A DNA stretch of 64,000 bases from Mya arenaria (taxonomy: Eukaryota > Mollusca > Bivalvia > Myida > Myidae): NCBI RefSeq assembly GCF_026914265.1, contig NC_069135.1:26020167-26084166 (forward strand), written 5' to 3'. Shown piece by piece: positions 1-64,000 of this stretch; within the stretch, counting starts at the first letter, position 1, and the number at the start of each line of letters is the position of its first letter. The notes beneath the pieces were generated by a model. That model saw nothing but the letters and a program-made list of their open reading frames with translations, searched no databases and had not been told where the DNA came from. The position numbers and the translations under genes were made by a program.

Positions 1-139
1 CCTATCAGACATGGGGCTTCCAGCAGCCAAACTACAGAAACGGGAGTGAACACTGTCTGGCGGCCCTTAAGGTCTTTGACTACAAATGGAGCGACGAGTT
101 TTGCGACTGGGATCGTCTCCAGTATGTCTGTGAAAAGAG
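1..139 (+). CDS. C-type lectin domain, 3' part of an exon (partial gene)
   Basis: Frame from base 3 reads YQTWGFQQPNYRNGSEHC, then WSDEFCDWDRLQYVCEK. This is the second half of a C-type lectin fold: a W-G-F-Q-x-P-N-Y segment where the Ca-site EPN/QPD loop sits, a conserved Cys before the W-S-D strand, and the closing F-C....YVCE cysteine pair. The exon ends at an AG|GTACTG donor (GT at 140-141), leaving a split codon. The start of the domain lies left of the window and no downstream terminal exon was recognised. Such proteins are usually secreted carbohydrate-binding recognition molecules. The QQPN version of the loop does not allow a firm sugar prediction. Confidence 0.85.
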
Positions 140-195
140 GTACTGTATTATTGTATTCAGAGAATGAGGTCATTGTTTTAAATAAACATACATTC

Positions 196-305
196 GAATC
201 CCGTTGGCTCGAACAACCTTGGCGCAAATTCTTGGTTAGGTCGAATTGGATGTAAAGGACAGAGGTAATATCGCCGGTCCCTGGAAGTTCGAGCCAACGG
301 GATTC
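196..305. mobile_element. Short palindromic MITE with perfect 19-bp inverted ends
   Basis: Bases 196-214 read gaatcccgttggctcgaac and bases 287-305 are their exact reverse complement, with a 72-base interior. Nothing in the interior codes. No clear target duplication is visible. The family is unassigned. Confidence 0.6.
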
Positions 306-439
306 AACTGAACTTTGTTCCATAGTTTAATTACAAAATATATTTCAATATACATTATTTGACTGGAAACTGAAAACATACACTTGTGTTTATTATGTTG
401 TTTAATTCTCAAATATGTCTTCATTGTATATAACACTTT

Positions 440-596
440 GGATGGAAGTGGTCTAGTGGTAGAGGCGTCCATTTCTCGTCCAAGATGTCGTGGGTTCGAA
501 CCTGGACAGATGGACGATAAATGGGCACCAATGCTAATTTCTATCAAGGAAAAGGACACGGAAATGATTAGTATCAGCGCATCGGTATCGCTTTAA
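440..596 (+). mobile_element. tRNA-derived SINE
   Basis: A pol III A-box-like segment (ggtctagtggtagagg, from 450) is followed about 40 bases later by a B box (gggttcgaacc, 492-502). The cloverleaf is not complete, because the 3' acceptor strand does not pair with the 5' end. It is therefore a SINE head with a non-tRNA tail rather than a tRNA gene. The 3' limit is estimated. Confidence 0.6.
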
Positions 597-602
597 AACC
601 AA

Positions 603-2085
603 GCTAAAATTAATATGTATTCACTTATAAACATAATCCTTTGAGGACTAATACGGCTATCTATTCAGTATTCATTTATAACTCCAACGGCAAAAACAAC
701 GGTACTTACGTTCGTAACGCATTTCATTTCAGGAAAAATATCAGCAGCCAATTGTATAAAACTGGTTAAGGTTTTGGTTTTGATAAAGTTGGACAAAACA
801 CTTATTGATTGGTCAATATCTATCGAATAAATCACTGTTGACCAATGAAATCGCTTTTATTTGCAAACAAGCCAATACATATCCTGTGTACAGCTTATCC
901 AGTTTTATGCAATTGGTTGCTGCAGGTGTCTTTTTATGCATAAATCATTCTTAAAGATGCACTCTTTCTCCCAGTAAGATTTACCACAATTGATAATATT
1001 GCTTTAATATTCCAAAGGGAATGAATAAATGTCGTAAATAATGGTTCTAAGAAGATACCGGGAGTTTAATTTGAAAGCAATGAGCATAAAACACGGTATT
1101 TCTACCTTAAGAGACTATAGTAGACTACAGTAAATCTTTTAGCATTCACCAATCATTTAATATTTTTGCGCTTTCTATCATTAAATACACGGCTACAATC
1201 TTGTTTTGAGTAATTGATATTTTCCATAAATGCATTATTAAGTAAGTAGTTAAAGGTTTATCACTCAAAATTTAAGTTTGTCATACATGGTTATGTATTG
1301 ATTTTTAATAAGAGTGGCACTTTAAAACTTTTGCTTATGTTCACTAGTGTATTAATTATACATAGTACTAAGCAATGCTACATGGAAAACGTAATTTGTG
1401 AATTATTCAAAACTTTGATAAAGTTCAATATGTTGAAACATTCATTTTTGCTCTTTAAATTGTGCCTTTTCCTTTTTTTCGATCTCTGTATAATGCAAAA
1501 CTATCTAGATCTATTAATACAAAATAGAGAAAACATATAGAGTAAATGAATATGAAGATATAAAGTAAGTTGCATATGGTGGCTCATTTCTACCATGTCG
1601 GCCAAGCGTGTTGGCTAGTTGTCCAGCCCAGTACAACAACTACTGTATAGTCGTATTAGCGCCTTTATGTTGTCGCTTTAGAGTGTTGGTAGGGCTCTAT
1701 CGCGTCAATGTGACGCCCTAACGACAATAAACGAGGGCCCATAAGGACATATATAATATTGATCGATCTACCGTGGCCCCGCCAACACGACGGAGCGAGA
1801 TGCCAGCTTTTAGCTAGCATTGCTCTACGGACATGCGGTATATTTATGAGATTATGATACTATCATTAAACGCACCTTTCTTGTTTTGCAGCAGTACCTC
1901 TGGCGGTGCCATTGTTGGTTGACATTTTGGATGTTTCATGAATAAAATTAAATATTTATCCTTGTTTAGAGTTACTGTATACCTGGGAGTTATTTTAAAT
2001 CCTCTATTTAGCAGTATACAGCAAAATATCGGATAATTTGACTATTTACTTTTAAAAGCATACAACAAAATATCGGAAACCTATC
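603..2085. other. Intergenic, AT-rich, with one foldback
   Basis: No gene is seen. Bases 1590-1850 are GC-richer and can fold: TTGTCG at 1670-1675 pairs with CGACAA at 1722-1727, and AGGGC at 1691-1695 pairs with GCCCT at 1715-1719. An outer pair cgtgttggc / gccaacacg (about 1608 and 1782) encloses it. This is probably an unclassified non-autonomous transposon. Confidence 0.4.
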
Positions 2086-2089
2086 GAGT

Positions 2090-2330
2090 GAGTGCGAAGA
2101 TCGATCCCGAATATGGTTTCCTGCGCCCCGTATATCCCATATCGGGTCGACTACTAACCCCGTGACGTATATATCATGTCGACAACTTGTTTCCAGGTTA
2201 AAATGTTTCGTTAAATCATCGGAATCGGAAAAAGACGTCATTTTGGTACGATATAAATTTCATCATGGACCAATATGGAAAACTATGGGGTCATCACGTG
2301 ACCAGTCCTAGACCAATGGCGTTGCGGCAT
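2090..2330 (+). repeat. Dispersed repeat, copy 1 (second copy inverted at 7385-7680)
   Basis: Shares a run of blocks with the reverse complement of 7385-7680, in the same order: actaaccccgt, gacaact/cct, aaaatgttt, gtcattttgg and cacgtgaccagtcct. It also shares the aatatggtttcct and atatcccatatcg motifs. The copies are diverged, so this is an old interspersed family with no coding capacity. Direct copies of agcaaaata(t/c)cggataatttgac lie at about 2021 and 2342. Confidence 0.5.
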
Positions 2331-2476
2331 TTATGTTGTATAGCAAAATACCGGATAATTTGACGACTTATTTTCATAAAAGTCGGGTGTTCTAGTTCTA
2401 TAGAAGATCAGATCAAGTGACATTACCGAGGCACACAAATCAAAATAACCATGGTAACCTTAAAAAGGGAGAATAC

Positions 2477-3271
2477 TAGGTATGCAAACGAATATTCGAT
2501 CGAACGTTTGGTATTCGAATGTCAAAATCGGTATTCGAATATTCGATGTTTTTGTTGAATAAATAAATTAATAAACATTTTGCCTAAAACTGTGTTCTTC
2601 GTATGTCTTGATTTTACAACGATTGGCCCCTTATGCCAGAGGTGTGAACTTGATGACACTATACACGTGTCATATCGGATACATCGTCGGAAATAGTTGA
2701 CGGGGACTTTTTACTGGCTGTTAGACAAATGACATTAAACACATTCCAATTCTTTTGGGTACATTTAAATGACCATGCATATTAAGGGTTTAAGAGATCG
2801 GGCTTTATACCAATCTGTTGTCATCACTGCTAATCAAGCTTGGCGATAATGGTCAAATCGCCTTGATGATAAGAAGGACATATGCTAGTTATGTGCTTTA
2901 AACTGTTTTCCATATTTCGATATAACGCTCTTGCCTAGAAAAGTAACTGTATGGTTAAGCGTTTAAGGGTATACGTTTTGTATTGTTGTACGATACATCA
3001 GTCAAAATCGACGTTTGGCCATGGTTGGTGAAGTTTTCTATAAATATATTTCGTAAACATCAATCCCAGAACGAGGCTGCAAGTCTCACGTTGGCGCATA
3101 TCGTCATTTAACCTGGAAAATACGAAATTCCCCAATCTTATTATCCCATGCTATTACGTTAGTTAATAATAGTGTACTACAATTCTTAAAGTTTATTTCG
3201 ATATTCGAATATTCGATCGAAAAAATTACCAAATATTCGAATATCAATTTTGCCATTCGTTTGCATCCCTA
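2477..3271. mobile_element. Non-autonomous hAT-like element, 795 bp
   Basis: The left end reads TAGGTATGCAAACGAAT and the right end is the complement of TAGGGATGCAAACGAAT, a 17-bp inverted pair with one mismatch. Sub-terminal AATATTCGATCG motifs are repeated on both sides. Flanks are gagaatac (2469-2476) and gaaaatac (3272-3279), an 8-bp target duplication with one change, which is the hAT signature. No transposase reading frame is present. Confidence 0.7.
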
Positions 3272-3279
3272 GAAAATAC

Positions 3280-4530
3280 ACATCCTTTTTGGACGGTGCC
3301 CCTCAGGGCCCGTCCTAAGTAGGCACATCAGCCGAGCAAACTACAAGCCAAAGAACGCCAGTGCGCTCAGTAAATAGTTCTCATCATTGTTTTGAATACA
3401 CAGCTGATTTAAAGTGGTTGTTACATAGCTTTTTTCTAAAATGTCTGGGCGAATAGTGAGAGAAGTGGGTCATGTATAATTTATTGACAATTGGTACTGA
3501 AATCAAAAATTTATATTGATAAATCATTTCGCCAATATTGACTACTACATGGAAATAGTTCCACTACATTACTACAAATTTTCATTCGGAACCTCTCGGC
3601 CATTTTACTGTATCGATAAAATTAAATCCGTAAATGTTTCGAACTGAATACTGAAGTACATTGTTGCTAAACATAATTAATTCAATACTTTGAACTATCG
3701 AAATATTTTAAAATATATATCATACTGTAGACTCTTTTAGTAGAATCATCAAAATATGATGTGTTAATGGCATGACCCAAAATGACCCGGTTTATCCAAG
3801 ATGGCGGATGAATCAACACATGTCCGTGGAATTTCCGATGTCAAATCGGATTTAAGGCATCACACTCGAGTTTTACAATGGATTGTTAGTGCTAAAAAGG
3901 AGAATTAAAAATAATTAATTGAATAACATCATCACCTTGTGGTCAAATTGGCTGAATTTAACGCAATACAATTAATGACTGAAATGCATCTGGTGAAAGG
4001 TCACCCACCACTAAAAGTAAGTTGCAGTAAAACACGGAAATACAAACTAAGTGAAAATCCAAAAAACAATGACGTCGTTTTGCTTCGTGCCATTACTAGC
4101 ATAAGTAGATGTTAATAATTGTTGCAAATATTGATGTGAAAAATAATGATAATATAAATAACTCGAAACAATTTGCCATCTGCGTCACAGTTGTCATCTT
4201 TCTGCATAGTTCAGTAGGGTATTTCAGATTTTCTTTAAAATTGTGATATTAATGCACCAGTCAATTGTGACCACGGCCACCCCAGGTCCGGGGATATACG
4301 GGGAATAGCCGGTGAAATGGGTCGTGTTGATGCTTTTCAGGTGGCCCCACATTGCCGGGTAAATGCGGTGGTTTTGTCTGTTTTAAATACAGCGGATAAT
4401 TGGCCTTGCCTAGAGTCCCCGGGGTGCAGGGACTTTGTTGGGGATTTTACCAACTGTTCGTCTCCGCATGGTATGGAATTTAGCCGGTTTTGGCTGTACT
4501 GAAAGTCCAAATCCCTGCTATTCCCAAGAT

Positions 4531-4531
<1 letters not shown>
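3280..4531. other. Intergenic; GC-rich block before the G run
   Basis: No gene is seen. Bases 4270-4530 are GC-rich (ggggatatacggggaat, ccccggggtgcagggac) and stand out from the AT-rich surroundings. They may be a fragment of an unrecognised repeat ending in the G homopolymer. The rest is plain AT-rich sequence. Confidence 0.4.

Positions 4532-4597
<66 letters not shown>
4532..4597 (+). repeat. 66-base poly(G) run
   Basis: An uninterrupted run of 66 G between a C at 4531 and a T at 4598. It is strongly G-quadruplex prone. Its true length in the genome is uncertain because sequencers and assemblers handle such runs badly. Confidence 0.9.
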
Positions 4598-4598
<1 letters not shown>

Positions 4599-4718
4599 GG
4601 TTACAATTGACTGACCAGTGCATAATTTGGTTGCCTTTATGCCATGTTGATCTGATTCATACCATAGTAAAATATTTTCTTCAACTGTAACAACACTTCA
4701 ATATTAAAGATTGCATTG

Positions 4719-4816
4719 CAAAACAGGTACATGAAAGTTTCACATAATTTATCTTGAGCCAATATCACAAAACAGGAACATGAAAGTTTCACATAATTTA
4801 TCTTTAGCCAATATCA
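4719..4816. repeat. Two-copy 49-bp tandem duplication
   Basis: Two copies starting at 4719 and 4768 share caaaacagg(t/a)acatgaaag and the following 30 bases with two mismatches in all. Confidence 0.85.
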
Positions 4817-4819
4817 TTG

Positions 4820-5560
4820 TTTAATCACACAAGTGTGTATAATTACACAAGTGTTTCATTCAACACTTAAATTCCGATCAGCTTCTGTCAACATAGCATT
4901 GCCATTTTGGACCTATCTGGCTGATGCGTGTCATCTTGAAGCTCAATATGCATCAAGTCGAAAATTATAGATGTGTTCACTATGTGATGTGCCATATCAA
5001 AAATGGTAAAAAATCATTCAATGTACAATTATTTGAACTAAATAAACTTAGTGCTTGAAATGTCATTCTTGGCTAGGAGAAAAAGTTGGATGTGGACATG
5101 AAGACTCGCCAAAACAAAACTTGTCCAAGACTCTGAAGTTGCTGTGTATTTGGACTAGTCAAGTATTAAACTTTTCAACAAGATAAAGTTACTATTAATG
5201 ATCCTGGCATTAGGACACGGAGCTAGCCTGTCTGTATTATCTGGATGGTGCTAAGCCCCTGGTGAGCCTTAAATGCCTTGATTTGAAATCTGCCACTTAT
5301 TATTCTCTATCATTTACTACACTTTTTTCAGGTAAGTGTAAATTACAGTATTTTCTTGTATGTTAAAATTAACAATGGTAAAAGATAATGCATAACTTAA
5401 TTGTGCATGCTGGGGATATCAATATTGTATACATGCATATAGCTTTACGGATATTTACAGTGTTTAAATAGCTCAAAAGGGTCTTACTCAATGAAAAAAA
5501 AATAATCAAAATACTGGAATGTAGACAGGATTTTGACATTTTTTGGCAATTAATTAAATT
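4820..5560. other. Intergenic, nothing recognised
   Basis: AT-rich sequence with only short chance reading frames on both strands. No repeat ends or RNA signals stand out. Confidence 0.4.
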
Positions 5561-5853
5561 CAAGGACGTAGCCAGGCTGTACTAAATGTGAGAGGCTATG
5601 GGATGGGGAATTCCTGTAACCGTAGGAGGTTAAGGGGGGCTGCTCCCCACAGAAAAAAATTTAAGTGATTTTTAAGGCTGTGTCAGATATCTAGCACAGA
5701 GGAACAATGCTTTCTATAGCTGATCTTCCCTTTAAGGTTTTATTATGATGTCAAAACATAACCCTCGACTTTGATGCCATGTTTGGCCATTTTTTCGTTT
5801 TTCAAATTGATGTTACGCATGTGCGTAAGTGTGTAACGCTGGCTACGCCCCTG
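5561..5853. mobile_element. Small inverted-terminal element, hAT-like ends
   Basis: The left end caaggacgtagccag and the right end ctggctacgcccctg are near-perfect inverted repeats of the CAGGGGCGTAGCCAG type. The flanks share aaatt on both sides. At 293 bp and without a reading frame it is a MITE-sized element. Confidence 0.55.
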
Positions 5854-6552
5854 AAATTGTTCTGTTGCAATTTTGGGCAAATCATTCTCATTGGTATGCC
5901 TATCAAGCATCAAACATGTATGTCTAAAAAAGATCAATAAAAACAAGCCATATTACTGAAATGTTCAAGGCCAACAGATCCCTTCAGAGAAAATCATGCA
6001 TAACCCTTGTATATACATATACATGTATTCTTCCTCCAAACAGAGACCTGGTATGTTAATTTGCATATTTAATCCAGGACATCCACATACTATGAATGCA
6101 CTTCCCCCTTTGGCAGAATGTTACATTAACCTTATTCGTTATTTCAATTTATTTCTGAAGACAGCATGAACTTTTATAGAAAAGGAGTTATTTAGTCTGA
6201 CAGCCTGTGATTTTTTTTCAATCAGAAGGAAATTTTGCAATTTTAACATGGCCATGTTTTGACATGCTTGCACAGTGTGTGAATTGTGATCAAAATTGTG
6301 CTTGGTTTATTTTGTGCTAATGCCTATATCTTGGACTTGACATATTTCTTAGTTACCACATGGCTTGTTCCAAAGGGTAAAGCATTTGGAAATGTCAGTT
6401 CAAACCTGATAAATATGAAATTCTTTTCCTTAATTCAATTTTGATATTTTCAAAACACCCTCTTTTTTAAAAACTTGTTTTAATAGATGTTTATGGATAA
6501 GAAGACTCTTAATTTGAACATCAACTTGTTTAGACTAAGAAATAATGAGCCC
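5854..6552. other. Intergenic, nothing recognised
   Basis: AT-rich; no gene, repeat ends or RNA signals seen. Confidence 0.4.
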
Positions 6553-6920
6553 TTAAAGCTGCACTCCTACAGATTGACTATTTTAACAGCTTCTTTTATT
6601 TTTTGTTTTGGAAAGAGCAAATTATTGCGTAAATATATATGTGCAAACCAATAATAAGATATCTGACAAAATATCAGATCTTAGATTTTCATATATATGT
6701 TCAAAAATCGATGCTTAATGGCTTAAACTGATACTAACGGTTAAAGAAAAAATGCATAAAACATCGATTTTTGAACTTTAGTATAAGAATCTATGATCTG
6801 ATTTTTTGTCAGCAGTCTTATATTACTGGTTTCCATGGATTTTCGCAAAAAAATGGCTCGTTCGAAGACAAAAAATAAAGAAGTTGTCAATACTTTCAAT
6901 CTGTGTGAGTGCAGCTTTAA
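6553..6920. mobile_element. Palindromic MITE with TTAA target, copy 1
   Basis: TTAAAGCTGCACTCCTACAG at the left and its inverted form ending GCAGCTTTAA at the right. The arms carry further inverted matches (atcgatttttgaac near 6765; cagtttaagcc near 6730). The TTAA duplication suggests mobilisation by a piggyBac- or Kolobok-type transposase. The related copy lies at 40394-40688. Confidence 0.75.
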
Positions 6921-7384
6921 CAACAAAAATAGAATAAACCTACAATTAAGCAAATGAAATTTCAGATAGGCATAAATGAAGTGCTATCCTTAATCATTAA
7001 CAATTTCATTCTTCAAGTTTGGTTTTTCCTCAGCCTACTGTCACTCACCTGATGCACAATCCCTGCATAAGATTTTACGTCGACAATGAATTAGACAATG
7101 AGGTTGTTTTCTAAGTCAATTGAATGACCTAAAGTAACTAGCTTAATGATTAAGAAGGGCTCATTATCATCGATCACTCCACCCATTCTGAATAATGTTT
7201 ATTCATAAAGATTTTTTTTTTCGTGTTTTTTTTATTTACTTTTATACTTTATATCCAGTTAAATACAGCCATCACACATTTGTTCTCTCCTAAATACACA
7301 TGGGTATATCAATATAACATTGGTCTATTTCAATTGGTCAAAAAAATATAACAACTCCAATATTTATGAAACACCGCTGTTGGT
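6921..7384. other. Intergenic, nothing recognised
   Basis: AT-rich with T and A runs near 7210. No feature could be supported. Confidence 0.35.
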
Positions 7385-7680
7385 CAAGGACAGGTCACGC
7401 GGTGACACCACATTTTTCCATTTTCCAAATTTAAATTACACCAAAATGGCTTCTTTATTCGGATTTGATGAATATTTCAATGAATAAATAAAACATTTAA
7501 ACAGGGTAAGAGGTTGTCAACGTTATACTTACATTACGGGGTTAGTAGGTGACATAGTATTGGAAATATGGGGGGCAAGAATCCATATTTAGGTTCGAGC
7601 TTCACTCCACCGCAATATGGTTTCCTTTACATTGAATATCCCATATCGCGGGCTACCTACTGACCATGGAACTTATAGTA
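7385..7680 (-). repeat. Dispersed repeat, copy 2 (inverted relative to 2090-2330)
   Basis: The reverse complement matches 2090-2330 block by block. Inside it, ggggttagtaggtgac (about 7539) and gggctacctactgacc (about 7650) are inverted, giving a palindromic end of the kind seen in MITEs. Confidence 0.5.
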
Positions 7681-8139
7681 TCCTTCCACATGTTTTTAAA
7701 CAAATTCATAGACAAGAATGTTTTTTTCAAATGACAATTTGTCATTTTGTATTCATTGTGATGAAAAAATGTCAAATGAAATTTCCAATCAATTCTTAAG
7801 AGGAAAATGTGATATTTATCTTATCTCCTGATAAAAACTTTCAATCACGTTGGGTACTGAATGGGGTACTATATTGGTTTAAATAGGAAATGACGTCATG
7901 AACACATAGTTATCTATGACTTCATCTTTAAATACCGGTGACCATTATGATGTCACAATTAAAAAAAGTTTAGTTTTTTGTTTTTATTCCTTTCTGCTGT
8001 ACTTGATATCACCTTTATATGTATTCTTCTTACAAACAGTGTGAGAATGATCGCATGATTTTTTGGTTTGAAATTTTTACTAATACAAATTTTTGCAATG
8101 CATGCTTGTAGTGCAGAGAATAGCATTGCTTTAATGGTA

Positions 8140-8708
8140 CATGTTAATTAATGGTACTAATTAATCAAGAAAGATAACTCTAGTTTGCATTTAATGCAAA
8201 TAATGACCCTTTCAAAAATTTAAGTGTCCCGACAGAATACCGGACTTCGAAGTTCAGGTGTCCCTCCTGAAAATTTGGTGTCCTCGGGATCCCGGGACCC
8301 TGTTAGTGTCGAACACTGCTTTATTATTCGACTTAAAAATTCTGGTTAAGGTTTTGCTTTATTATTTGACATATAAATTCAAATACATCATGTATTGCAT
8401 TGAAACTTTATACACAGGGTCCCAACTATTCAACCTTCTTTAATAATCAGGAAAGATAACTCTTTTATATTTTATCATTTTTGCCCCTTTATTATGCAAC
8501 TTAGAAATACTGGTTAAAGTTTCAAGCATTGGACTTAAAATTTTCCATGTAACCACATTCATGTTAATATCTCAACAAATACATAATGTATTGCATTGAA
8601 ATTTAATCTAATTTTACAGTGATCCATGTTTCGCCAAAACTTTTTAATCCTTACACTGAACAGCGGCGTAATAGTCGAGCACGCAGTCTCTGTGAAAGCT
8701 CTTGTTTA
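8140..8708. mobile_element. Tandem-repeat element with a nested insertion
   Basis: Two diverged copies of a unit begin (a/g)gaaagataactct at about 8168 and 8449, each followed by a ctttattat..cnacttanaaattctggtta segment. The unit is interrupted at about 8212-8315 by a shorter element ending gtgtcgaacactg. The right end (cagcggcgtaatagtcgagc...aaagctcttgtt) looks like the terminus of a bivalve interspersed repeat. No coding potential. Confidence 0.45.
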
Positions 8709-8869
8709 CTAAAGAAGTAAAACAGGTAACTTGTTTTTGCTGTTTTTACTTAAAGAATATTTTGATAAAAAGATACTAAGACTCGTCATCATATAATTGA
8801 CTGTATTATACAACTCGTCAAGGAAATATGTTAGTATGATCGACAAAGGCTAAGTTATTTACACATTTC

Positions 8870-9650
8870 CTGAAGTTGTTGAATATGTTTTTTAAAGCTT
8901 CATCAATGAAAACTTGACATTTGTACTGTTTTGAAAACAAACATATATTTATATATGTCGTTCTCGGATGACCCTGACTGGGACCTTTTTGACCTAATTA
9001 TTTTTTAGAGCTATATCATTTTGGACAGTTTTGAAAACAATATTTAATGTTGTCTTTTGATGACCTAGATTATGGCCTTTTGACACACATTAAAATTTGA
9101 AGCTTCAGCCATGAAATTAAGACCTTTGATTCGAAATCAAAAATCAAAATTGTGCTTTGATAACGTTGTCCTTTCGACATACTTTCCTATTTTTAAGCTA
9201 CTTCAATGAAAGTTTTTAGTACAGTTTTCAAAACAAAAAGCAATGTTGTGCTTTGATGACATAGAATATGATTTTTGACATACATTCTATTTTTGAAGCA
9301 ACAGCAAAGAAATTTAGACCATGTGTATAACTTTTAAAACAAATATCAATATTATTGTACTTGGATAACCTTTATAATTACCGTTTGACCATCTTTTCTA
9401 TTCTAAGGTACTGCAACGAAAGTTCAGTAAGTTTTGCAAAACAATTATCAATGTTGTCCTCAGATCTTCTTTACTGTGACCTTTTGACCCTCTTTCATAA
9501 AATGTACTGCTTTAAGAATAATTATACATGTTGTGTTTGGCTAACCATGATTGTGACATTTCCACTTACTTTTTTTATTTTTGTGGCCTCTGCAATAAAA
9601 TGTTGCTATGTTTGGAAAACAATTCATCATTGTTGTTCTCGTGTTACTTT
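8870..9650. repeat. Highly diverged tandem repeat, period about 95-115 bp
   Basis: Repeated motifs keep the same order through the block: tttgac(a/c), then a tattttt(g/a)aag(c) (t)acagcaatgaaa stretch, then gttttgaaaacaaatatcaatgttgt, then (c)tttgatgacc. The tttgac motif falls near 8985, 9077, 9174, 9268, 9383 and 9484. Weaker traces continue to about 10330. The short open frames here (for example 9355-9717) are by-products. Confidence 0.55.
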
Positions 9651-9651
9651 A

Positions 9652-9830
9652 AAGGGACTGTTCACCAGATTGGCACCATTTTTTTTTCCTGTAACGCAAC
9701 TCAGGACAATTATTTAATAGAATGTGTTATGCTTTGAATCATAATTATAGAGAAAGGACCAAAATGTAAAAAAATAGCAGTCCAGCGTTGTATCCACTGT
9801 GCTACAAAGGCTTACTCCAAACCGGTGGTA
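9652..9830 (-). mobile_element. tRNA-related SINE, minus strand
   Basis: Read on the minus strand, the head carries a near-consensus pol III A box (TAGCACAGTGGATACAACGC). The opposite end reads ggtgaacagtccctttaaag, a tail common in bivalve interspersed repeats. No clear B box is left, so the copy is old. Confidence 0.45.
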
Positions 9831-10330
9831 TATTTAAGCTATATACCTTCGTAGACATACTCAGTAATATGTTTAATGGAAAAATACAAAATCACTGCTT
9901 AGCTAAAATAAATTGTAAACTATGTGGTACTTCAGTTAGTAAGATTCAATGCATTCTACACATTAATACCAAGTTTATGTCAGTTTTCGACAATTGTTTT
10001 TCTTGCAAATTGATCATCTTGTGCACAGTTGCTTCAGCTAAGGCCTACGTTTCTAATTTTGAGTACAACATTGAACTTTGGACCATGTATACTGTTTTAA
10101 AAAACATATGTTAATGTTATGGTTCAGTTATCTTGATTGTGTCCTTTTGGCGTATTTGTTATGCAACTGGAATGAAATTTTGACTATGAAGTAGTTCTGC
10201 AAACAAACATTAACGATGATATTGCCAGGTGACATTTTCATCAACTTTTCAAAGCTACAGCATTAAGATGAATAATTATGTTTGGAAAATAAATATCAAG
10301 CTCAGATATTTGGTTTGAAGCATTGTCTAA

Positions 10331-11405
10331 TTGTCCTCACCTAAAAGTGTTCAAATTATGCTTCTTTATTCAAGATTAGGTTCCGATGATTTTCTGTGTT
10401 TATAAGAGGAAGGACTTAGTTCTGCAGACCGAACAATGTCACCGTCCATCAGCACTTTCAGTGCTTTGATTCACTATCAACTGCCTCCATTTAATATTTA
10501 TGTGGCATGTTTAACGCAGCTCTTCTCATATATCGATCCATTTCACCAATGCTTACTAGACGCGGGTCTCTTAAAGTTTATTCATACTCAGTATAATTAA
10601 TCAGGAAGAATTTAACAAACACAGTGGCGTATCATTGATTTGACGTTTTAGAGGTTGCAATTTATTTGTGCGACTTGGTTTATGTGCCTCTTCCGTCAGT
10701 CCGTCCGCAGCCATTACTACATAACTAAGCGACATAAGTTAGCGAATCTTGTGTGAAGTGTGTATAACAACAGTGCGGTTGTGTACGCGCACGATTCTTT
10801 TAGATCGGGTCAGCTTATACAAAAGCTTTACGTAAAGGTCACCTTTAATAAGATCAAGTAAAACACTTTACATTTGTCTTGGTATAACATGTATTTATCT
10901 CCTTTAAAAGAGCTAAAGAGGAAAATATTTTTAGGAAAATCACGAGTAATGTGGCCAGATGAAATTAGACACATATCTATTACGCACAAACTTTTGGAGA
11001 TAGGGTCCTGGCGTGTGTTATCCGTTATCGACAGGAATATTGTTAAAGGCATACTAGCAAATCCAGCCTTGACGATTAGAGTCCATATCTGATGTGTAGC
11101 TTGACAACATGAGTCTGTTGGTCACATAAATGCCGTGAGCGTTCGAGCAGATTTAGTGACACGTTGTCCCAAACACGTCATTTTGAAATACTGTCCAAGA
11201 CCAGTTACAATATTCGACTAAAGCCACAGGAAGAAAAATACACCCCATTGTTTTGCAGCCATGCCTTTGATGTATCAAATGGCATGTAAACCTTTCCAGA
11301 AGGTTACCTCAGGAACATTCCCGTAAAATTTGGGACACGAAGCCATCCGTTTCGGTTTTAATTGAAATTATTTAAAATATAATCACGCGAACCATATGAC
11401 GTAAA
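10331..11405. other. Intergenic, nothing recognised
   Basis: No exon-like frame with splice sites, no RNA gene and no repeat ends were recognised. The open frame at 10874-11092 shows no family motif. Confidence 0.35.
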
Positions 11406-11409
11406 TTTT

Positions 11410-11912
11410 AATGATTAGTATAAGCTGTGACCTTGACCATTGACTATATGACCTCAAAATCAAGTCCCCTACTGGTCAGGCCCAGCCTTCATGTCAAATT
11501 TGATGACCATAGGGCAAGGAATTGTCGAGTTATCACACAGATAAGTTTGGTCCACTGTGACCTTGATCTCTGACCCGATGACACTTAAAATCAATAGGAG
11601 TCAGCTACTGTCAGGCCCAGCCGCCATGTCAGGTTTGATGACCATAGGTCCAGCCATTGTTAAGTTATCACTCGGACAAGCTTCGACAACATTTTCGCGT
11701 TAAAAGACACTGTGGACTTGAACTTTGAACTAATGACCTTTTAAAATCAATAGGGGTCATTTTCTGGTCATACCCAATCTTCGTGTCAAGTTTTATGACC
11801 ATAGGTCCAGGAATTGTCGAATTATCGCTCGGACAAGCTTTGGTCTACCGACGGACGGACGTAGACCAACCGTCTTGTGCAAAGCAATATACACCCTCTT
11901 CTTTGAAGAAGC
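11410..11912 (+). mobile_element. Pearl/Helentron-like element with three about 145-bp repeats
   Basis: Three diverged units start at about 11424, 11555 and 11712. Each carries gtgac(c)ttga, gacct..aaaatcaatagg, catgtca(a/g)gtttgatgacc, ataggtccagg and attgtcgagttatcactcgg. The block then runs through gacggacggacg into a small inverted motif cttctttgaagaag near 11898. A tandem core followed by a terminal hairpin is the layout of non-autonomous Helentron (pearl/HINE) elements of bivalves. The assignment rests on layout only. Confidence 0.5.
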
Positions 11913-13402
11913 CATATTTGAACTAATCTTGAGAAAGGAAACAATAACCGTAAGTTATGCCATTGGCAATACAATATCTGTATAATTATTCAATGATTAT
12001 GATTAGAGAGACTGAAAGCCCCCTTACGCAGTAGTCGGAGGCTTTTCGCGAGTACCTTAAGAGGTATTGTACGCGGTGTGCAGAAGATCACACTTTGCAA
12101 TCGTGTCGAGTGTAAAACAGATCGACACAGGAAAAAAGTAAACTTCAGCCTCTAGAAACGTAAAATGAAAAACAGCAAAATTAAATTGATATTGAAGCGT
12201 AAATGGATTATTTAAGAGAGTTTAAATTCATAACAACGCGGAAATTAATGAACTCATCGATAAGCCCTTCTGAAAATTTCCCTATGCATATTGATTCATG
12301 CTTTATTTCAGAATTGGGCTTTTTAAGCAAGCTGTCCCTATGCGCATTGTTAACCATGGCGGAAGAATAAGCACACGCATCATATGGCAATTGTGACACC
12401 ACATTATTTAGTCCTATTAGCATGATATGGCAATTGTGACACCACATTATTTAGTCCTATTAAAATTAGGTGCAAAGTAACAAAGCAAGATCTAATAATA
12501 AAATGCACAGTATGCATACAATTATCATAATTCTATGTTCCCCAACATTTTCCTCAGCAATAGTGTCTAATCCATTATAAACAGACTGAGTCATTCAGTA
12601 TGTGTTCAACACAGCTTTGAGTCGGGGGTGAAAGCCAGATTGTACCAAACGACAATAAAATTAAGGTTTTGGTACCTTCTTGCATTAACTCAACGATTTA
12701 AGTTGAACCTTTCTAGCTATAAAAATGTTATGTACCTTGGTATTCTATCTTGAATAGATTTATGTGTCACAGTAATGCACGGGCTCAATAAAAGATTAAT
12801 AAATGCACTTATTGAGCACGTACTGGTTTGCAATATTGCCAGTATGGGAGCTTTTGTAATCCCCCGACGAGTTACCATTGTCTGTCATATTTCAACTTGG
12901 CAAACAATAAATTCTATAAAGGCGCACAAAATTGGTTGACACCAAACATTTTTATTTTTATTTTAATGCATTAAAAGATTTAGGCAAATAACAAAGTGCT
13001 GCATCACAACGCAAAAAAAATAAACGTTATAAGCGTTTGTTATATTATTAAAGGCGCACACGAAAGATTCATGCCCAAAAATATATTTACAACGTATTTT
13101 CTCATAGAATGTGTTGATAAAATCATAAATGTCCAGATTTCAAAGAAAACTAATTCTAGACAAGAAAATTTACTTGAGTTATCGTCATAAAACATTAAGC
13201 TATACTCTTGCTATAGATTATTTTTTCTTATGAATCTTGACCAAAGGTTTTGATAAACATATTCTATTAGATATACCATTTTTAATAAATTCATGTTATC
13301 TGGTAAACTGATTTAAGATTGAGATTTGAGGTAAGTATTTTGTGATATTTTGGCCAGTTTTTTTATCATTAAAACAACATAAGCCTTTATAAATGCTTTT
13401 TT
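11913..13402. other. Intergenic with one small duplication
   Basis: Holds a two-copy repeat: 12382-12419 and 12425-12462 are identical for 38 bases (atatggcaattgtgacacca and onward). Otherwise nothing recognised. Confidence 0.5.
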
Positions 13403-13591
13403 TTAATAAATAGCTACGCGACCCTATATTATCAAGTGAAAAACGCGCCAAAATTGTTTCTCACATGTTTTAATTTGTACACAACTCATATGCCTTTTTG
13501 TTTTAATCATTTAAAGTCAAATAAGTAAAACATGACTATTCATTAGAACTTACGCGATTTTTTATCAACCTCTATTGTGCGTCCTTAAGTG
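13403..13591 (+). repeat. Dispersed repeat (second copy 20413-20553)
   Basis: Shares taataaatagctacg(c/t)g, a(g)cgcgccaaaat, tgtacaca, tttttgtttt(a/g)atcattt and atcaacct(c/a)tattgtg(c/t)c in the same order with the second copy. Non-coding. Confidence 0.5.
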
Positions 13592-15446
13592 AAATCCCCT
13601 AGCTTCTGAGTTTCCTTTAACGAAGGAATAACATTAACATAGTTTAACGTTTAACGAATTCGCGTCATTATATTATGCCCATTAAAATCAAAGTTTTAAA
13701 AAGTATAAGATATGCCCTCGAAGAAGAGGGGACAACGTAAATTTTGCCAAATTTTGACAATTTAGTGGCTAAAAGGTTTAGCTTATAATGTAATAATGAT
13801 GTTGGTCGAACCTATTTGAGATGTTATGCCAATAAAATTGTACCCAAGATAGGTATCAAATGTATAGAGCGCGAACAATAGTGTGACAACATGGACGACG
13901 AGGCAGACGTCGACGAGGCCGAACAATATGACCCTTATATGTATGCAATGCTACACAAGTGATCAAAAAATGACGACGGGATGCGTTTTACTTTTTCAGC
14001 AAAATATTATCTAGAAGCAAGTACAAGGCATTTTGCGTTCATTTGGACTCAGAGTTTTAATATCGTCGACATTTTTTTTAAATTGTTTAAATTGAATATC
14101 GTAATTTCGTTTATATAAACAAACTTGAAACGTCAGATACTTATCTATACATACACACTTACTTAATTGACTTTCGTGCCAGATACTCATTTATACGCAT
14201 GCATTCATGCAATTGACAAAGGTCCAGTTATTTGTTTGTACCGACACATTCATTTCAAAATCAATGGTGCCAGATACTTATTTGCACAGACGCATTAATT
14301 CAATTTACAATGAAGCAAAGTGCTCAATTGACACTGTCGTTCGGTGAAATGAATCATTTCCTATATTTTATTCGATGGTGTATCAATATATATCACTTTA
14401 GGCGTAACAGGTTTATGAACCTTTTTCGCGTTTCGCCAAATTTAACGCTTAAAATTGATCTTACCTAACAAAATTTATATTATAATCAACAATTTTATTT
14501 AAAAGTCTCAACATTCGTTAAGACGAGAAATAACATAACAAGTTTGGCAAAAACAAAAATAGTGAGCTAAGCTTGAGCCTTAGAGGCTTGGTCGATAAAT
14601 TGGGGGCAGATGAGTTTTTCAGGCTTAGACCCTTTATCTTAAGAGTGCTTAAATTAGCACGAATTTGCAGACGGGGGACGACGGGTATTCTATAAACAAT
14701 ATGGCTCAAATAGGTAAGTAAACAAAATAAAAATACGGTTCATACGAGACAAAAGTTTACATAACTTACAATACTGTCTCAATAATAAATAATAATAATA
14801 GTAATAATTATAATGATAATATTAATAAGAAGGAGAAGAAGAAGAAGAAGGCTTTTCATTTTCTTTAAATATTATTCCTTTATATTAAGAGTATGTTGTT
14901 TAAAGGTGTCTACGTTAATGAAATAGAAACTTATACTGGGATAATGCATACAGATAACGTTAATTAAGGAATGACAAGATAACAATCTATGGATATAGAT
15001 ATGCGGACGCATGTCTGGTCTGTCTGTGTTGTATTACGTTGTGAGTCTTTCGTTCAATGTCTGTTACACGACGTGTAGTTGATTATACTCAAATAGTAGT
15101 TGCTTATTGAAATTTTTACAGGGCGAAGTGTTTGTTATTCCGAAAATCCCGATTCTGAAATAAAAACAGAAGGGGGGGGGGGGTGTTAATATGCTGTCCG
15201 TCATCGATCTGCGTAATCCACGCCTAGTTACATCTAAGAATTGTTTCTTTCTACAGGATCTTTGTAAACTTTCTGGCTACTGTACTTGTCCTTGTAATTT
15301 CCACTGTATAATCAAACAATTAAGCGTCAATATAAGATATATATACATAATAGAACAGCTGAAAGTACTTTGCCTTATCAACGGTCACTCATACATATAG
15401 AAAGAGAGATAATATAGTTTTCGTAGTCGCATACTACAACAGTGCC
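13592..15446. other. Intergenic, upstream of the C1q gene
   Basis: Contains a diverged short tandem repeat around cagatactyattta near 14133, 14181 and 14271; AAT and GAA microsatellites at 14785-14852; and a 12-base G run at 15172-15183. A TATA-like stretch (tataagatatatatacataa, about 15330) lies some 115 bases before the C1q start codon, but the promoter is not established. Confidence 0.45.
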
Positions 15447-18400
15447 ATGAAAATGTCTCTGCGCGGGGTTCACGCCTTATATCATGGGCTTGTGTGGATA
15501 AGTCTGGCAGTAACAGTGTTTGGACAGTTCTCTGTATTGGCCCAGACTGCGACTGTTTCCTCTCAAACTGACTCTTCAGCTGTGCGATACTCTTTGCTGC
15601 TCAAGGTAAGAATGCACTTGAATTGACCTACATATTCTGTTTCATTTCAAAGTGGCAAGCGATAAGGCCATTTTGTTTTTCAACTTATACTAGTTAATGC
15701 CATGGCATCTCTTTACTCCTTATGCAACTCTGAACTGGTTGATCTTATATGAACCTACATTTTAGCTCATTTAAGTTGCAGAATGTATGATGCTAATTAT
15801 CGATAGGGTTATGTCCGAATGATTCTGGAACGTCGGGCTTGTGAAACTTAAGAGTGTAATTAACAATCATTGTAGAAATTTTTTTCGTCATTCGACTTCA
15901 GATAAAATAACTTAAAGAAAAAAGGTCCAGGTCTTATTTCTTTCCTTCGTAAACATACATATATCATTAAGATGTGTAGAACAACATTAGTTTTAGTTAT
16001 TACGATCACAATATGTAAACATCAGAACTGTGTTTTAATGTTATAAGTACATGGAGTGCTTTTATCTTGTTGTTGTTGGGCAAGTGGGTTCGGGGCATGG
16101 TCATACGGAATATGTTTCATTCTTTACGTTTTCAAGCGCTACCCTGCAGGTTTAAGCATAATAACACTATTGTTTGGAAATTGATTTAGCAAAGCGTACT
16201 CATTCAATCCATTATTAAAATCCTGTTCATAATGTTATCTTGTTACGAAAAAGATAAGAAACAGTATTTTTCGGCTCGAAGATATTCGTTAGTAACCGTG
16301 CCGTCCTTGAGGGCGTTATTAAAGGCAACGATTTGAATGGTCGTTTGTTGTAGCATGTAACACCAATGCAAACTGTACATGTATGGATCCTCGTGTGTGT
16401 GTGTGTGGGGGGGGGGGGAGGGGTATAAGCCCACCTCTTTAGTAAACTCTATGAGCTTATCAAATACTACTCACACTGAGCCAATTTCTGACCACTGTGC
16501 ACAAGAGTGTAATTGAACGAATCGTGACATTGCTGCTGAATGTGTAATAGATAATCTAGTACTTTATCCGCTTTATTTTTTGTAAGGACTAAACCATGTG
16601 CTTCTTAACAGGTTCTTAGTTAAATTTATGGCTGCTAGGATTGATCCTGTAGTTTCCATTTATTATAGATGCATCAAATTTGTATAAGCTCATTTCTGCA
16701 AAACGTAAGGGCCACTCATTTAACTTACTATTATAGCAATGCATTTGTACCACGATGGCAAGAATTACGTTTTATTGTATATCTATCTATCCAACAGCTG
16801 GCAGTTCTAATTGAGGACAAAATCAGGAAATTGACGTTTATAATCTTATAGCAAAGAGCTATGGTTGCAAAATGCCACATGGCCATTGACTTGTCAGATT
16901 ATGCAGAAATAGATGCCATAGTTTGACATCGAAACAAATATGCTGCATCGCTAAGAATGAAACATTATCCTGTTATCAACTTGTAATATATTTCTTTGTT
17001 TGCAGGAGCTGGCAACTGTGACAGAGGGTCGAGCAACTTTAACTCGTCAGTTGTCACAATATCAGGAATCGTATCTCACCCTTCGAGACAAGATCGCCGT
17101 AAAGAAAGGTATTAAAGGATGTACAATTTATAAACAAACTAAAACTGTATTATTGTTTTATTCAAAATCTTTTGGAGCAAGGCCAAACATGCACAAAACA
17201 AACAAGATAACGCTACATGACAATACACATTATATATCTATTTGGTGATGTTTTGAGTTTTCGTGTGCAATGTGCAATGGTCAGTGAAAACTACGTAAGA
17301 AAATAAAGGATGATTAAACCATGAACGTTCACTCACTTAAACAATTTAACCACTGATGGTTACTTGTACGAATATACGATTATCAAAATTTCAAGCATTT
17401 ATTCTATAGAAATTAAAATAAAAACAGTACAAAAATGGGTGTGACATTTTAAGCGAAGAATACTATACTTGTCCTAGCAGTACTATAAGTATAAATCATG
17501 TGTTTCCGGTATGGATCGAAAAATCCGACCCTCGCACACGCACGTGAGCCGGTAAAGAGGCTTGCCGAGTTACCGGCAACGCAGCGTACCCGAGAGTCGA
17601 ATTTTTTTTTTCTTGCATATCAAAAATTATCAATTTATGAAAAATTGACGTAGAAAACGCACCTTTGTACATTTCACAAGTATGCGCGTGCAACATTGTT
17701 TACTATCGTCATAAAGCGCAGTAATTTAAATCACTATTGACGGCAAATAGCTCCTTTAAAAATCGCGTTTTTACGATTTTTTATTTTCAGTTTTAATTAA
17801 AGGTCTTGCATACATAATTATATATTTGATTGCGCTTTATTGAAATGGCATACCATATTTTTCATAAATCACACAATAAAAGAAATAAGAAGTGGCGCGA
17901 TATCAGTGTGTGTATACCACGTAACAAATTGCGTCATATATGCTACGTCGGAAGGCAAAAATTTGCTTAAAATGAAGACTTAAATCAAAAATAACTTTTC
18001 ATTTACAACACCATTTTAAATGAAACAAATGGCAGTCTCTGCCGCCTAAAAAGCCCCGCAATTGTTTGTTTTTTTTTCCAAAATTTGATGAGGTCATTAG
18101 TTTCATCATACACTTCGACAAACCTGTTTCCAAAATAATGTTTTGACAGTGCTCTGTCAGACGGCCGTATTGTTAAAAGGTTTGTCGAAGTGTTATAAGA
18201 ACCTAAACTTGCAATCCAATTCTGGTAAAAGACCGAAGGTGGGGCTCCGAAAGCGGCGTAGACTGCGCTTTGTTTCATTTAAAATGGTGAAAAACTAGTG
18301 AAGTTATCTTTGTTTAAAGTCTTTTTTCAAATCAAAATATTGCCTTCCGATGTATCATTTATGACGCAATTTATCACGTGGTATACACACACTGGATATT

Positions 18401-20277
18401 GCGCGTTACTTATGTTACATAGGGGTGTATGACGGTTTTTTCAAGCAATGGCCGCATGACCGGAAACACAGGTCTAGTATGCAAAAAATGATTTGGAACA
18501 TGTTTGATGATGCTATCGAGTGAAAATGGTATCACACATGTATGCCACATGTTACACCTGCACCGACAAGTAATGGAAAACAAATATAACTGATTATACT
18601 TATGAATATCGTATTTGGTATTCAATACAGTACTATTTTTATAGCGGCATGTATGTGCTTCAACACTACGGCCGTGGCGTTTACTGCTCATTTGGATGAA
18701 GACATCACCGTGCTTGGCGCTGATCAGCCGATACCATTTCGGAATGTCACCCTCAATGAAGGTAGATGAACTTCCTTTCTATTGTTCCGCACGCTCTTAT
18801 TTTACTTTATATACTAAGTAAACTATAATGAGCGACAATATAGACTGTGTCATTTCGTTGCTGTCTCACTAGCTACACTGCTTTTTATTTTGTGTCACTC
18901 TCTTCACATTTAACTGTAATTCTTGACCGTACGATATGTTCTTGAACGATCGATCATATGATAGCCCCTTTGTATTGACAGGATGTGTTTCTTCATCTTC
19001 AACTTATAAACAACAGGCTTAGCGTCGGTTTTACAAAATGCACTGTTTACTCCAAGGCATTCGAGATTTCTGTTATATATATAAGGCTTACTGATGGTTG
19101 GAATCTTATGAACGACTATTTTTTGCACTAAACATGCATGTAATAAATGCTTATTTATAATACCAAATAAATCAAAGCAGGGCAACATCATAACATTTAT
19201 GCCAACACTTGATAATTTTTTCTTAGTCAATCGTGGAACATAACAGTATTGAAGCTGAAATGCAGTGCTGCTCTTTAACGAATAGTTCAATGATAACAGC
19301 AAAATTCACAGTTTTGCACGACAGACGATAGTCCCAAGGTAGGACACCACCCAAAATTAGGACTGAGTAAACTCCAGTAAACTTCCATTTTAATGATTTT
19401 TTTTCATATACTTTTTTACATATAGATATGTTTGTGTCTATGTAATCTGTGTTTGTTGCATTGTGAAGTGGTGTTCAAATGCTTCGGAAATACACGCATA
19501 AGCGCTGGCTCGATATGATGCACTGTCCCTCTCGGTCATGCGATAATTCGCTTGGCGGAATTTATGGACGATCTATTAGAAACAGATTGCTAACCTTACA
19601 CGTATTTTAGATACGTACTTTACCTGATAACTTAATAACCCTGTTTTTATAAGATTTCTTTGAATTATAACCATATTTTCTGTACTTGCACGACGGACGA
19701 AATGTCCAAAGCAGGAAACCAACCGCAAATTAGGAATTAGCCCCCGTTTCACTGTTATTTCCAAGGCAGACTCGTCAATATTAATCGAGTGTCTGTAAGA
19801 TTTTGAACCTCGTGCCGTCAAACAACGTCATTGTTAATTATTTGGCTACTGGTATTGCCCCCATGGTTTCCATTGTTTTTTTTTACTATAACAGCCAAGC
19901 TTAGTTTGCAACAGGTAGAAGTATTTGTAAATTTAGAAATAAGCATACTTGGTATCTCTTTAGGTAACGCCTACGATGCGAGACACGCAGAGTTCCGTGC
20001 ACCGGTCAATGGCACGTACCAATTCTACGTTACCATATCCACGCGCGCGGGCTACCAAGTCGTCGCTGACATTATGCTGAACGGCACTCCGGTCGTGAAA
20101 CTACGCTCCGGAAACGACAACCAAGTAAATACGGTCACTAATGGTGTCGCTCTCAACATGAAGGCCGGCGATGACCTATGGGTACAGCACGATCACTCCA
20201 TCAGCGATTCCAACAGGCTTTTCAAAGATGAAGGTCTCTTGACTACATTCTCGGGTCACCTTGTCAATAGGTTGTAA
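15447..20277 (+). CDS. Secreted C1q-domain protein, four exons, about 230 aa
   Basis: Exons 15447-15605, 17006-17108, 18645-18761 and 19964-20277 join with matching phases (0, 1, 1), giving 693 coding bases with the stop. Exon 1 encodes MKMSLRGVHALYHG, then a hydrophobic stretch ending FSVLAQ: a signal peptide with an early second Met. Exon 2 (ELATVTEGRATLTRQLSQYQ...) reads as a short coiled coil. Exons 3-4 hold the C1q fold, beginning TTAVAFTAHL with FRNVTLNEGNAYDARHAEF, then FRAPVNGTYQFYVTI, GDDLWVQHD and a closing TTFSGHLVNRL. These match strand motifs of the C1q/TNF family, where trimers bind microbial or self ligands. There is no collagen region, as in most bivalve C1qDC proteins. The cysteines in AACMCF, just before the domain, could link chains. 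Confident of the family; ligand unknown. Confidence 0.93.
15606..17005 (+). other. Intron 1 of the C1q gene
   Basis: GTAAGA donor and TTTGCAG acceptor. Holds a GT microsatellite followed by a G run at about 16392-16422; nothing else recognised. Confidence 0.75.
17109..18644 (+). other. Intron 2 of the C1q gene
   Basis: GTATTA donor and a TTTTTATAG acceptor. It contains a hairpin with GCCGGTAA at 17548-17555 and TTACCGGC at 17570-17577, with weaker outer pairing out to 17524 and 17600. The 491-bp palindromic MITE follows. Confidence 0.7.
17904..18394. mobile_element. Palindromic MITE family CAGTGTGTG, copy 1 (intact ends)
   Basis: The inverted ends start CAGTGTGTGTATACCACGT and stay complementary far into the element (aaattgcgtcat, tacgtcggaaggcaa; inner pair acacttcgacaaacc / ggtttgtcgaagtgt). 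Flanks are GATAT at 17899-17903 and at 18395-18399, a perfect 5-bp target duplication. No reading frame. CAGTG ends fit a hAT-type group, but the superfamily is not certain. Confidence 0.8.
18762..19963 (+). other. Intron 3 of the C1q gene
   Basis: GTAGAT donor and CTCTTTAG acceptor. Two diverged direct repeats about 370 bases apart (19311-19390 and 19681-19760) share ttgcacgac(a/g)gacga, (g)tccaa(a)g, agga(c/a)acca and aaattagga. No family assigned. Confidence 0.65.
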
Positions 20278-20303
20278 TTTCTATGGAAACTGATTAAAGG
20301 TGT

Positions 20304-20309
20304 AATAAA
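20304..20309 (+). promoter_or_regulatory. Poly(A) signal of the C1q gene
   Basis: AATAAA lies 27 bases after the stop codon, so the 3' UTR would be very short. Confidence 0.6.
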
Positions 20310-20412
20310 AGGTTTGTTTGGGTATTATTGTTTGTGTGCGTTTGGTCCATAATCCAAACACTACTTCAAATGTATTTAAATACAGATGAGCCATTATAAA
20401 TGGTGTTTATTG

Positions 20413-20553
20413 TAATAAATAGCTACGTGGCCACATATTTCCCTGTTAAAAAAGCGCCAAAATATCGCTAATATTTTTGTTGTGTACACAAATAATGTGT
20501 GTGTTTTTTTGTTTTGATCATTTTTCTTTGGCATCAACCTATATTGTGTCCAT
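20413..20553 (+). repeat. Dispersed repeat, second copy of 13403-13591
   Basis: Same block order as the first copy, starting taataaatagctacgtgg. It lies just 3' of the C1q gene. Confidence 0.5.
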
Positions 20554-20849
20554 TTAAATTCAATTTTAATATTGACTATGTATATCAAAATTATTCCTTT
20601 ATAGAGACCCCATCTTCTCTAAACAAGCTGATATGACAAACTGTCATTGAAAAAGAAGATTCGCATTAAGATTTTTCTATTCATACATGTACCAGCTTGT
20701 AACTTAGCGTCCTTTCTAAATTACACATTGTTTGATTCCATTATAACATTGCATAGTGGTTTTAAGCAGTCTTGTAAGACTTAGAAGATCTCATTACCTC
20801 TAAATAGCGCTTAGTATTTTTAAGTTGATTTTTAGCAAGACCGGATATA

Positions 20850-21215
20850 CAGTGTGTGTATAACACGTGATGAATTACGTCATAAATACTTTACATTTTG
20901 CTCCGAAGGATGAATAAAACCATATTTATTTATTTTTCTTCACTATTTTTAATGAAAAAAGGGCAGTCTATTCCGTTAAAAGAGCCCCGCCTTCGTGATA
21001 TTACCGAGGTTTGATTAGGTCATTAATTTCCTCAAACACTTCGACAAACCTGTTTTCGATATAATGTTTTGACAGTGCTCCATCAGGTGGCCGTTTTGTT
21101 CAAAGTTTTTCGAAGTGTTTAAAGAAACTAAACTCTTATTCAAACTCTAGTAAAATACCGAATGCGGGGCTATGTAATCTGCGTAGACTTCACCATGGAC
21201 TTAAAACTAGTATTT
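20850..21215. mobile_element. Palindromic MITE family CAGTGTGTG, copy 2 (right end lost)
   Basis: The left end CAGTGTGTGTATAACACGTG and the central cacttcgacaaacctgttt and cagtgctccatcagg blocks match copy 1. Similarity fades near 21215 and the right inverted end is absent. Confidence 0.65.
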
Positions 21216-21615
21216 AGAATAAAACTTTGACATGGGATTAAATTTCACTTTCTAGTGTATAATATTATTTATGTCCCCCATTCTGTTACGATCTTGTCAC
21301 GGTTAAAATACACCAATAAAAATGCATATACATGCATAAATTCCTGGAAATATTGTTTTGAAGCAAACATTTAATTTAAAAAAAATATTTTGATTGTAAC
21401 TCAAGATATTAAACAGGGGCGATAGTTAAACAACGATGTGAACTAAGTTCGGAACGATCCCTTTAATTGTACTGTAAGTTATTTAAGAAATTGAACCATA
21501 TCGAATGCTTGTACATGTGTATAGAAATAGTTCAGACAGAGCAATAGCAACTCAATACAAAACAACACCGCTTATGATGAATTCCATCACCATTCAGCTG
21601 AAATGGGTTGATGTG

Positions 21616-21621
21616 TTTATT
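21616..21621 (-). promoter_or_regulatory. Poly(A) signal of the TSP1/Ly6-like gene
   Basis: AATAAA on the minus strand about 80 bases after the stop codon of the last coding exon. Confidence 0.5.
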
Positions 21622-21701
21622 CAATAAAATTAAAATTTAACAACTAACACCAATAATTTCACAAAATCAATGACCTGTGCTATAAATAATTTGATTTCGC
21701 T

Positions 21702-21909
21702 TTATTTCACGTCAACGACCTCATCATCGGGCGGCGTATAGAGCGTCCCAGGTTTGGGTACAACGTCAGCGTTGCAGTTCTCCGTCGTGCAACAGAACGT
21801 ACAGTGAATGTATTTGTTTACGTTGCCGTTAGGATTGTACGTCTGGCAGTCAGGGTCGTCGCTTGTTGTGTGCCACCAGTCGGAGTTACATTCACGTAGC
21901 GTTCCGCAT
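21702..21909 (-). CDS. Last coding exon: second half of Ly6/uPAR-like domain and acidic tail
   Basis: Begins at an AATCAG|A acceptor, completes an Arg codon and reads CGTLRECNSDWW, then DPDCQTYNP, YIHCTFCCTTENCN. The closing CC-x(4)-CN (here CCTTENCN) is the hallmark of Ly6/uPAR three-finger folds. After it come only about 24 residues ending PPDDEVVDVK and a TAA at 21702. No hydrophobic C-terminal segment follows, so a GPI anchor, common in this family, is not predicted and the protein should be secreted. Confidence 0.88.
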
Positions 21910-24900
21910 CTGATTACAGTAAAGCAAAACGTGAAACACTGTTGTTCCCTTGTGAAATAACAAACTTTATTAGATCATACGCGATGTGACGTATTTACCC
22001 TATGTTTTATAATACAGAAACGCATATGGCTTTTAAACTGCACGAAAGAAGGCAACATTGTATACCGACATCAACTAGTATAAGGTACCAATTTAAAACT
22101 GTTTGGTAGTGGTTCACAAGGTGAATATCCACTACTAAGTATCGTGGCGAAAATAGCTACAAGCTGCGTCATTGTTCCTAATACGTGTAACAGCAGATAG
22201 ATCCCAGAATATTGTTATGGGTTGAGTTTTCCTCAATATGTAGAATAGTAGATTTGAATAGCGCTTGTCAATTATGGTACCCGACCCACAATTTCTCTTC
22301 AAAGAATCAGACGATTTCGTAAGCGTCGGTTCATTTCGTCATATCTCTGAAACATATATTCCCCAAGCGTTATATTTCAGTGTGTGTATACCACGTGATA
22401 AATTGCGTCATAAATGATACATCGGAAGGCAATATTTTTATTTAAAAAATACTTTAAACAAAGTTAACTTTACTATTTCTTCACCATTTTAAATGAAACA
22501 TAGCCCAGTCTTCGCCGCTTACGGAGACCCGCCTTCGGTCTGTTATCAGAGTTTGATTGAGAGTTTAGTTTCTTAAAACACTTCGACAAACCTTTTCCCA
22601 ATACGGCCGTCGACGGAGCAATGTCAAAACATTATTTTGAAAACAGGTTTTTCGAAATGTTTGATGAAACTAATGACCTTATCTAATTTCCGTAATATAA
22701 CAAACGCGGGGTGGCATAGACTGCCTTTTGTTTTATTTAAAATGGTTTTGTAAATGAAAAGTTATCTTTGATTTTAGTCTTCATTTTAAGCAAAATGTTG
22801 CCTTCCGACGTAGCATTTATGACGTAATTCATCACGTGGTATACACACACTTTATTTTACCCTTTCGTGAGTCGGATATTTTATTTTTGGTTATTCCAAT
22901 TTTGAAATTATATCTTTTCTTGCAATAATAATTTTTCACCATACCTTCGACTGATGGTCTTGGAGCCGTCAGCGGTATTGGTTACCTCGTTAATACAGTA
23001 TGGTTCCGGGCACGAAGCGACGTGATGCAGTTGGAAACACAGTGGGGGAACGTTGTTGCACACGGTACAACTGATACCTTAATAAAACAATTTAAACTAC
23101 AGGAAAATGCAGCGGCCAAATTTCAAGATATTTGAAAGACAAATATATTGGCAAGTCATCGAGCTAATCGTAATAATGTTAAACTTTTACTAATATAAAA
23201 AAATAAATGACCGAACAAAGAAGTAAATGCAAATATGTTTTGTATTAAATTTTATATATTTTGTAATTATGCAAGACCAAAAAAGCCTTCTTGTTATATT
23301 GTTTTTGTAGTATATGTTTACACATCGACACAAGGCAATAAACACATACGTATTACATAAACAGCATTGACATATTGATTTTTAAAAAAGTAACCGCTTT
23401 AGAATGGTCAGTGAATATCGAAAATACATTTCAGGTCTAAGGATGGATCATTTTTGGTTTTCGGGTTTAAATAATCCTAAATAGAAGCTTATTTGTTATG
23501 TTAATGCCCATGACTCGTCAATCTGTAAACGTACGAATACAATGTGGCTAAACAAAAATGATAAGCTGCTTATTACAATATTTATTTATTTTCTCACGAC
23601 ATGGTGCAACATTAATAGAAAACATAAACAGACTGTCATTGTCAAAACACATGAAACGAACTCATTCTTGCATTAGTTTAAACATATTTTACAACGATTG
23701 TGAAGAAAGCTATGATAACTTATACTAAGTCACTCTCGTTGGCATGATGTTGGGCGATCATGTGGTATTGTGTTGTGGGGGAAACCAGAGTACCCGGAGA
23801 AAACCCACTTGTCCGGCTTGGTGACCACAATCCAAACTCACACGCGTCCCGGAATCGAACCCGGGTCGCCTTGGTGAGAAGCGAGTGCGCTAACCACTGC
23901 GCTAACCGGACAACCTTTGCGTTCTTGCATCAATTTACAATTTAGGAAAGTACATGAAAGTAACCTGCAGGCGTTGTTGTTGCTACGGTTGTCGTAGATG
24001 TCTTTGTTGTCGCTGCCACTATTGTCGTATCATTCAAACCGCCAGTGACATTTGAGACCGCTATTGAAGCACCTGATGCAGATGTTGTTGCTGTAGAGCC
24101 AGGTCCAGCCGAAGTAGCTGTGTCAGTAGTAATAGGTGCATTTGCAGTTGTTGGTGCTATGACCAATAACATTCATTGGGCGGACACGAATCAAAAGGCC
24201 GAAAGTACGTTAGGTTTTATGAATAATGAAGGTTCTTGGATCATTTACCTATAAATGAACACTTGGACGGAGACATATCCTATAATTGGCATGTGTAAAC
24301 AAGTACTATATTTTAACGCTAGTTGGCGTAGTATGTCAAACATAAACAAATTTCAACGTGTGCTTTAGCTAGAATACCGCGTTATCCGCTGCTAGGGACA
24401 TTGGAGGTGTTGCAAGTTCCATAACTCAAACTGAAACTGCTATTTTTGAAATATAGATGCGGTTTGTGATCGATCTCCAATGCAGAATAATTTCAAGGTC
24501 AGATTTTAGACGTATATGTTTCGCAGAACTATCGTTTTTTATCTCATGCTATGCCTTGTTGTCGATATTTTCTTTATAGTATATGTGAAATATAATAATT
24601 TGACTCCGCATTATCAGCGGCAGGTTAATATGAACAATTAAATTGAAAACAATGATGGCTTAATTGGTAATATTCCAGCAAGTCATGCGCTCTTCTCTAA
24701 TCCTGTTTAAATCATAAAATATTTATTTGAATAAAGCAGCTCATTTTCCATTTAAATCATCGAAGGAAAACATTGATATAATCTCTTGGTATCATAATAA
24801 AGTATTCCCAGAACGTTAGTCAATTACTGGGTTTTTTGACCGGAAATTACGTCATAAGCATATCACAATGTGACAGACATAAACAGACTGTCATTGTCAA

Positions 24901-27900
24901 AACAAGAATTAAAATTTCTGAAGAATACAAACTCATTCTTGCATTATTTTAAACATTATATATTTTACAGCGATTGTGAAGAAAGCTATGATAGCATATA
25001 CTAAGTCACTCTTGTTGGCATGATGTTGCGCGATAATGTGGTCTTGTGTTGTGGGGGAAACCAGAGTACACGGAGAAAACCAGCTTGTCCGGCTTGGTGA
25101 CCACAATCCAAACTCACACGCGTCCCGGAATCGAACCCGGGTCGCCTTGGTGAGAAGCGAGTGCGCTAACCACTGCGCTAACCGGACAGCCTTTGCGTTC
25201 TTGCATTAATTTACAATTCAGGAAAGTACATGAAAGTAACCTGCAGGCGTTGTTGTTGTTGCTACGGTTGTCGTAGATGTCTTTGTTGTCGCTGCCACTA
25301 TTGTCGTATCATTCAAACCGCCAGTGACAGATGAGACCGCTGTTGAAGCTACGGTCGAAGCAGCAGAGTCAGTACCAGACGAGGGTGAGGGCAAGGAAGA
25401 AGTGGGTGCACCTGTTGCAGATGTTGTTGCTGTAGAACCAGGTCCAGCCGAAGTAGCTGTGTCAGTAGTAATAGGTGCATTTGTAGTTGTTGGCGCTATG
25501 ATCAATAACATTCAAAGAGCGGACTTGAATCAAAAGGCCGAAAGTACGTTAAAGTTTGATGAATAATGAAGGTTCTTGGATCATTTACCGATAAAAAAAA
25601 CACTTGGACGGAGACATATCCTATAATTGGCATGTTTAAACAAGTACTATATTTTAACGCTAGTTGGCGTATTATGTCAAACATTAACAAATTTCAACGT
25701 GTTCTTTGGCTAGAATACCGCGTTAGCCGCTGTTAGGGGCGTAGAAGGTATTGCATGTTCCGTAACTCAAACTAAAACTGCTATTTTTGAAATATGGATG
25801 TGGTTTGTGATGGATCTCCAATGCAGAGTATATAGTACACGAGGTAAGATTTTAGACGTTTATGTTTCGCAGAACAATCTTCTATTTTATCTCATGCTAT
25901 ACCTTGTTTCCGATATTTTCTGTATTGTATATGTGAAATATAATAATTTAACTCCGCATTATCAGAGGCATGTTAATGTGAACAATTTAATTAAAAACAA
26001 TGATGCCTTGATTAGTAATATTCCAGCAAGTCATGCGCTCTTTTCTAATCCTGTTTAAATCATAAAATATTTATTTGAATAAAGCCATATTCCATTTAAA
26101 TCATCGGAGGAAAACATTGATCTATTCTCTTGATTTCATAATAAAGTATTCCCAGAACGTAAGTCAATTACTGTTTTTGACCGGAAATCACATCAAAATT
26201 TATAAGAAAGAAAATGTTGTTTAAAGTATAGTATTTATTTTGTTATTCTTACCGGATATCATTTTTAATTTTGATTTACTTATTAACGAAATTAAATCGA
26301 TAAAATATATATACATTGCTTTAAATTATTCCGGGTACTACATTTCTACAATGCATGTATCGCGGGAAGTTTCATTGCTTTGTCAGTGTGTGGTATTCGG
26401 CTCATCATAAGCGCGAAACAGGAAGGTCTTTTTTTAATATTTCTGTTATACCGAAAAAAGCATGTGATCAAAAGAATCTGCCTCTATTCATCATATAATA
26501 CACAATTTAATTAAATCCTTCCGGAAAACATCTTAGTAAGCTCGCTAAAGACTGGCCTACTAAGAAATTTCCTCATCTAGTTGAATATACACAATTTAAT
26601 TAAAATCTTTCGGAAAACATCTTAGTAAGCTCGCTAAAGACTGGCCTACTAAGAAATTTTGAATACAATTGTTAATAATATGACGACTCGTGACAAATCA
26701 TATATATATATGTATTAGTTATCTTTCATATGAAAGATAACTTGCTTATAGTTTGTCACGTCCGCACACCCGGCAAAACGTTGACTGACAAACGCCGACT
26801 CCACCCAAAAATTGATTGACAAGCCAGGGAAATTATCTAGTGGTGCGGCATCGGTTCTTTGATGTCACGTGATGTCTGGTGCGGTACATGCAGACCTAAG
26901 AATTAAATTGTCGCAATCTCGTGTTGGCTTTTGTTCCGCCTACTTTCTAGAAAAGTCACGTAGGCCAAATATCACTGTATTTTCTCTGTATCGGAGTTCA
27001 TATCAGGGACGAATTGCAGAATATGGGAAATATTTTTCAAATTTAAAACGAAATGCAGCAATCTCATTGGCTTTCAAAGTAGGACAAACTGTAAATATAT
27101 ATAACATAACATAACTGGATATGTAGTGTATGTTATGCTAGTGGACCAGTCAACGTTTATTGCACCTACCACACATTTATGGCCTTAAGGTTATACAGAA
27201 GAAATATATTCACCCCCTCCCCTTCAACCCCCGTCTTATTCACGAAGCACTTCCTGCTGGAGTAAGCTAAATAAAAAGCTTTTCTTACTTGTCGTACAAT
27301 CAATAGGAAGACAAGTGTCGTCAGTTTGTCTGTATACACCAATACAGTGATTGCCTCCACAAGCTTGACGGGGATTGTCGCAGTTCCGAAATCTGGACCG
27401 AGTTCCATTAGAGCAATCGCCTTGGCATGCCGACCACGGATACCATAATGCCCAGTTTCCGTCCACTATTGAAATTATTTTACTACAGTAACACACTTAC
27501 ACGTAAAATGCAACAACATGCTTAGGGCTGTTACATTGCATTATGAAGCATATACTCTAGATAGTCCCTTTCCTTTGGGCAACTTAGAGTACACAATTGG
27601 AAAAACAATAATTAAAGAAATATAATTGTTTAAAGTTTGTAAACTCCATACTCGGCCATATAAACCGTAACTGCCGAAATGTCAATAAAATAAACATTTT
27701 ATTCATTGGATAATGTATGACATATAGATTTCTCGAAAAAGTTAAACCGAACTTGCAGTTGACATGTGATTGCGTACAATGCCGAATACTTATAAGTGTT
27801 TGTTACCTGGACAACACTTGTCTGGGCATTCTGTTACGTCAGTTTCATTTCCGACGCAGTCCTCTCCTCCAAAGTCGGGCTGAGGATTGTCACATGATCG

Positions 27901-30900
27901 ACTTCTTGTCATTGTTCCGTTTCCACAGGTGACGTCACACGCGCCCCATGCAGCCCAATCCGACCAGATACCATTGACTTAAAGGATAAAGGCAGGAATA
28001 CGGTTAGGTTTAGGTAAATTAGCATTGCTCATTCTAATTCCATCCCTGTATTTGTGTATTTATTCCATTTAAACGTATATAAAGTATTCACCAAGTATCA
28101 TTAATTCGTCTTTAATAAAACTATAAGGAATGACGCAGCTATATTATAAAATCATATTTACTCGCTCCAATAGGACAATCACTCAATCTCTTTAATACAT
28201 ACTTGGGCAGTTAACAAGTAAACATAGCTGGTCCTCGCTACTATCTTCCGTGCAGTTGGCACCGCCATACAAGGGTGTGGGATTTGTACAGGTTCGACTT
28301 CGTGTCTGGGTTCCATTTCCACAGGAATGGGAGCAAGTTGACCATTCATTCCAATCAGACATACCACCGTCAACTATGATAAAAAATTGACCATAGTCAC
28401 ATTGTTAATAATGTACGTAATGTCTACGGGGATCTGATTATTATCACACTGGAAAAACTATTTGACCAGTTTCTGTATGGTTTGAAATAATTATACTCGT
28501 TATTTGTATAACTTTTGATATTTTTAATGCTATTTATTCTCATACATTTTTTATGGAATGTAATAATGACAAAAAGGTATATGTACAGAAAGTATATACA
28601 GTAACTACATGTGCGAACTAAGACAACGCTAGTAATGATGCTTATTTGAAAAGTCTAGACAAAGGCTTGGTTGATAATTTTAAGAACGCTTTGACATTGT
28701 CAATCACTTGGAGGTCAAAATGCAGGCACTCGACTACTGCTATTAACATGTTTTTACAAGTTACCACAAATTACAATCAAATCATTCTGCGAGGAGCTTT
28801 AAGGCTTAACGAAAGGACGAACCTGGACACTCCTTCTCAAAACATGTAATGTTGTCATTGAATGAACCGGGACATGGTTTCCCACCGTACTCCGGCGCGG
28901 GTTGGTCGCATGTCCGTGAACGAAGTCTCCATCCCGTTTCGCAAGTGGTTGAGCACTCGCCCCATTCCATCCAAGAATTCCAAGCCCCGTCGACTTTATA
29001 TTTGCAAACAAATCGATGAACAATAAATATAGTCTTTAAACAAACATTATCAATAATACGATATATTAAATAATATTTTATCTTAGTAAACTAACTTACA
29101 AAACGTGTGTTAGTTTATTTGTTTTGCAAAAAAGTAATCTTTTAAACGAGCATTTCACCATCAGTATCATGTGACTGATGTTTAAGAAGCAAAATCGTTA
29201 ATTATACTTGTTCTGCATATCCAATATACAGTTAATTACCCGGGCATGGTTTCACAATACAGGGTGCTGATTTGGAGACCTCCCCTTGACAGTATATTCC
29301 ATTGTTTTGTGGTGGTGGGTTATCACAACCGCGGAAGGCCATTTTTGTACCAGGTCCGCATTTTGTATCACACGGTGTGTAACCCGACCATTCCGACCAC
29401 CCACCATTAACTGAAAAAATATGTGAGAGAAATATCCTAAATGGTGTTCTTTTAGTCCGAACGTCGTCGAGCATACAATGTTATGTTGCAAATTCATTTT
29501 TTTTCCTTCCAATATGAATGCACACAAAAGTTGTAAGTATTTGAAATGTCTGAAAAGAGACTCACATTAGTAATGCAGGCAGTGTTACAGTCAGTACCTT
29601 TAATTTGAATATTAGGATCAACAGTTAAAACATTGAAAACTTAAACAGAAGAGATAAATATTAAATACTCATGATAAATAACATTGACAAATAGATAAAA
29701 TCATATATATTATGATTATAACAAGGAAAGTAACTCTTAGTTTTTATAAGATCTATGCAGACCCGCAGAGTGTTTATCAAGCAAAACAACTTTGGGAAAA
29801 GTGCGTTCCACATCGCTTAAGTATTAATAATAAGTTCGAGAGCAATCTGAGACGAGTTGACCAGGGGACAGATAAGAAACGCCGACGACGACGACTCGTC
29901 AATGTTATAACGTGCACCTGAAACTGTGAGAGTACAGTGTAGTTCGCTCAACGATCGTCATAGTAACCGAAAGAGTGAAAATCATGTTCAAATGACATAA
30001 TTCAATAATGCAAACAAAAAACGGAATGAACCTGGGCCAGAAACATTACTACCCACCACAGTGGTAATGTACAATAATTAGAGACATTCGGGGTCTAAAA
30101 CATTAAGAGATAAATCCAGTCTTTGTGTTTGCAAAGCGTTCTTGATCCAATGTTTCGCGTTTTTATAGTAAAAAGCAAACTATATAATATAACTGTCGAT
30201 TGAAATATACATACAGATCAGTGAAGATTTATTACGTTTTCAGGAAAGAATTTGAATTGTCGGATTCATTAAACCATTAAGAAGAACATTGAGTACGTGT
30301 TAAATTGCTTAAGTAAGACGTGATACAAGATTCATGGTTTGTTTTTGTTTGTTTTTGTGTTCTGTCTTTCTTGTTGACCCTGTGCCATTAAACGGGGTTT
30401 ATGTTTAAACGCTCGTCTACTGTTCTTGTTTCTGTAGTTTTTCATAAAAATATATATGAAATATAATACAAAACCGCTTAGCTATCTCGCAGTGAACTTA
30501 AAATACATTCAGTATAAATACGTTTTAACCAAATAGAGTGTAAAATTAGTTTCAGAAGTGATTACTCGTTTTTGGCGTCCTGACTGAACAATAATGACAT
30601 GCCACTAAGCATAAGGGCAGATACAGACACATTCTAACTAATACCATCGCGGTTATACCGAAAGCAGCACATAACTCTGGCCTTATCTGACCACGAATCT
30701 GACCCAACAAAGTCGGCACCGTTGTAACAGATGCAGTTGCGAGATTTGTACTGTGAAGACATGTTTACGAAGCCTAATGGCGTGCCTATCCCATACATAA
30801 ACGTAATACTTACCATCGCAGTTATCCCGCGATCTGCACACATCGAAGTCCGTATAGGAGCCTACACAGTCAGCACCGTTGTACTGAGCTGGAGGGTTGT

Positions 30901-33900
30901 CGCAGGTGCGGTTGCGGGATTTGGTACCGTTCAGACAAGTCACGGAACATTCAGACCATACACCCCATCCGCTCCATTGTCCATCAACTTAAATTATCGA
31001 AATTGTTTTCTAACGGTTTACATATTGCGACATGGACTACAATCCTTATGGCATTAGTCAGGTCGCACTGAAACTTAAGTTGCTGAGAATACAGTGTTTA
31101 CATGAAATTAAAAATAAAAATAAGGTTCTTATACGTGCTCCGTCATTAAGGATGTCATCTTCTGTTGAGTTTTCCGTCAGTCAAATTTGAGGCCTTCTTG
31201 CGAAAAGTCGTGAACAGCGATGGAGTTAAATTAGCCGATATTTCATTGGAATCCAAAATTGTTTCGGCTATTTAATTGTAAAAACGTAACCACATATTTA
31301 CTTCCAAGTAATATTTATTTAGAAGGGGCGATGCGAGCGAAGCAAGTAAGTCCACTTCTCAAAGGGTCTGTCAAACCTTACCGATTTGGCTTACAGGCGC
31401 TATACCGGAGCACAAATATGGCGAATTTCGGGAATCGCTACTAGTACGGCAGGGCAACGGTATACATCTTTAAGAACGGTTATACATCGTCAAGACATCG
31501 TCAGAACATCGACGAAAAAATTAGCATCAGCCGGAGGCATGCTCAATAGCAACGGCAGCGCCTCGGAAAAAACATCGGTTACAGAAAAGTGGTATTTGGT
31601 AGCACATCGGCTCTTACGCCGGTACTACATCGATATTGCTACGACTACAGTTTTGATTTTTAAAGTGATTTCTCGACAGCGCTCCGCCGATTTTCTCGCC
31701 GTAGCTCACATTTTGTTCCGGTTTAGTCCCGGCGAGGTACATCGATAGTGGTTGACAGGCCCTTTAAAACCAATAAGATTTTTTCTGAATACATACGGAC
31801 TTGGAATGTAACCCAACGCATTCAACGCAGTATCTGGAACTAGTGTGTAACCGTACCAAATTTGACTGAATTATTTATGAAAAGGATGGCAATTTGTTTT
31901 TAGTTTGATTAAACTATCTCAAAAACAGTTTAAACTTTGAAGCACTGATTTCTGCCACATCCTTTCATTCATTTTTTTTAGTATAAAGTGATTTTGATTA
32001 AAAAATAATCTTGCTTTGCTCGACTTGACTGCTGTATACAATTCGTCTGAACATTGCCTTGTTTGGACTTAAACGTATGACAATCATTTATTTGAAATTA
32101 CAAATCAGTGATTGCTATTATTTTACTTGTTCATTGTTTCACTGTGTATTCAATTTTTTCTTTAAATTAGAAACAAATACCACCAAGAAATTTGCATGTA
32201 TATCACAAAAGAGTAACACTTAAACAAAACAAGTATTTTAATATCGTAAATGAATTATTTTGATTTCAAGGGTTAAACATAAATAAATATATTCTGAAAA
32301 TTCTGAAACAAAACGGAGAAAAACGTGTTTTAAAAGGACATTTCCAAATATGATAACGCTTATTTTGAGTAGACGGAGCTTTTTCTGAAAAGCCCGCTGG
32401 AGGTTATAATTCTTAACTATTAAGCATTGTACTTAATACAGGTATATAAGCCGGTTCATTGACTGAAAATGTAGGTTACATTCAAAGCCGGAATAGCTTA
32501 ATAGATTGAGCGGACGACTTATGTACAAATGATCTTTTGCTTCGTTGATTCGAATCCCACTTTCGCTATATTTTGTCAATCACACTTGTAAGAAATAAAC
32601 CATAAAAACGACACTTTTGCAATTCAATGACTGTATTATTTACAAGATGTGTAACGTTGGTTTGAGCTGAGCTAAAAATAGCAATTTTGAAAGTTCAGAT
32701 CATTCACAGTGATTACAGCTGATCAGCGTATGATATTTCTGTAAGCCAAAGTAAGATTTTGCAAATCAGTCAGATTTCAATAAATGTATATACTTAAAAA
32801 AATAGCTCACGTTGTTTAGGTGTGCAAAATTAGGACATACTACGATTACTTTTAGGGTGACATGTTCTAAACTTACTTGGACAAGGATCCATTTGGCATT
32901 GTTGGAATTCTGTCTCTTCCCCAGCACATTCCTGACCCCCGAACGCTGGAAGTGGATTGTCACAGCTACGATTTCGCATCTGGTTTCCCAAGGCGCAGGT
33001 GACGTCACATTCCGCCCAATGACCCCATTCTCCCCAAACACCATTAACTGACGACAAGAACAAAAATAAGTTGAATTAATTTGTCTCTACAAATGTTTTC
33101 TTGTATATTGCAGAAAACTGTTGTTTTAATGTCAAACTGGTGTTTATAGCAAGGTAAAGCAGATATTTCAAGCAATTTAGACTGGTGTTTTAGGCAAGGT
33201 ATTACTGTTGTTTTAGACAAGGTAAAACTGGTGTTTCAGACAAGGCAAAACTGGTGCTTCAGGCAAGGTAAAACTGGTGTTTCAGACAAGGCAAAACTGG
33301 TGTTTCAGGCAAGGTAAGACTGGTGTTTCAGACAAGGCAAAACTGGTGCTTTAGGCAAGGTAAAACTGGTGTTTCAGACAAGGCAAAACTGGTGCTTCAG
33401 GCAAGGTAAAACTGGTGTTTCTGACAAGGCAAAACTGGTGCTTCAGGCAAGGTAAAACTGGTGTTTCAGACAAGTTTCAAGCAATGTAAAACTGGCGTTT
33501 CAGAAAAGGCATAACTGGTGTTTCGGGCAAGGCAAAACTGGTGTTTCGGGCAAGGTTAAACTGGTGTTTCAGGCAAGGCAAAACTGGTTTTCTAGACCAG
33601 GCAAAACTGGTGTTTCAGGCAAGGCAAAACTGGTGTTTAAGGCAAGGTTACACAATACAATTATATTGTTATAGAGATATTTATTTATTTCTTCTAAAAC
33701 ATTTATTATATTACTGATGTCATTAAAAGGAAAACAAGAAAAGTTCATATAGAAACTGTTATAAAACACACAAAAATGTAATACGAAAAGGAAACTAAAC
33801 GGAAACTATATAAACTTTTTTTGTATATTTCACAAAGAACAAAAGAAACATATTACGTTAGACCTTTGCAAACACATTCAAATGTATGACCAAGCAAATG

Positions 33901-36900
33901 GAATTTTCTATATCTAACAATCAACTATTTGGTTGAATAGCTTTGTAGGCCATAAAGCAACAAATTACATAGGAGTATATCTTTTTGCACCTTCTGACAT
34001 TAGTTGCTTTTAAAGACCTTACCTGGGCAATGTTGTGTGTTGCATGTTGTCGTGTCTTCACTATCACCGCTGCAGTTTTGCCCTCCGTGGGCTGGCTCGG
34101 GGTTTGAGCAGGTCCGGTTTCTCGTTTGGTGTCCAGTGTTGCAGGGTTTGTCACACGCGCCCCATCTCTCCCATTCAGCCCAGTTTCCATCAACTAATTT
34201 ATCAAATATATTCCACTAGAGTGAGGTAACCCTTAATAATGTATACATATTTTTATTAAATGCTGAAGTTAATTTTGTTATTAGATTATTTATTTAGATA
34301 CCAACATGATATTCAAGACAATGGGATTAAAAGAGTAAATGTAAAATCATTTCAAATCACGCCATCTAGTATGTGGGAAAATTGGGTCCAGATAGAGTTT
34401 TAGATAGACATGCTGTCTTGGACAAGGTGTTATAATGCTACATATCTTTCTTTTCTGGAGTAATACGGTATGTTCGATTAAATGATTCCATGTGGTTTCA
34501 TGTTCATGTACTGTCCTTAATTGTGTGTGTTTGTGTGACCAAATGGTATGCGCATTGTTTAACTAGACTTGGCTAAATCGTTTTACAAAACAGATTAATA
34601 TAGTGTAATTCGATTAAGATAGCCAATCGTAAATCACAGGATCAAGTTGAGCCGAAAACACAGTTAATAGAAAACTATCAGTTAATAAGCAAAGGTGATC
34701 ACTTTGTCCTTAAGTTATTAACTTATACAATATTCTGAGCAATCTATTAAACAAAGGAAGCTTCAGGTACATCATGAGTTGCCGAAAATTGAACTAAGAT
34801 CATGTTTATTTACAAAAGGTGCAATGCAAAACAAAAAGATAACACAATACACAACCCTACAAGATGGTAACATTAGACACTACGCTGCAAGATGACACAA
34901 GACACAACACAACACGATAACATTAGACACTTCGCTGCAAGATAACACAAGACACCACATTACAAGATGATAGCATTAGACACTACGCTGCAAATTCGCA
35001 CAAGACACAATGCAACAAGATAACATTAGACACTACGCTGCAAGATTACACAAGACGCCATACTGCAAGATGATAACATTAGACACTACGCTAAAAGATT
35101 ACACAAGACAACACACTAAAAGATGATAACATTAGACACTACGCTGCAAGATTACACAAGACACCACACTACAAGGTGATAACATTAGACACTACGCTGC
35201 AAGATTACACAAGACACCACACTACAAGGTGATAACATTAGACACTACGCTGCAAGATTACACAAGACACCACACTACAAGGTGATAACATTAGACACTA
35301 CGCTGCAAGATTACACACGGCAGACACCACACTACAAGCTTATAACATTAGACACTACGCTTCAAGATTACACAAGACACCACACTACAAGATGATAACA
35401 TTCGACACTACGTTGCAATATTACACAAGCCACCACATTACAAGATGATAACATTAGACACTACGCTGTAAGATAACACAAGACACAACACAACAAGATG
35501 ATAACACAAAACTCAACACAACAAGATAATATAAGACACTACGCTTCAAGACAACATAAGACAAAACACTGCAACATGACGTACGACAAACTGTTGCAAT
35601 ATAACATAATATACAACGCTGCTAAATAACACTAGACACAATGCTGAATGATAACAGAAGACACAACGCTGCAAGATAACACTAGACACAACGCTGCAAG
35701 ATAACATAAGACACAACGCTGTAAGATAGCATAAGACACAACGCTGCAAGATAACATAAGACACGACGCTGTAAGATAGCATAAGAAACAACGCTGTAAC
35801 ATAGCACATGGCACAACGCTGTAAGATAACATAAGACACAACGCTGTAAGAAAACACAAGGCACAACGCTGCAAGATAACATAATACACAACGATGAGAC
35901 ACAGCGCTGCAAGATAATGCAAGACGAAACGCTGCAAGATAATACAAGTCACAACGCTGCAAGATAACGCTGCAAGACAACATAAGACACAACACTGCAA
36001 AACAACATAAGACACAACGCTGAGACACAGCACTGCAAGATAATGCAAGACAAAACGCTTCAAGATAATGCAAGTCACAATGCTGCAAGACAACGCTGCA
36101 AGACAACATTAAACACAACGCTGCAAAACAACATAAGACACAACGCTGCAAGATAACATAAGATACAACGCTGCAAGATAACACAAAACAAAAAGCTGTC
36201 AGATAATGGAAGAAAAAACGCTGCCAGAAAACATAAGACACAACGCTGCAAAAAATCATAAGACAAAACACCGTAAGATAAAAAGACACAACGCGGCAAG
36301 ATAACATAAGACACAACGCTGCAATATGGCATTAGACACAACGCTGCAAGATAACATAAGACACAACGATGAGGCACAACGCTGCAAGATAACACAAGAC
36401 ACAACGCTGCAAGATAACATTAAACACAACACTGCAAGATAACATTAGACACAACCCTGCAAGATAACACTAGACACAACACTGCAGGATAACACTAGAC
36501 ACAACACTGCTAGATAACACTATACACAACACTACAAGATAACACTAGACACAACACTGCAAGATAACACAAGACATTGCGCTGCAAGATAACACTAGAC
36601 ACACCGCTGCAAGATAACACAAGACACTGCGCTGCAAGATAGCACTAGACACAACGCTGCAAGATAACACAAGACACAACGCTGCAAGACAACACAAGAC
36701 ACAACACTGCAAGTAAACACAAGAATAAACGCTGCAAGATAACACAAGATACTGCGCTGCAAGATAACACTAGACACAACGCTGCAAGATAACACAAGAC
36801 ACTGCGCTGCAAGATAACACTACACACAACACTGCAAGATAACACAAGGCACAACACTGCAAGATAACATAAGACACAACGATGAGACACAGCGCTGCAG

Positions 36901-39900
36901 ATAATACTAGACACAACACTACAAGATAACACTAGACACAACACTGCAGGATAACACTAGGCACAACACTGCAAGATAACACAAGACACAACTCTGCAAA
37001 ATAACACAAGACACAACGCTGCAAGATAACACAATACACAACACTGCAGGATAACACTAGACACAACACTGCAAGATAACACAATACACAACACTACAAG
37101 ATAACACTATACACAACACTACAAGATAACACTAGACACAACACTGCAAAATAACACTAGACACAACACTGCAGGATAACACAATACACAACACTACAAG
37201 ATAACACTAGACACAACACTGCAGGATAACACAATACACAACACTACAAGATAACACAAGACACTCCACTGCAGGATAACACAATACACAACACTACAAG
37301 ATAACACTAGACACAACACTGCAAGATAACACAATACACAACACTACAAGATAACACTATACACAACACTACAAGATAACACTAGACACAACACTGCAAA
37401 ATAACACTAGACACAACACTGCAAGATAACACTAGACACAACACTGCAAGATAACACAAGACAAAGCACTGCAAGATAACACTAGACACAACACTGCAAG
37501 ATAACACTAGACACAGCACTGCAAAATAACACTAGACAAAACACTGCAAGATAACACTAGACACAGCACTACAAGATAACAGAAGACACAAACTTGCAAG
37601 ATAACACTAGACCCATCGGTGTAAGATAACATTAGACACAACACTGCAAGATAACACTAGACACAACACTGCAAGATAACTCTAGACACAACACTGCAAG
37701 ATAACACTAGACACAACACTACAAGATAACACTAGACACAACACTGCAAGATAACACTAGACACAACACTGCAAGATAACATTAGACACAACACTACAAG
37801 ATAACACTAGACACAACACTGCAAGATAACACTAGACACAACGCTGCAAGATAACACTAGACACAACGCTGCAAAATAACTCTAGACACAACACTGCAAG
37901 ATAACACTAGACACAACACTGCAAGATAACTCTAGACACAACACTGCAAGATAACACTAGACACAAGGCTGCAAGATAACACTAGACACAACCCTGCAAG
38001 ATAACATAACACATAGCGTTACAAGATACTGCGCTGCAAGATAATACTAAGCACAACGCTGCAAGATAACACAATACACAACACTGCAAGATAACACTAG
38101 ACACAATGCTGCAAGATAACACAAGACACAGCACTGCAAGATAACACTAGACACAACACTACAAGATAACACTAGACACAACGCTGCAAGATAACACAAG
38201 AAACAACGCTGCAAGATAACACTAGACACAACCCTGCAAGATTACACTGGACACAACGCTGCAAGATAACACTACACACAACCCTGCAAGATTACACTGA
38301 ACACAACGCTGCAAGAAAACACTAGACACAACGATGCAAGATAACATTAGGCACAACACTGCAAGATAACACTAGACACAGCACTACAAGATAACACTAG
38401 ACACAACGCTGCAAGATAACACTAGATACAGCACTACAAGGAAACATTAGACACGACGCAGCAAGATAACATAACACACGACGTTGCAAGATAACACTAG
38501 GCACAACGCTGCAAGATAACACTTGACACAACGCTGAAAGGTAACACTAGACACAGTACTGCAAGATAACACTAGACACAACACTGCAAGATAACACTAG
38601 TAAAACGCTGCAAGATAACAAACACAACGCATATCAATGTCAGGTGATATTATCACTTGTGAAATTGAGGAATGTAAAAAAAGGACATTAACAAAGAGAT
38701 TTTTTGACATATATGCCCCCAAATTTTAGACACAAGAGTCTCGGTTTGATTGGTGCTTTTTTGTAATGGTATTAATAATAACTGCTACGCTTACATCGGA
38801 TTAAGGAGTTGTTATTTTAAAAAAAATATTACAATCATAGAAGTCATCTACCTGTACAGAACTGATCAAAGCAATCATTGCTTTCTCGCCCTTCGCCTTC
38901 ACAATATCTGCCTCCGTTTTCAGGCTTAGGATTTTCACAAAGCCTTAGTCTAAGACGTGTACCATTGCCGCAGGTCACCGAACAACCCATCCATGAGAAC
39001 CAATTAGTCCAGCCTCCCTGTGCTGAATGTAATTTACATCATTTAAAGAAAATATGTTTATTCCGCAATTAAGTAAATGAACGTTTGACAAACTTAAATT
39101 TTGAAAATGTAAACATTCTAGGCAAAATGTTATTTTGTACTGAAACGTGGTTAGAAGCTACAAACCTGAAAATACCTGTCATTAAGCTGACATCGTTAAT
39201 CTCATTGGGTAATTCGAGGCGTACCTTATAATAAAACCAACTAGTGTAATACTTTTCTAGAATTACAGGGAGCTTATATTTTTTGGACTGGGTAAAATCA
39301 ACAAACACCCAATGCTTTGATATCGCGGAAGTTCTTATTCACAAAAACAAAGCGTCCGATTTAGTCTAGTCCCTAGTATTTGTGTGCATTTTTTGTCCAG
39401 AGCGTTTCTTGGTATATTTGTGTCGGGGGATGTCTGAAGTTCATTTTTAGCAATGGTGGACGCAGGCATCCCCCATGTTACCATGGTAACCACGACAACA
39501 GCCAAGATGGCCGCCGTTTTCTTAGCCCATTGCTAATCTTATAGTATTAATCATAACTATTTAACAAAAACTTTTATTGACTAAAATTTTGAAGTAAGTA
39601 ATTTACATATGCTAAGCTTTCTAACACACTGACCATAAAGGTCAGCAAAGGTCAAGGTCAGGGTCATTTCAAGGACGAAATGTGAAAAAGTGCTAAAATA
39701 TCAGTTATTTACCTCATATTGTTTTTAATCAATTGCAAACTAATGCAATATTTCTTTTAAAGATCATATTTGAATAATGTTATCATTTCCCATCATAATA
39801 AGCCAAACGAGAACCGCATAAAATATTCTGATAAGAAACACCAGACTATAACGTACCAACTCCTTATATCGACATTTCTGAACAATTTCTAATTGTAATT

Positions 39901-42900
39901 TTAATCAACACACAATATTCATTTAAGTTTTTTTTGGCAATTAAATGATTTAATTTATATGTATACATCGATACTTTAAATTCTTATAAATGAATGATCT
40001 GTGGCCATGTATCATGTATGAAGCATTTGACTTGAAAATAAATTACTGTAAAGTCCTTTAAAGGTTATACACCACCTGTATTGGCATCAGTGGATTTGGC
40101 GCCCAATATGGCCACAATAGCTTGCAATTTCAGTTAAAACATTATGTTGGAATGCGGCAATAATCAATAACATATCGGGGTGAATATTCACATGGATATA
40201 TTACTTCTCCTATAATGAATTTTAAATTGACACGTATCATTGACCACTTCAAGGTCAAGGTTAAGGTTGAAGTATGAAAAATACTTCAAAATTTGAAAAC
40301 AATTTACATTTTTTTTTTTTTTTTTGTGGCAGGAATGTAAATTGTATTTTACCTCATTAAAAATATTTTAGGGTAAACTTTTCAGATGATTTCTTAAAGC
40401 TGCACTCTCACAGATTGTCAGATTCGACACCTTTTAAAAGAAAGATGTCCAAGAATCGGCTCATTTTGGCATCAATGCCTAGGTTAACTGCTGGAAATTT
40501 CATTTTTTTCAAACCGTTAGTAACGCTTTAAGCCATTACACATCATTTTTTATGATAAACTGAGATTTGATCTTCTGTCAGCAGTCTCAAATCACTGGTG
40601 TGCAGACATTTACGCAAACATTGGCTAATTCAAAGAAAATAATAATAAAAGTTGTCAGACGATAAATCTGTGAGAGTGCAGCTTTCAATGCCATTAAAAC
40701 GTGCCGAGGGTTGCTATATTTTGCTAGCATAAGTGGGTGACACTCAAAAGTGCAACCTCACGGGTTGTATCTTTTATACAATGTGATTTTTGTTAGGATA
40801 CCTTACTGACTTCTTCAAGGTCATTTTTAGGTAAAAAAAAATGATTTTAATTAATTTGAATTTGATTTCACAAGATGTTGTAGAAACGTTATGGGCTCTT
40901 CAGTTTAACAGTGAACCATTTTTGTGGAGGCGTGGTGTGATCCTAATTCATGTTACCAAAAACAGGCTGCTCAAAAGAGGCTTTATATGACATTGTAACT
41001 GTTTAAAATATGCATCTTAAGGAATAGAGGATAACTGTTTTGTAATGAACTTCATAATATTGATATACAAAACTAAGCAATTCAAAATCAAGGTCGAAAT
41101 GATCATTTGAATATAAACAATATCAACTGTGCTATCTATAACATCATTATGTTTGACTGGATTTCATTTGAAAAAAAAACCAAAAAATTATTAAAATCAA
41201 AGAGAATTTTGAATCGTATATCATCTCTTTTTCCACATCAAAACTTAACCAAAAAATCAGTTTTATCGCAATTTACCACACTTTACCTCATCCAGTGCTT
41301 AACAAACTACATGTATACTATTTGTGTAAATTTCACAAAAGTCCATTCAGCCGGAAGTTAACCACTGTTCAAGTTAATCCAGTGCTTTACCGACCTAGTC
41401 TGTAAACAGTTTGGGACCAACAACCCAAAAGTATTTTGGCTCATGTTTAATGTATAAGTGTTTAGCAAACCATTAAATGTTTCTACCTAAGCATACCAAG
41501 TGCCTTCGAAGTGCCAAGCCAATTCCAAATTGTCTTTTTCAGATACAATGGGTACCCAACAACTTTTTTTAAGAGCTCCCTTCTAATTTGTTCGGTCAAG
41601 CCTACTCATTATTAAACCCCAGAAAGGTTCTGCCAAGGCCAGCCCAGAGCTTAATCAATCACCATTGTCTACAACCAATCCTAATCGGCCACGCAGTCAT
41701 CAAGGATTGGCTCTATTCAAGTCTGCCTTGTATTCAATAAACATTTTTTTACTTAGTTTTGTGTTAAAAAAGTTATTTATGGGCGTCTTTCGAGCCGATA
41801 AAGTATTAAATGAATCACTTTTTTCGCTATATTGGAGACTATTTAGTGCCAAACAAATCCATCTACAATAGGTTATATCGAAGTAAATTTAGTGCCTAGT
41901 AAATCTCATTGTAGCTCCAATGAAACTCATATAGTGTCAAGCTCTAGTAAAGCCTACACAGTGCCAAATAGACTACATGTTGACAAACATAAAGCCCCTT
42001 AAGCGCCAAAAAACACATATGCAACTCTAGTTCAGATTACTGGGTGTCTTACATACCACATGTTGGCACCATAAAAGCTATTTAGAGCCACACAAACACA
42101 TAAATAACTCTAGTTCAGACTGTCTCAGTGTCTTACATACCACATGTTGGCACCATAAAAGCTATTTAGAGCCAAACAAACACATAAATCACTCTAGTTC
42201 AGACTGTCTCAGTGTCTTACATACCACATGTTGGCACCATAAAGGCCATTTAGAGCCAAACAAACACATGAATAACTCTAGTTCAGACTGTCTCAGTGTC
42301 CTACATACCACATGTTAGCACCATTAAAGCCATTTAGAGCCAAACAAACACATAAATAACTCTAGTTCAGACTGTCTCAGTGTCTTACATACCACATGTT
42401 TGCACCATAAAGGCCTTCTAGAGCCAAACACACACATAAATAACTCTAATTCAGACTGTCTCAGTGCCTTACATACCACATGTTGGCACCATAAAAGCCA
42501 TTTATAGCAAACCCATGAATAACTCTAGTTCAGACTGTCTCAGTGTCTTACATACCACATGTTGGCACCATAAAAGCCATTTAGAGCCAAACAAACACAT
42601 AAATAACTCTAGTTCAGACTGTCTCATTGTCTTAAATACCACATGTTGGCACCATAAAAGCCCTTTAGAGCCAAACAAACACATAAATAACTCTAGATCA
42701 GACTACTCAGTGTCTTAAATACCACATGTTGGCACCAAAAGTGTCATTTAGAGCCAAACAAACACATATACAACTCTAGCTCAGACTGTCTCATTGTCTT
42801 AAATACCACATGTTGGCACCATATAAGCCCATTTAAAGCCAAAACAAACACATATACAACTCTAGTTCAGACTGCCTCATTGTCTTAAATACCACATGTT

Positions 42901-45900
42901 GGCACCATAAAAGCCATTAAGAGCCAAACAAACACATAAATAACTCTAGTTCAGACTGTCTCATTGTCTTAAATACCACATGTTGGCACCATAAAAGCTA
43001 TTTAGAGCCAAACAAACACATAAATAACTTTAGTTCAGACTGTCTCAGTGTCTTAAATACCACATGTTGGCACCATGAAAGCCATTTAGAGCCAAACAAA
43101 CACATAAAAAACTCTAGCTCAGACTACTCAGTGTCTTAAATACCACATGTTGGCACCATAAAAGCCAATAAGAGCCAAACCAACACATATACAACTCTAG
43201 TTCAGACTACTCAGTGTCTTACATACCACATGTTGGCACCATGAAAGCCATTTAGTGCCAAACAAACTCATATACAACTCTAGTTCAGACTACTCAGTGT
43301 CTTACATACCACATGTTGGCACCATGAAAGCCATTTAGAGCCAAACAAACTCATAAACAACTCTAGTTCAGGCTACTCAGTGTCTTAAATGCCACATGTT
43401 GGCATCATGTAAGCCATTTAGAGCCAAACAAACACATAAATAACTCTAGTTCAGACTACTCAGTGTTTTACATACCACATGTTGGCACCATAAAAGCCCA
43501 TTTTGAGCCAAACAAACTCATAAACAAGTCTTCTTCAAACTACTCAGTGACTTACATACCACATGTTGGCACCAAGAAAGCCCATTTAGAGCCAGGCAAA
43601 GACATATACAACTCTAGTTCAGACTGCTCAGTGTCTGACATACAACATGTTGACACCATAAAAGCTTTCTTAAGACAAACAAACACATATACAATTCTAT
43701 TATAAGATACTATACATTGGCAACCATAAAGCCAATTAAGAGCCAAAAATATGTGCAAATCTTATTTAGACTACTCAGTGCCTAATAGACCACATGTTGG
43801 CAGCATTAAAGCCTATTTGGAGCCAAACAAACCCATTTGCAGCTCTAATTAAGCCTACGCAGTACATGCCATATCAATCACATTGTGGCATATAGGTAAT
43901 GTGTTATCAAATTGTAGGCCTAATTAATCGGGTCGTGGTCGCAGTGATACTACCAGTACTTTGATGGAAAGAGATTTTTCCAATCGGTTTACGTAATGTT
44001 TAAAGCGCAAAATTTAAACCCTCTTATATCACGGTTAACTGCATATTTGTATGATCAGTATTGGTCTTAACATTAATTTTGCCCGTTCTGTGTGTTAATT
44101 CCTAAAATTAAAACATCGTTCAATTGGATCCAACAGTTACATTAAAACATAAAAAAATCATGGAAATGCACATTGTGGCATCAACATTTGGCAACATGTG
44201 TTTGTATGGCACCAGTTGTTTAAATTAAATCTGACAAATTTCTCTGACTACTGAAATAATATAATGCACATATATGACGGCCAGCTCCGTAATCATATTG
44301 TAAATGAACATGCCGTGATAAAATTTCAAAAAACTTCTAAAAAGAAGATATAGACACGAAAACGCAACTCTTCGCGAATCTTACAGCAATAACAATCGTG
44401 AGATCACCATTTGCACTTTGTTATGTAACAAATCAATGTAGATTTAAAAAAAATATTTAAATATAGATAAAAAAATACCTTTAATATTATTTTGAGTGAA
44501 AGAACATGCAATTTACAGTTTTTCCACAACTGTTCATCGAAACTTAACATAAACAACTTTGAAAGAAGAAAGGTATACAGAAAAGGTCAAATTATAAGGT
44601 ATGTTTGTACATCCACCTTGATATGACCTTGAACTTAACATTGAAGAGGTCAATTTCATATTTCACTTTGAAGTACATTATGGGAAAAGTAATATCCATG
44701 TGAATATTCACTTGTATCCTTTGAAGAATAATTTGCATATTCAATTATAGCATTTAATATGAATTTGCAATTTATGGTGGAATCTCTTGAGAGCCATCTT
44801 GGGCGCCATCTTGTATTATTTGGCACCACATTTTTGAAGGTTATAGCGCCAGTTTGATATAACTCAGAATTTTCTGAACAATTTGGAATATAACACGGCT
44901 TAATCTACTTTTGTTGCTTCAAAATCCACTTATTGTCACTCAGGTTTTAATGCCTATTAGAAGTTTAACTTCCAGGTAGTATGTAACCTTTATATGACCT
45001 AAATAGTGGACCATTTAAATTTCAATGATTCATACATGACCATGATCATAATAATTAAATAAGGATTTGAAGCATCAATGTATATTGACTAAAACATCAA
45101 AATACAAAATAGCCTTTATAGTTTTTTTTAAAAATGTTGCTTGTTTAATAATATTACAGTTAGAACATTTTTCAGCAAAAATCAGAATAAGGTGTTGGTA
45201 CGTAATTGGCTGGTGAATCTTACCATTACATCGTATGAGGTCCTCTTTTGGATTATTATGATAAGTATTAATTACTTGTTACAGAACTATGCACTTTGAA
45301 TGGAAGATTTCATTAATTTGTAAATTATTAAAAACAATTTAAGGTATATAACTGATATTTTAGCACTTTTCACATTTCGTCCTTGAAATGACCATGACCT
45401 TGATCTTTGCTGACCTTGATGGTCATTGTGCTAGAAAGCTTAGCATATGTACATAACTTACTTCAAACATTTAAGTCAATAAATGTTTATGTTAAATAGT
45501 TATGATAAATACTGTAAGACTAGTCATGGGCTAAGAAAACGGCGGCCATATTGGCTGTTGTCGTGGTTACCATGGTAAACGCCAGCTGTCCACCCTCGCT
45601 ACAATGAACTTCAGACATCCTCCGACACAAATATACCAGGAAACGCTCTGGACAAAAAATGCACACAAATACCTCTAGGGACTGTACTAGTTGCAATCTG
45701 ATCGAAATTCACATGGAAAAATGACATGGTACCGCACTTATTAAGATTTCTGAGGTTGAAGTAAGCTTATATTTGCCTAAGCATAAGAATAGATCAACAT
45801 ATTGTGGAGTAAGTGAGGTTATACTTGGACATTGGGCTAAGGCATCAGGTATGCAGTCGACTGTTTCGGTAGAGTTTCCTTCACATTGCTTGCCTGCACC

Positions 45901-48900
45901 AACTGGGGATGGACTGTCACAAGTTCGTTTCCTGTTCTTCTCATCATCGTTACAGTCACATGCCGACCAGGACTCCCATGTTCCCCACCCACCATCAACT
46001 GAATTAAGAAAATACATTTGATAAAATTAAGATCCTGTATTGGTGTTAGCCTTTCTTATTTGACCGATGACAAGTAAAACACTTCGGTATTAATGATACT
46101 TTTAAATATTCAATTCCCGGACAGACTTAATAACTATAGTTTATTGTTCCCAGTTGTCATGTAACTGTCAACTGTACGCTAAGTTATTTACCAACTCATC
46201 AACAGCTGCAGGACTAAATAACTATAGTTTATTGTTTACAGTTGGCATTTAACTGTCAGCAGTGCGCTTAGTTATTTACCAACACATAAACAGGTGCAGG
46301 ACTTAGTTCTGCACATAGGCGTCCCTGCTGACCATAACAAGAAAACGCAGATTGAGTTCTTCGCCTGCTTGGAGCAACATCTTGTTTTTAATTTGATGAG
46401 ATTTGACAATTTAAGTGCAAAAACTTTTGAGACAATTGTGCGGTCGGACTCTTTATTGATCTTAAACGATTCATTATGCCCATAAATATTGTGACCAAGT
46501 TTGGTAAAGATTCAGTGAAATATACCACATTCATAGAGCAGATATGAAATTGCCAAGACGACTATATAAAAATACTACACATTTGAAACGTTTAACTAGT
46601 TTGATTGCAATTAAAATTTTACCAAATCGTTTGTCAGACACTTATGTGCCTTCTCTTGCAAAGAAATAAATCACTGTCTACTTTTTATTTTCGATTAAAA
46701 TAGGTAGTGTGGATTTTCAGCAGGTCCCTCGAAGTGACAGCTGGACACTTTTTAACAGTTTAGCTGGTATTTCTCTTATTCACGGTGTCTTTTACAACCA
46801 CCATTTGTTGGTGTTGGTTACAAAATGCACGATACCGTTGGAATTCATATTAGTTATATATTCAGTGTGTGTTTACCACGTGATCAATTGCGTCATAAAT
46901 GCTACGTCGGAAGGCAATATTTTGATTTGAAAAAAAATACTTTAAACAAAGATAACTTCACTATTTCTTCACCATTTTAAATGAAACAAAGCGCAGCCTA
47001 CGCAGCTAACAGAGCCCTACCTTCGGTCTTTTAGCAGAGTTTGATTGCGAGTTTAGTTTCTTTAAACACTTTGACAAACCTTTTCACAATACGGCCGTCT
47101 GACGGAGCACTGTCAAAACATGATTTTGGAAACAGGTTTGTCGAAGTGTTTGATGAAACTAACAAAACCTTATAAAACTCCGGCAATAAAACGAAGGCAG
47201 GGCTCTTTAAGCGACATAGACTGCCTATTGTTTCATTTAAAATTATGTAGTAAAGAAAAGTTATCTTTAATTAATGTTCATTTTAAGCAAAATGTTGTCT
47301 TCCGACGTAGCAAATAGGACGTTAATTATCACGTGGTATAAACACATTGATATTGTTCATTGCTTCAAACAGGCCAATCAGAGCTAAGAATTTCAAGCAG
47401 TCGAAACAGTCGAATACATTCTTGGGTCATATCGACACACTTCATGTGGTCCTTATTTACTTACATCAGTTTCAACGATAAACTGTAAATCATTCATAGC
47501 CAATGCATTTTCAAATAAAAGGAACGTACGGTTGCTGACGCGCTCTTGAATATATTCGTATAATTTATAATAGATGAATAATAACTTATGCATATTCATC
47601 ACAAACTGTATACACGTACCTGGACATGCAACATTACGACAGCTCTCAGTAAGGACGGGGTTTCCAATTGTACAGTTCTCTCCACCAAAGTCCGGTTCGG
47701 GGTCAGAGCAGGTACGATAACGTGACCGCTGGCCCTCTCCGCACGTCACTGAACATTCCGTCCAATTGCCCCACATAGACCAATGGCCATCCACTAGAAT
47801 GGTTTAACAGACGCCGCGTTTATTTTGCAAAAAACATCAGTCGATGTGCGGATATTTCATAATTGTACCCATTCACTTTGACACTCGCTGAAGTGCAGAT
47901 ATTCAATAATTGAATCACGCGATTAAGACACACGTCAAAGTGCGGATATTCAATAATTGAACCACGCGACTAAGACACACGTCGAACTGCGGATATTCCA
48001 TACTTGTACCACGCGACTAAGACACAAGTCGAAGTGGGGATATTTCAAAATGTGTACCACGAGACTAAGACACTCGTCAAAGAGCGGATATTTCATATTT
48101 GTACCACGCCACTGACACTCGCCGAGGTGCGGATATTCAATAATTGTAACACGCCACTATAACCCTCACCGAGGTGCGAATATTAAATAAGTGTACCACG
48201 CGAATATGACACTCATCGGAGCGTGGATATTCAATAATTGTACCGAGCGACTAAGACAATTGTCGAAGTGCGGATAATCCATAATTGTACGACGCGACTA
48301 AGACACTTGTCGAAGTGCGGATATTCCATAATTGTACCACGCAACTATGAAACTCGTCGATGCGCGGATATTCGATAATTGTACCACGCGACTATGAAAC
48401 TCGTCGATGTGCGGATATTCGATAATTGTACCACGCGACTATGAAACTCGTCGATGTGCGGATATTCGATAATTGTACCACGCGACTATGAAACTCTTCG
48501 GTGTGCGGATATTCTATAATTGTACCACGCAACTATGAAACTCTTCGATGTGCGGATATTCGATAATTGTTCCACGCGACTATGAAACTCGTCGATGTGC
48601 GGATATTCGATAATTGTACCACGCGACTATGAAACTCGTCGATGTGCGGATATTCCATAATTGTACCACGCAACTATGAAACTCTTCGATGTGCGGATAT
48701 TCGATAATTGTTCCACGCGACTATGAAACTCGTCGATGTGCGGATATTCGATAATTGTACCACGCGAGTATGAAACTCGTCAATGTGCGGATATTCTATA
48801 ATTCTACCACGCGACTATGAAACCCGGCGATGTGCGGATATTTTATAATTGTACCAGGCAACTATGAAATTCGTCGATATGCGGATATTCGATAATTGTA

Positions 48901-51900
48901 CCACGCGACTATGAAACTCGTCAATGTGCGGATATTCTATAATTCTACCACGCGACTATGAAACTCGGCGATGTGCGGATATTTTATAATTGTACCAGGC
49001 AACTATGAAATTCGTCGATATGCGGATATTCGATAATTGTACCACGCGACTATGAAACTCGTCGATGTGCGGATATTCGATAATTGTACCACGCGACTAT
49101 GAAACTCTTCGGTGTGCGGATATTCTATAATTGTACCACGCGAGTATGAAACTCGTCAATGTGCGGATATTCTATAATTCTACCACGCGACTATGAAACG
49201 CGGCGATGTGCGGATATTTTATAATTGTACCAGGCAACTATGAAATTCGTCGATATGCGGATATTCTATAATTGTACCACGCGACTATGAAACTCGTCGA
49301 AGTCGCGATATTCCATAATGGTACCACGCAACTATTACACTCTCCGAGGTGCGAATATTTAATAATTGTTCCACACGACTTAGACACACGTTGTAGAGCG
49401 GATATTCCGTAAGTGTACCGAGCGACTAACACAATTGTCGAAGTGCGGATATTCCGTAATTGTACGCGACTAAGACACTTGTCGATGTGCGAATATTCTA
49501 TTATTGTACCACGCGACTATGACATTCATCGAAGTGCGGATAATTCTTAAGTGTACCATGCAACTATGACATTCGTCAATGTGCGGATATTTTATAATTG
49601 TACCACGCGACTAAGGCACTCGCCGAGGTGCGGATATTCCATAATTATACCGAGCGGCTAAGACACTCGTCGAAGTGTGGATATTTCATTCTTTATAATA
49701 ACCACTTTGTGAAAACCTGGATTAAAATATTAAATGCGCCAGTCAAAAGCAAAAAAAAAAAATGAGTGAGGAGGATAGCCTCCTTATACATCGAATAGTC
49801 GAGCTAAAATACTTACCCGGGCAAGGATCAACGCCACAGAACTTCGTGTCCGTAGGGCTTCCAAGACTTGTGCAGTCAAGCCCTCCTGCTGACGGCATAG
49901 GATTGTCGCATCGACGGTTACGTATCTGGTACCCTCCACCCGAGCCTCCATCACACGACACAGTACAGTGTCCCCATTCGTTCCACACTGAGTAACCGCC
50001 ATCAACTGTACACAATTGAAATGCTTAAATACTACATGATGTTATTAAACAATACCTTTTTAAGATTGCTTATTAAAGGTATCGGAAGTACAAATGAGCT
50101 TGCTTATTAAAGGTATCGGAAGTACAAATGAGCTTGCTTATTAAAGGTATCGGAAGTACAAATGAGCTTGCCATTTCATAATAATCCAAACTCATAATTA
50201 AAAGTATAAACTATGGTATGATTTTGTTCTTTATTTCAACTATAATCGGATATTAAGAAATCGGAACCACACATATGTGAAATTTAGATGTCAGGTGGCC
50301 ACATATTATTTGTTATGATTTGAAAGGGTTTTTGTGATGAAAAAAAAAATGCGAAACTGCTGAAACTTCTCTCTGTCATTTTGTTTTTCATTTCAGTAAC
50401 AATCTACCAAATACCTCCAAATAATACTAAAATTGTACGGTGTCGCAAAAAAATCAATATTAAACATTAAAGTTATTGGGAACTATCAGAAAACTTGATA
50501 CTTTGTGGTCACTTTTCTAACGTGACCTTGTTTACAATTTAGCATAGCCAAAAAAGCTGTTCGGTAATTGCAGTGTCTTCTTTCAAAATAAACCAGGCAT
50601 TCAAACTTCACAAACGTGTATATTGAATGCCTTACGCTGGCAATATTTATAACGTACATCATAAACTCTGTTAAGCCTTTAAACCAAATGTTAACATAAT
50701 ACTTAAACCAACTGTGTTAACATAGTAGTTTATAAGCAAGGCCAAACAGTTTATTTTACGGGCTTTTCTAGTGTGTTTTTTAGGGGGGGGGGGGGGGGGG
50801 GCGAAGCGATCGCAATATAGAAAATAAATTTTCATTTGTAAACTTAAGAGTGGGTTTTTAACACATTGTCCTTTAACTCCTTTAACTCATTTGAACACAA
50901 TCTTTAACCTAATCTCAATTGGAAAATGTATCAATGTTTACTATTTTCTCAATAGTATTGAGTTAGCAAGAAACATGTAAATCCACGACAATCCAAATTT
51001 CTATGATAATCATAACAGTATTTTAGAAAAAATAACCCTGGTGTTAAATGTTTGGCCAAAACATATAATGTTTTTTTACAGATGCAGCATCAAATAAGTT
51101 TTGAGTCGATATAGTGAATATCATTGTCAAAGCAATAACATGCGCAAACATAAACGAACATTATTTTCATCATTCTATTATGGGCAGAGAGTTGTTTAAT
51201 TATTCGCAGATAATGTTGTAACAAAAATAATGTTGTAAAAAAAATCAAAGTAGCCATACCTTCTAAGTGCTTTCATTCGATCTGTCTGAACAATATCTTT
51301 TTGTGACCCGATATTTGTCCCAAATTATTGTTCATCATTGCAGACAGAACAACAAAGTCATTTGTCTTGTACTTTGTTTTGATAAAACTTTACTTTCATA
51401 CTGAATAACACGCAAGGAGTTCTAACGGCATTATTTTTCAATATTGCGCTCCGACTGGAGAAGCGCGACCAATGATATACGACGTTACAAATATCAGTAT
51501 TTCTCTCACACAAACGATTTGTTCGGCTTCCACCCTTAACTGCATGGTGTATGGTGAACTTGGTGTACAACCCATAGCTTTACAAATTAAATCGAGAGTT
51601 TTATGTTATTGGAGCAAAATTGTGAACGAAAAAGATTGTAAAATATCTAAGTTGTTATGTTATAAATACGGTTCTAAAACTACATAAAAGTAATGTTATT
51701 GTTTCTCCATGGTTATCCTTCGTTAGCAATACCTTAAACGAACTTGTCTGATTATGTTAGCAGTCAATCAGTCATTAGCCCTGATAATTTTAAGTCAATC
51801 GTTAAAAATAGACTGTATGACCAATTCTTGCAAAACTGGACTAGTACTGTTTATAGCTCTTCCAAATGCCTTTTATATACAATGTTTAAGCAAAATCATT

Positions 51901-54900
51901 GTTTTGAAGATTATCTTGACTTGTAACTTAGTAACCTTAGTAAAATACTTTGTAAATTTGGGACCTCAAACCAATTATTTGCCAATTAAAAAAGGCAGGC
52001 AATCAATTTTAACATTGAGAGAAACCAAAGATTATGCAAGTTGTGTACTAAGAATGTTATTGGTGATGAATTTCACTACTTACTTGAATGTAACCATTTT
52101 TCATACGTAAAAAACTTATTGTTCCTTATTACATTCGTCACCAAAACTCTTTTAAATTAGATGAACTTATGAACTGTAACAATAGATCTAAATTAATTAA
52201 GTTGGCACTGTTCTGTAAATTCAGATGACTCATTCTCTATACTCCGATTAACTACAAGATCTGTTCATAATTACAATACCCTTTCGCTGTGTCTTATTAC
52301 TTCATATTTTAACTGATGTTGTTTAGAAAAGCTTTTTTCTTTTCTTTTTTTTTGTGTTTGATATGTTTGTTAACTGTTTTATTTTATGTTAATTAATATG
52401 TGTTTCATTGTTTTGTGATATCACATGCATATTATATGCCATGATGAAAATAAAACTTGAACTTGGTAACATTTCTTTAAGAACAAATACGCAATTTTAG
52501 AAGAAGTTAAACCGAAAATAATTTTAAATGCAAAAATAAGTCAATATGGAGGGGGCGGGGGAGTAATTTCGTTTAATGTAAACATTTTAAAAGTGAGAAA
52601 AATGTTTTATGGAAAAACAAGAAACGCCGCAGTGCGACGAAACCAGGTTTACAATGATTGACAAAAGAACCTCAGCCTGTGTCTGTTTTTCTATTTTTAG
52701 TAACAGTGGCCTTGACCCTAGGGACCCCAAACGCAATCCCATGAAAGTTCTCCATAAATTCTTCCTTTATACCAATTTTGGTCAAGATATGTCAACTCTA
52801 ACTAAAGTTATTCAGTTTCAACCGTTTTTTCTATTTTAAGTAACAGTGACATTGACCTTGACCCTAGGGACCACAAACGCAATACCATGAAAGCTATCCA
52901 TAAACTCTTCCTTTATACCAAGTTCGGGCAAGATATGTGGACCCTGACTAAAATCATTCAGTTTCAACTGTTTTTCTATTTTTAGTAACTGTGACCTTGA
53001 CCCTAAGGACCCCAAACGCAATCCCATGACAGGTATCCATAAACTCTTCCTTTATACCAAATTTGGTCAAGATATGTTGACTCTGACTAAAGTTATTCAG
53101 TAGCAGTGACCTTGACCTTGACCCTAGGGACCCCAAACGCAATCCCACGAACGGTATTCATAAACTCTTCCTTTATACCAAGTTTGGTTAAGATATGTCA
53201 ACCCTAACTGAAGTGATTCAGTTTCAACGGTTTTTCTATTTTTAGTAACAGTGACCTTGACCATGACCTTAGGGACCCCAAACGCAATTCCATGAAAGGT
53301 ATCAATAAACTCCTCCTATACACCAAGTTTGGTCAAGATATGTCAACCCTAACATAAGTTATTCAGTTTGACGCCGCCCGGCCACCCGCCCGAACAACGA
53401 CGTTCGTCATTCTAATAACCAGGTTTCACTATGTAAAAACCTAGTTAAAAAACGTGTAATGTGGTTAAGTGATGTGCTTGAATTAAACAAAGTGTGATGT
53501 TCTCGAACGTGTAATGTCGAGTAATAACCATGCACTTTGAAAAATATGAATATGTATGCATGCAAGCGCAGTTTCAAAATACACAAATATGCCTTATTTA
53601 TAGAGAAAATACAAAACAATGTGGTAAAAATCAACACGTTTATTTGTAAACATTGTCCCAATATGTTCAATTACTTTTTATCCTTTAAAGTTAAGATACC
53701 GAACTGAAATGTAGATCAAAAAATATGTTTTTTGCCATATACTGGACGCATACACTTTTTCAAAATTTAAAGAAAATGTTCACTTAACCAGGTAAACACT
53801 GGTACCTTAATCTTTTCATTATGAATCCGCCATTTTGTTTGACATGATACATTTTTCTATCTTAATCTTTGCATCATATGAAATTAAGTCCTCCCTCTTG
53901 ATAAGTACATATTCCATTTTTTCTTGTGTTTATGATGTATGAACGCAGTATGGCACGCGAGTAAATTCCATGAAGTTCAATAGTAGATTTTCTTGCCTGA
54001 TCAATCTTTTAATATTCCTGTGGGTATGAGACTATTTTTTACATTACCGAGATCATCAGGTCTATTTATTGTCGGTATTATCATGGCTATAATCGCATAA
54101 AAACCTTTTGAGCAAAAATTTGGACAATCGGCAACATGAACTTTTATCATTTTAACAAACGTTTAACAGTCAAATGAAAGGCATTTTGAAGAAATTACTG
54201 TTGCCGTTTGAAAAAGCAACTTCAAAATAAGGATTGCATTCAAGTAGGAAAGAAACATTTCAGTTCGAAGGTTGTTTTCGATAAAAATGGCCGAGGAGTT
54301 CCGAATAGTACAAAACAATACAATAAAAGTTAAAAGAGAAGTCACTACGTAGAAAATATTAATCGATTAAATTGCAGCTTCTAAAAATGCTTGGTATCAT
54401 GAAAAATTTACATGTGCGATAAATCCGTGTTACGAAACAATTCCATTCAATTTTTGGGGGCCTAATGCAATATATATTACATACATAGCAGACACAAACA
54501 ACAAAATAAAGACATACGTAACTAATTAAAACCAAAATGATGCAAGCTACAGCTTTGACTATAATTATAGTAATACTGAGTAGTCATATTTAAACTAAGT
54601 TGGTTAAAAATGCAAACATTGAAACTTAAATTTTCAGAGTGTAAATTGGGTTTGATAAAAATTTAACCTCCAGTAAAATAGTAATAGCAGATAAAAGGTA
54701 AATATTTAGAATTGAAAATATTACTAATAACGTTTGTTTTAACAATCCTACTTGCGCATTTGTCAGGTGATGTACAATCCCTCATGGCATACCCATCACC
54801 CTGACACTTGGCCCCTCCGAACATGGGAATTGGGTTGTCACATGTTCTGTTTCTTGACTGAGTTCCCTGTCCTTCACACGTGACTGAACACTGCGTCCAT

Positions 54901-57900
54901 TCTGTCCAGTTCGACCAGCCGCCGTCAACTGTGAAAGGAAAATACATTTAGCAACGCCAGAGCTTATGTAACTGTAAATTTAAGACGCATTTATAGACGA
55001 CTGGCCTTCAGTAATTGTTAACTAGGAAACGCCTTATACAACGCCAGACATTTGGATCCTGTAAACTGTAACTGTAGATTTAAAATTCGTTTAACAACAC
55101 CTCTGTTACAGTTAATTAAAACACATTATACAACGCCAGACCTTGGGGACCTGTAGATTTAAGATGTATTTAGAACGTCAAAATTTGGCTGACTGAAAAT
55201 AAGACTAATTTAACAACACCAGAACTTCTGGAAATGTAAATTAAAAACAAAATATAAAACGGCGAACCTTAGGTAACTGTTCATTTGAAACAATAAAACA
55301 ACACCGCACATTCACACCATTAATGACAGAACAATTTCAGACTTTAGACAAAGATAACGGAAACGTTTAAGAAGCCGGATGAGGCAAATGCATTTTTGTT
55401 TATAAAAAACAACAACAACACATCAAACAAAATACCAGAGACCGGGCAACTGTAAAAGGAACGTTGATTTACGTAAGCCCATCAGCAGCAGTGAATAATA
55501 CATTGCATACTTCCGTAATATTGCAAAAACATGAGATACATTAAATAATGTAAGATATTCGGCAACTGTGTTACTTTGGTAAAATGGTAAGCCTTATCTA
55601 CCTTTAAAAGATTGGTAAAACAAAGTCAGATATTATCAAATTTTGTAATACATAGTATGCTGTTATTAATCTAAACCATATCTTGACAACCTTTGAGTGG
55701 TGTACTGCATGAAATTGTGGCAGTTCTGGGCACTTTCAAGCCCTTTTTTTATGATATTTATCTTACCCAAAAAGTTTTGCGTAACTAGAGAACTAGATTA
55801 TTATTCCGAAAATAAAGTGGTTAACACGAAACGATTCGCGAACGTTCTCCGGTTATTATTCGGCAGTAATAGGCCACCATCACATATACTAAGAATAATG
55901 TTAAGATATGTATATTAACTTACCAGGACAAAGCACATAAGCACATTTGAACTTTTCTTCAGATAACCCTGAACAGTCTTCCCCGCCATTTTTTGGAGCT
56001 GGATTGGTACACGTACGAGATTGTGTTTTGTAAGCATCTCCACACGTGGCAGAGCATTCTGACGGGACCACCCACGCAGACCAACTGCCGTTCACTAGTC
56101 CAATCAAAGTTTACGTTTGAAATAAATTTTGCCAGAATTTATATTATAAAAAAAAAAACAATATGCGTACACATTCATTGGCAATACTCGAAATTAAATA
56201 AGTTATCGTATTTCAAAAATGTATATCAAAAGTTAAATAGCACTTATCAATTAAAGCATTTAACACTGTTGCAAACACAAAAACAAATCAATAATGTACA
56301 GATATTCAAATTATTAACATGGAAGCAATTCAAACGTAAATAAGCTAAAAGAAGTGAAGTAAAGGAAATTATATTAAAAATCTGTGGAATATTTACCCGG
56401 ACAATTGTCATAATTTCCTCTAAAACAGCTTTCATGTTGGAGTTTCTGTCCTTCACAATCGGTGCCGTTGTTTTGAGGTGCAGGCTTGTCACATGCTCTC
56501 TGCCTGTAGCGGTTGTTGTTACAGTTACATACTCCCCAGCTTTGCCAGTCCGACCATCTTCCCTCGACTTGTAATAATACAATGAAAACTAAAAGGACAA
56601 GCACATTACATACGTTTTTAATTTCTTTGTTTACCCCGTTAAGAGGCATCAGGTTCAACAACAAGAAACTCGCAACGTCCCAACACAACAAAGAGTTACT
56701 TATACATTACAAATCATTTATAAGTATAACTTGGTAGCGCCTTGGGATGGTAAGCTAAACAATAGTTCACTGGTAGGTTAAATTAGATTGCCAGAACATA
56801 GTAAACTATAGAATAAAGTAAGCATTTGTTCCTTCGTAATTAACATCAGCCACTATCAGCTTTGCGGTCTGGCCGATTATTGACCACATATTGCCAACCT
56901 TTCCACCATCTGCTTTTGGAAAAAAATATTGGCAACTAGCGAAATGAAGCAATATAAACTTTCAGAATATAGACCGTTCCGATGGAACAGTAGTAGAGTA
57001 TTTGTGTGTCTCAATAAATTATGAGTTTATGAATTATTTTAAGTTTGGGGCTTCGATACTCAATAAAACATACTTAATAAAAAACATGCTAGTTTCCAAC
57101 ATAAAAAAAATGATTCGTATTCGATAAATTTGAATATTAAAATACAAAATGTTAGTCTTGCTCTTGTCTGGATTTTACTATTTTAATTAAAATTATGCAA
57201 TATTTAGAACGCATGATAGAAATATATATATATATTGGCCATAAAAAAATCTGATATTAATAACACACATATGACACGGAGCAATAGAAGCCATAAACAC
57301 CCTGAAATGAGGAAATTATAATAAAAAACAAAATATGTAATAACAAATAATATCATATACATTGCAATATTAATACATAACACAAAGTAGCAGGAGGGCA
57401 AGTAAACGTTTAAAACGACCATTCTCCGCGGCTTTAATTTAATAATGAAATTGAGCGTCAAATAAAAGCTACCAAGCGTAGAATTATCGGAAAGAGATAA
57501 ACGGTACGAACATTTTCTCCGACCCTTATTATTAAGATTTTTGGCGCAAAAAAATGCAAATTATATAAGATGAGCTTACTGTCACAAGTATCATTGAAGC
57601 ATACCCCTCTCTCGTATTCTTTTCCATGACATGTGCCGTTGACATAACAATTCCGCAGTCTGTGTTAGGAAATATAAAACGGAAGTACATCTATATAGAC
57701 CGCACAAAATGGCAATATAGTTCTATTCAACTTTCCGCCTAAAATGTTTTTTGCATATACCATTTTATATTGTACAGTTATAATACAGTGAAAACTTCGT
57801 TGACATGTCCTGTTGGTAAAAACATCAAATATAAACCATGTTGAGAGGCACAAATGACTTTCTAACACCACAAACGGATTACACACGAAACTCTTTATGT

Positions 57901-60389
57901 CAAACAATAAGCTATTTAATAGTCATAGTTAGTGTTTGAAATCGGTCTCCATTTGCTATCGATAATCGAATCGAATCGGACCAAGCATTTCGATTTACTA
58001 TCGGACAATGATCGGAAGTTCATAATATAAGTAAGGAATACATTCTTTATACATAGTATCATTATGATCATTTAAATGGTTAAACCTGGAATCAGTACGT
58101 CTGATGTCATAGTCATGCTTTTGGCAACAGTAAGTAAATTTCCATAACCTTTTTCTGACTTTAATAACATAACAAAAAAATATAACAACAAAACGCATAC
58201 TTAATAATTGCAAATCAATTGCAAAATGATGCACACCGCATCAAGTAAGTTATCTCAGCATTTTATCCATGTAAAAGCATATCTATATCGGTGAACCAGC
58301 TTAACATTCAATAACATGTTTTATTGAACATTTCATTAGAATATATTAATTTCATACAACTTTCACAAAAGAGTAAATTAGTTAATTACAAACGATAACA
58401 AAACAAGTTTCAAAACCAGAATGCATCGAGCTGGGATGCCCGGTATTTGCAGGTAAGACTGGACCCACTACACCATAAAGACAGGTTATTGAATGTTTTA
58501 TTAAATATATAAACAGAACAATTTGTAATTCTGGAGTTGTTCATGTTTTTAAGCAAACATGTTAACATTCACCGCAGTTGTGTAAGAGAGTGATCACCTT
58601 TGGTAAAATGACCTCAACGAGAATTTTTCGGAAAGAAAAAAATGACATTTACTCGTCTTTTGCCACAAAACAAAAAAAATCGTAGTTACCGGAAGTAACA
58701 TTAGCGACATCGATTTTGGACAACCACTATCGATTGTCGCCTAAAAAGCGTGGTCAGCGACGATTTATCGATTGTGCTTGTCATTGTTCATAGCTATGTT
58801 GCTGTAGGGAAGGACTTAACTTATGCTTGGACTTACAATCATGACTTTGAAAAAGCATAAAAACAATACAACGTACTAAAGTAATGAAATTGAAGATAAC
58901 ATATGAGTAACAATATGTATGGCATTTTGGATATGATATTATATTGTGATTTGTGAATGTGTTTTTTTACCAAACAAGCACAGTTCTTACCTAAAAATTG
59001 TTCCAACTTTACAATTTTCATCTCCATAGCACTTACTCCAGTCCCCCCATTCCTCCCAGACTGAAGATACAATATATTACAAGGGAAAAAAATAAAATGT
59101 GCATGATACGAAACTTACCAAATACGATATTCAGACGCTCGCTGACTAAACGTTGTATATCTCTTTTATATAAGCTATCAATGTAACTCGGATCATAGGC
59201 TAAAAGAGAGGGATACTCGAATAAGATCACCTGTTACGACCTTTCTATTGAAGGTTTCTTTTGTATTAGTATTTCCACAATGCTTTTTGTTGAAATATTT
59301 GAGTTTGTGATTACAGGGAACATAAATGAATTAATAAAAGTTTATTGTTTTATAACAAATTGTCTAAGCCGACGTACAAAAAACACAAGCCGGCGTGAAA
59401 ACCACAGTCTTCGTCACCGTCGATCAAAACTGTGCGTGAGGGGCGTCCCATTTGTGACCAGGTAGCAAAGGATGTTCAAAAAGTTTTATTTTTAGAAAAA
59501 AGTTAATAACAATGAATCGCCGAAAATAATCATAAAAACATAACAAAAATAGTTGATTTTAGTGTTAGATCGTATTTTATTTTACTCTCGATCATAGAAA
59601 AACTTGGCTACTCGTGAATATATGTTTACTCTATGGCACTCGTGAAATAAAATACAATCTTACACTGAAATCAACAAATATCCTCTATATCTTACTTACA
59701 AAGTATCTTTATTCCGCTGGTATATATATAAAATTGATTGATTTTGGTGGTCTAAACTCTAGCTTATTAAAACATCTCAACTTTTTAGATCTCAACATAT
59801 TTGGGCAATAGGAAATACGCTATATATAGGAAATGCATAAGCTTCCATAGAATTCAATAGGAAAGGTGCCTACAATGATAAAATATCAATAACGATATTT
59901 TTCTAAAATAATATGACTGCGCTTTTCTTCAAACTGCTCCGATGTTGTTGTTTTTTACAAAAAGAAATGTTTATCAGATAAAGAAAAACATCTAGTACAT
60001 GTATATGAATGTAATCTTTTTTTTTATTTTGGAGTAACTATGTCATCAAATGAACAGAAAACAAGATACACCAAAAATCATTTTGTTTACTATAGAAACT
60101 GTATGCCTTTTTTCTTATCATGTTGGAGTTGATTTTCTGTATATATCTTGAAATATATTGCAATTTGAAAAGGGATTAATAAGAAAAGTTGTTCAGTGTA
60201 AAACTTCAGACAGACAATTTTACTGAAACATAAACTGGCGCATGATGCGATGATATTTGTTACGAAATTACTAACAACAAATTGTCTCTATTCAAAATCT
60301 TACCTTCGAAACATTTTTTCAAATCAAATCCAGATCCTTTGCAATTTTCTCCTCCGTTCGATGGCGTTGGATTATTGCACAGACGATAT
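21702..60389 (-). CDS. Large multi-TSP1, Ser/Thr-linker, Ly6-like secreted protein gene (5' incomplete)
   Basis: One minus-strand gene is read from twenty-two exons: 60304-60389, 58991-59060, 57580-57659, fifteen whole-module TSP1 exons from 56397-56567 to 27289-27465, two Ser/Thr exons (25241-25495, 23965-24156) and two Ly6-like exons (22945-23077, 21702-21909). All junctions are GT/AG and phases agree throughout (phase 1 between modules). The last TSP1 exon ends with A|, which pairs with CA of either linker exon to give Thr. Either linker ends G|, which pairs with GT to give Gly before ISCTVC. The product would carry at least sixteen complete TSP1 modules (W-x-x-W and six or more Cys each), a mucin-like stretch and a C-terminal three-finger domain. 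TSP1 modules bind glycans and matrix and are C-mannosylated and O-fucosylated in other animals. The signal peptide and first exons lie beyond 64000. The alternative is two adjacent genes, but no separate start is seen before the linker. Confidence 0.8.
22378..22852. mobile_element. Palindromic MITE family CAGTGTGTG, copy 3
   Basis: Lies in the intron between the two Ly6-like exons. The left end CAGTGTGTGTATACCACGTG and the right end cacgtggtatacacacact are inverted, and the inner sequence matches copies 1 and 4. The final bases of the right end have changed, so the target duplication is unclear. Confidence 0.75.
22945..23077 (-). CDS. First half of the Ly6/uPAR-like three-finger domain
   Basis: 133 bp, phase 1 to phase 2. 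Reads GISCTVCNN, PPLCFQ, ASCPEPYCINEV, ISR(R). C-x-x-C near the start, then spaced Cys, matches the N-terminal fingers of Ly6/uPAR domains and joins the next exon in the usual place. The acceptor is TTATTAAG|GT and the donor AAG|GTATGG. Confidence 0.87.
23750..23915 (-). mobile_element. tRNA-derived SINE in duplication copy A
   Basis: On the minus strand the head reads GTCCGGTTAGCGCAGTGGTT (A box), with a B box GGGTTCGATTCC about 30 bases on. A Val-CAC-like anticodon arm can be drawn. The tail reads tctccgggtactctggtttc, then ccccacaac, resembling a conserved central domain found in many animal SINEs. The acceptor stem does not close, so it is not a working tRNA gene. Confidence 0.8.
23965..24156 (-). 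CDS. Ser/Thr/Ala-rich linker exon, copy A (64 codons)
   Basis: 192 bp, phase 1-1. Reads APTTANAPITTDTATSAGPG, later SNVTGGLNDTTIVAATTK and TTTVATTTPAG. Dense in Thr and Ser with no Cys and no hydrophobic segment, so probably an O-glycosylated spacer between the TSP1 array and the Ly6-like domain. The acceptor is GGTCATAG and the donor GCAG|GTTACT is weak. It lacks about 20 codons that are present in copy B. Confidence 0.75.
25040..25195 (-). mobile_element. tRNA-derived SINE in duplication copy B
   Basis: Same element as at 23750-23915 with few differences. It reached this place by the segmental duplication rather than by a new insertion. Confidence 0.8.
25241..25495 (-). CDS. Ser/Thr/Ala-rich linker exon, copy B (85 codons)
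   Basis: 255 bp, phase 1-1. Shares both ends with copy A and adds a middle stretch, PTSSLPSPSSGTDSAASTVA. The reading frame is open throughout, as in copy A, and the flanking splice sites are the same type (GATCATAG acceptor, weak GTTACT donor). Both exons can be included, skipped or exchanged without changing frame. Confidence 0.75.
26191..27288 (-). other. Intron between last TSP1 exon and linker exons
   Basis: Contains an 89-bp-period two-copy repeat (26501-26572 and 26590-26660). A perfect 26-bp palindrome AGTTATCTTTCATATG... sits at 26717-26742, flanked by CGTGACAAA (26689) and TTTGTCACG (26752). An open frame at 26869-27114 (+) shows no family motif. Confidence 0.65.
27289..27465 (-). 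CDS. TSP1 exon (most C-terminal module)
   Basis: 177 bp, phase 1-1. Starts DGNWALWYPWSACQGDC and continues RSRFRNCDNPRQACGGNHC. Seven Cys instead of six, and CQGDC in place of C-x-x-S/T-C, so no O-fucose site. The donor ACAA|GTAAGA leads to the linker exon. Confidence 0.88.
27807..27977 (-). CDS. TSP1 exon
   Basis: 171 bp, phase 1-1. Starts NGIWSDWAAWGACDVTCG, then TRSRSCDNPQPDFGGEDC, ending CPDKCCPG. W-x-x-W-x-x-W and CDVTC (O-fucose consensus) are both present. An extra Cys lies near the end. Confidence 0.9.
28203..28373 (-). CDS. TSP1 exon
   Basis: 171 bp, phase 1-1. Starts DGGMSDWNEWSTCSHSCG, then RSRTCTNPTPLYGGANC, ending LVNCP. The first Trp of the ladder is replaced by Met; CSHSC keeps the O-fucose consensus. 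Confidence 0.9.
28823..28993 (-). CDS. TSP1 exon with an unusual donor
   Basis: 171 bp, phase 1-1. Starts DGAWNSWMEWGECSTTCE, then RSRTCDQPAPEYGGKPC, ending FEKECPG. The donor is CAG|GTTCGT, weaker than the GTA type used by nearly all other TSP1 exons, so this module may be skipped in some transcripts. Confidence 0.88.
29240..29410 (-). CDS. TSP1 exon
   Basis: 171 bp, phase 1-1. Starts NGGWSEWSGYTPCDTKCG, then FRGCDNPPPQNNGIYC, ending KPCPG. The third Trp is Tyr, and CDTKC lacks the O-fucose acceptor. Confidence 0.9.
29411..30641 (-). other. Intron, nothing recognised
   Basis: AT-rich. The open frame at 29712-29921 (+) shows no family motif and no exon features. Confidence 0.5.
30642..30765 (-). 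pseudogene. Decayed duplicate of a TSP1 exon
   Basis: Aligns with the 3' two thirds of the neighbouring exon 30814-30987. Shared blocks are taccatcgcrgttat.ccg at the donor end, gtc(g/a)gcaccgttgta in the middle and gcrgttgcgrgattt.gta further on. On the minus strand it still reads YKSRNCICYNGADFVGSDS and NRDG, but the Trp-rich start and two Cys are gone. It looks like a tandem exon copy that has drifted. Confidence 0.7.
30814..30987 (-). CDS. TSP1 exon
   Basis: 174 bp, phase 1-1. Starts DGQWSGWGVWSECSVTC, then KSRNRTCDNPPAQYNGADC, ending RDNCDG. Full Trp ladder and CSVTC. This exon is the parent of the relic at 30642-30765. Confidence 0.9.
31361..31765. mobile_element. Inverted-terminal element, about 405 bp, GC-rich
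   Basis: The left end aaagggtctgtcaaacc and the right end ggttgacaggccctt are inverted with small differences. The interior is unusually GC-rich with repeated acatcg motifs (catcgtcaagacatcgtcag at about 31486). An open frame at 31386-31748 is a by-product of this composition. It lies in the intron between 30814 and 33047. Confidence 0.55.
31766..32876 (-). other. Intron with a tRNA-like sequence
   Basis: AT-rich and without exons. The only recognisable item is the tRNA-like block at 32487-32562, listed separately. Confidence 0.5.
32487..32562 (+). mobile_element. tRNA-like sequence, SINE head or decayed tRNA
   Basis: Begins gccggaatagcttaatagat with an A-box-like tagcttaatagattgagc. A B box gattcgaatccc follows at 32547. 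The middle and the acceptor stem do not fold properly, so a working tRNA is unlikely. Confidence 0.5.
32877..33047 (-). CDS. TSP1 exon
   Basis: 171 bp, phase 1-1. Starts NGVWGEWGHWAECDVTC, then RNRSCDNPLPAFGGQEC, ending DPCPS. Full Trp ladder and CDVTC. Confidence 0.9.
33131..33652. repeat. 23-bp minisatellite in an intron
   Basis: About 22 copies of a unit like actggtgtttcagacaaggc plus aaa. Variants alternate between cagacaaggc and caggcaaggt, suggesting a 46-bp higher-order unit in the middle of the array. Confidence 0.9.
33653..34022 (-). other. Intron, nothing recognised
   Basis: AT-rich tail of the intron that holds the 23-bp array. Confidence 0.4.
34023..34193 (-). CDS. TSP1 exon
   Basis: 171 bp, phase 1-1. 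Starts DGNWAEWERWGACDKPC, then TRNRTCSNPEPAHGGQNC, ending TQHCPG. Full Trp ladder; CDKPC lacks an O-fucose acceptor. Confidence 0.9.
34194..34854 (-). other. Intron, nothing recognised
   Basis: AT-rich sequence before the 25-bp array; no features seen. Confidence 0.4.
34855..38631. repeat. 25-bp minisatellite, about 3.8 kb
   Basis: About 150 copies of a 25-bp unit (aagataacactagacacaac plus actgc). The first 600 bases are organised as dimers of about 50 bp with alternating gataacattagacactacgc and gattacacaagacaccacac halves. The rest is mainly monomeric. Three units make 75 bp, so the minus strand shows long 25-residue repeat frames (LCYLAALCLVLSCSVV). These are not genes. Confidence 0.95.
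38852..39022 (-). CDS. TSP1 exon
   Basis: 171 bp, phase 1-1. Starts QGGWTNWFSWMGCSVTCG, then LRLCENPKPENGGRYC, ending DQFCTG. Good Trp ladder and CSVTCG. A nearby second AG (cacag) could give a start six bases later, but the CATTCAG acceptor keeps the usual exon length and phase. Confidence 0.88.
40394..40688. mobile_element. Palindromic MITE with TTAA target, copy 2
   Basis: Left TTAAAGCTGCACTCTCACAG and right ctgtgagagtgcagctttcaa are inverted. Internal ctgtcagcagtct matches copy 1 at 6553-6920. The right TTAA has drifted to TCAA. It lies inside the 6.3-kb inverted-repeat element, so it inserted after that element. Confidence 0.75.
42010..43865. repeat. 84-bp tandem array
   Basis: About 22 copies of a unit containing taccacatgttggcaccat, aaagccatttagagccaaac, aaacacataaataactctag and ttcagactgtctcagtg. 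Some units lack three bases (gactactcagtg). Units decay at both edges, and looser relatives (gtgccaaacaaa, agtgcc) extend back to about 41500. Confidence 0.9.
45825..45998 (-). CDS. TSP1 exon
   Basis: 174 bp, phase 1-1. Starts DGGWGTWESWSACDC and continues KNRKRTCDSPSPVGAGKQC, ending LAQCPS. The CDCNDD start replaces C-x-x-T-C-G, as in the exon at 56397-56567, marking a sub-type without the O-fucose site. Confidence 0.88.
46121..46300. repeat. Two-copy 88-bp tandem duplication in an intron
   Basis: taactatagtttattgttyc is seen at about 46131 and 46219, and gttatttaccaac in both copies. Moderately diverged. Confidence 0.7.
46863..47349. mobile_element. Palindromic MITE family CAGTGTGTG, copy 4 (intact ends)
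   Basis: Left CAGTGTGTGTTTACCACGTG and right cacgtggtataaacacattg, flanked by ATATT at 46858-46862 and 47350-47354: a perfect 5-bp target duplication. The interior matches the other copies (acttygacaaacc, aacaggtttgtcgaagtgtt). Confidence 0.8.
47620..47793 (-). CDS. TSP1 exon
   Basis: 174 bp, phase 1-1. Starts DGHWSMWGNWTECSVTCG, then RSRYRTCSDPEPDFGGENC, ending NVACPG. A textbook module with full Trp ladder and CSVTCG. Confidence 0.92.
47870..49695. repeat. 47-bp minisatellite with higher-order repeats
   Basis: About 39 copies of a 47-bp unit (aattgtaccacgcgactatg, aaactcgtcgatgtgcggat, attcgat). The edges are more diverged than the middle. A block of several units containing taccaggcaactatgaaatt and cgtcaatgtgcgg recurs near 48760, 48900 and 49130, so whole blocks have been copied. 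Confidence 0.93.
49817..50005 (-). CDS. TSP1 exon (longest module)
   Basis: 189 bp, phase 1-1. Starts DGGYSVWNEWGHCTVSCD, followed by a Gly-rich loop GGSGGGYQ, then RNRRCDNPMPSAGGLDC, ending VDPCPG. The first Trp is Tyr. The Gly-rich insertion accounts for the extra length. Confidence 0.9.
50068..50169. repeat. Three perfect 34-bp tandem copies
   Basis: gcttattaaaggtatcggaa and the next 14 bases are repeated three times without a mismatch, so the array is recent. Confidence 0.92.
50170..51690 (-). other. Intron, nothing recognised except a G run
   Basis: AT-rich with a 19-base G run at 50783-50801. No exon, RNA or repeat end recognised. Confidence 0.45.
51690..52466 (+). mobile_element. LINE retrotransposon, 5'-truncated 3' end
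   Basis: Frames on the plus strand give the tail of a LINE ORF2. First comes FKSIVKNRLYDQFLQNW, then SSSKCLLYTMFKQN and CFEDYLDL. After a stretch in another frame, KNVIGDEFHYLLECNHFSYV matches the C-x-x-C...GDE-HYL--C motif downstream of reverse transcriptase in several LINE clades. The reading frame is broken in a few places. A T-rich 3' UTR ends aataaaacttgaacttgg. The reverse transcriptase core is absent, as usual for a 5'-truncated copy. Clade not assigned. Confidence 0.7.
52660..53440 (+). mobile_element. Helentron-like element with five about 140-bp tandem repeats
   Basis: Units start agtaacagtg(a)cctt at about 52698, 52838, 52983, 53099 and 53243. Each has gaccctagggaccccaaacg, caatcccatgaaag, ataaactcttcctttatacc, aagtttggtcaagatatgtc and agttattcagtttcaac. 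The block ends in ccgcccggccacccgcccga and a hairpin (taaccaggttt near 53416, aaacctagtta near 53435). Tandem core plus 3' hairpin fits non-autonomous Helentrons of bivalves. Confidence 0.55.
53441..54751 (-). other. Intron, nothing recognised
   Basis: AT-rich; short chance frames only. Confidence 0.45.
54752..54928 (-). CDS. TSP1 exon
   Basis: 177 bp, phase 1-1. Starts DGGWSNWTEWTQCSVTCE, then QSRNRTCDNPIPMFGGAKC, ending SPDKCA. Full Trp ladder, CSVTC present. Donor GCAA|GTAGGA. Confidence 0.91.
54929..55923 (-). other. Intron with a diverged short tandem repeat
   Basis: From about 54950 to 55310, motifs acaacgccaga, aactgta(a)atttaa and cattata recur every 45-60 bases: an old, decayed minisatellite. 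Nothing else recognised. Confidence 0.5.
55924..56094 (-). CDS. TSP1 exon
   Basis: 171 bp, phase 1-1. Starts NGSWSAWVVPSECSATCG, then TQSRTCTNPAPKNGGEDC, ending YVLCPG. The third Trp is missing (VVPS); CSATCG keeps the O-fucose consensus. Confidence 0.9.
56397..56567 (-). CDS. TSP1 exon
   Basis: 171 bp, phase 1-1. Starts EGRWSDWQSWGVCNC and continues RYRQRACDKPAPQNNGTDC, ending YDNCPG. Same CNC sub-type as the exon at 45825-45998. Confidence 0.9.
56568..57579 (-). other. Intron with a possible exon relic
   Basis: At 56862-56909 on the minus strand, an AAAAGCAG acceptor-like site precedes atggtggaaaggttggcaat, resembling the Trp-rich start of a TSP1 exon. The rest of a module is absent. Otherwise AT-rich and empty. 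Confidence 0.3.
57580..57659 (-). CDS. Second half of a split TSP1 module
   Basis: 80 bp, phase 2 to phase 1. Reads LRNCYVNGTCHGKEYERGVC, then FNDTCDS. It completes the module begun at 58991-59060. Shorter than the usual second half and without the D-N-P-x-P loop, so a diverged module. Confidence 0.8.
57660..58990 (-). other. Intron inside the split TSP1 module
   Basis: AT-rich. Has clusters of ATCGATAATCG-like motifs near 57955 and 58720 that may be element ends. A weak minus-strand tRNA-like start (tggtgtagtgggtccagtc, about 58475) may be an old SINE. No exon seen. Confidence 0.4.
58991..59060 (-). CDS. First half of a split TSP1 module
   Basis: 70 bp, phase 1 to phase 2. Reads WEEWGDWSKCYGDENC, then KVGTIFR. 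The Trp ladder is clear. The CYGDENC segment replaces C-S-V-T-C-G. Donor TTAG|GTAAGA and acceptor ATCTTCAG. Confidence 0.82.
59061..60303 (-). other. Intron between the two most upstream modules
   Basis: Holds the palindromic element at 59550-59678. Otherwise AT-rich without exons. Confidence 0.45.
59550..59678. mobile_element. Short palindromic MITE
   Basis: The left arm agttgattttagtgttagat (from 59551), cgtattttattttac and the right arm gtgaaataaaatacaatctt, acactgaaatcaac are inverted with a few mismatches. The interior is about 50 bases. No coding capacity. Confidence 0.6.
60304..60389 (-). CDS. Second half of a TSP1 module (first half off-window)
   Basis: 86 bp, phase 2 to phase 1. 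Reads YRLCNNPTPSNGGENCKGSG, then FDLKKCFEG, a standard TSP1 second half. Its first half is not found between 60390 and 60890 and must lie beyond the 60-bp array, right of the window. The intron position is the same as in the 58991/57659 pair. Confidence 0.85.
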
Positions 60390-60892
60390 CTAACAAAAGA
60401 AGGACACAAAGTAAGCAATACAATGAAATTTCGCTTTCGTCTTTAGATGTCTCTATACACATATGCGTAGTGAACACATGACGCCGTTTAATCTCTTTGT
60501 GTATATAATGTGTACATTTTCAGAAATCCATATACAATGATCATTTTCAGGATAAAATTTTCCTTCATACCGAAAATGCATGTCGGTTGATGTCCATCTA
60601 AACTGTAGCGCGCATGTTCAGAACAATAACATGCATTTTTTATCTTAATATATAAATTATGGATTATAGAGCGTAAGACAAATGGGTAAGATTAACAATT
60701 TCCGTTGTCAAATTTACCAATCAATCTATTTTTTTCGTAATTGATAGTATTCCGCCTAAGGAATATCGTTTCGAAATTGCAATCGTACGATGATGCCAAT
60801 GTATTCGCTCTGGGCGTCCTGCCTTAGCGAGAATGTGTATAAACTGATGGAGTGAATACGATGTGTACGTTCTTAAATAAAGAGAACGTGAA
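60390..60892 (-). other. Intron, nothing recognised before the 60-bp array
   Basis: No TSP1 first half, RNA or repeat ends seen. Confidence 0.45.
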
Positions 60893-63800
60893 GATACACT
60901 GTTGACGTTCTTATTACAAAGTGAGGTTGTGTATATAACGACGGTACTAATGTGTCCACTGTTGACGTTCTTATTACAAAGTGAGGTTGTGTATATAACG
61001 ACGGTGCCGATGAGTCCACTGTTTACGTCCTTATTACAAAGTGAGGTTGTGTATATAACGACGGTGCCGATGAGTCCACTGTTTACGTCCTCATTACAAC
61101 GTATGGTTGTGTATATAACGATGGTGCCAATGTGTCCACTGTTTACGTCCTTATAACAACGTGAGGTTGTGTATATAACGATGGTGCCGATGAGTCCACT
61201 GTTGACGTTCTTATTACAAAGTGAGGTTGTGTATATAACGACGGTACCAATGTGTCCACTGTTGACGTTCTTATAACAACGTGAGGTTGTGTATATAACG
61301 ACGGTGCCAATGTGTCCACTGTTGACGTTCTTATTACAACGTGAGGTTGTGTATATAACGACGGTACCAATGTGTCCACTGTTGACGTTCTTATTACAAC
61401 GTGAGGTTGTGTATATAACGACGGTACCAATGTGTCCACTGTTTACGTCTTTATTACAACGTTAGGTTGTGTATATAACGATGGTGCCGATGAGTCCACT
61501 GTTGACGTTCTTATTACAACGTGAGGTTGTGTATATAACGACGGTACCAATGTGTCCACTGTTGACGTTCTTATTACAACGTGAGGTTGTGTATATAACG
61601 ACGGTACCAATGTGTCCACTGTTTACGTCTTTATTACAACGTTAGGTTGTGTATATAACGACGGTGCCAATGTGTCCACTGTTGACGTTCTTATTACAAC
61701 GTGAGGTTGTGTATATAACGACGGTACCAATGTGTCCACTGTTTACGTCTTTATTACAACGTTAGGTTGTGTATATAACGATGGTGCCGATGAGTCCACT
61801 GTTGACGTTCTTATTACAAAGTGAGGTTGTGTATATAACGACGGTACCAATGTGTCCACTGTTGACGTTCTTATTACAACGTGAGGTTGTGTATATAACG
61901 ACGGTGCCAATGTGTCCACTGTTGACGTTCTTATTACAACGTGAGGTTGTGTATATAACGACGGTGCCGATGAGTCCACTGTTTACGTCTTTATTACAAC
62001 GTGAGGTTGTGTATATAACGACGGTACCAATGTGTCCACTGTTGACGTTCTTATTACAAAGTGAGGTTGTGTATATAACGACGGTACCAATGTGTCCACT
62101 GTTGACGTTCTTATTACAAAGTGAGGTTGTGAATATAACGACGGTACCAATGTGTCCACTGTTGACGTTCTTATTACAAAGTGAGGTTGTGTATATAACG
62201 ATGGTGCCGATGAGTCCACTGTTGACGTTCTTATTACAAAGTGAGGTTGTGTAGATAACGACGGTGCCAATGTGTCCACTGTTTACGTCCTTATTACAAC
62301 GTGAGGTTGTGTATATAACGATGGTGCCGATGAGTCCACTGTTTACGTCCTTATTACAACGTGAGGTTGTGTATATAACGACGGTGCCAATGTGTCCACT
62401 GTTTACGTCCTTATTACAACGTGAGGTTGTGTATATAACGACAGTGCCAATGTGTCCACTGTTTACGTCCTCATTACAACGTGAGGTTGTGTATATAACG
62501 ATGGTGCCGATGAGTCCACTGTTGACGTTCTTATTACAAAGTGAGGTTGTGTATATAACGACGGTACCAATGTGTCCACTGTTTACGTCCTTATTACAAC
62601 GTGAGGTTGTGAATATAACGACGGTGCCTATGTGCCCACTGCTTACGTCCTTATTACAACGTGAGGTTGTGTATATAACGACGGTGCCTATGTGTCCACT
62701 GTTGACGTTCTTATTACAACGTGAGGTTGTGAATATAACGACGGTGCCTATGTGCCCACTGCTTACGTCCTTATTACAACGTGAGGTTGTGTATATAACG
62801 ATGGTGCCGATGAGTCCACTGTTGACGTTCTTATAACAACGTGAGGTTGTGTATATAACGACGGTACCAATGTGTCCACTGTTGACGTTCTTATTACAAC
62901 GTGAGGTTGTGTATATAACGACGGTGCCTATGTGTCCACTGATTACGTCCTCATTACAAAGTGAGGTTGTGTATATAACGACGGTACCAATGTGTCCACT
63001 GTTGACGTTCTTATTACAAATTGAGGTTGTGTATATAACGACGGTGCCGATGTGTCCACTGTTTACGTCCTTATTACAACGTGAGGTTGTGTATATAACG
63101 ACGGTACCAATGAGTCCACTGTTTACGTCCTTATTACAACGTGAGGTTGTGTATATAACGACGGTGCCTATGAGTCCACTGTTTACGTTCTTATTACAAC
63201 GTGAGGTTGTGTATATAACGACGGTACCAATGTGTCCACTGTTGACGTTCTTATTACAAAGTGAGCTTGTGTATATAACGACGGTACCTATGAGTCCACT
63301 GTTTACGTCCTTATTACAAAGTGAGGTTGTGTATATAACGACGGTGCCAATGTGTCCACTGTTTACGTCCTTATTACAAAGTGAGCTTGTGTATATAACG
63401 ACAGTGCCAATGTGTCCACTGCTTACGTCCTTATTACAAAGTGAGGTTGTGTATATAACGACGGTACCAATGTGTCCACTGTTTACGTCCTTATAACAAC
63501 GTGAGGTTGTGTATATAACGACGGTGCCGATGAGTCCACTGTTTACGTCCTCATTACAAAGTGAGCTTGTGTATATAACGACGGTACCAATGTGTCCACT
63601 GTTTACGTCCTCATTACAACGTGAGGTTGTGTATATAACGATGGTGCCGATGAGTCCACTGTTTACGTCCTTATTACAAAGTGAGGTTGTGTATATAACG
63701 ACGGTACCAATGTGTCCACTGTTTACGTCCTTATTACAACGTGAGGTTGTGTATATAACGACGGTGCCGATGAGTCCACTGTTTACGTCCTTATTACAAC

Positions 63801-64000
63801 GTGAGGTTGTGTATATAACGACGGTGCCAATGTGTCCACTGTTTACGTCCTTATTACAAAGTGAGGTTGTGTATATAACGACGGTACCAATGTGTCCACT
63901 GTTTACGTCCTTATTACAAAGTGAGGTTGTGTAGATAACAAAGGTGCCAATGTGTCCACTGTTTACGTCCTTATAACAACGTGAGGTTGTGTATATAACG
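60893..64000. repeat. 60-bp minisatellite, at least 3.1 kb, runs off the window
   Basis: About 52 units of exactly 60 bp with almost no indels. Core: gttgacgttcttattacaac, gtgaggttgtgtatataacg, acggtaccaatgtgtccact. Variants are gttgacgttc or gtttacgtcc, acaaa or acaac, and accaatgtg or gccgatgag. The gttgacgttc type dominates to about 62280 and the gtttacgtcc type after it. Since 60 is a multiple of three, 20-residue repeat frames stay open for long stretches on both strands. Units with ttataac bring stops, and there are no splice or start features, so it is not coding. It sits in an intron of the TSP1 gene. Confidence 0.95.

Follow-up and report, generated by a model that had tools for sequence, protein, structure and literature searches.

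A predicted TSP1-array gene of Mya arenaria that probably ends in a Ly6/uPAR-like domain behind Thr/Ser-rich linker exons

We analyzed a 64,000-nucleotide stretch of the Mya arenaria genome (hereafter the window; C14:26020167-26084166, locus A) and searched the 1.216-Gb assembly, which comprises 18 contigs, for related sequences. A preliminary description had proposed that the window contains an array of TSP1 modules, a Thr/Ser-rich linker and a Ly6-like domain arranged as one unit. Following the minus strand from 60389 to 21702, we found 22 exons with GT-AG borders that join into a single open frame of 1,208 residues with its sole stop at the end, which bears out the proposed arrangement; the remaining two frames of the joined sequence contain 93 and 24 stops. 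The joined frame encodes 16 full TSP1 modules and one half module, two Thr/Ser-rich exons, and a Ly6/uPAR-like (LU) domain with 12 cysteines on two exons. The claim that phases and split codons agree at every junction was also correct, with the codon A|CA shared between TSP1 and linker exon 2 and G|GT, as read from the sequence, between linker and LU. When the TSP1 module is joined to linker exon 1, the split codon is A|CG, likewise threonine.

To describe the array, a TSP1 hidden Markov model (HMM) was trained on 13 modules of the window; it found 15 modules that each occupy one exon, with E values from 1.4e-12 to 4.7e-26. From upstream to downstream on the minus strand, these lie at 56567-56397, 56094-55924, 54928-54752, 50005-49817, 47793-47620, 45998-45825, 39022-38852, 34193-34023, 33047-32877, 30987-30814, 29410-29240, 28993-28823, 28373-28203, 27977-27807, and 27465-27289, as placed by HMM matches and splice sites. 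All 15 have a phase-1 AG and a phase-1 GT as borders, found with a script that sought the nearest such sites and thus presupposed phase 1. Splice sites were scored as percentiles of the GT or AG sites of the region, each site being left out of its own scoring. By this measure the donors of the one-exon modules fall between the 96th and 100th percentile; the acceptors range from the 11th to the 100th and so prove little by themselves. A further module is split over two minus-strand exons, the first half at 58991-59060 (HMM E 0.0037) and the second at 57580-57659 (HMM match, open frame); joined, the halves matched Pfam TSP_1 with E 0.00036 and 21.1 bits, just under the cut-off of 21.6, and the three one-exon modules tested out of the 15 all scored above the curated cut-off. 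With 15 one-exon modules and one split module, the earlier count of at least sixteen complete TSP1 modules holds. TSP1 modules are secreted and often glycosylated, and the joined protein contains 24 matches to the N-glycosylation sequon, 42 to W-x-x-[WC], and 8 to C-x(2,3)-[ST]-C-x2-G. The introns of the TSP1 gene hold large minisatellites at 34836-38620, 41975-43689, 47840-49685, and 60897-64000, with units of about 25/50, 84, 47, and 60 bases, the last of which runs beyond the window to about 71.4 kb (coordinates past 64000 extend the window numbering upstream).

The second half of another split module lies at 60304-60389 on the minus strand (HMM E 9e-10), with an open frame and a phase-2 acceptor. 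The preliminary outline had ended at 60389, but the gene does not start there: on the same strand beyond the window we found a TSP1 half module starting at 72472, which is likely the missing first half, a weak module at 74443-74303 (E 0.002), and another at 77343-77191 (E 1.4e-6). Of this most upstream module, three further genomic copies reached E ≤1e-8 among the 150 candidates scored out of 303; one of these copies sits 48 kb before the LU domain of a paralogous locus, B. Two stretches further upstream, 78258-77862 (71% identity) and 80236-80106 (82%), are conserved between loci A and B; neither matched a Pfam family, and both may be N-terminal exons. Elsewhere in the genome, at C3:67.513-67.521 Mb, TSP1 matches fall within open frames of 1,633 and 907 residues, so that the arrays on C3 are intronless, whereas the window gene has one exon per module.

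Two linker exons follow the array on the minus strand. Linker exon 1 (25241-25495; splice-site percentiles 99.0 for the donor and 87.1 for the acceptor) encodes 85 residues, including 28 Thr, 14 Ser, and 7 Pro, and linker exon 2 (23965-24156; donor 99.0, acceptor 70.6) encodes 64 residues, including 21 Thr, 7 Ser, and 4 Pro. Both of the one or two Thr/Ser-rich segments suspected earlier are therefore present, and exon 2 is a duplicate of exon 1. Serine or threonine accounts for 42 of 85 residues in the first and 28 of 64 in the second, a composition that would suit O-glycosylation of a mucin-like linker. At 25495-23622, the linker exon is part of a duplicated unit of about 1.3 kb that includes downstream intron sequence; locus B (C14:27.84 Mb) has three copies of this unit, two of them with an identical linker. 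Genome-wide, a search at E up to 1 returned 14 pieces that correspond to nine linker copies at six loci, all on C14. In eight copies (the ninth, at locus F, was left out), the frame is kept and length differences are multiples of three. Pairwise dN/dS values of 0.56 to 3.7, based on few changes, are near neutral, so the coding use of the linker rests on the kept frame. At all six loci a copy of the last TSP1 module of the window precedes the linker, and since the linker follows the same module wherever it was found, we consider it very likely that TSP1 array and linker belong to one gene.

The LU domain is encoded by exon 1 (22945-23077, minus strand; phase 1 at its start and phase 2 at its end; acceptor at the 91.7 and donor at the 97.6 percentile) and exon 2 (21702-21909, minus strand; acceptor at the 98.4 percentile), which carries the motif CTFCCTTENCN and ends with a TAA stop at 21704-21702. 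A consensus match to the polyadenylation signal AATAAA lies about 80 bases 3' of the stop (21616-21621, minus strand), and a second AATAAA at 21706 overlaps the stop codon itself. Across nine aligned LU sequences, 11 of the 12 cysteine columns are invariant and the twelfth is kept in eight. The window domain shows the ten-cysteine pattern ending in CC-x4-CN, although the choice of ten canonical cysteines among its twelve is putative, and it consists of the two-exon set after a phase-1 intron by which LU domains have been defined (PMC6600238). No Pfam family matched the window LU. Among the nine aligned sequences, four gave sub-threshold matches to UPAR_LY6_2 (best E 0.0021), and QVR reached E 0.0029 at best in the relatives (19 bits against a cut-off of 27.3; 0.12 in a second run). 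When the whole genome was searched with the Lypd6 model PF16975, four sub-threshold matches came up on C3 and none elsewhere, so that the window LU was not found; sequence searches of PDB chains returned unrelated chains but no LU chain up to E 10. The assignment as a putative LU domain is thus one made from cysteine pattern and sub-threshold Pfam matches of relatives. The three-finger fold named earlier is putative in the same way; the cysteine pattern and the two-exon set agree with LU domains, whereas the Pfam LU cut-off was not reached. Read by eye, the protein ends in ...TPPDDEVVDVK and has no hydrophobic C-terminal GPI signal. Next to the LU exons, on the plus strand at 19831-20277, an open frame resembles the C-terminal part of a C1q domain, which looks like the adjoining C1q-domain gene reported in the preliminary description.

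To judge whether the LU exons belong with the TSP1-linker exons, we compared the window with its paralogous loci. Locus B (C14:27.83-27.84 Mb) was compared over 35-21 kb of the window and is collinear with it across the last eight TSP1 modules, the linkers, and the LU; the two loci encode the same LU protein, their LU exons differing by 5 silent and 0 replacement changes. At locus C (C14:1.01-1.02 Mb), a TSP1-like exon and a Thr-rich exon that encodes 14 residues precede the LU exons, and the phases agree throughout. Its LU exon 1 is 92.5% identical to that of the window and exon 2 with the 3' part 78%, and the rest of the 13 kb compared gave no alignment at E 1e-5. The TSP1-like exon was recognized by the window-trained HMM (E 0.0005 in 20 kb) and had no Pfam match; it and the Thr-rich exon both begin and end in phase 1, and their donors lie at the 99.7 and 99.5 percentile, their acceptors at a middling 68.3 and 52.5. 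These two exons, lying further upstream, spoke against the reading of locus C as an orphan LU beside a satellite. The satellite itself, of about 9 kb (C14:1012178-1021292), contains very long open stretches in at least two frames. At C14:1005356, about 5 kb ahead of the TSP1-like exon, lies a sequence that resembles a signal-peptide first exon with a good phase-1 donor and may be the start of the locus C gene. At locus D (C14:59.55 Mb), which has no linker, a diverged TSP1 array, with 8 modules in the 10 kb read, is followed about 3 kb further on by LU exons that agree with it in strand and phase.

LU exons also occur by themselves: at four of the eight LU loci whose upstream DNA was read (2.5 to 10 kb), namely C17:26.7, C17:40.9, C8:53.3, and C13:12.9 Mb, no TSP1 lies nearby. 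Conversely, four of the six linker loci, E to H (C14 24.00, 24.06, 24.11, and 24.17 Mb), carry the window's last TSP1 module (79-95% identity) and the linker, and an exon search at E up to 1 found no LU there. Because no LU was found at these four loci, linker and LU could be parts of neighboring genes: the first would have TSP1 modules and stop after the linker, and the second would be a small LU gene with an overlooked signal exon of its own. Such a small gene would have the usual form of a signal exon and two phase-1-flanked exons (PMC6600238), and the linker frame does hit a stop 7 codons beyond its splice donor (...GYFHVLS*). Against this, no candidate for a signal-coding first exon with a good donor was found in the 887 bases between linker exon 2 and LU, nor at locus B; good splice sites and a continuing frame lead from linker to LU; and TSP1 precedes LU at loci C and D as well. 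For these reasons we consider two neighboring genes unlikely, although not negligibly so. The agreement of phases weighs little alone in this choice, since LU exon pairs, which in known members encode a protein-binding domain, are usually flanked by phase-1 introns anyway (PMC6600238).

The missing signal exon is likewise weak evidence. Between the last TSP1 module and LU, neither A nor B has a candidate with a good phase-1 donor; under looser settings, a single candidate with a poor donor appeared at 24936, between the linkers. However, the background of 30 candidates in 228 kb of strand (0.13/kb) leads one to expect only about 0.8 in the 6.3 kb scanned, and elsewhere the same scan gave none at locus D and at C8 and one poor candidate at C13. 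At locus C, no candidate lies between the TSP1-like exon and LU, the single one being that at 1005356 further upstream. Thr-rich exons stand directly before the LU exons in three matches on C17 (26.727, 40.942, and 40.963 Mb), and from these, linker and LU look like a recurring pair. In C17:40933001-40968000, several LU-like exons alternate with Thr-rich exons in a single orientation, as if they formed a multi-LU mucin-linked protein.

At each of the four loci E to H, the linker is followed after 7.0-7.5 kb by MAM exons; joined, those of one copy matched the Pfam family with E 4.2e-38. The interval from linker to MAM contains a TSP1 exon, which is broken at E and G but intact at F and H, and at E further TSP1 exons lie past MAM. 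The same last TSP1 and linker are thus followed by LU at two of six loci (A and B) and have MAM downstream at the other four, and the first MAM exon begins in phase 1 at the one MAM locus checked, as the LU pair does. Alternative last exons, with LU as one of several ends of TSP1-linker forms, would account for this pattern, but the differing ends sit at different loci and none were seen sharing one, and we regard this explanation as improbable. The similarity of the window to E, G, and H, which were read in part, ends at 23622, inside the intron preceding LU and 545 bases before the LU exon. A tentative interpretation, possible but doubtful as it stands, is that a chromosome-wide family has exchangeable C-terminal heads on a shared TSP1-mucin stem, LU being the head at two loci and MAM plus TSP1 at the other four; heads would then have been exchanged through recombination within the intron that follows the linker.

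The comparison with locus B also bears on whether the gene is active. If changes fell evenly over the LU, of which about 72 of 333 sites are silent, the chance of 5 silent and 0 replacement changes would be ~0.0005, and between A and C the dN/dS of the LU is 0.16. Eight TSP1 modules compared between A and B gave a joint dN/dS of 0.39, ranging singly from 0.09 to 1.37. The highest value belongs to the last module (17.5 replacement and 3.5 silent changes; window 27465-27289 against C14:27836449-27836622), which has evolved faster than the neighboring modules and is 95% identical to the 24.00 Mb copy as compared with 74% to that of the collinear locus B. This fast last module, the nearly neutral linker, and the broken TSP1 exons at the related loci E and G might point to a decaying, inactive chimera left by segmental duplication. 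However, all 22 exons are open, and the constraint on the LU and on the eight modules taken jointly makes decay a very remote prospect. The pattern of selection fits a gene product with a structural rod (TSP1), a stalk under low constraint (linker), and a conserved head (LU).

What we observed directly in support of a single gene is that the exons are intact, their splice sites are compatible, the frame stays open, the LU is under selection, and paralogues show the same order; the exons would be spliced together. We are fairly confident that linker and LU are joined within one gene, and one long gene for a secreted mosaic protein, TSP1 - Thr/Ser linker - LU, is probably the correct reading of the whole. 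The earlier proposal of one secreted protein therefore remains the best reading, backed by the frame, by the order at locus B, weakly by locus C, and by the lack of a hydrophobic tail, but set against four loci at which no LU was found. Its product would start with an N-terminal stretch and continue through about 19 TSP1 modules and a Thr/Ser-rich stalk to the LU at its C-terminus. Judging from known families, the TSP1 rod would be glycosylated and bind cell-surface or matrix polymers, the stalk would be O-glycosylated and keep the head at a distance, and the LU head would bind a protein partner. The long glycosylated stem may be retained in matrix or mucus and present the LU on its flexible stalk. 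The gene may have originated when a phase-1-flanked LU exon pair was joined by intron recombination to a TSP1-linker gene, one member of a family that has expanded on C14.

The thrombospondin family proper is defined by a C-terminal thrombospondin domain; no such domain ends the window gene, whose C-terminus is the LU if the join is real. With the LU superfamily, in which UPAR_LY6_2/Lypd6 and QVR are the nearest Pfam families, the window domain shares the phase-1 5' flank, the two exons, and the C-x2-CC-x4-CN end (PMC6600238). Known members mostly have a single LU or are LU-only multidomain proteins, some of them GPI-anchored, whereas the window LU ends a TSP1 mosaic that lacks an anchor-like tail and in which no signal exon was found. 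GPIHBP1 and SP-10 also have a low-complexity segment on its own exon before the LU exons, but that of GPIHBP1 is acidic whereas the window's is Thr/Ser-rich, and the relevant passages of PMC6600238 describe no TSP1 array for either protein. Loci E to H (C14 24.00-24.18 Mb) share the last TSP1 and linker with the window and differ in having MAM downstream, with no LU found. Anthozoan TSR proteins likewise combine repeated TSP1 with other extracellular domains in diverse, lineage-specific repertoires; their partners include astacin, VWA, trypsin, ShK, and immunoglobulin domains, and the term 'Ly6' does not occur in the main text of that study (PMC5446238). Within the open-licence literature, judged mostly by listing, we found no protein that joins TSP1 and LU, and a term search of PMC11595613 gave no match. 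Within that literature, the parts are known and the arrangement is new.

TSR domains favor the colonization of an anemone by symbionts (PMC5446238), and thrombospondins are among the immune-related gene families that have changed in size in giant clams (PMC11700175). By analogy, these reports suggest that the Mya protein may take part in the recognition of symbionts or microbes. The recognition or mucosal role put forward in the preliminary description is conjectural. The interest of the TSP1-LU join stems from the published view that LU domains are rare in mosaic proteins and that LU probably does not qualify as a bona fide mobile module (PMC6600238). If confirmed, a TSP1-mucin-LU protein with several copies in the genome would add another clear counter-example and reveal the interval in which recombination took place; exchangeable heads, if true, would mean that LU moves as a true module in this lineage, contrary to that view. 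Confirmation would also provide a defined secreted bivalve molecule with a separable stem and head.
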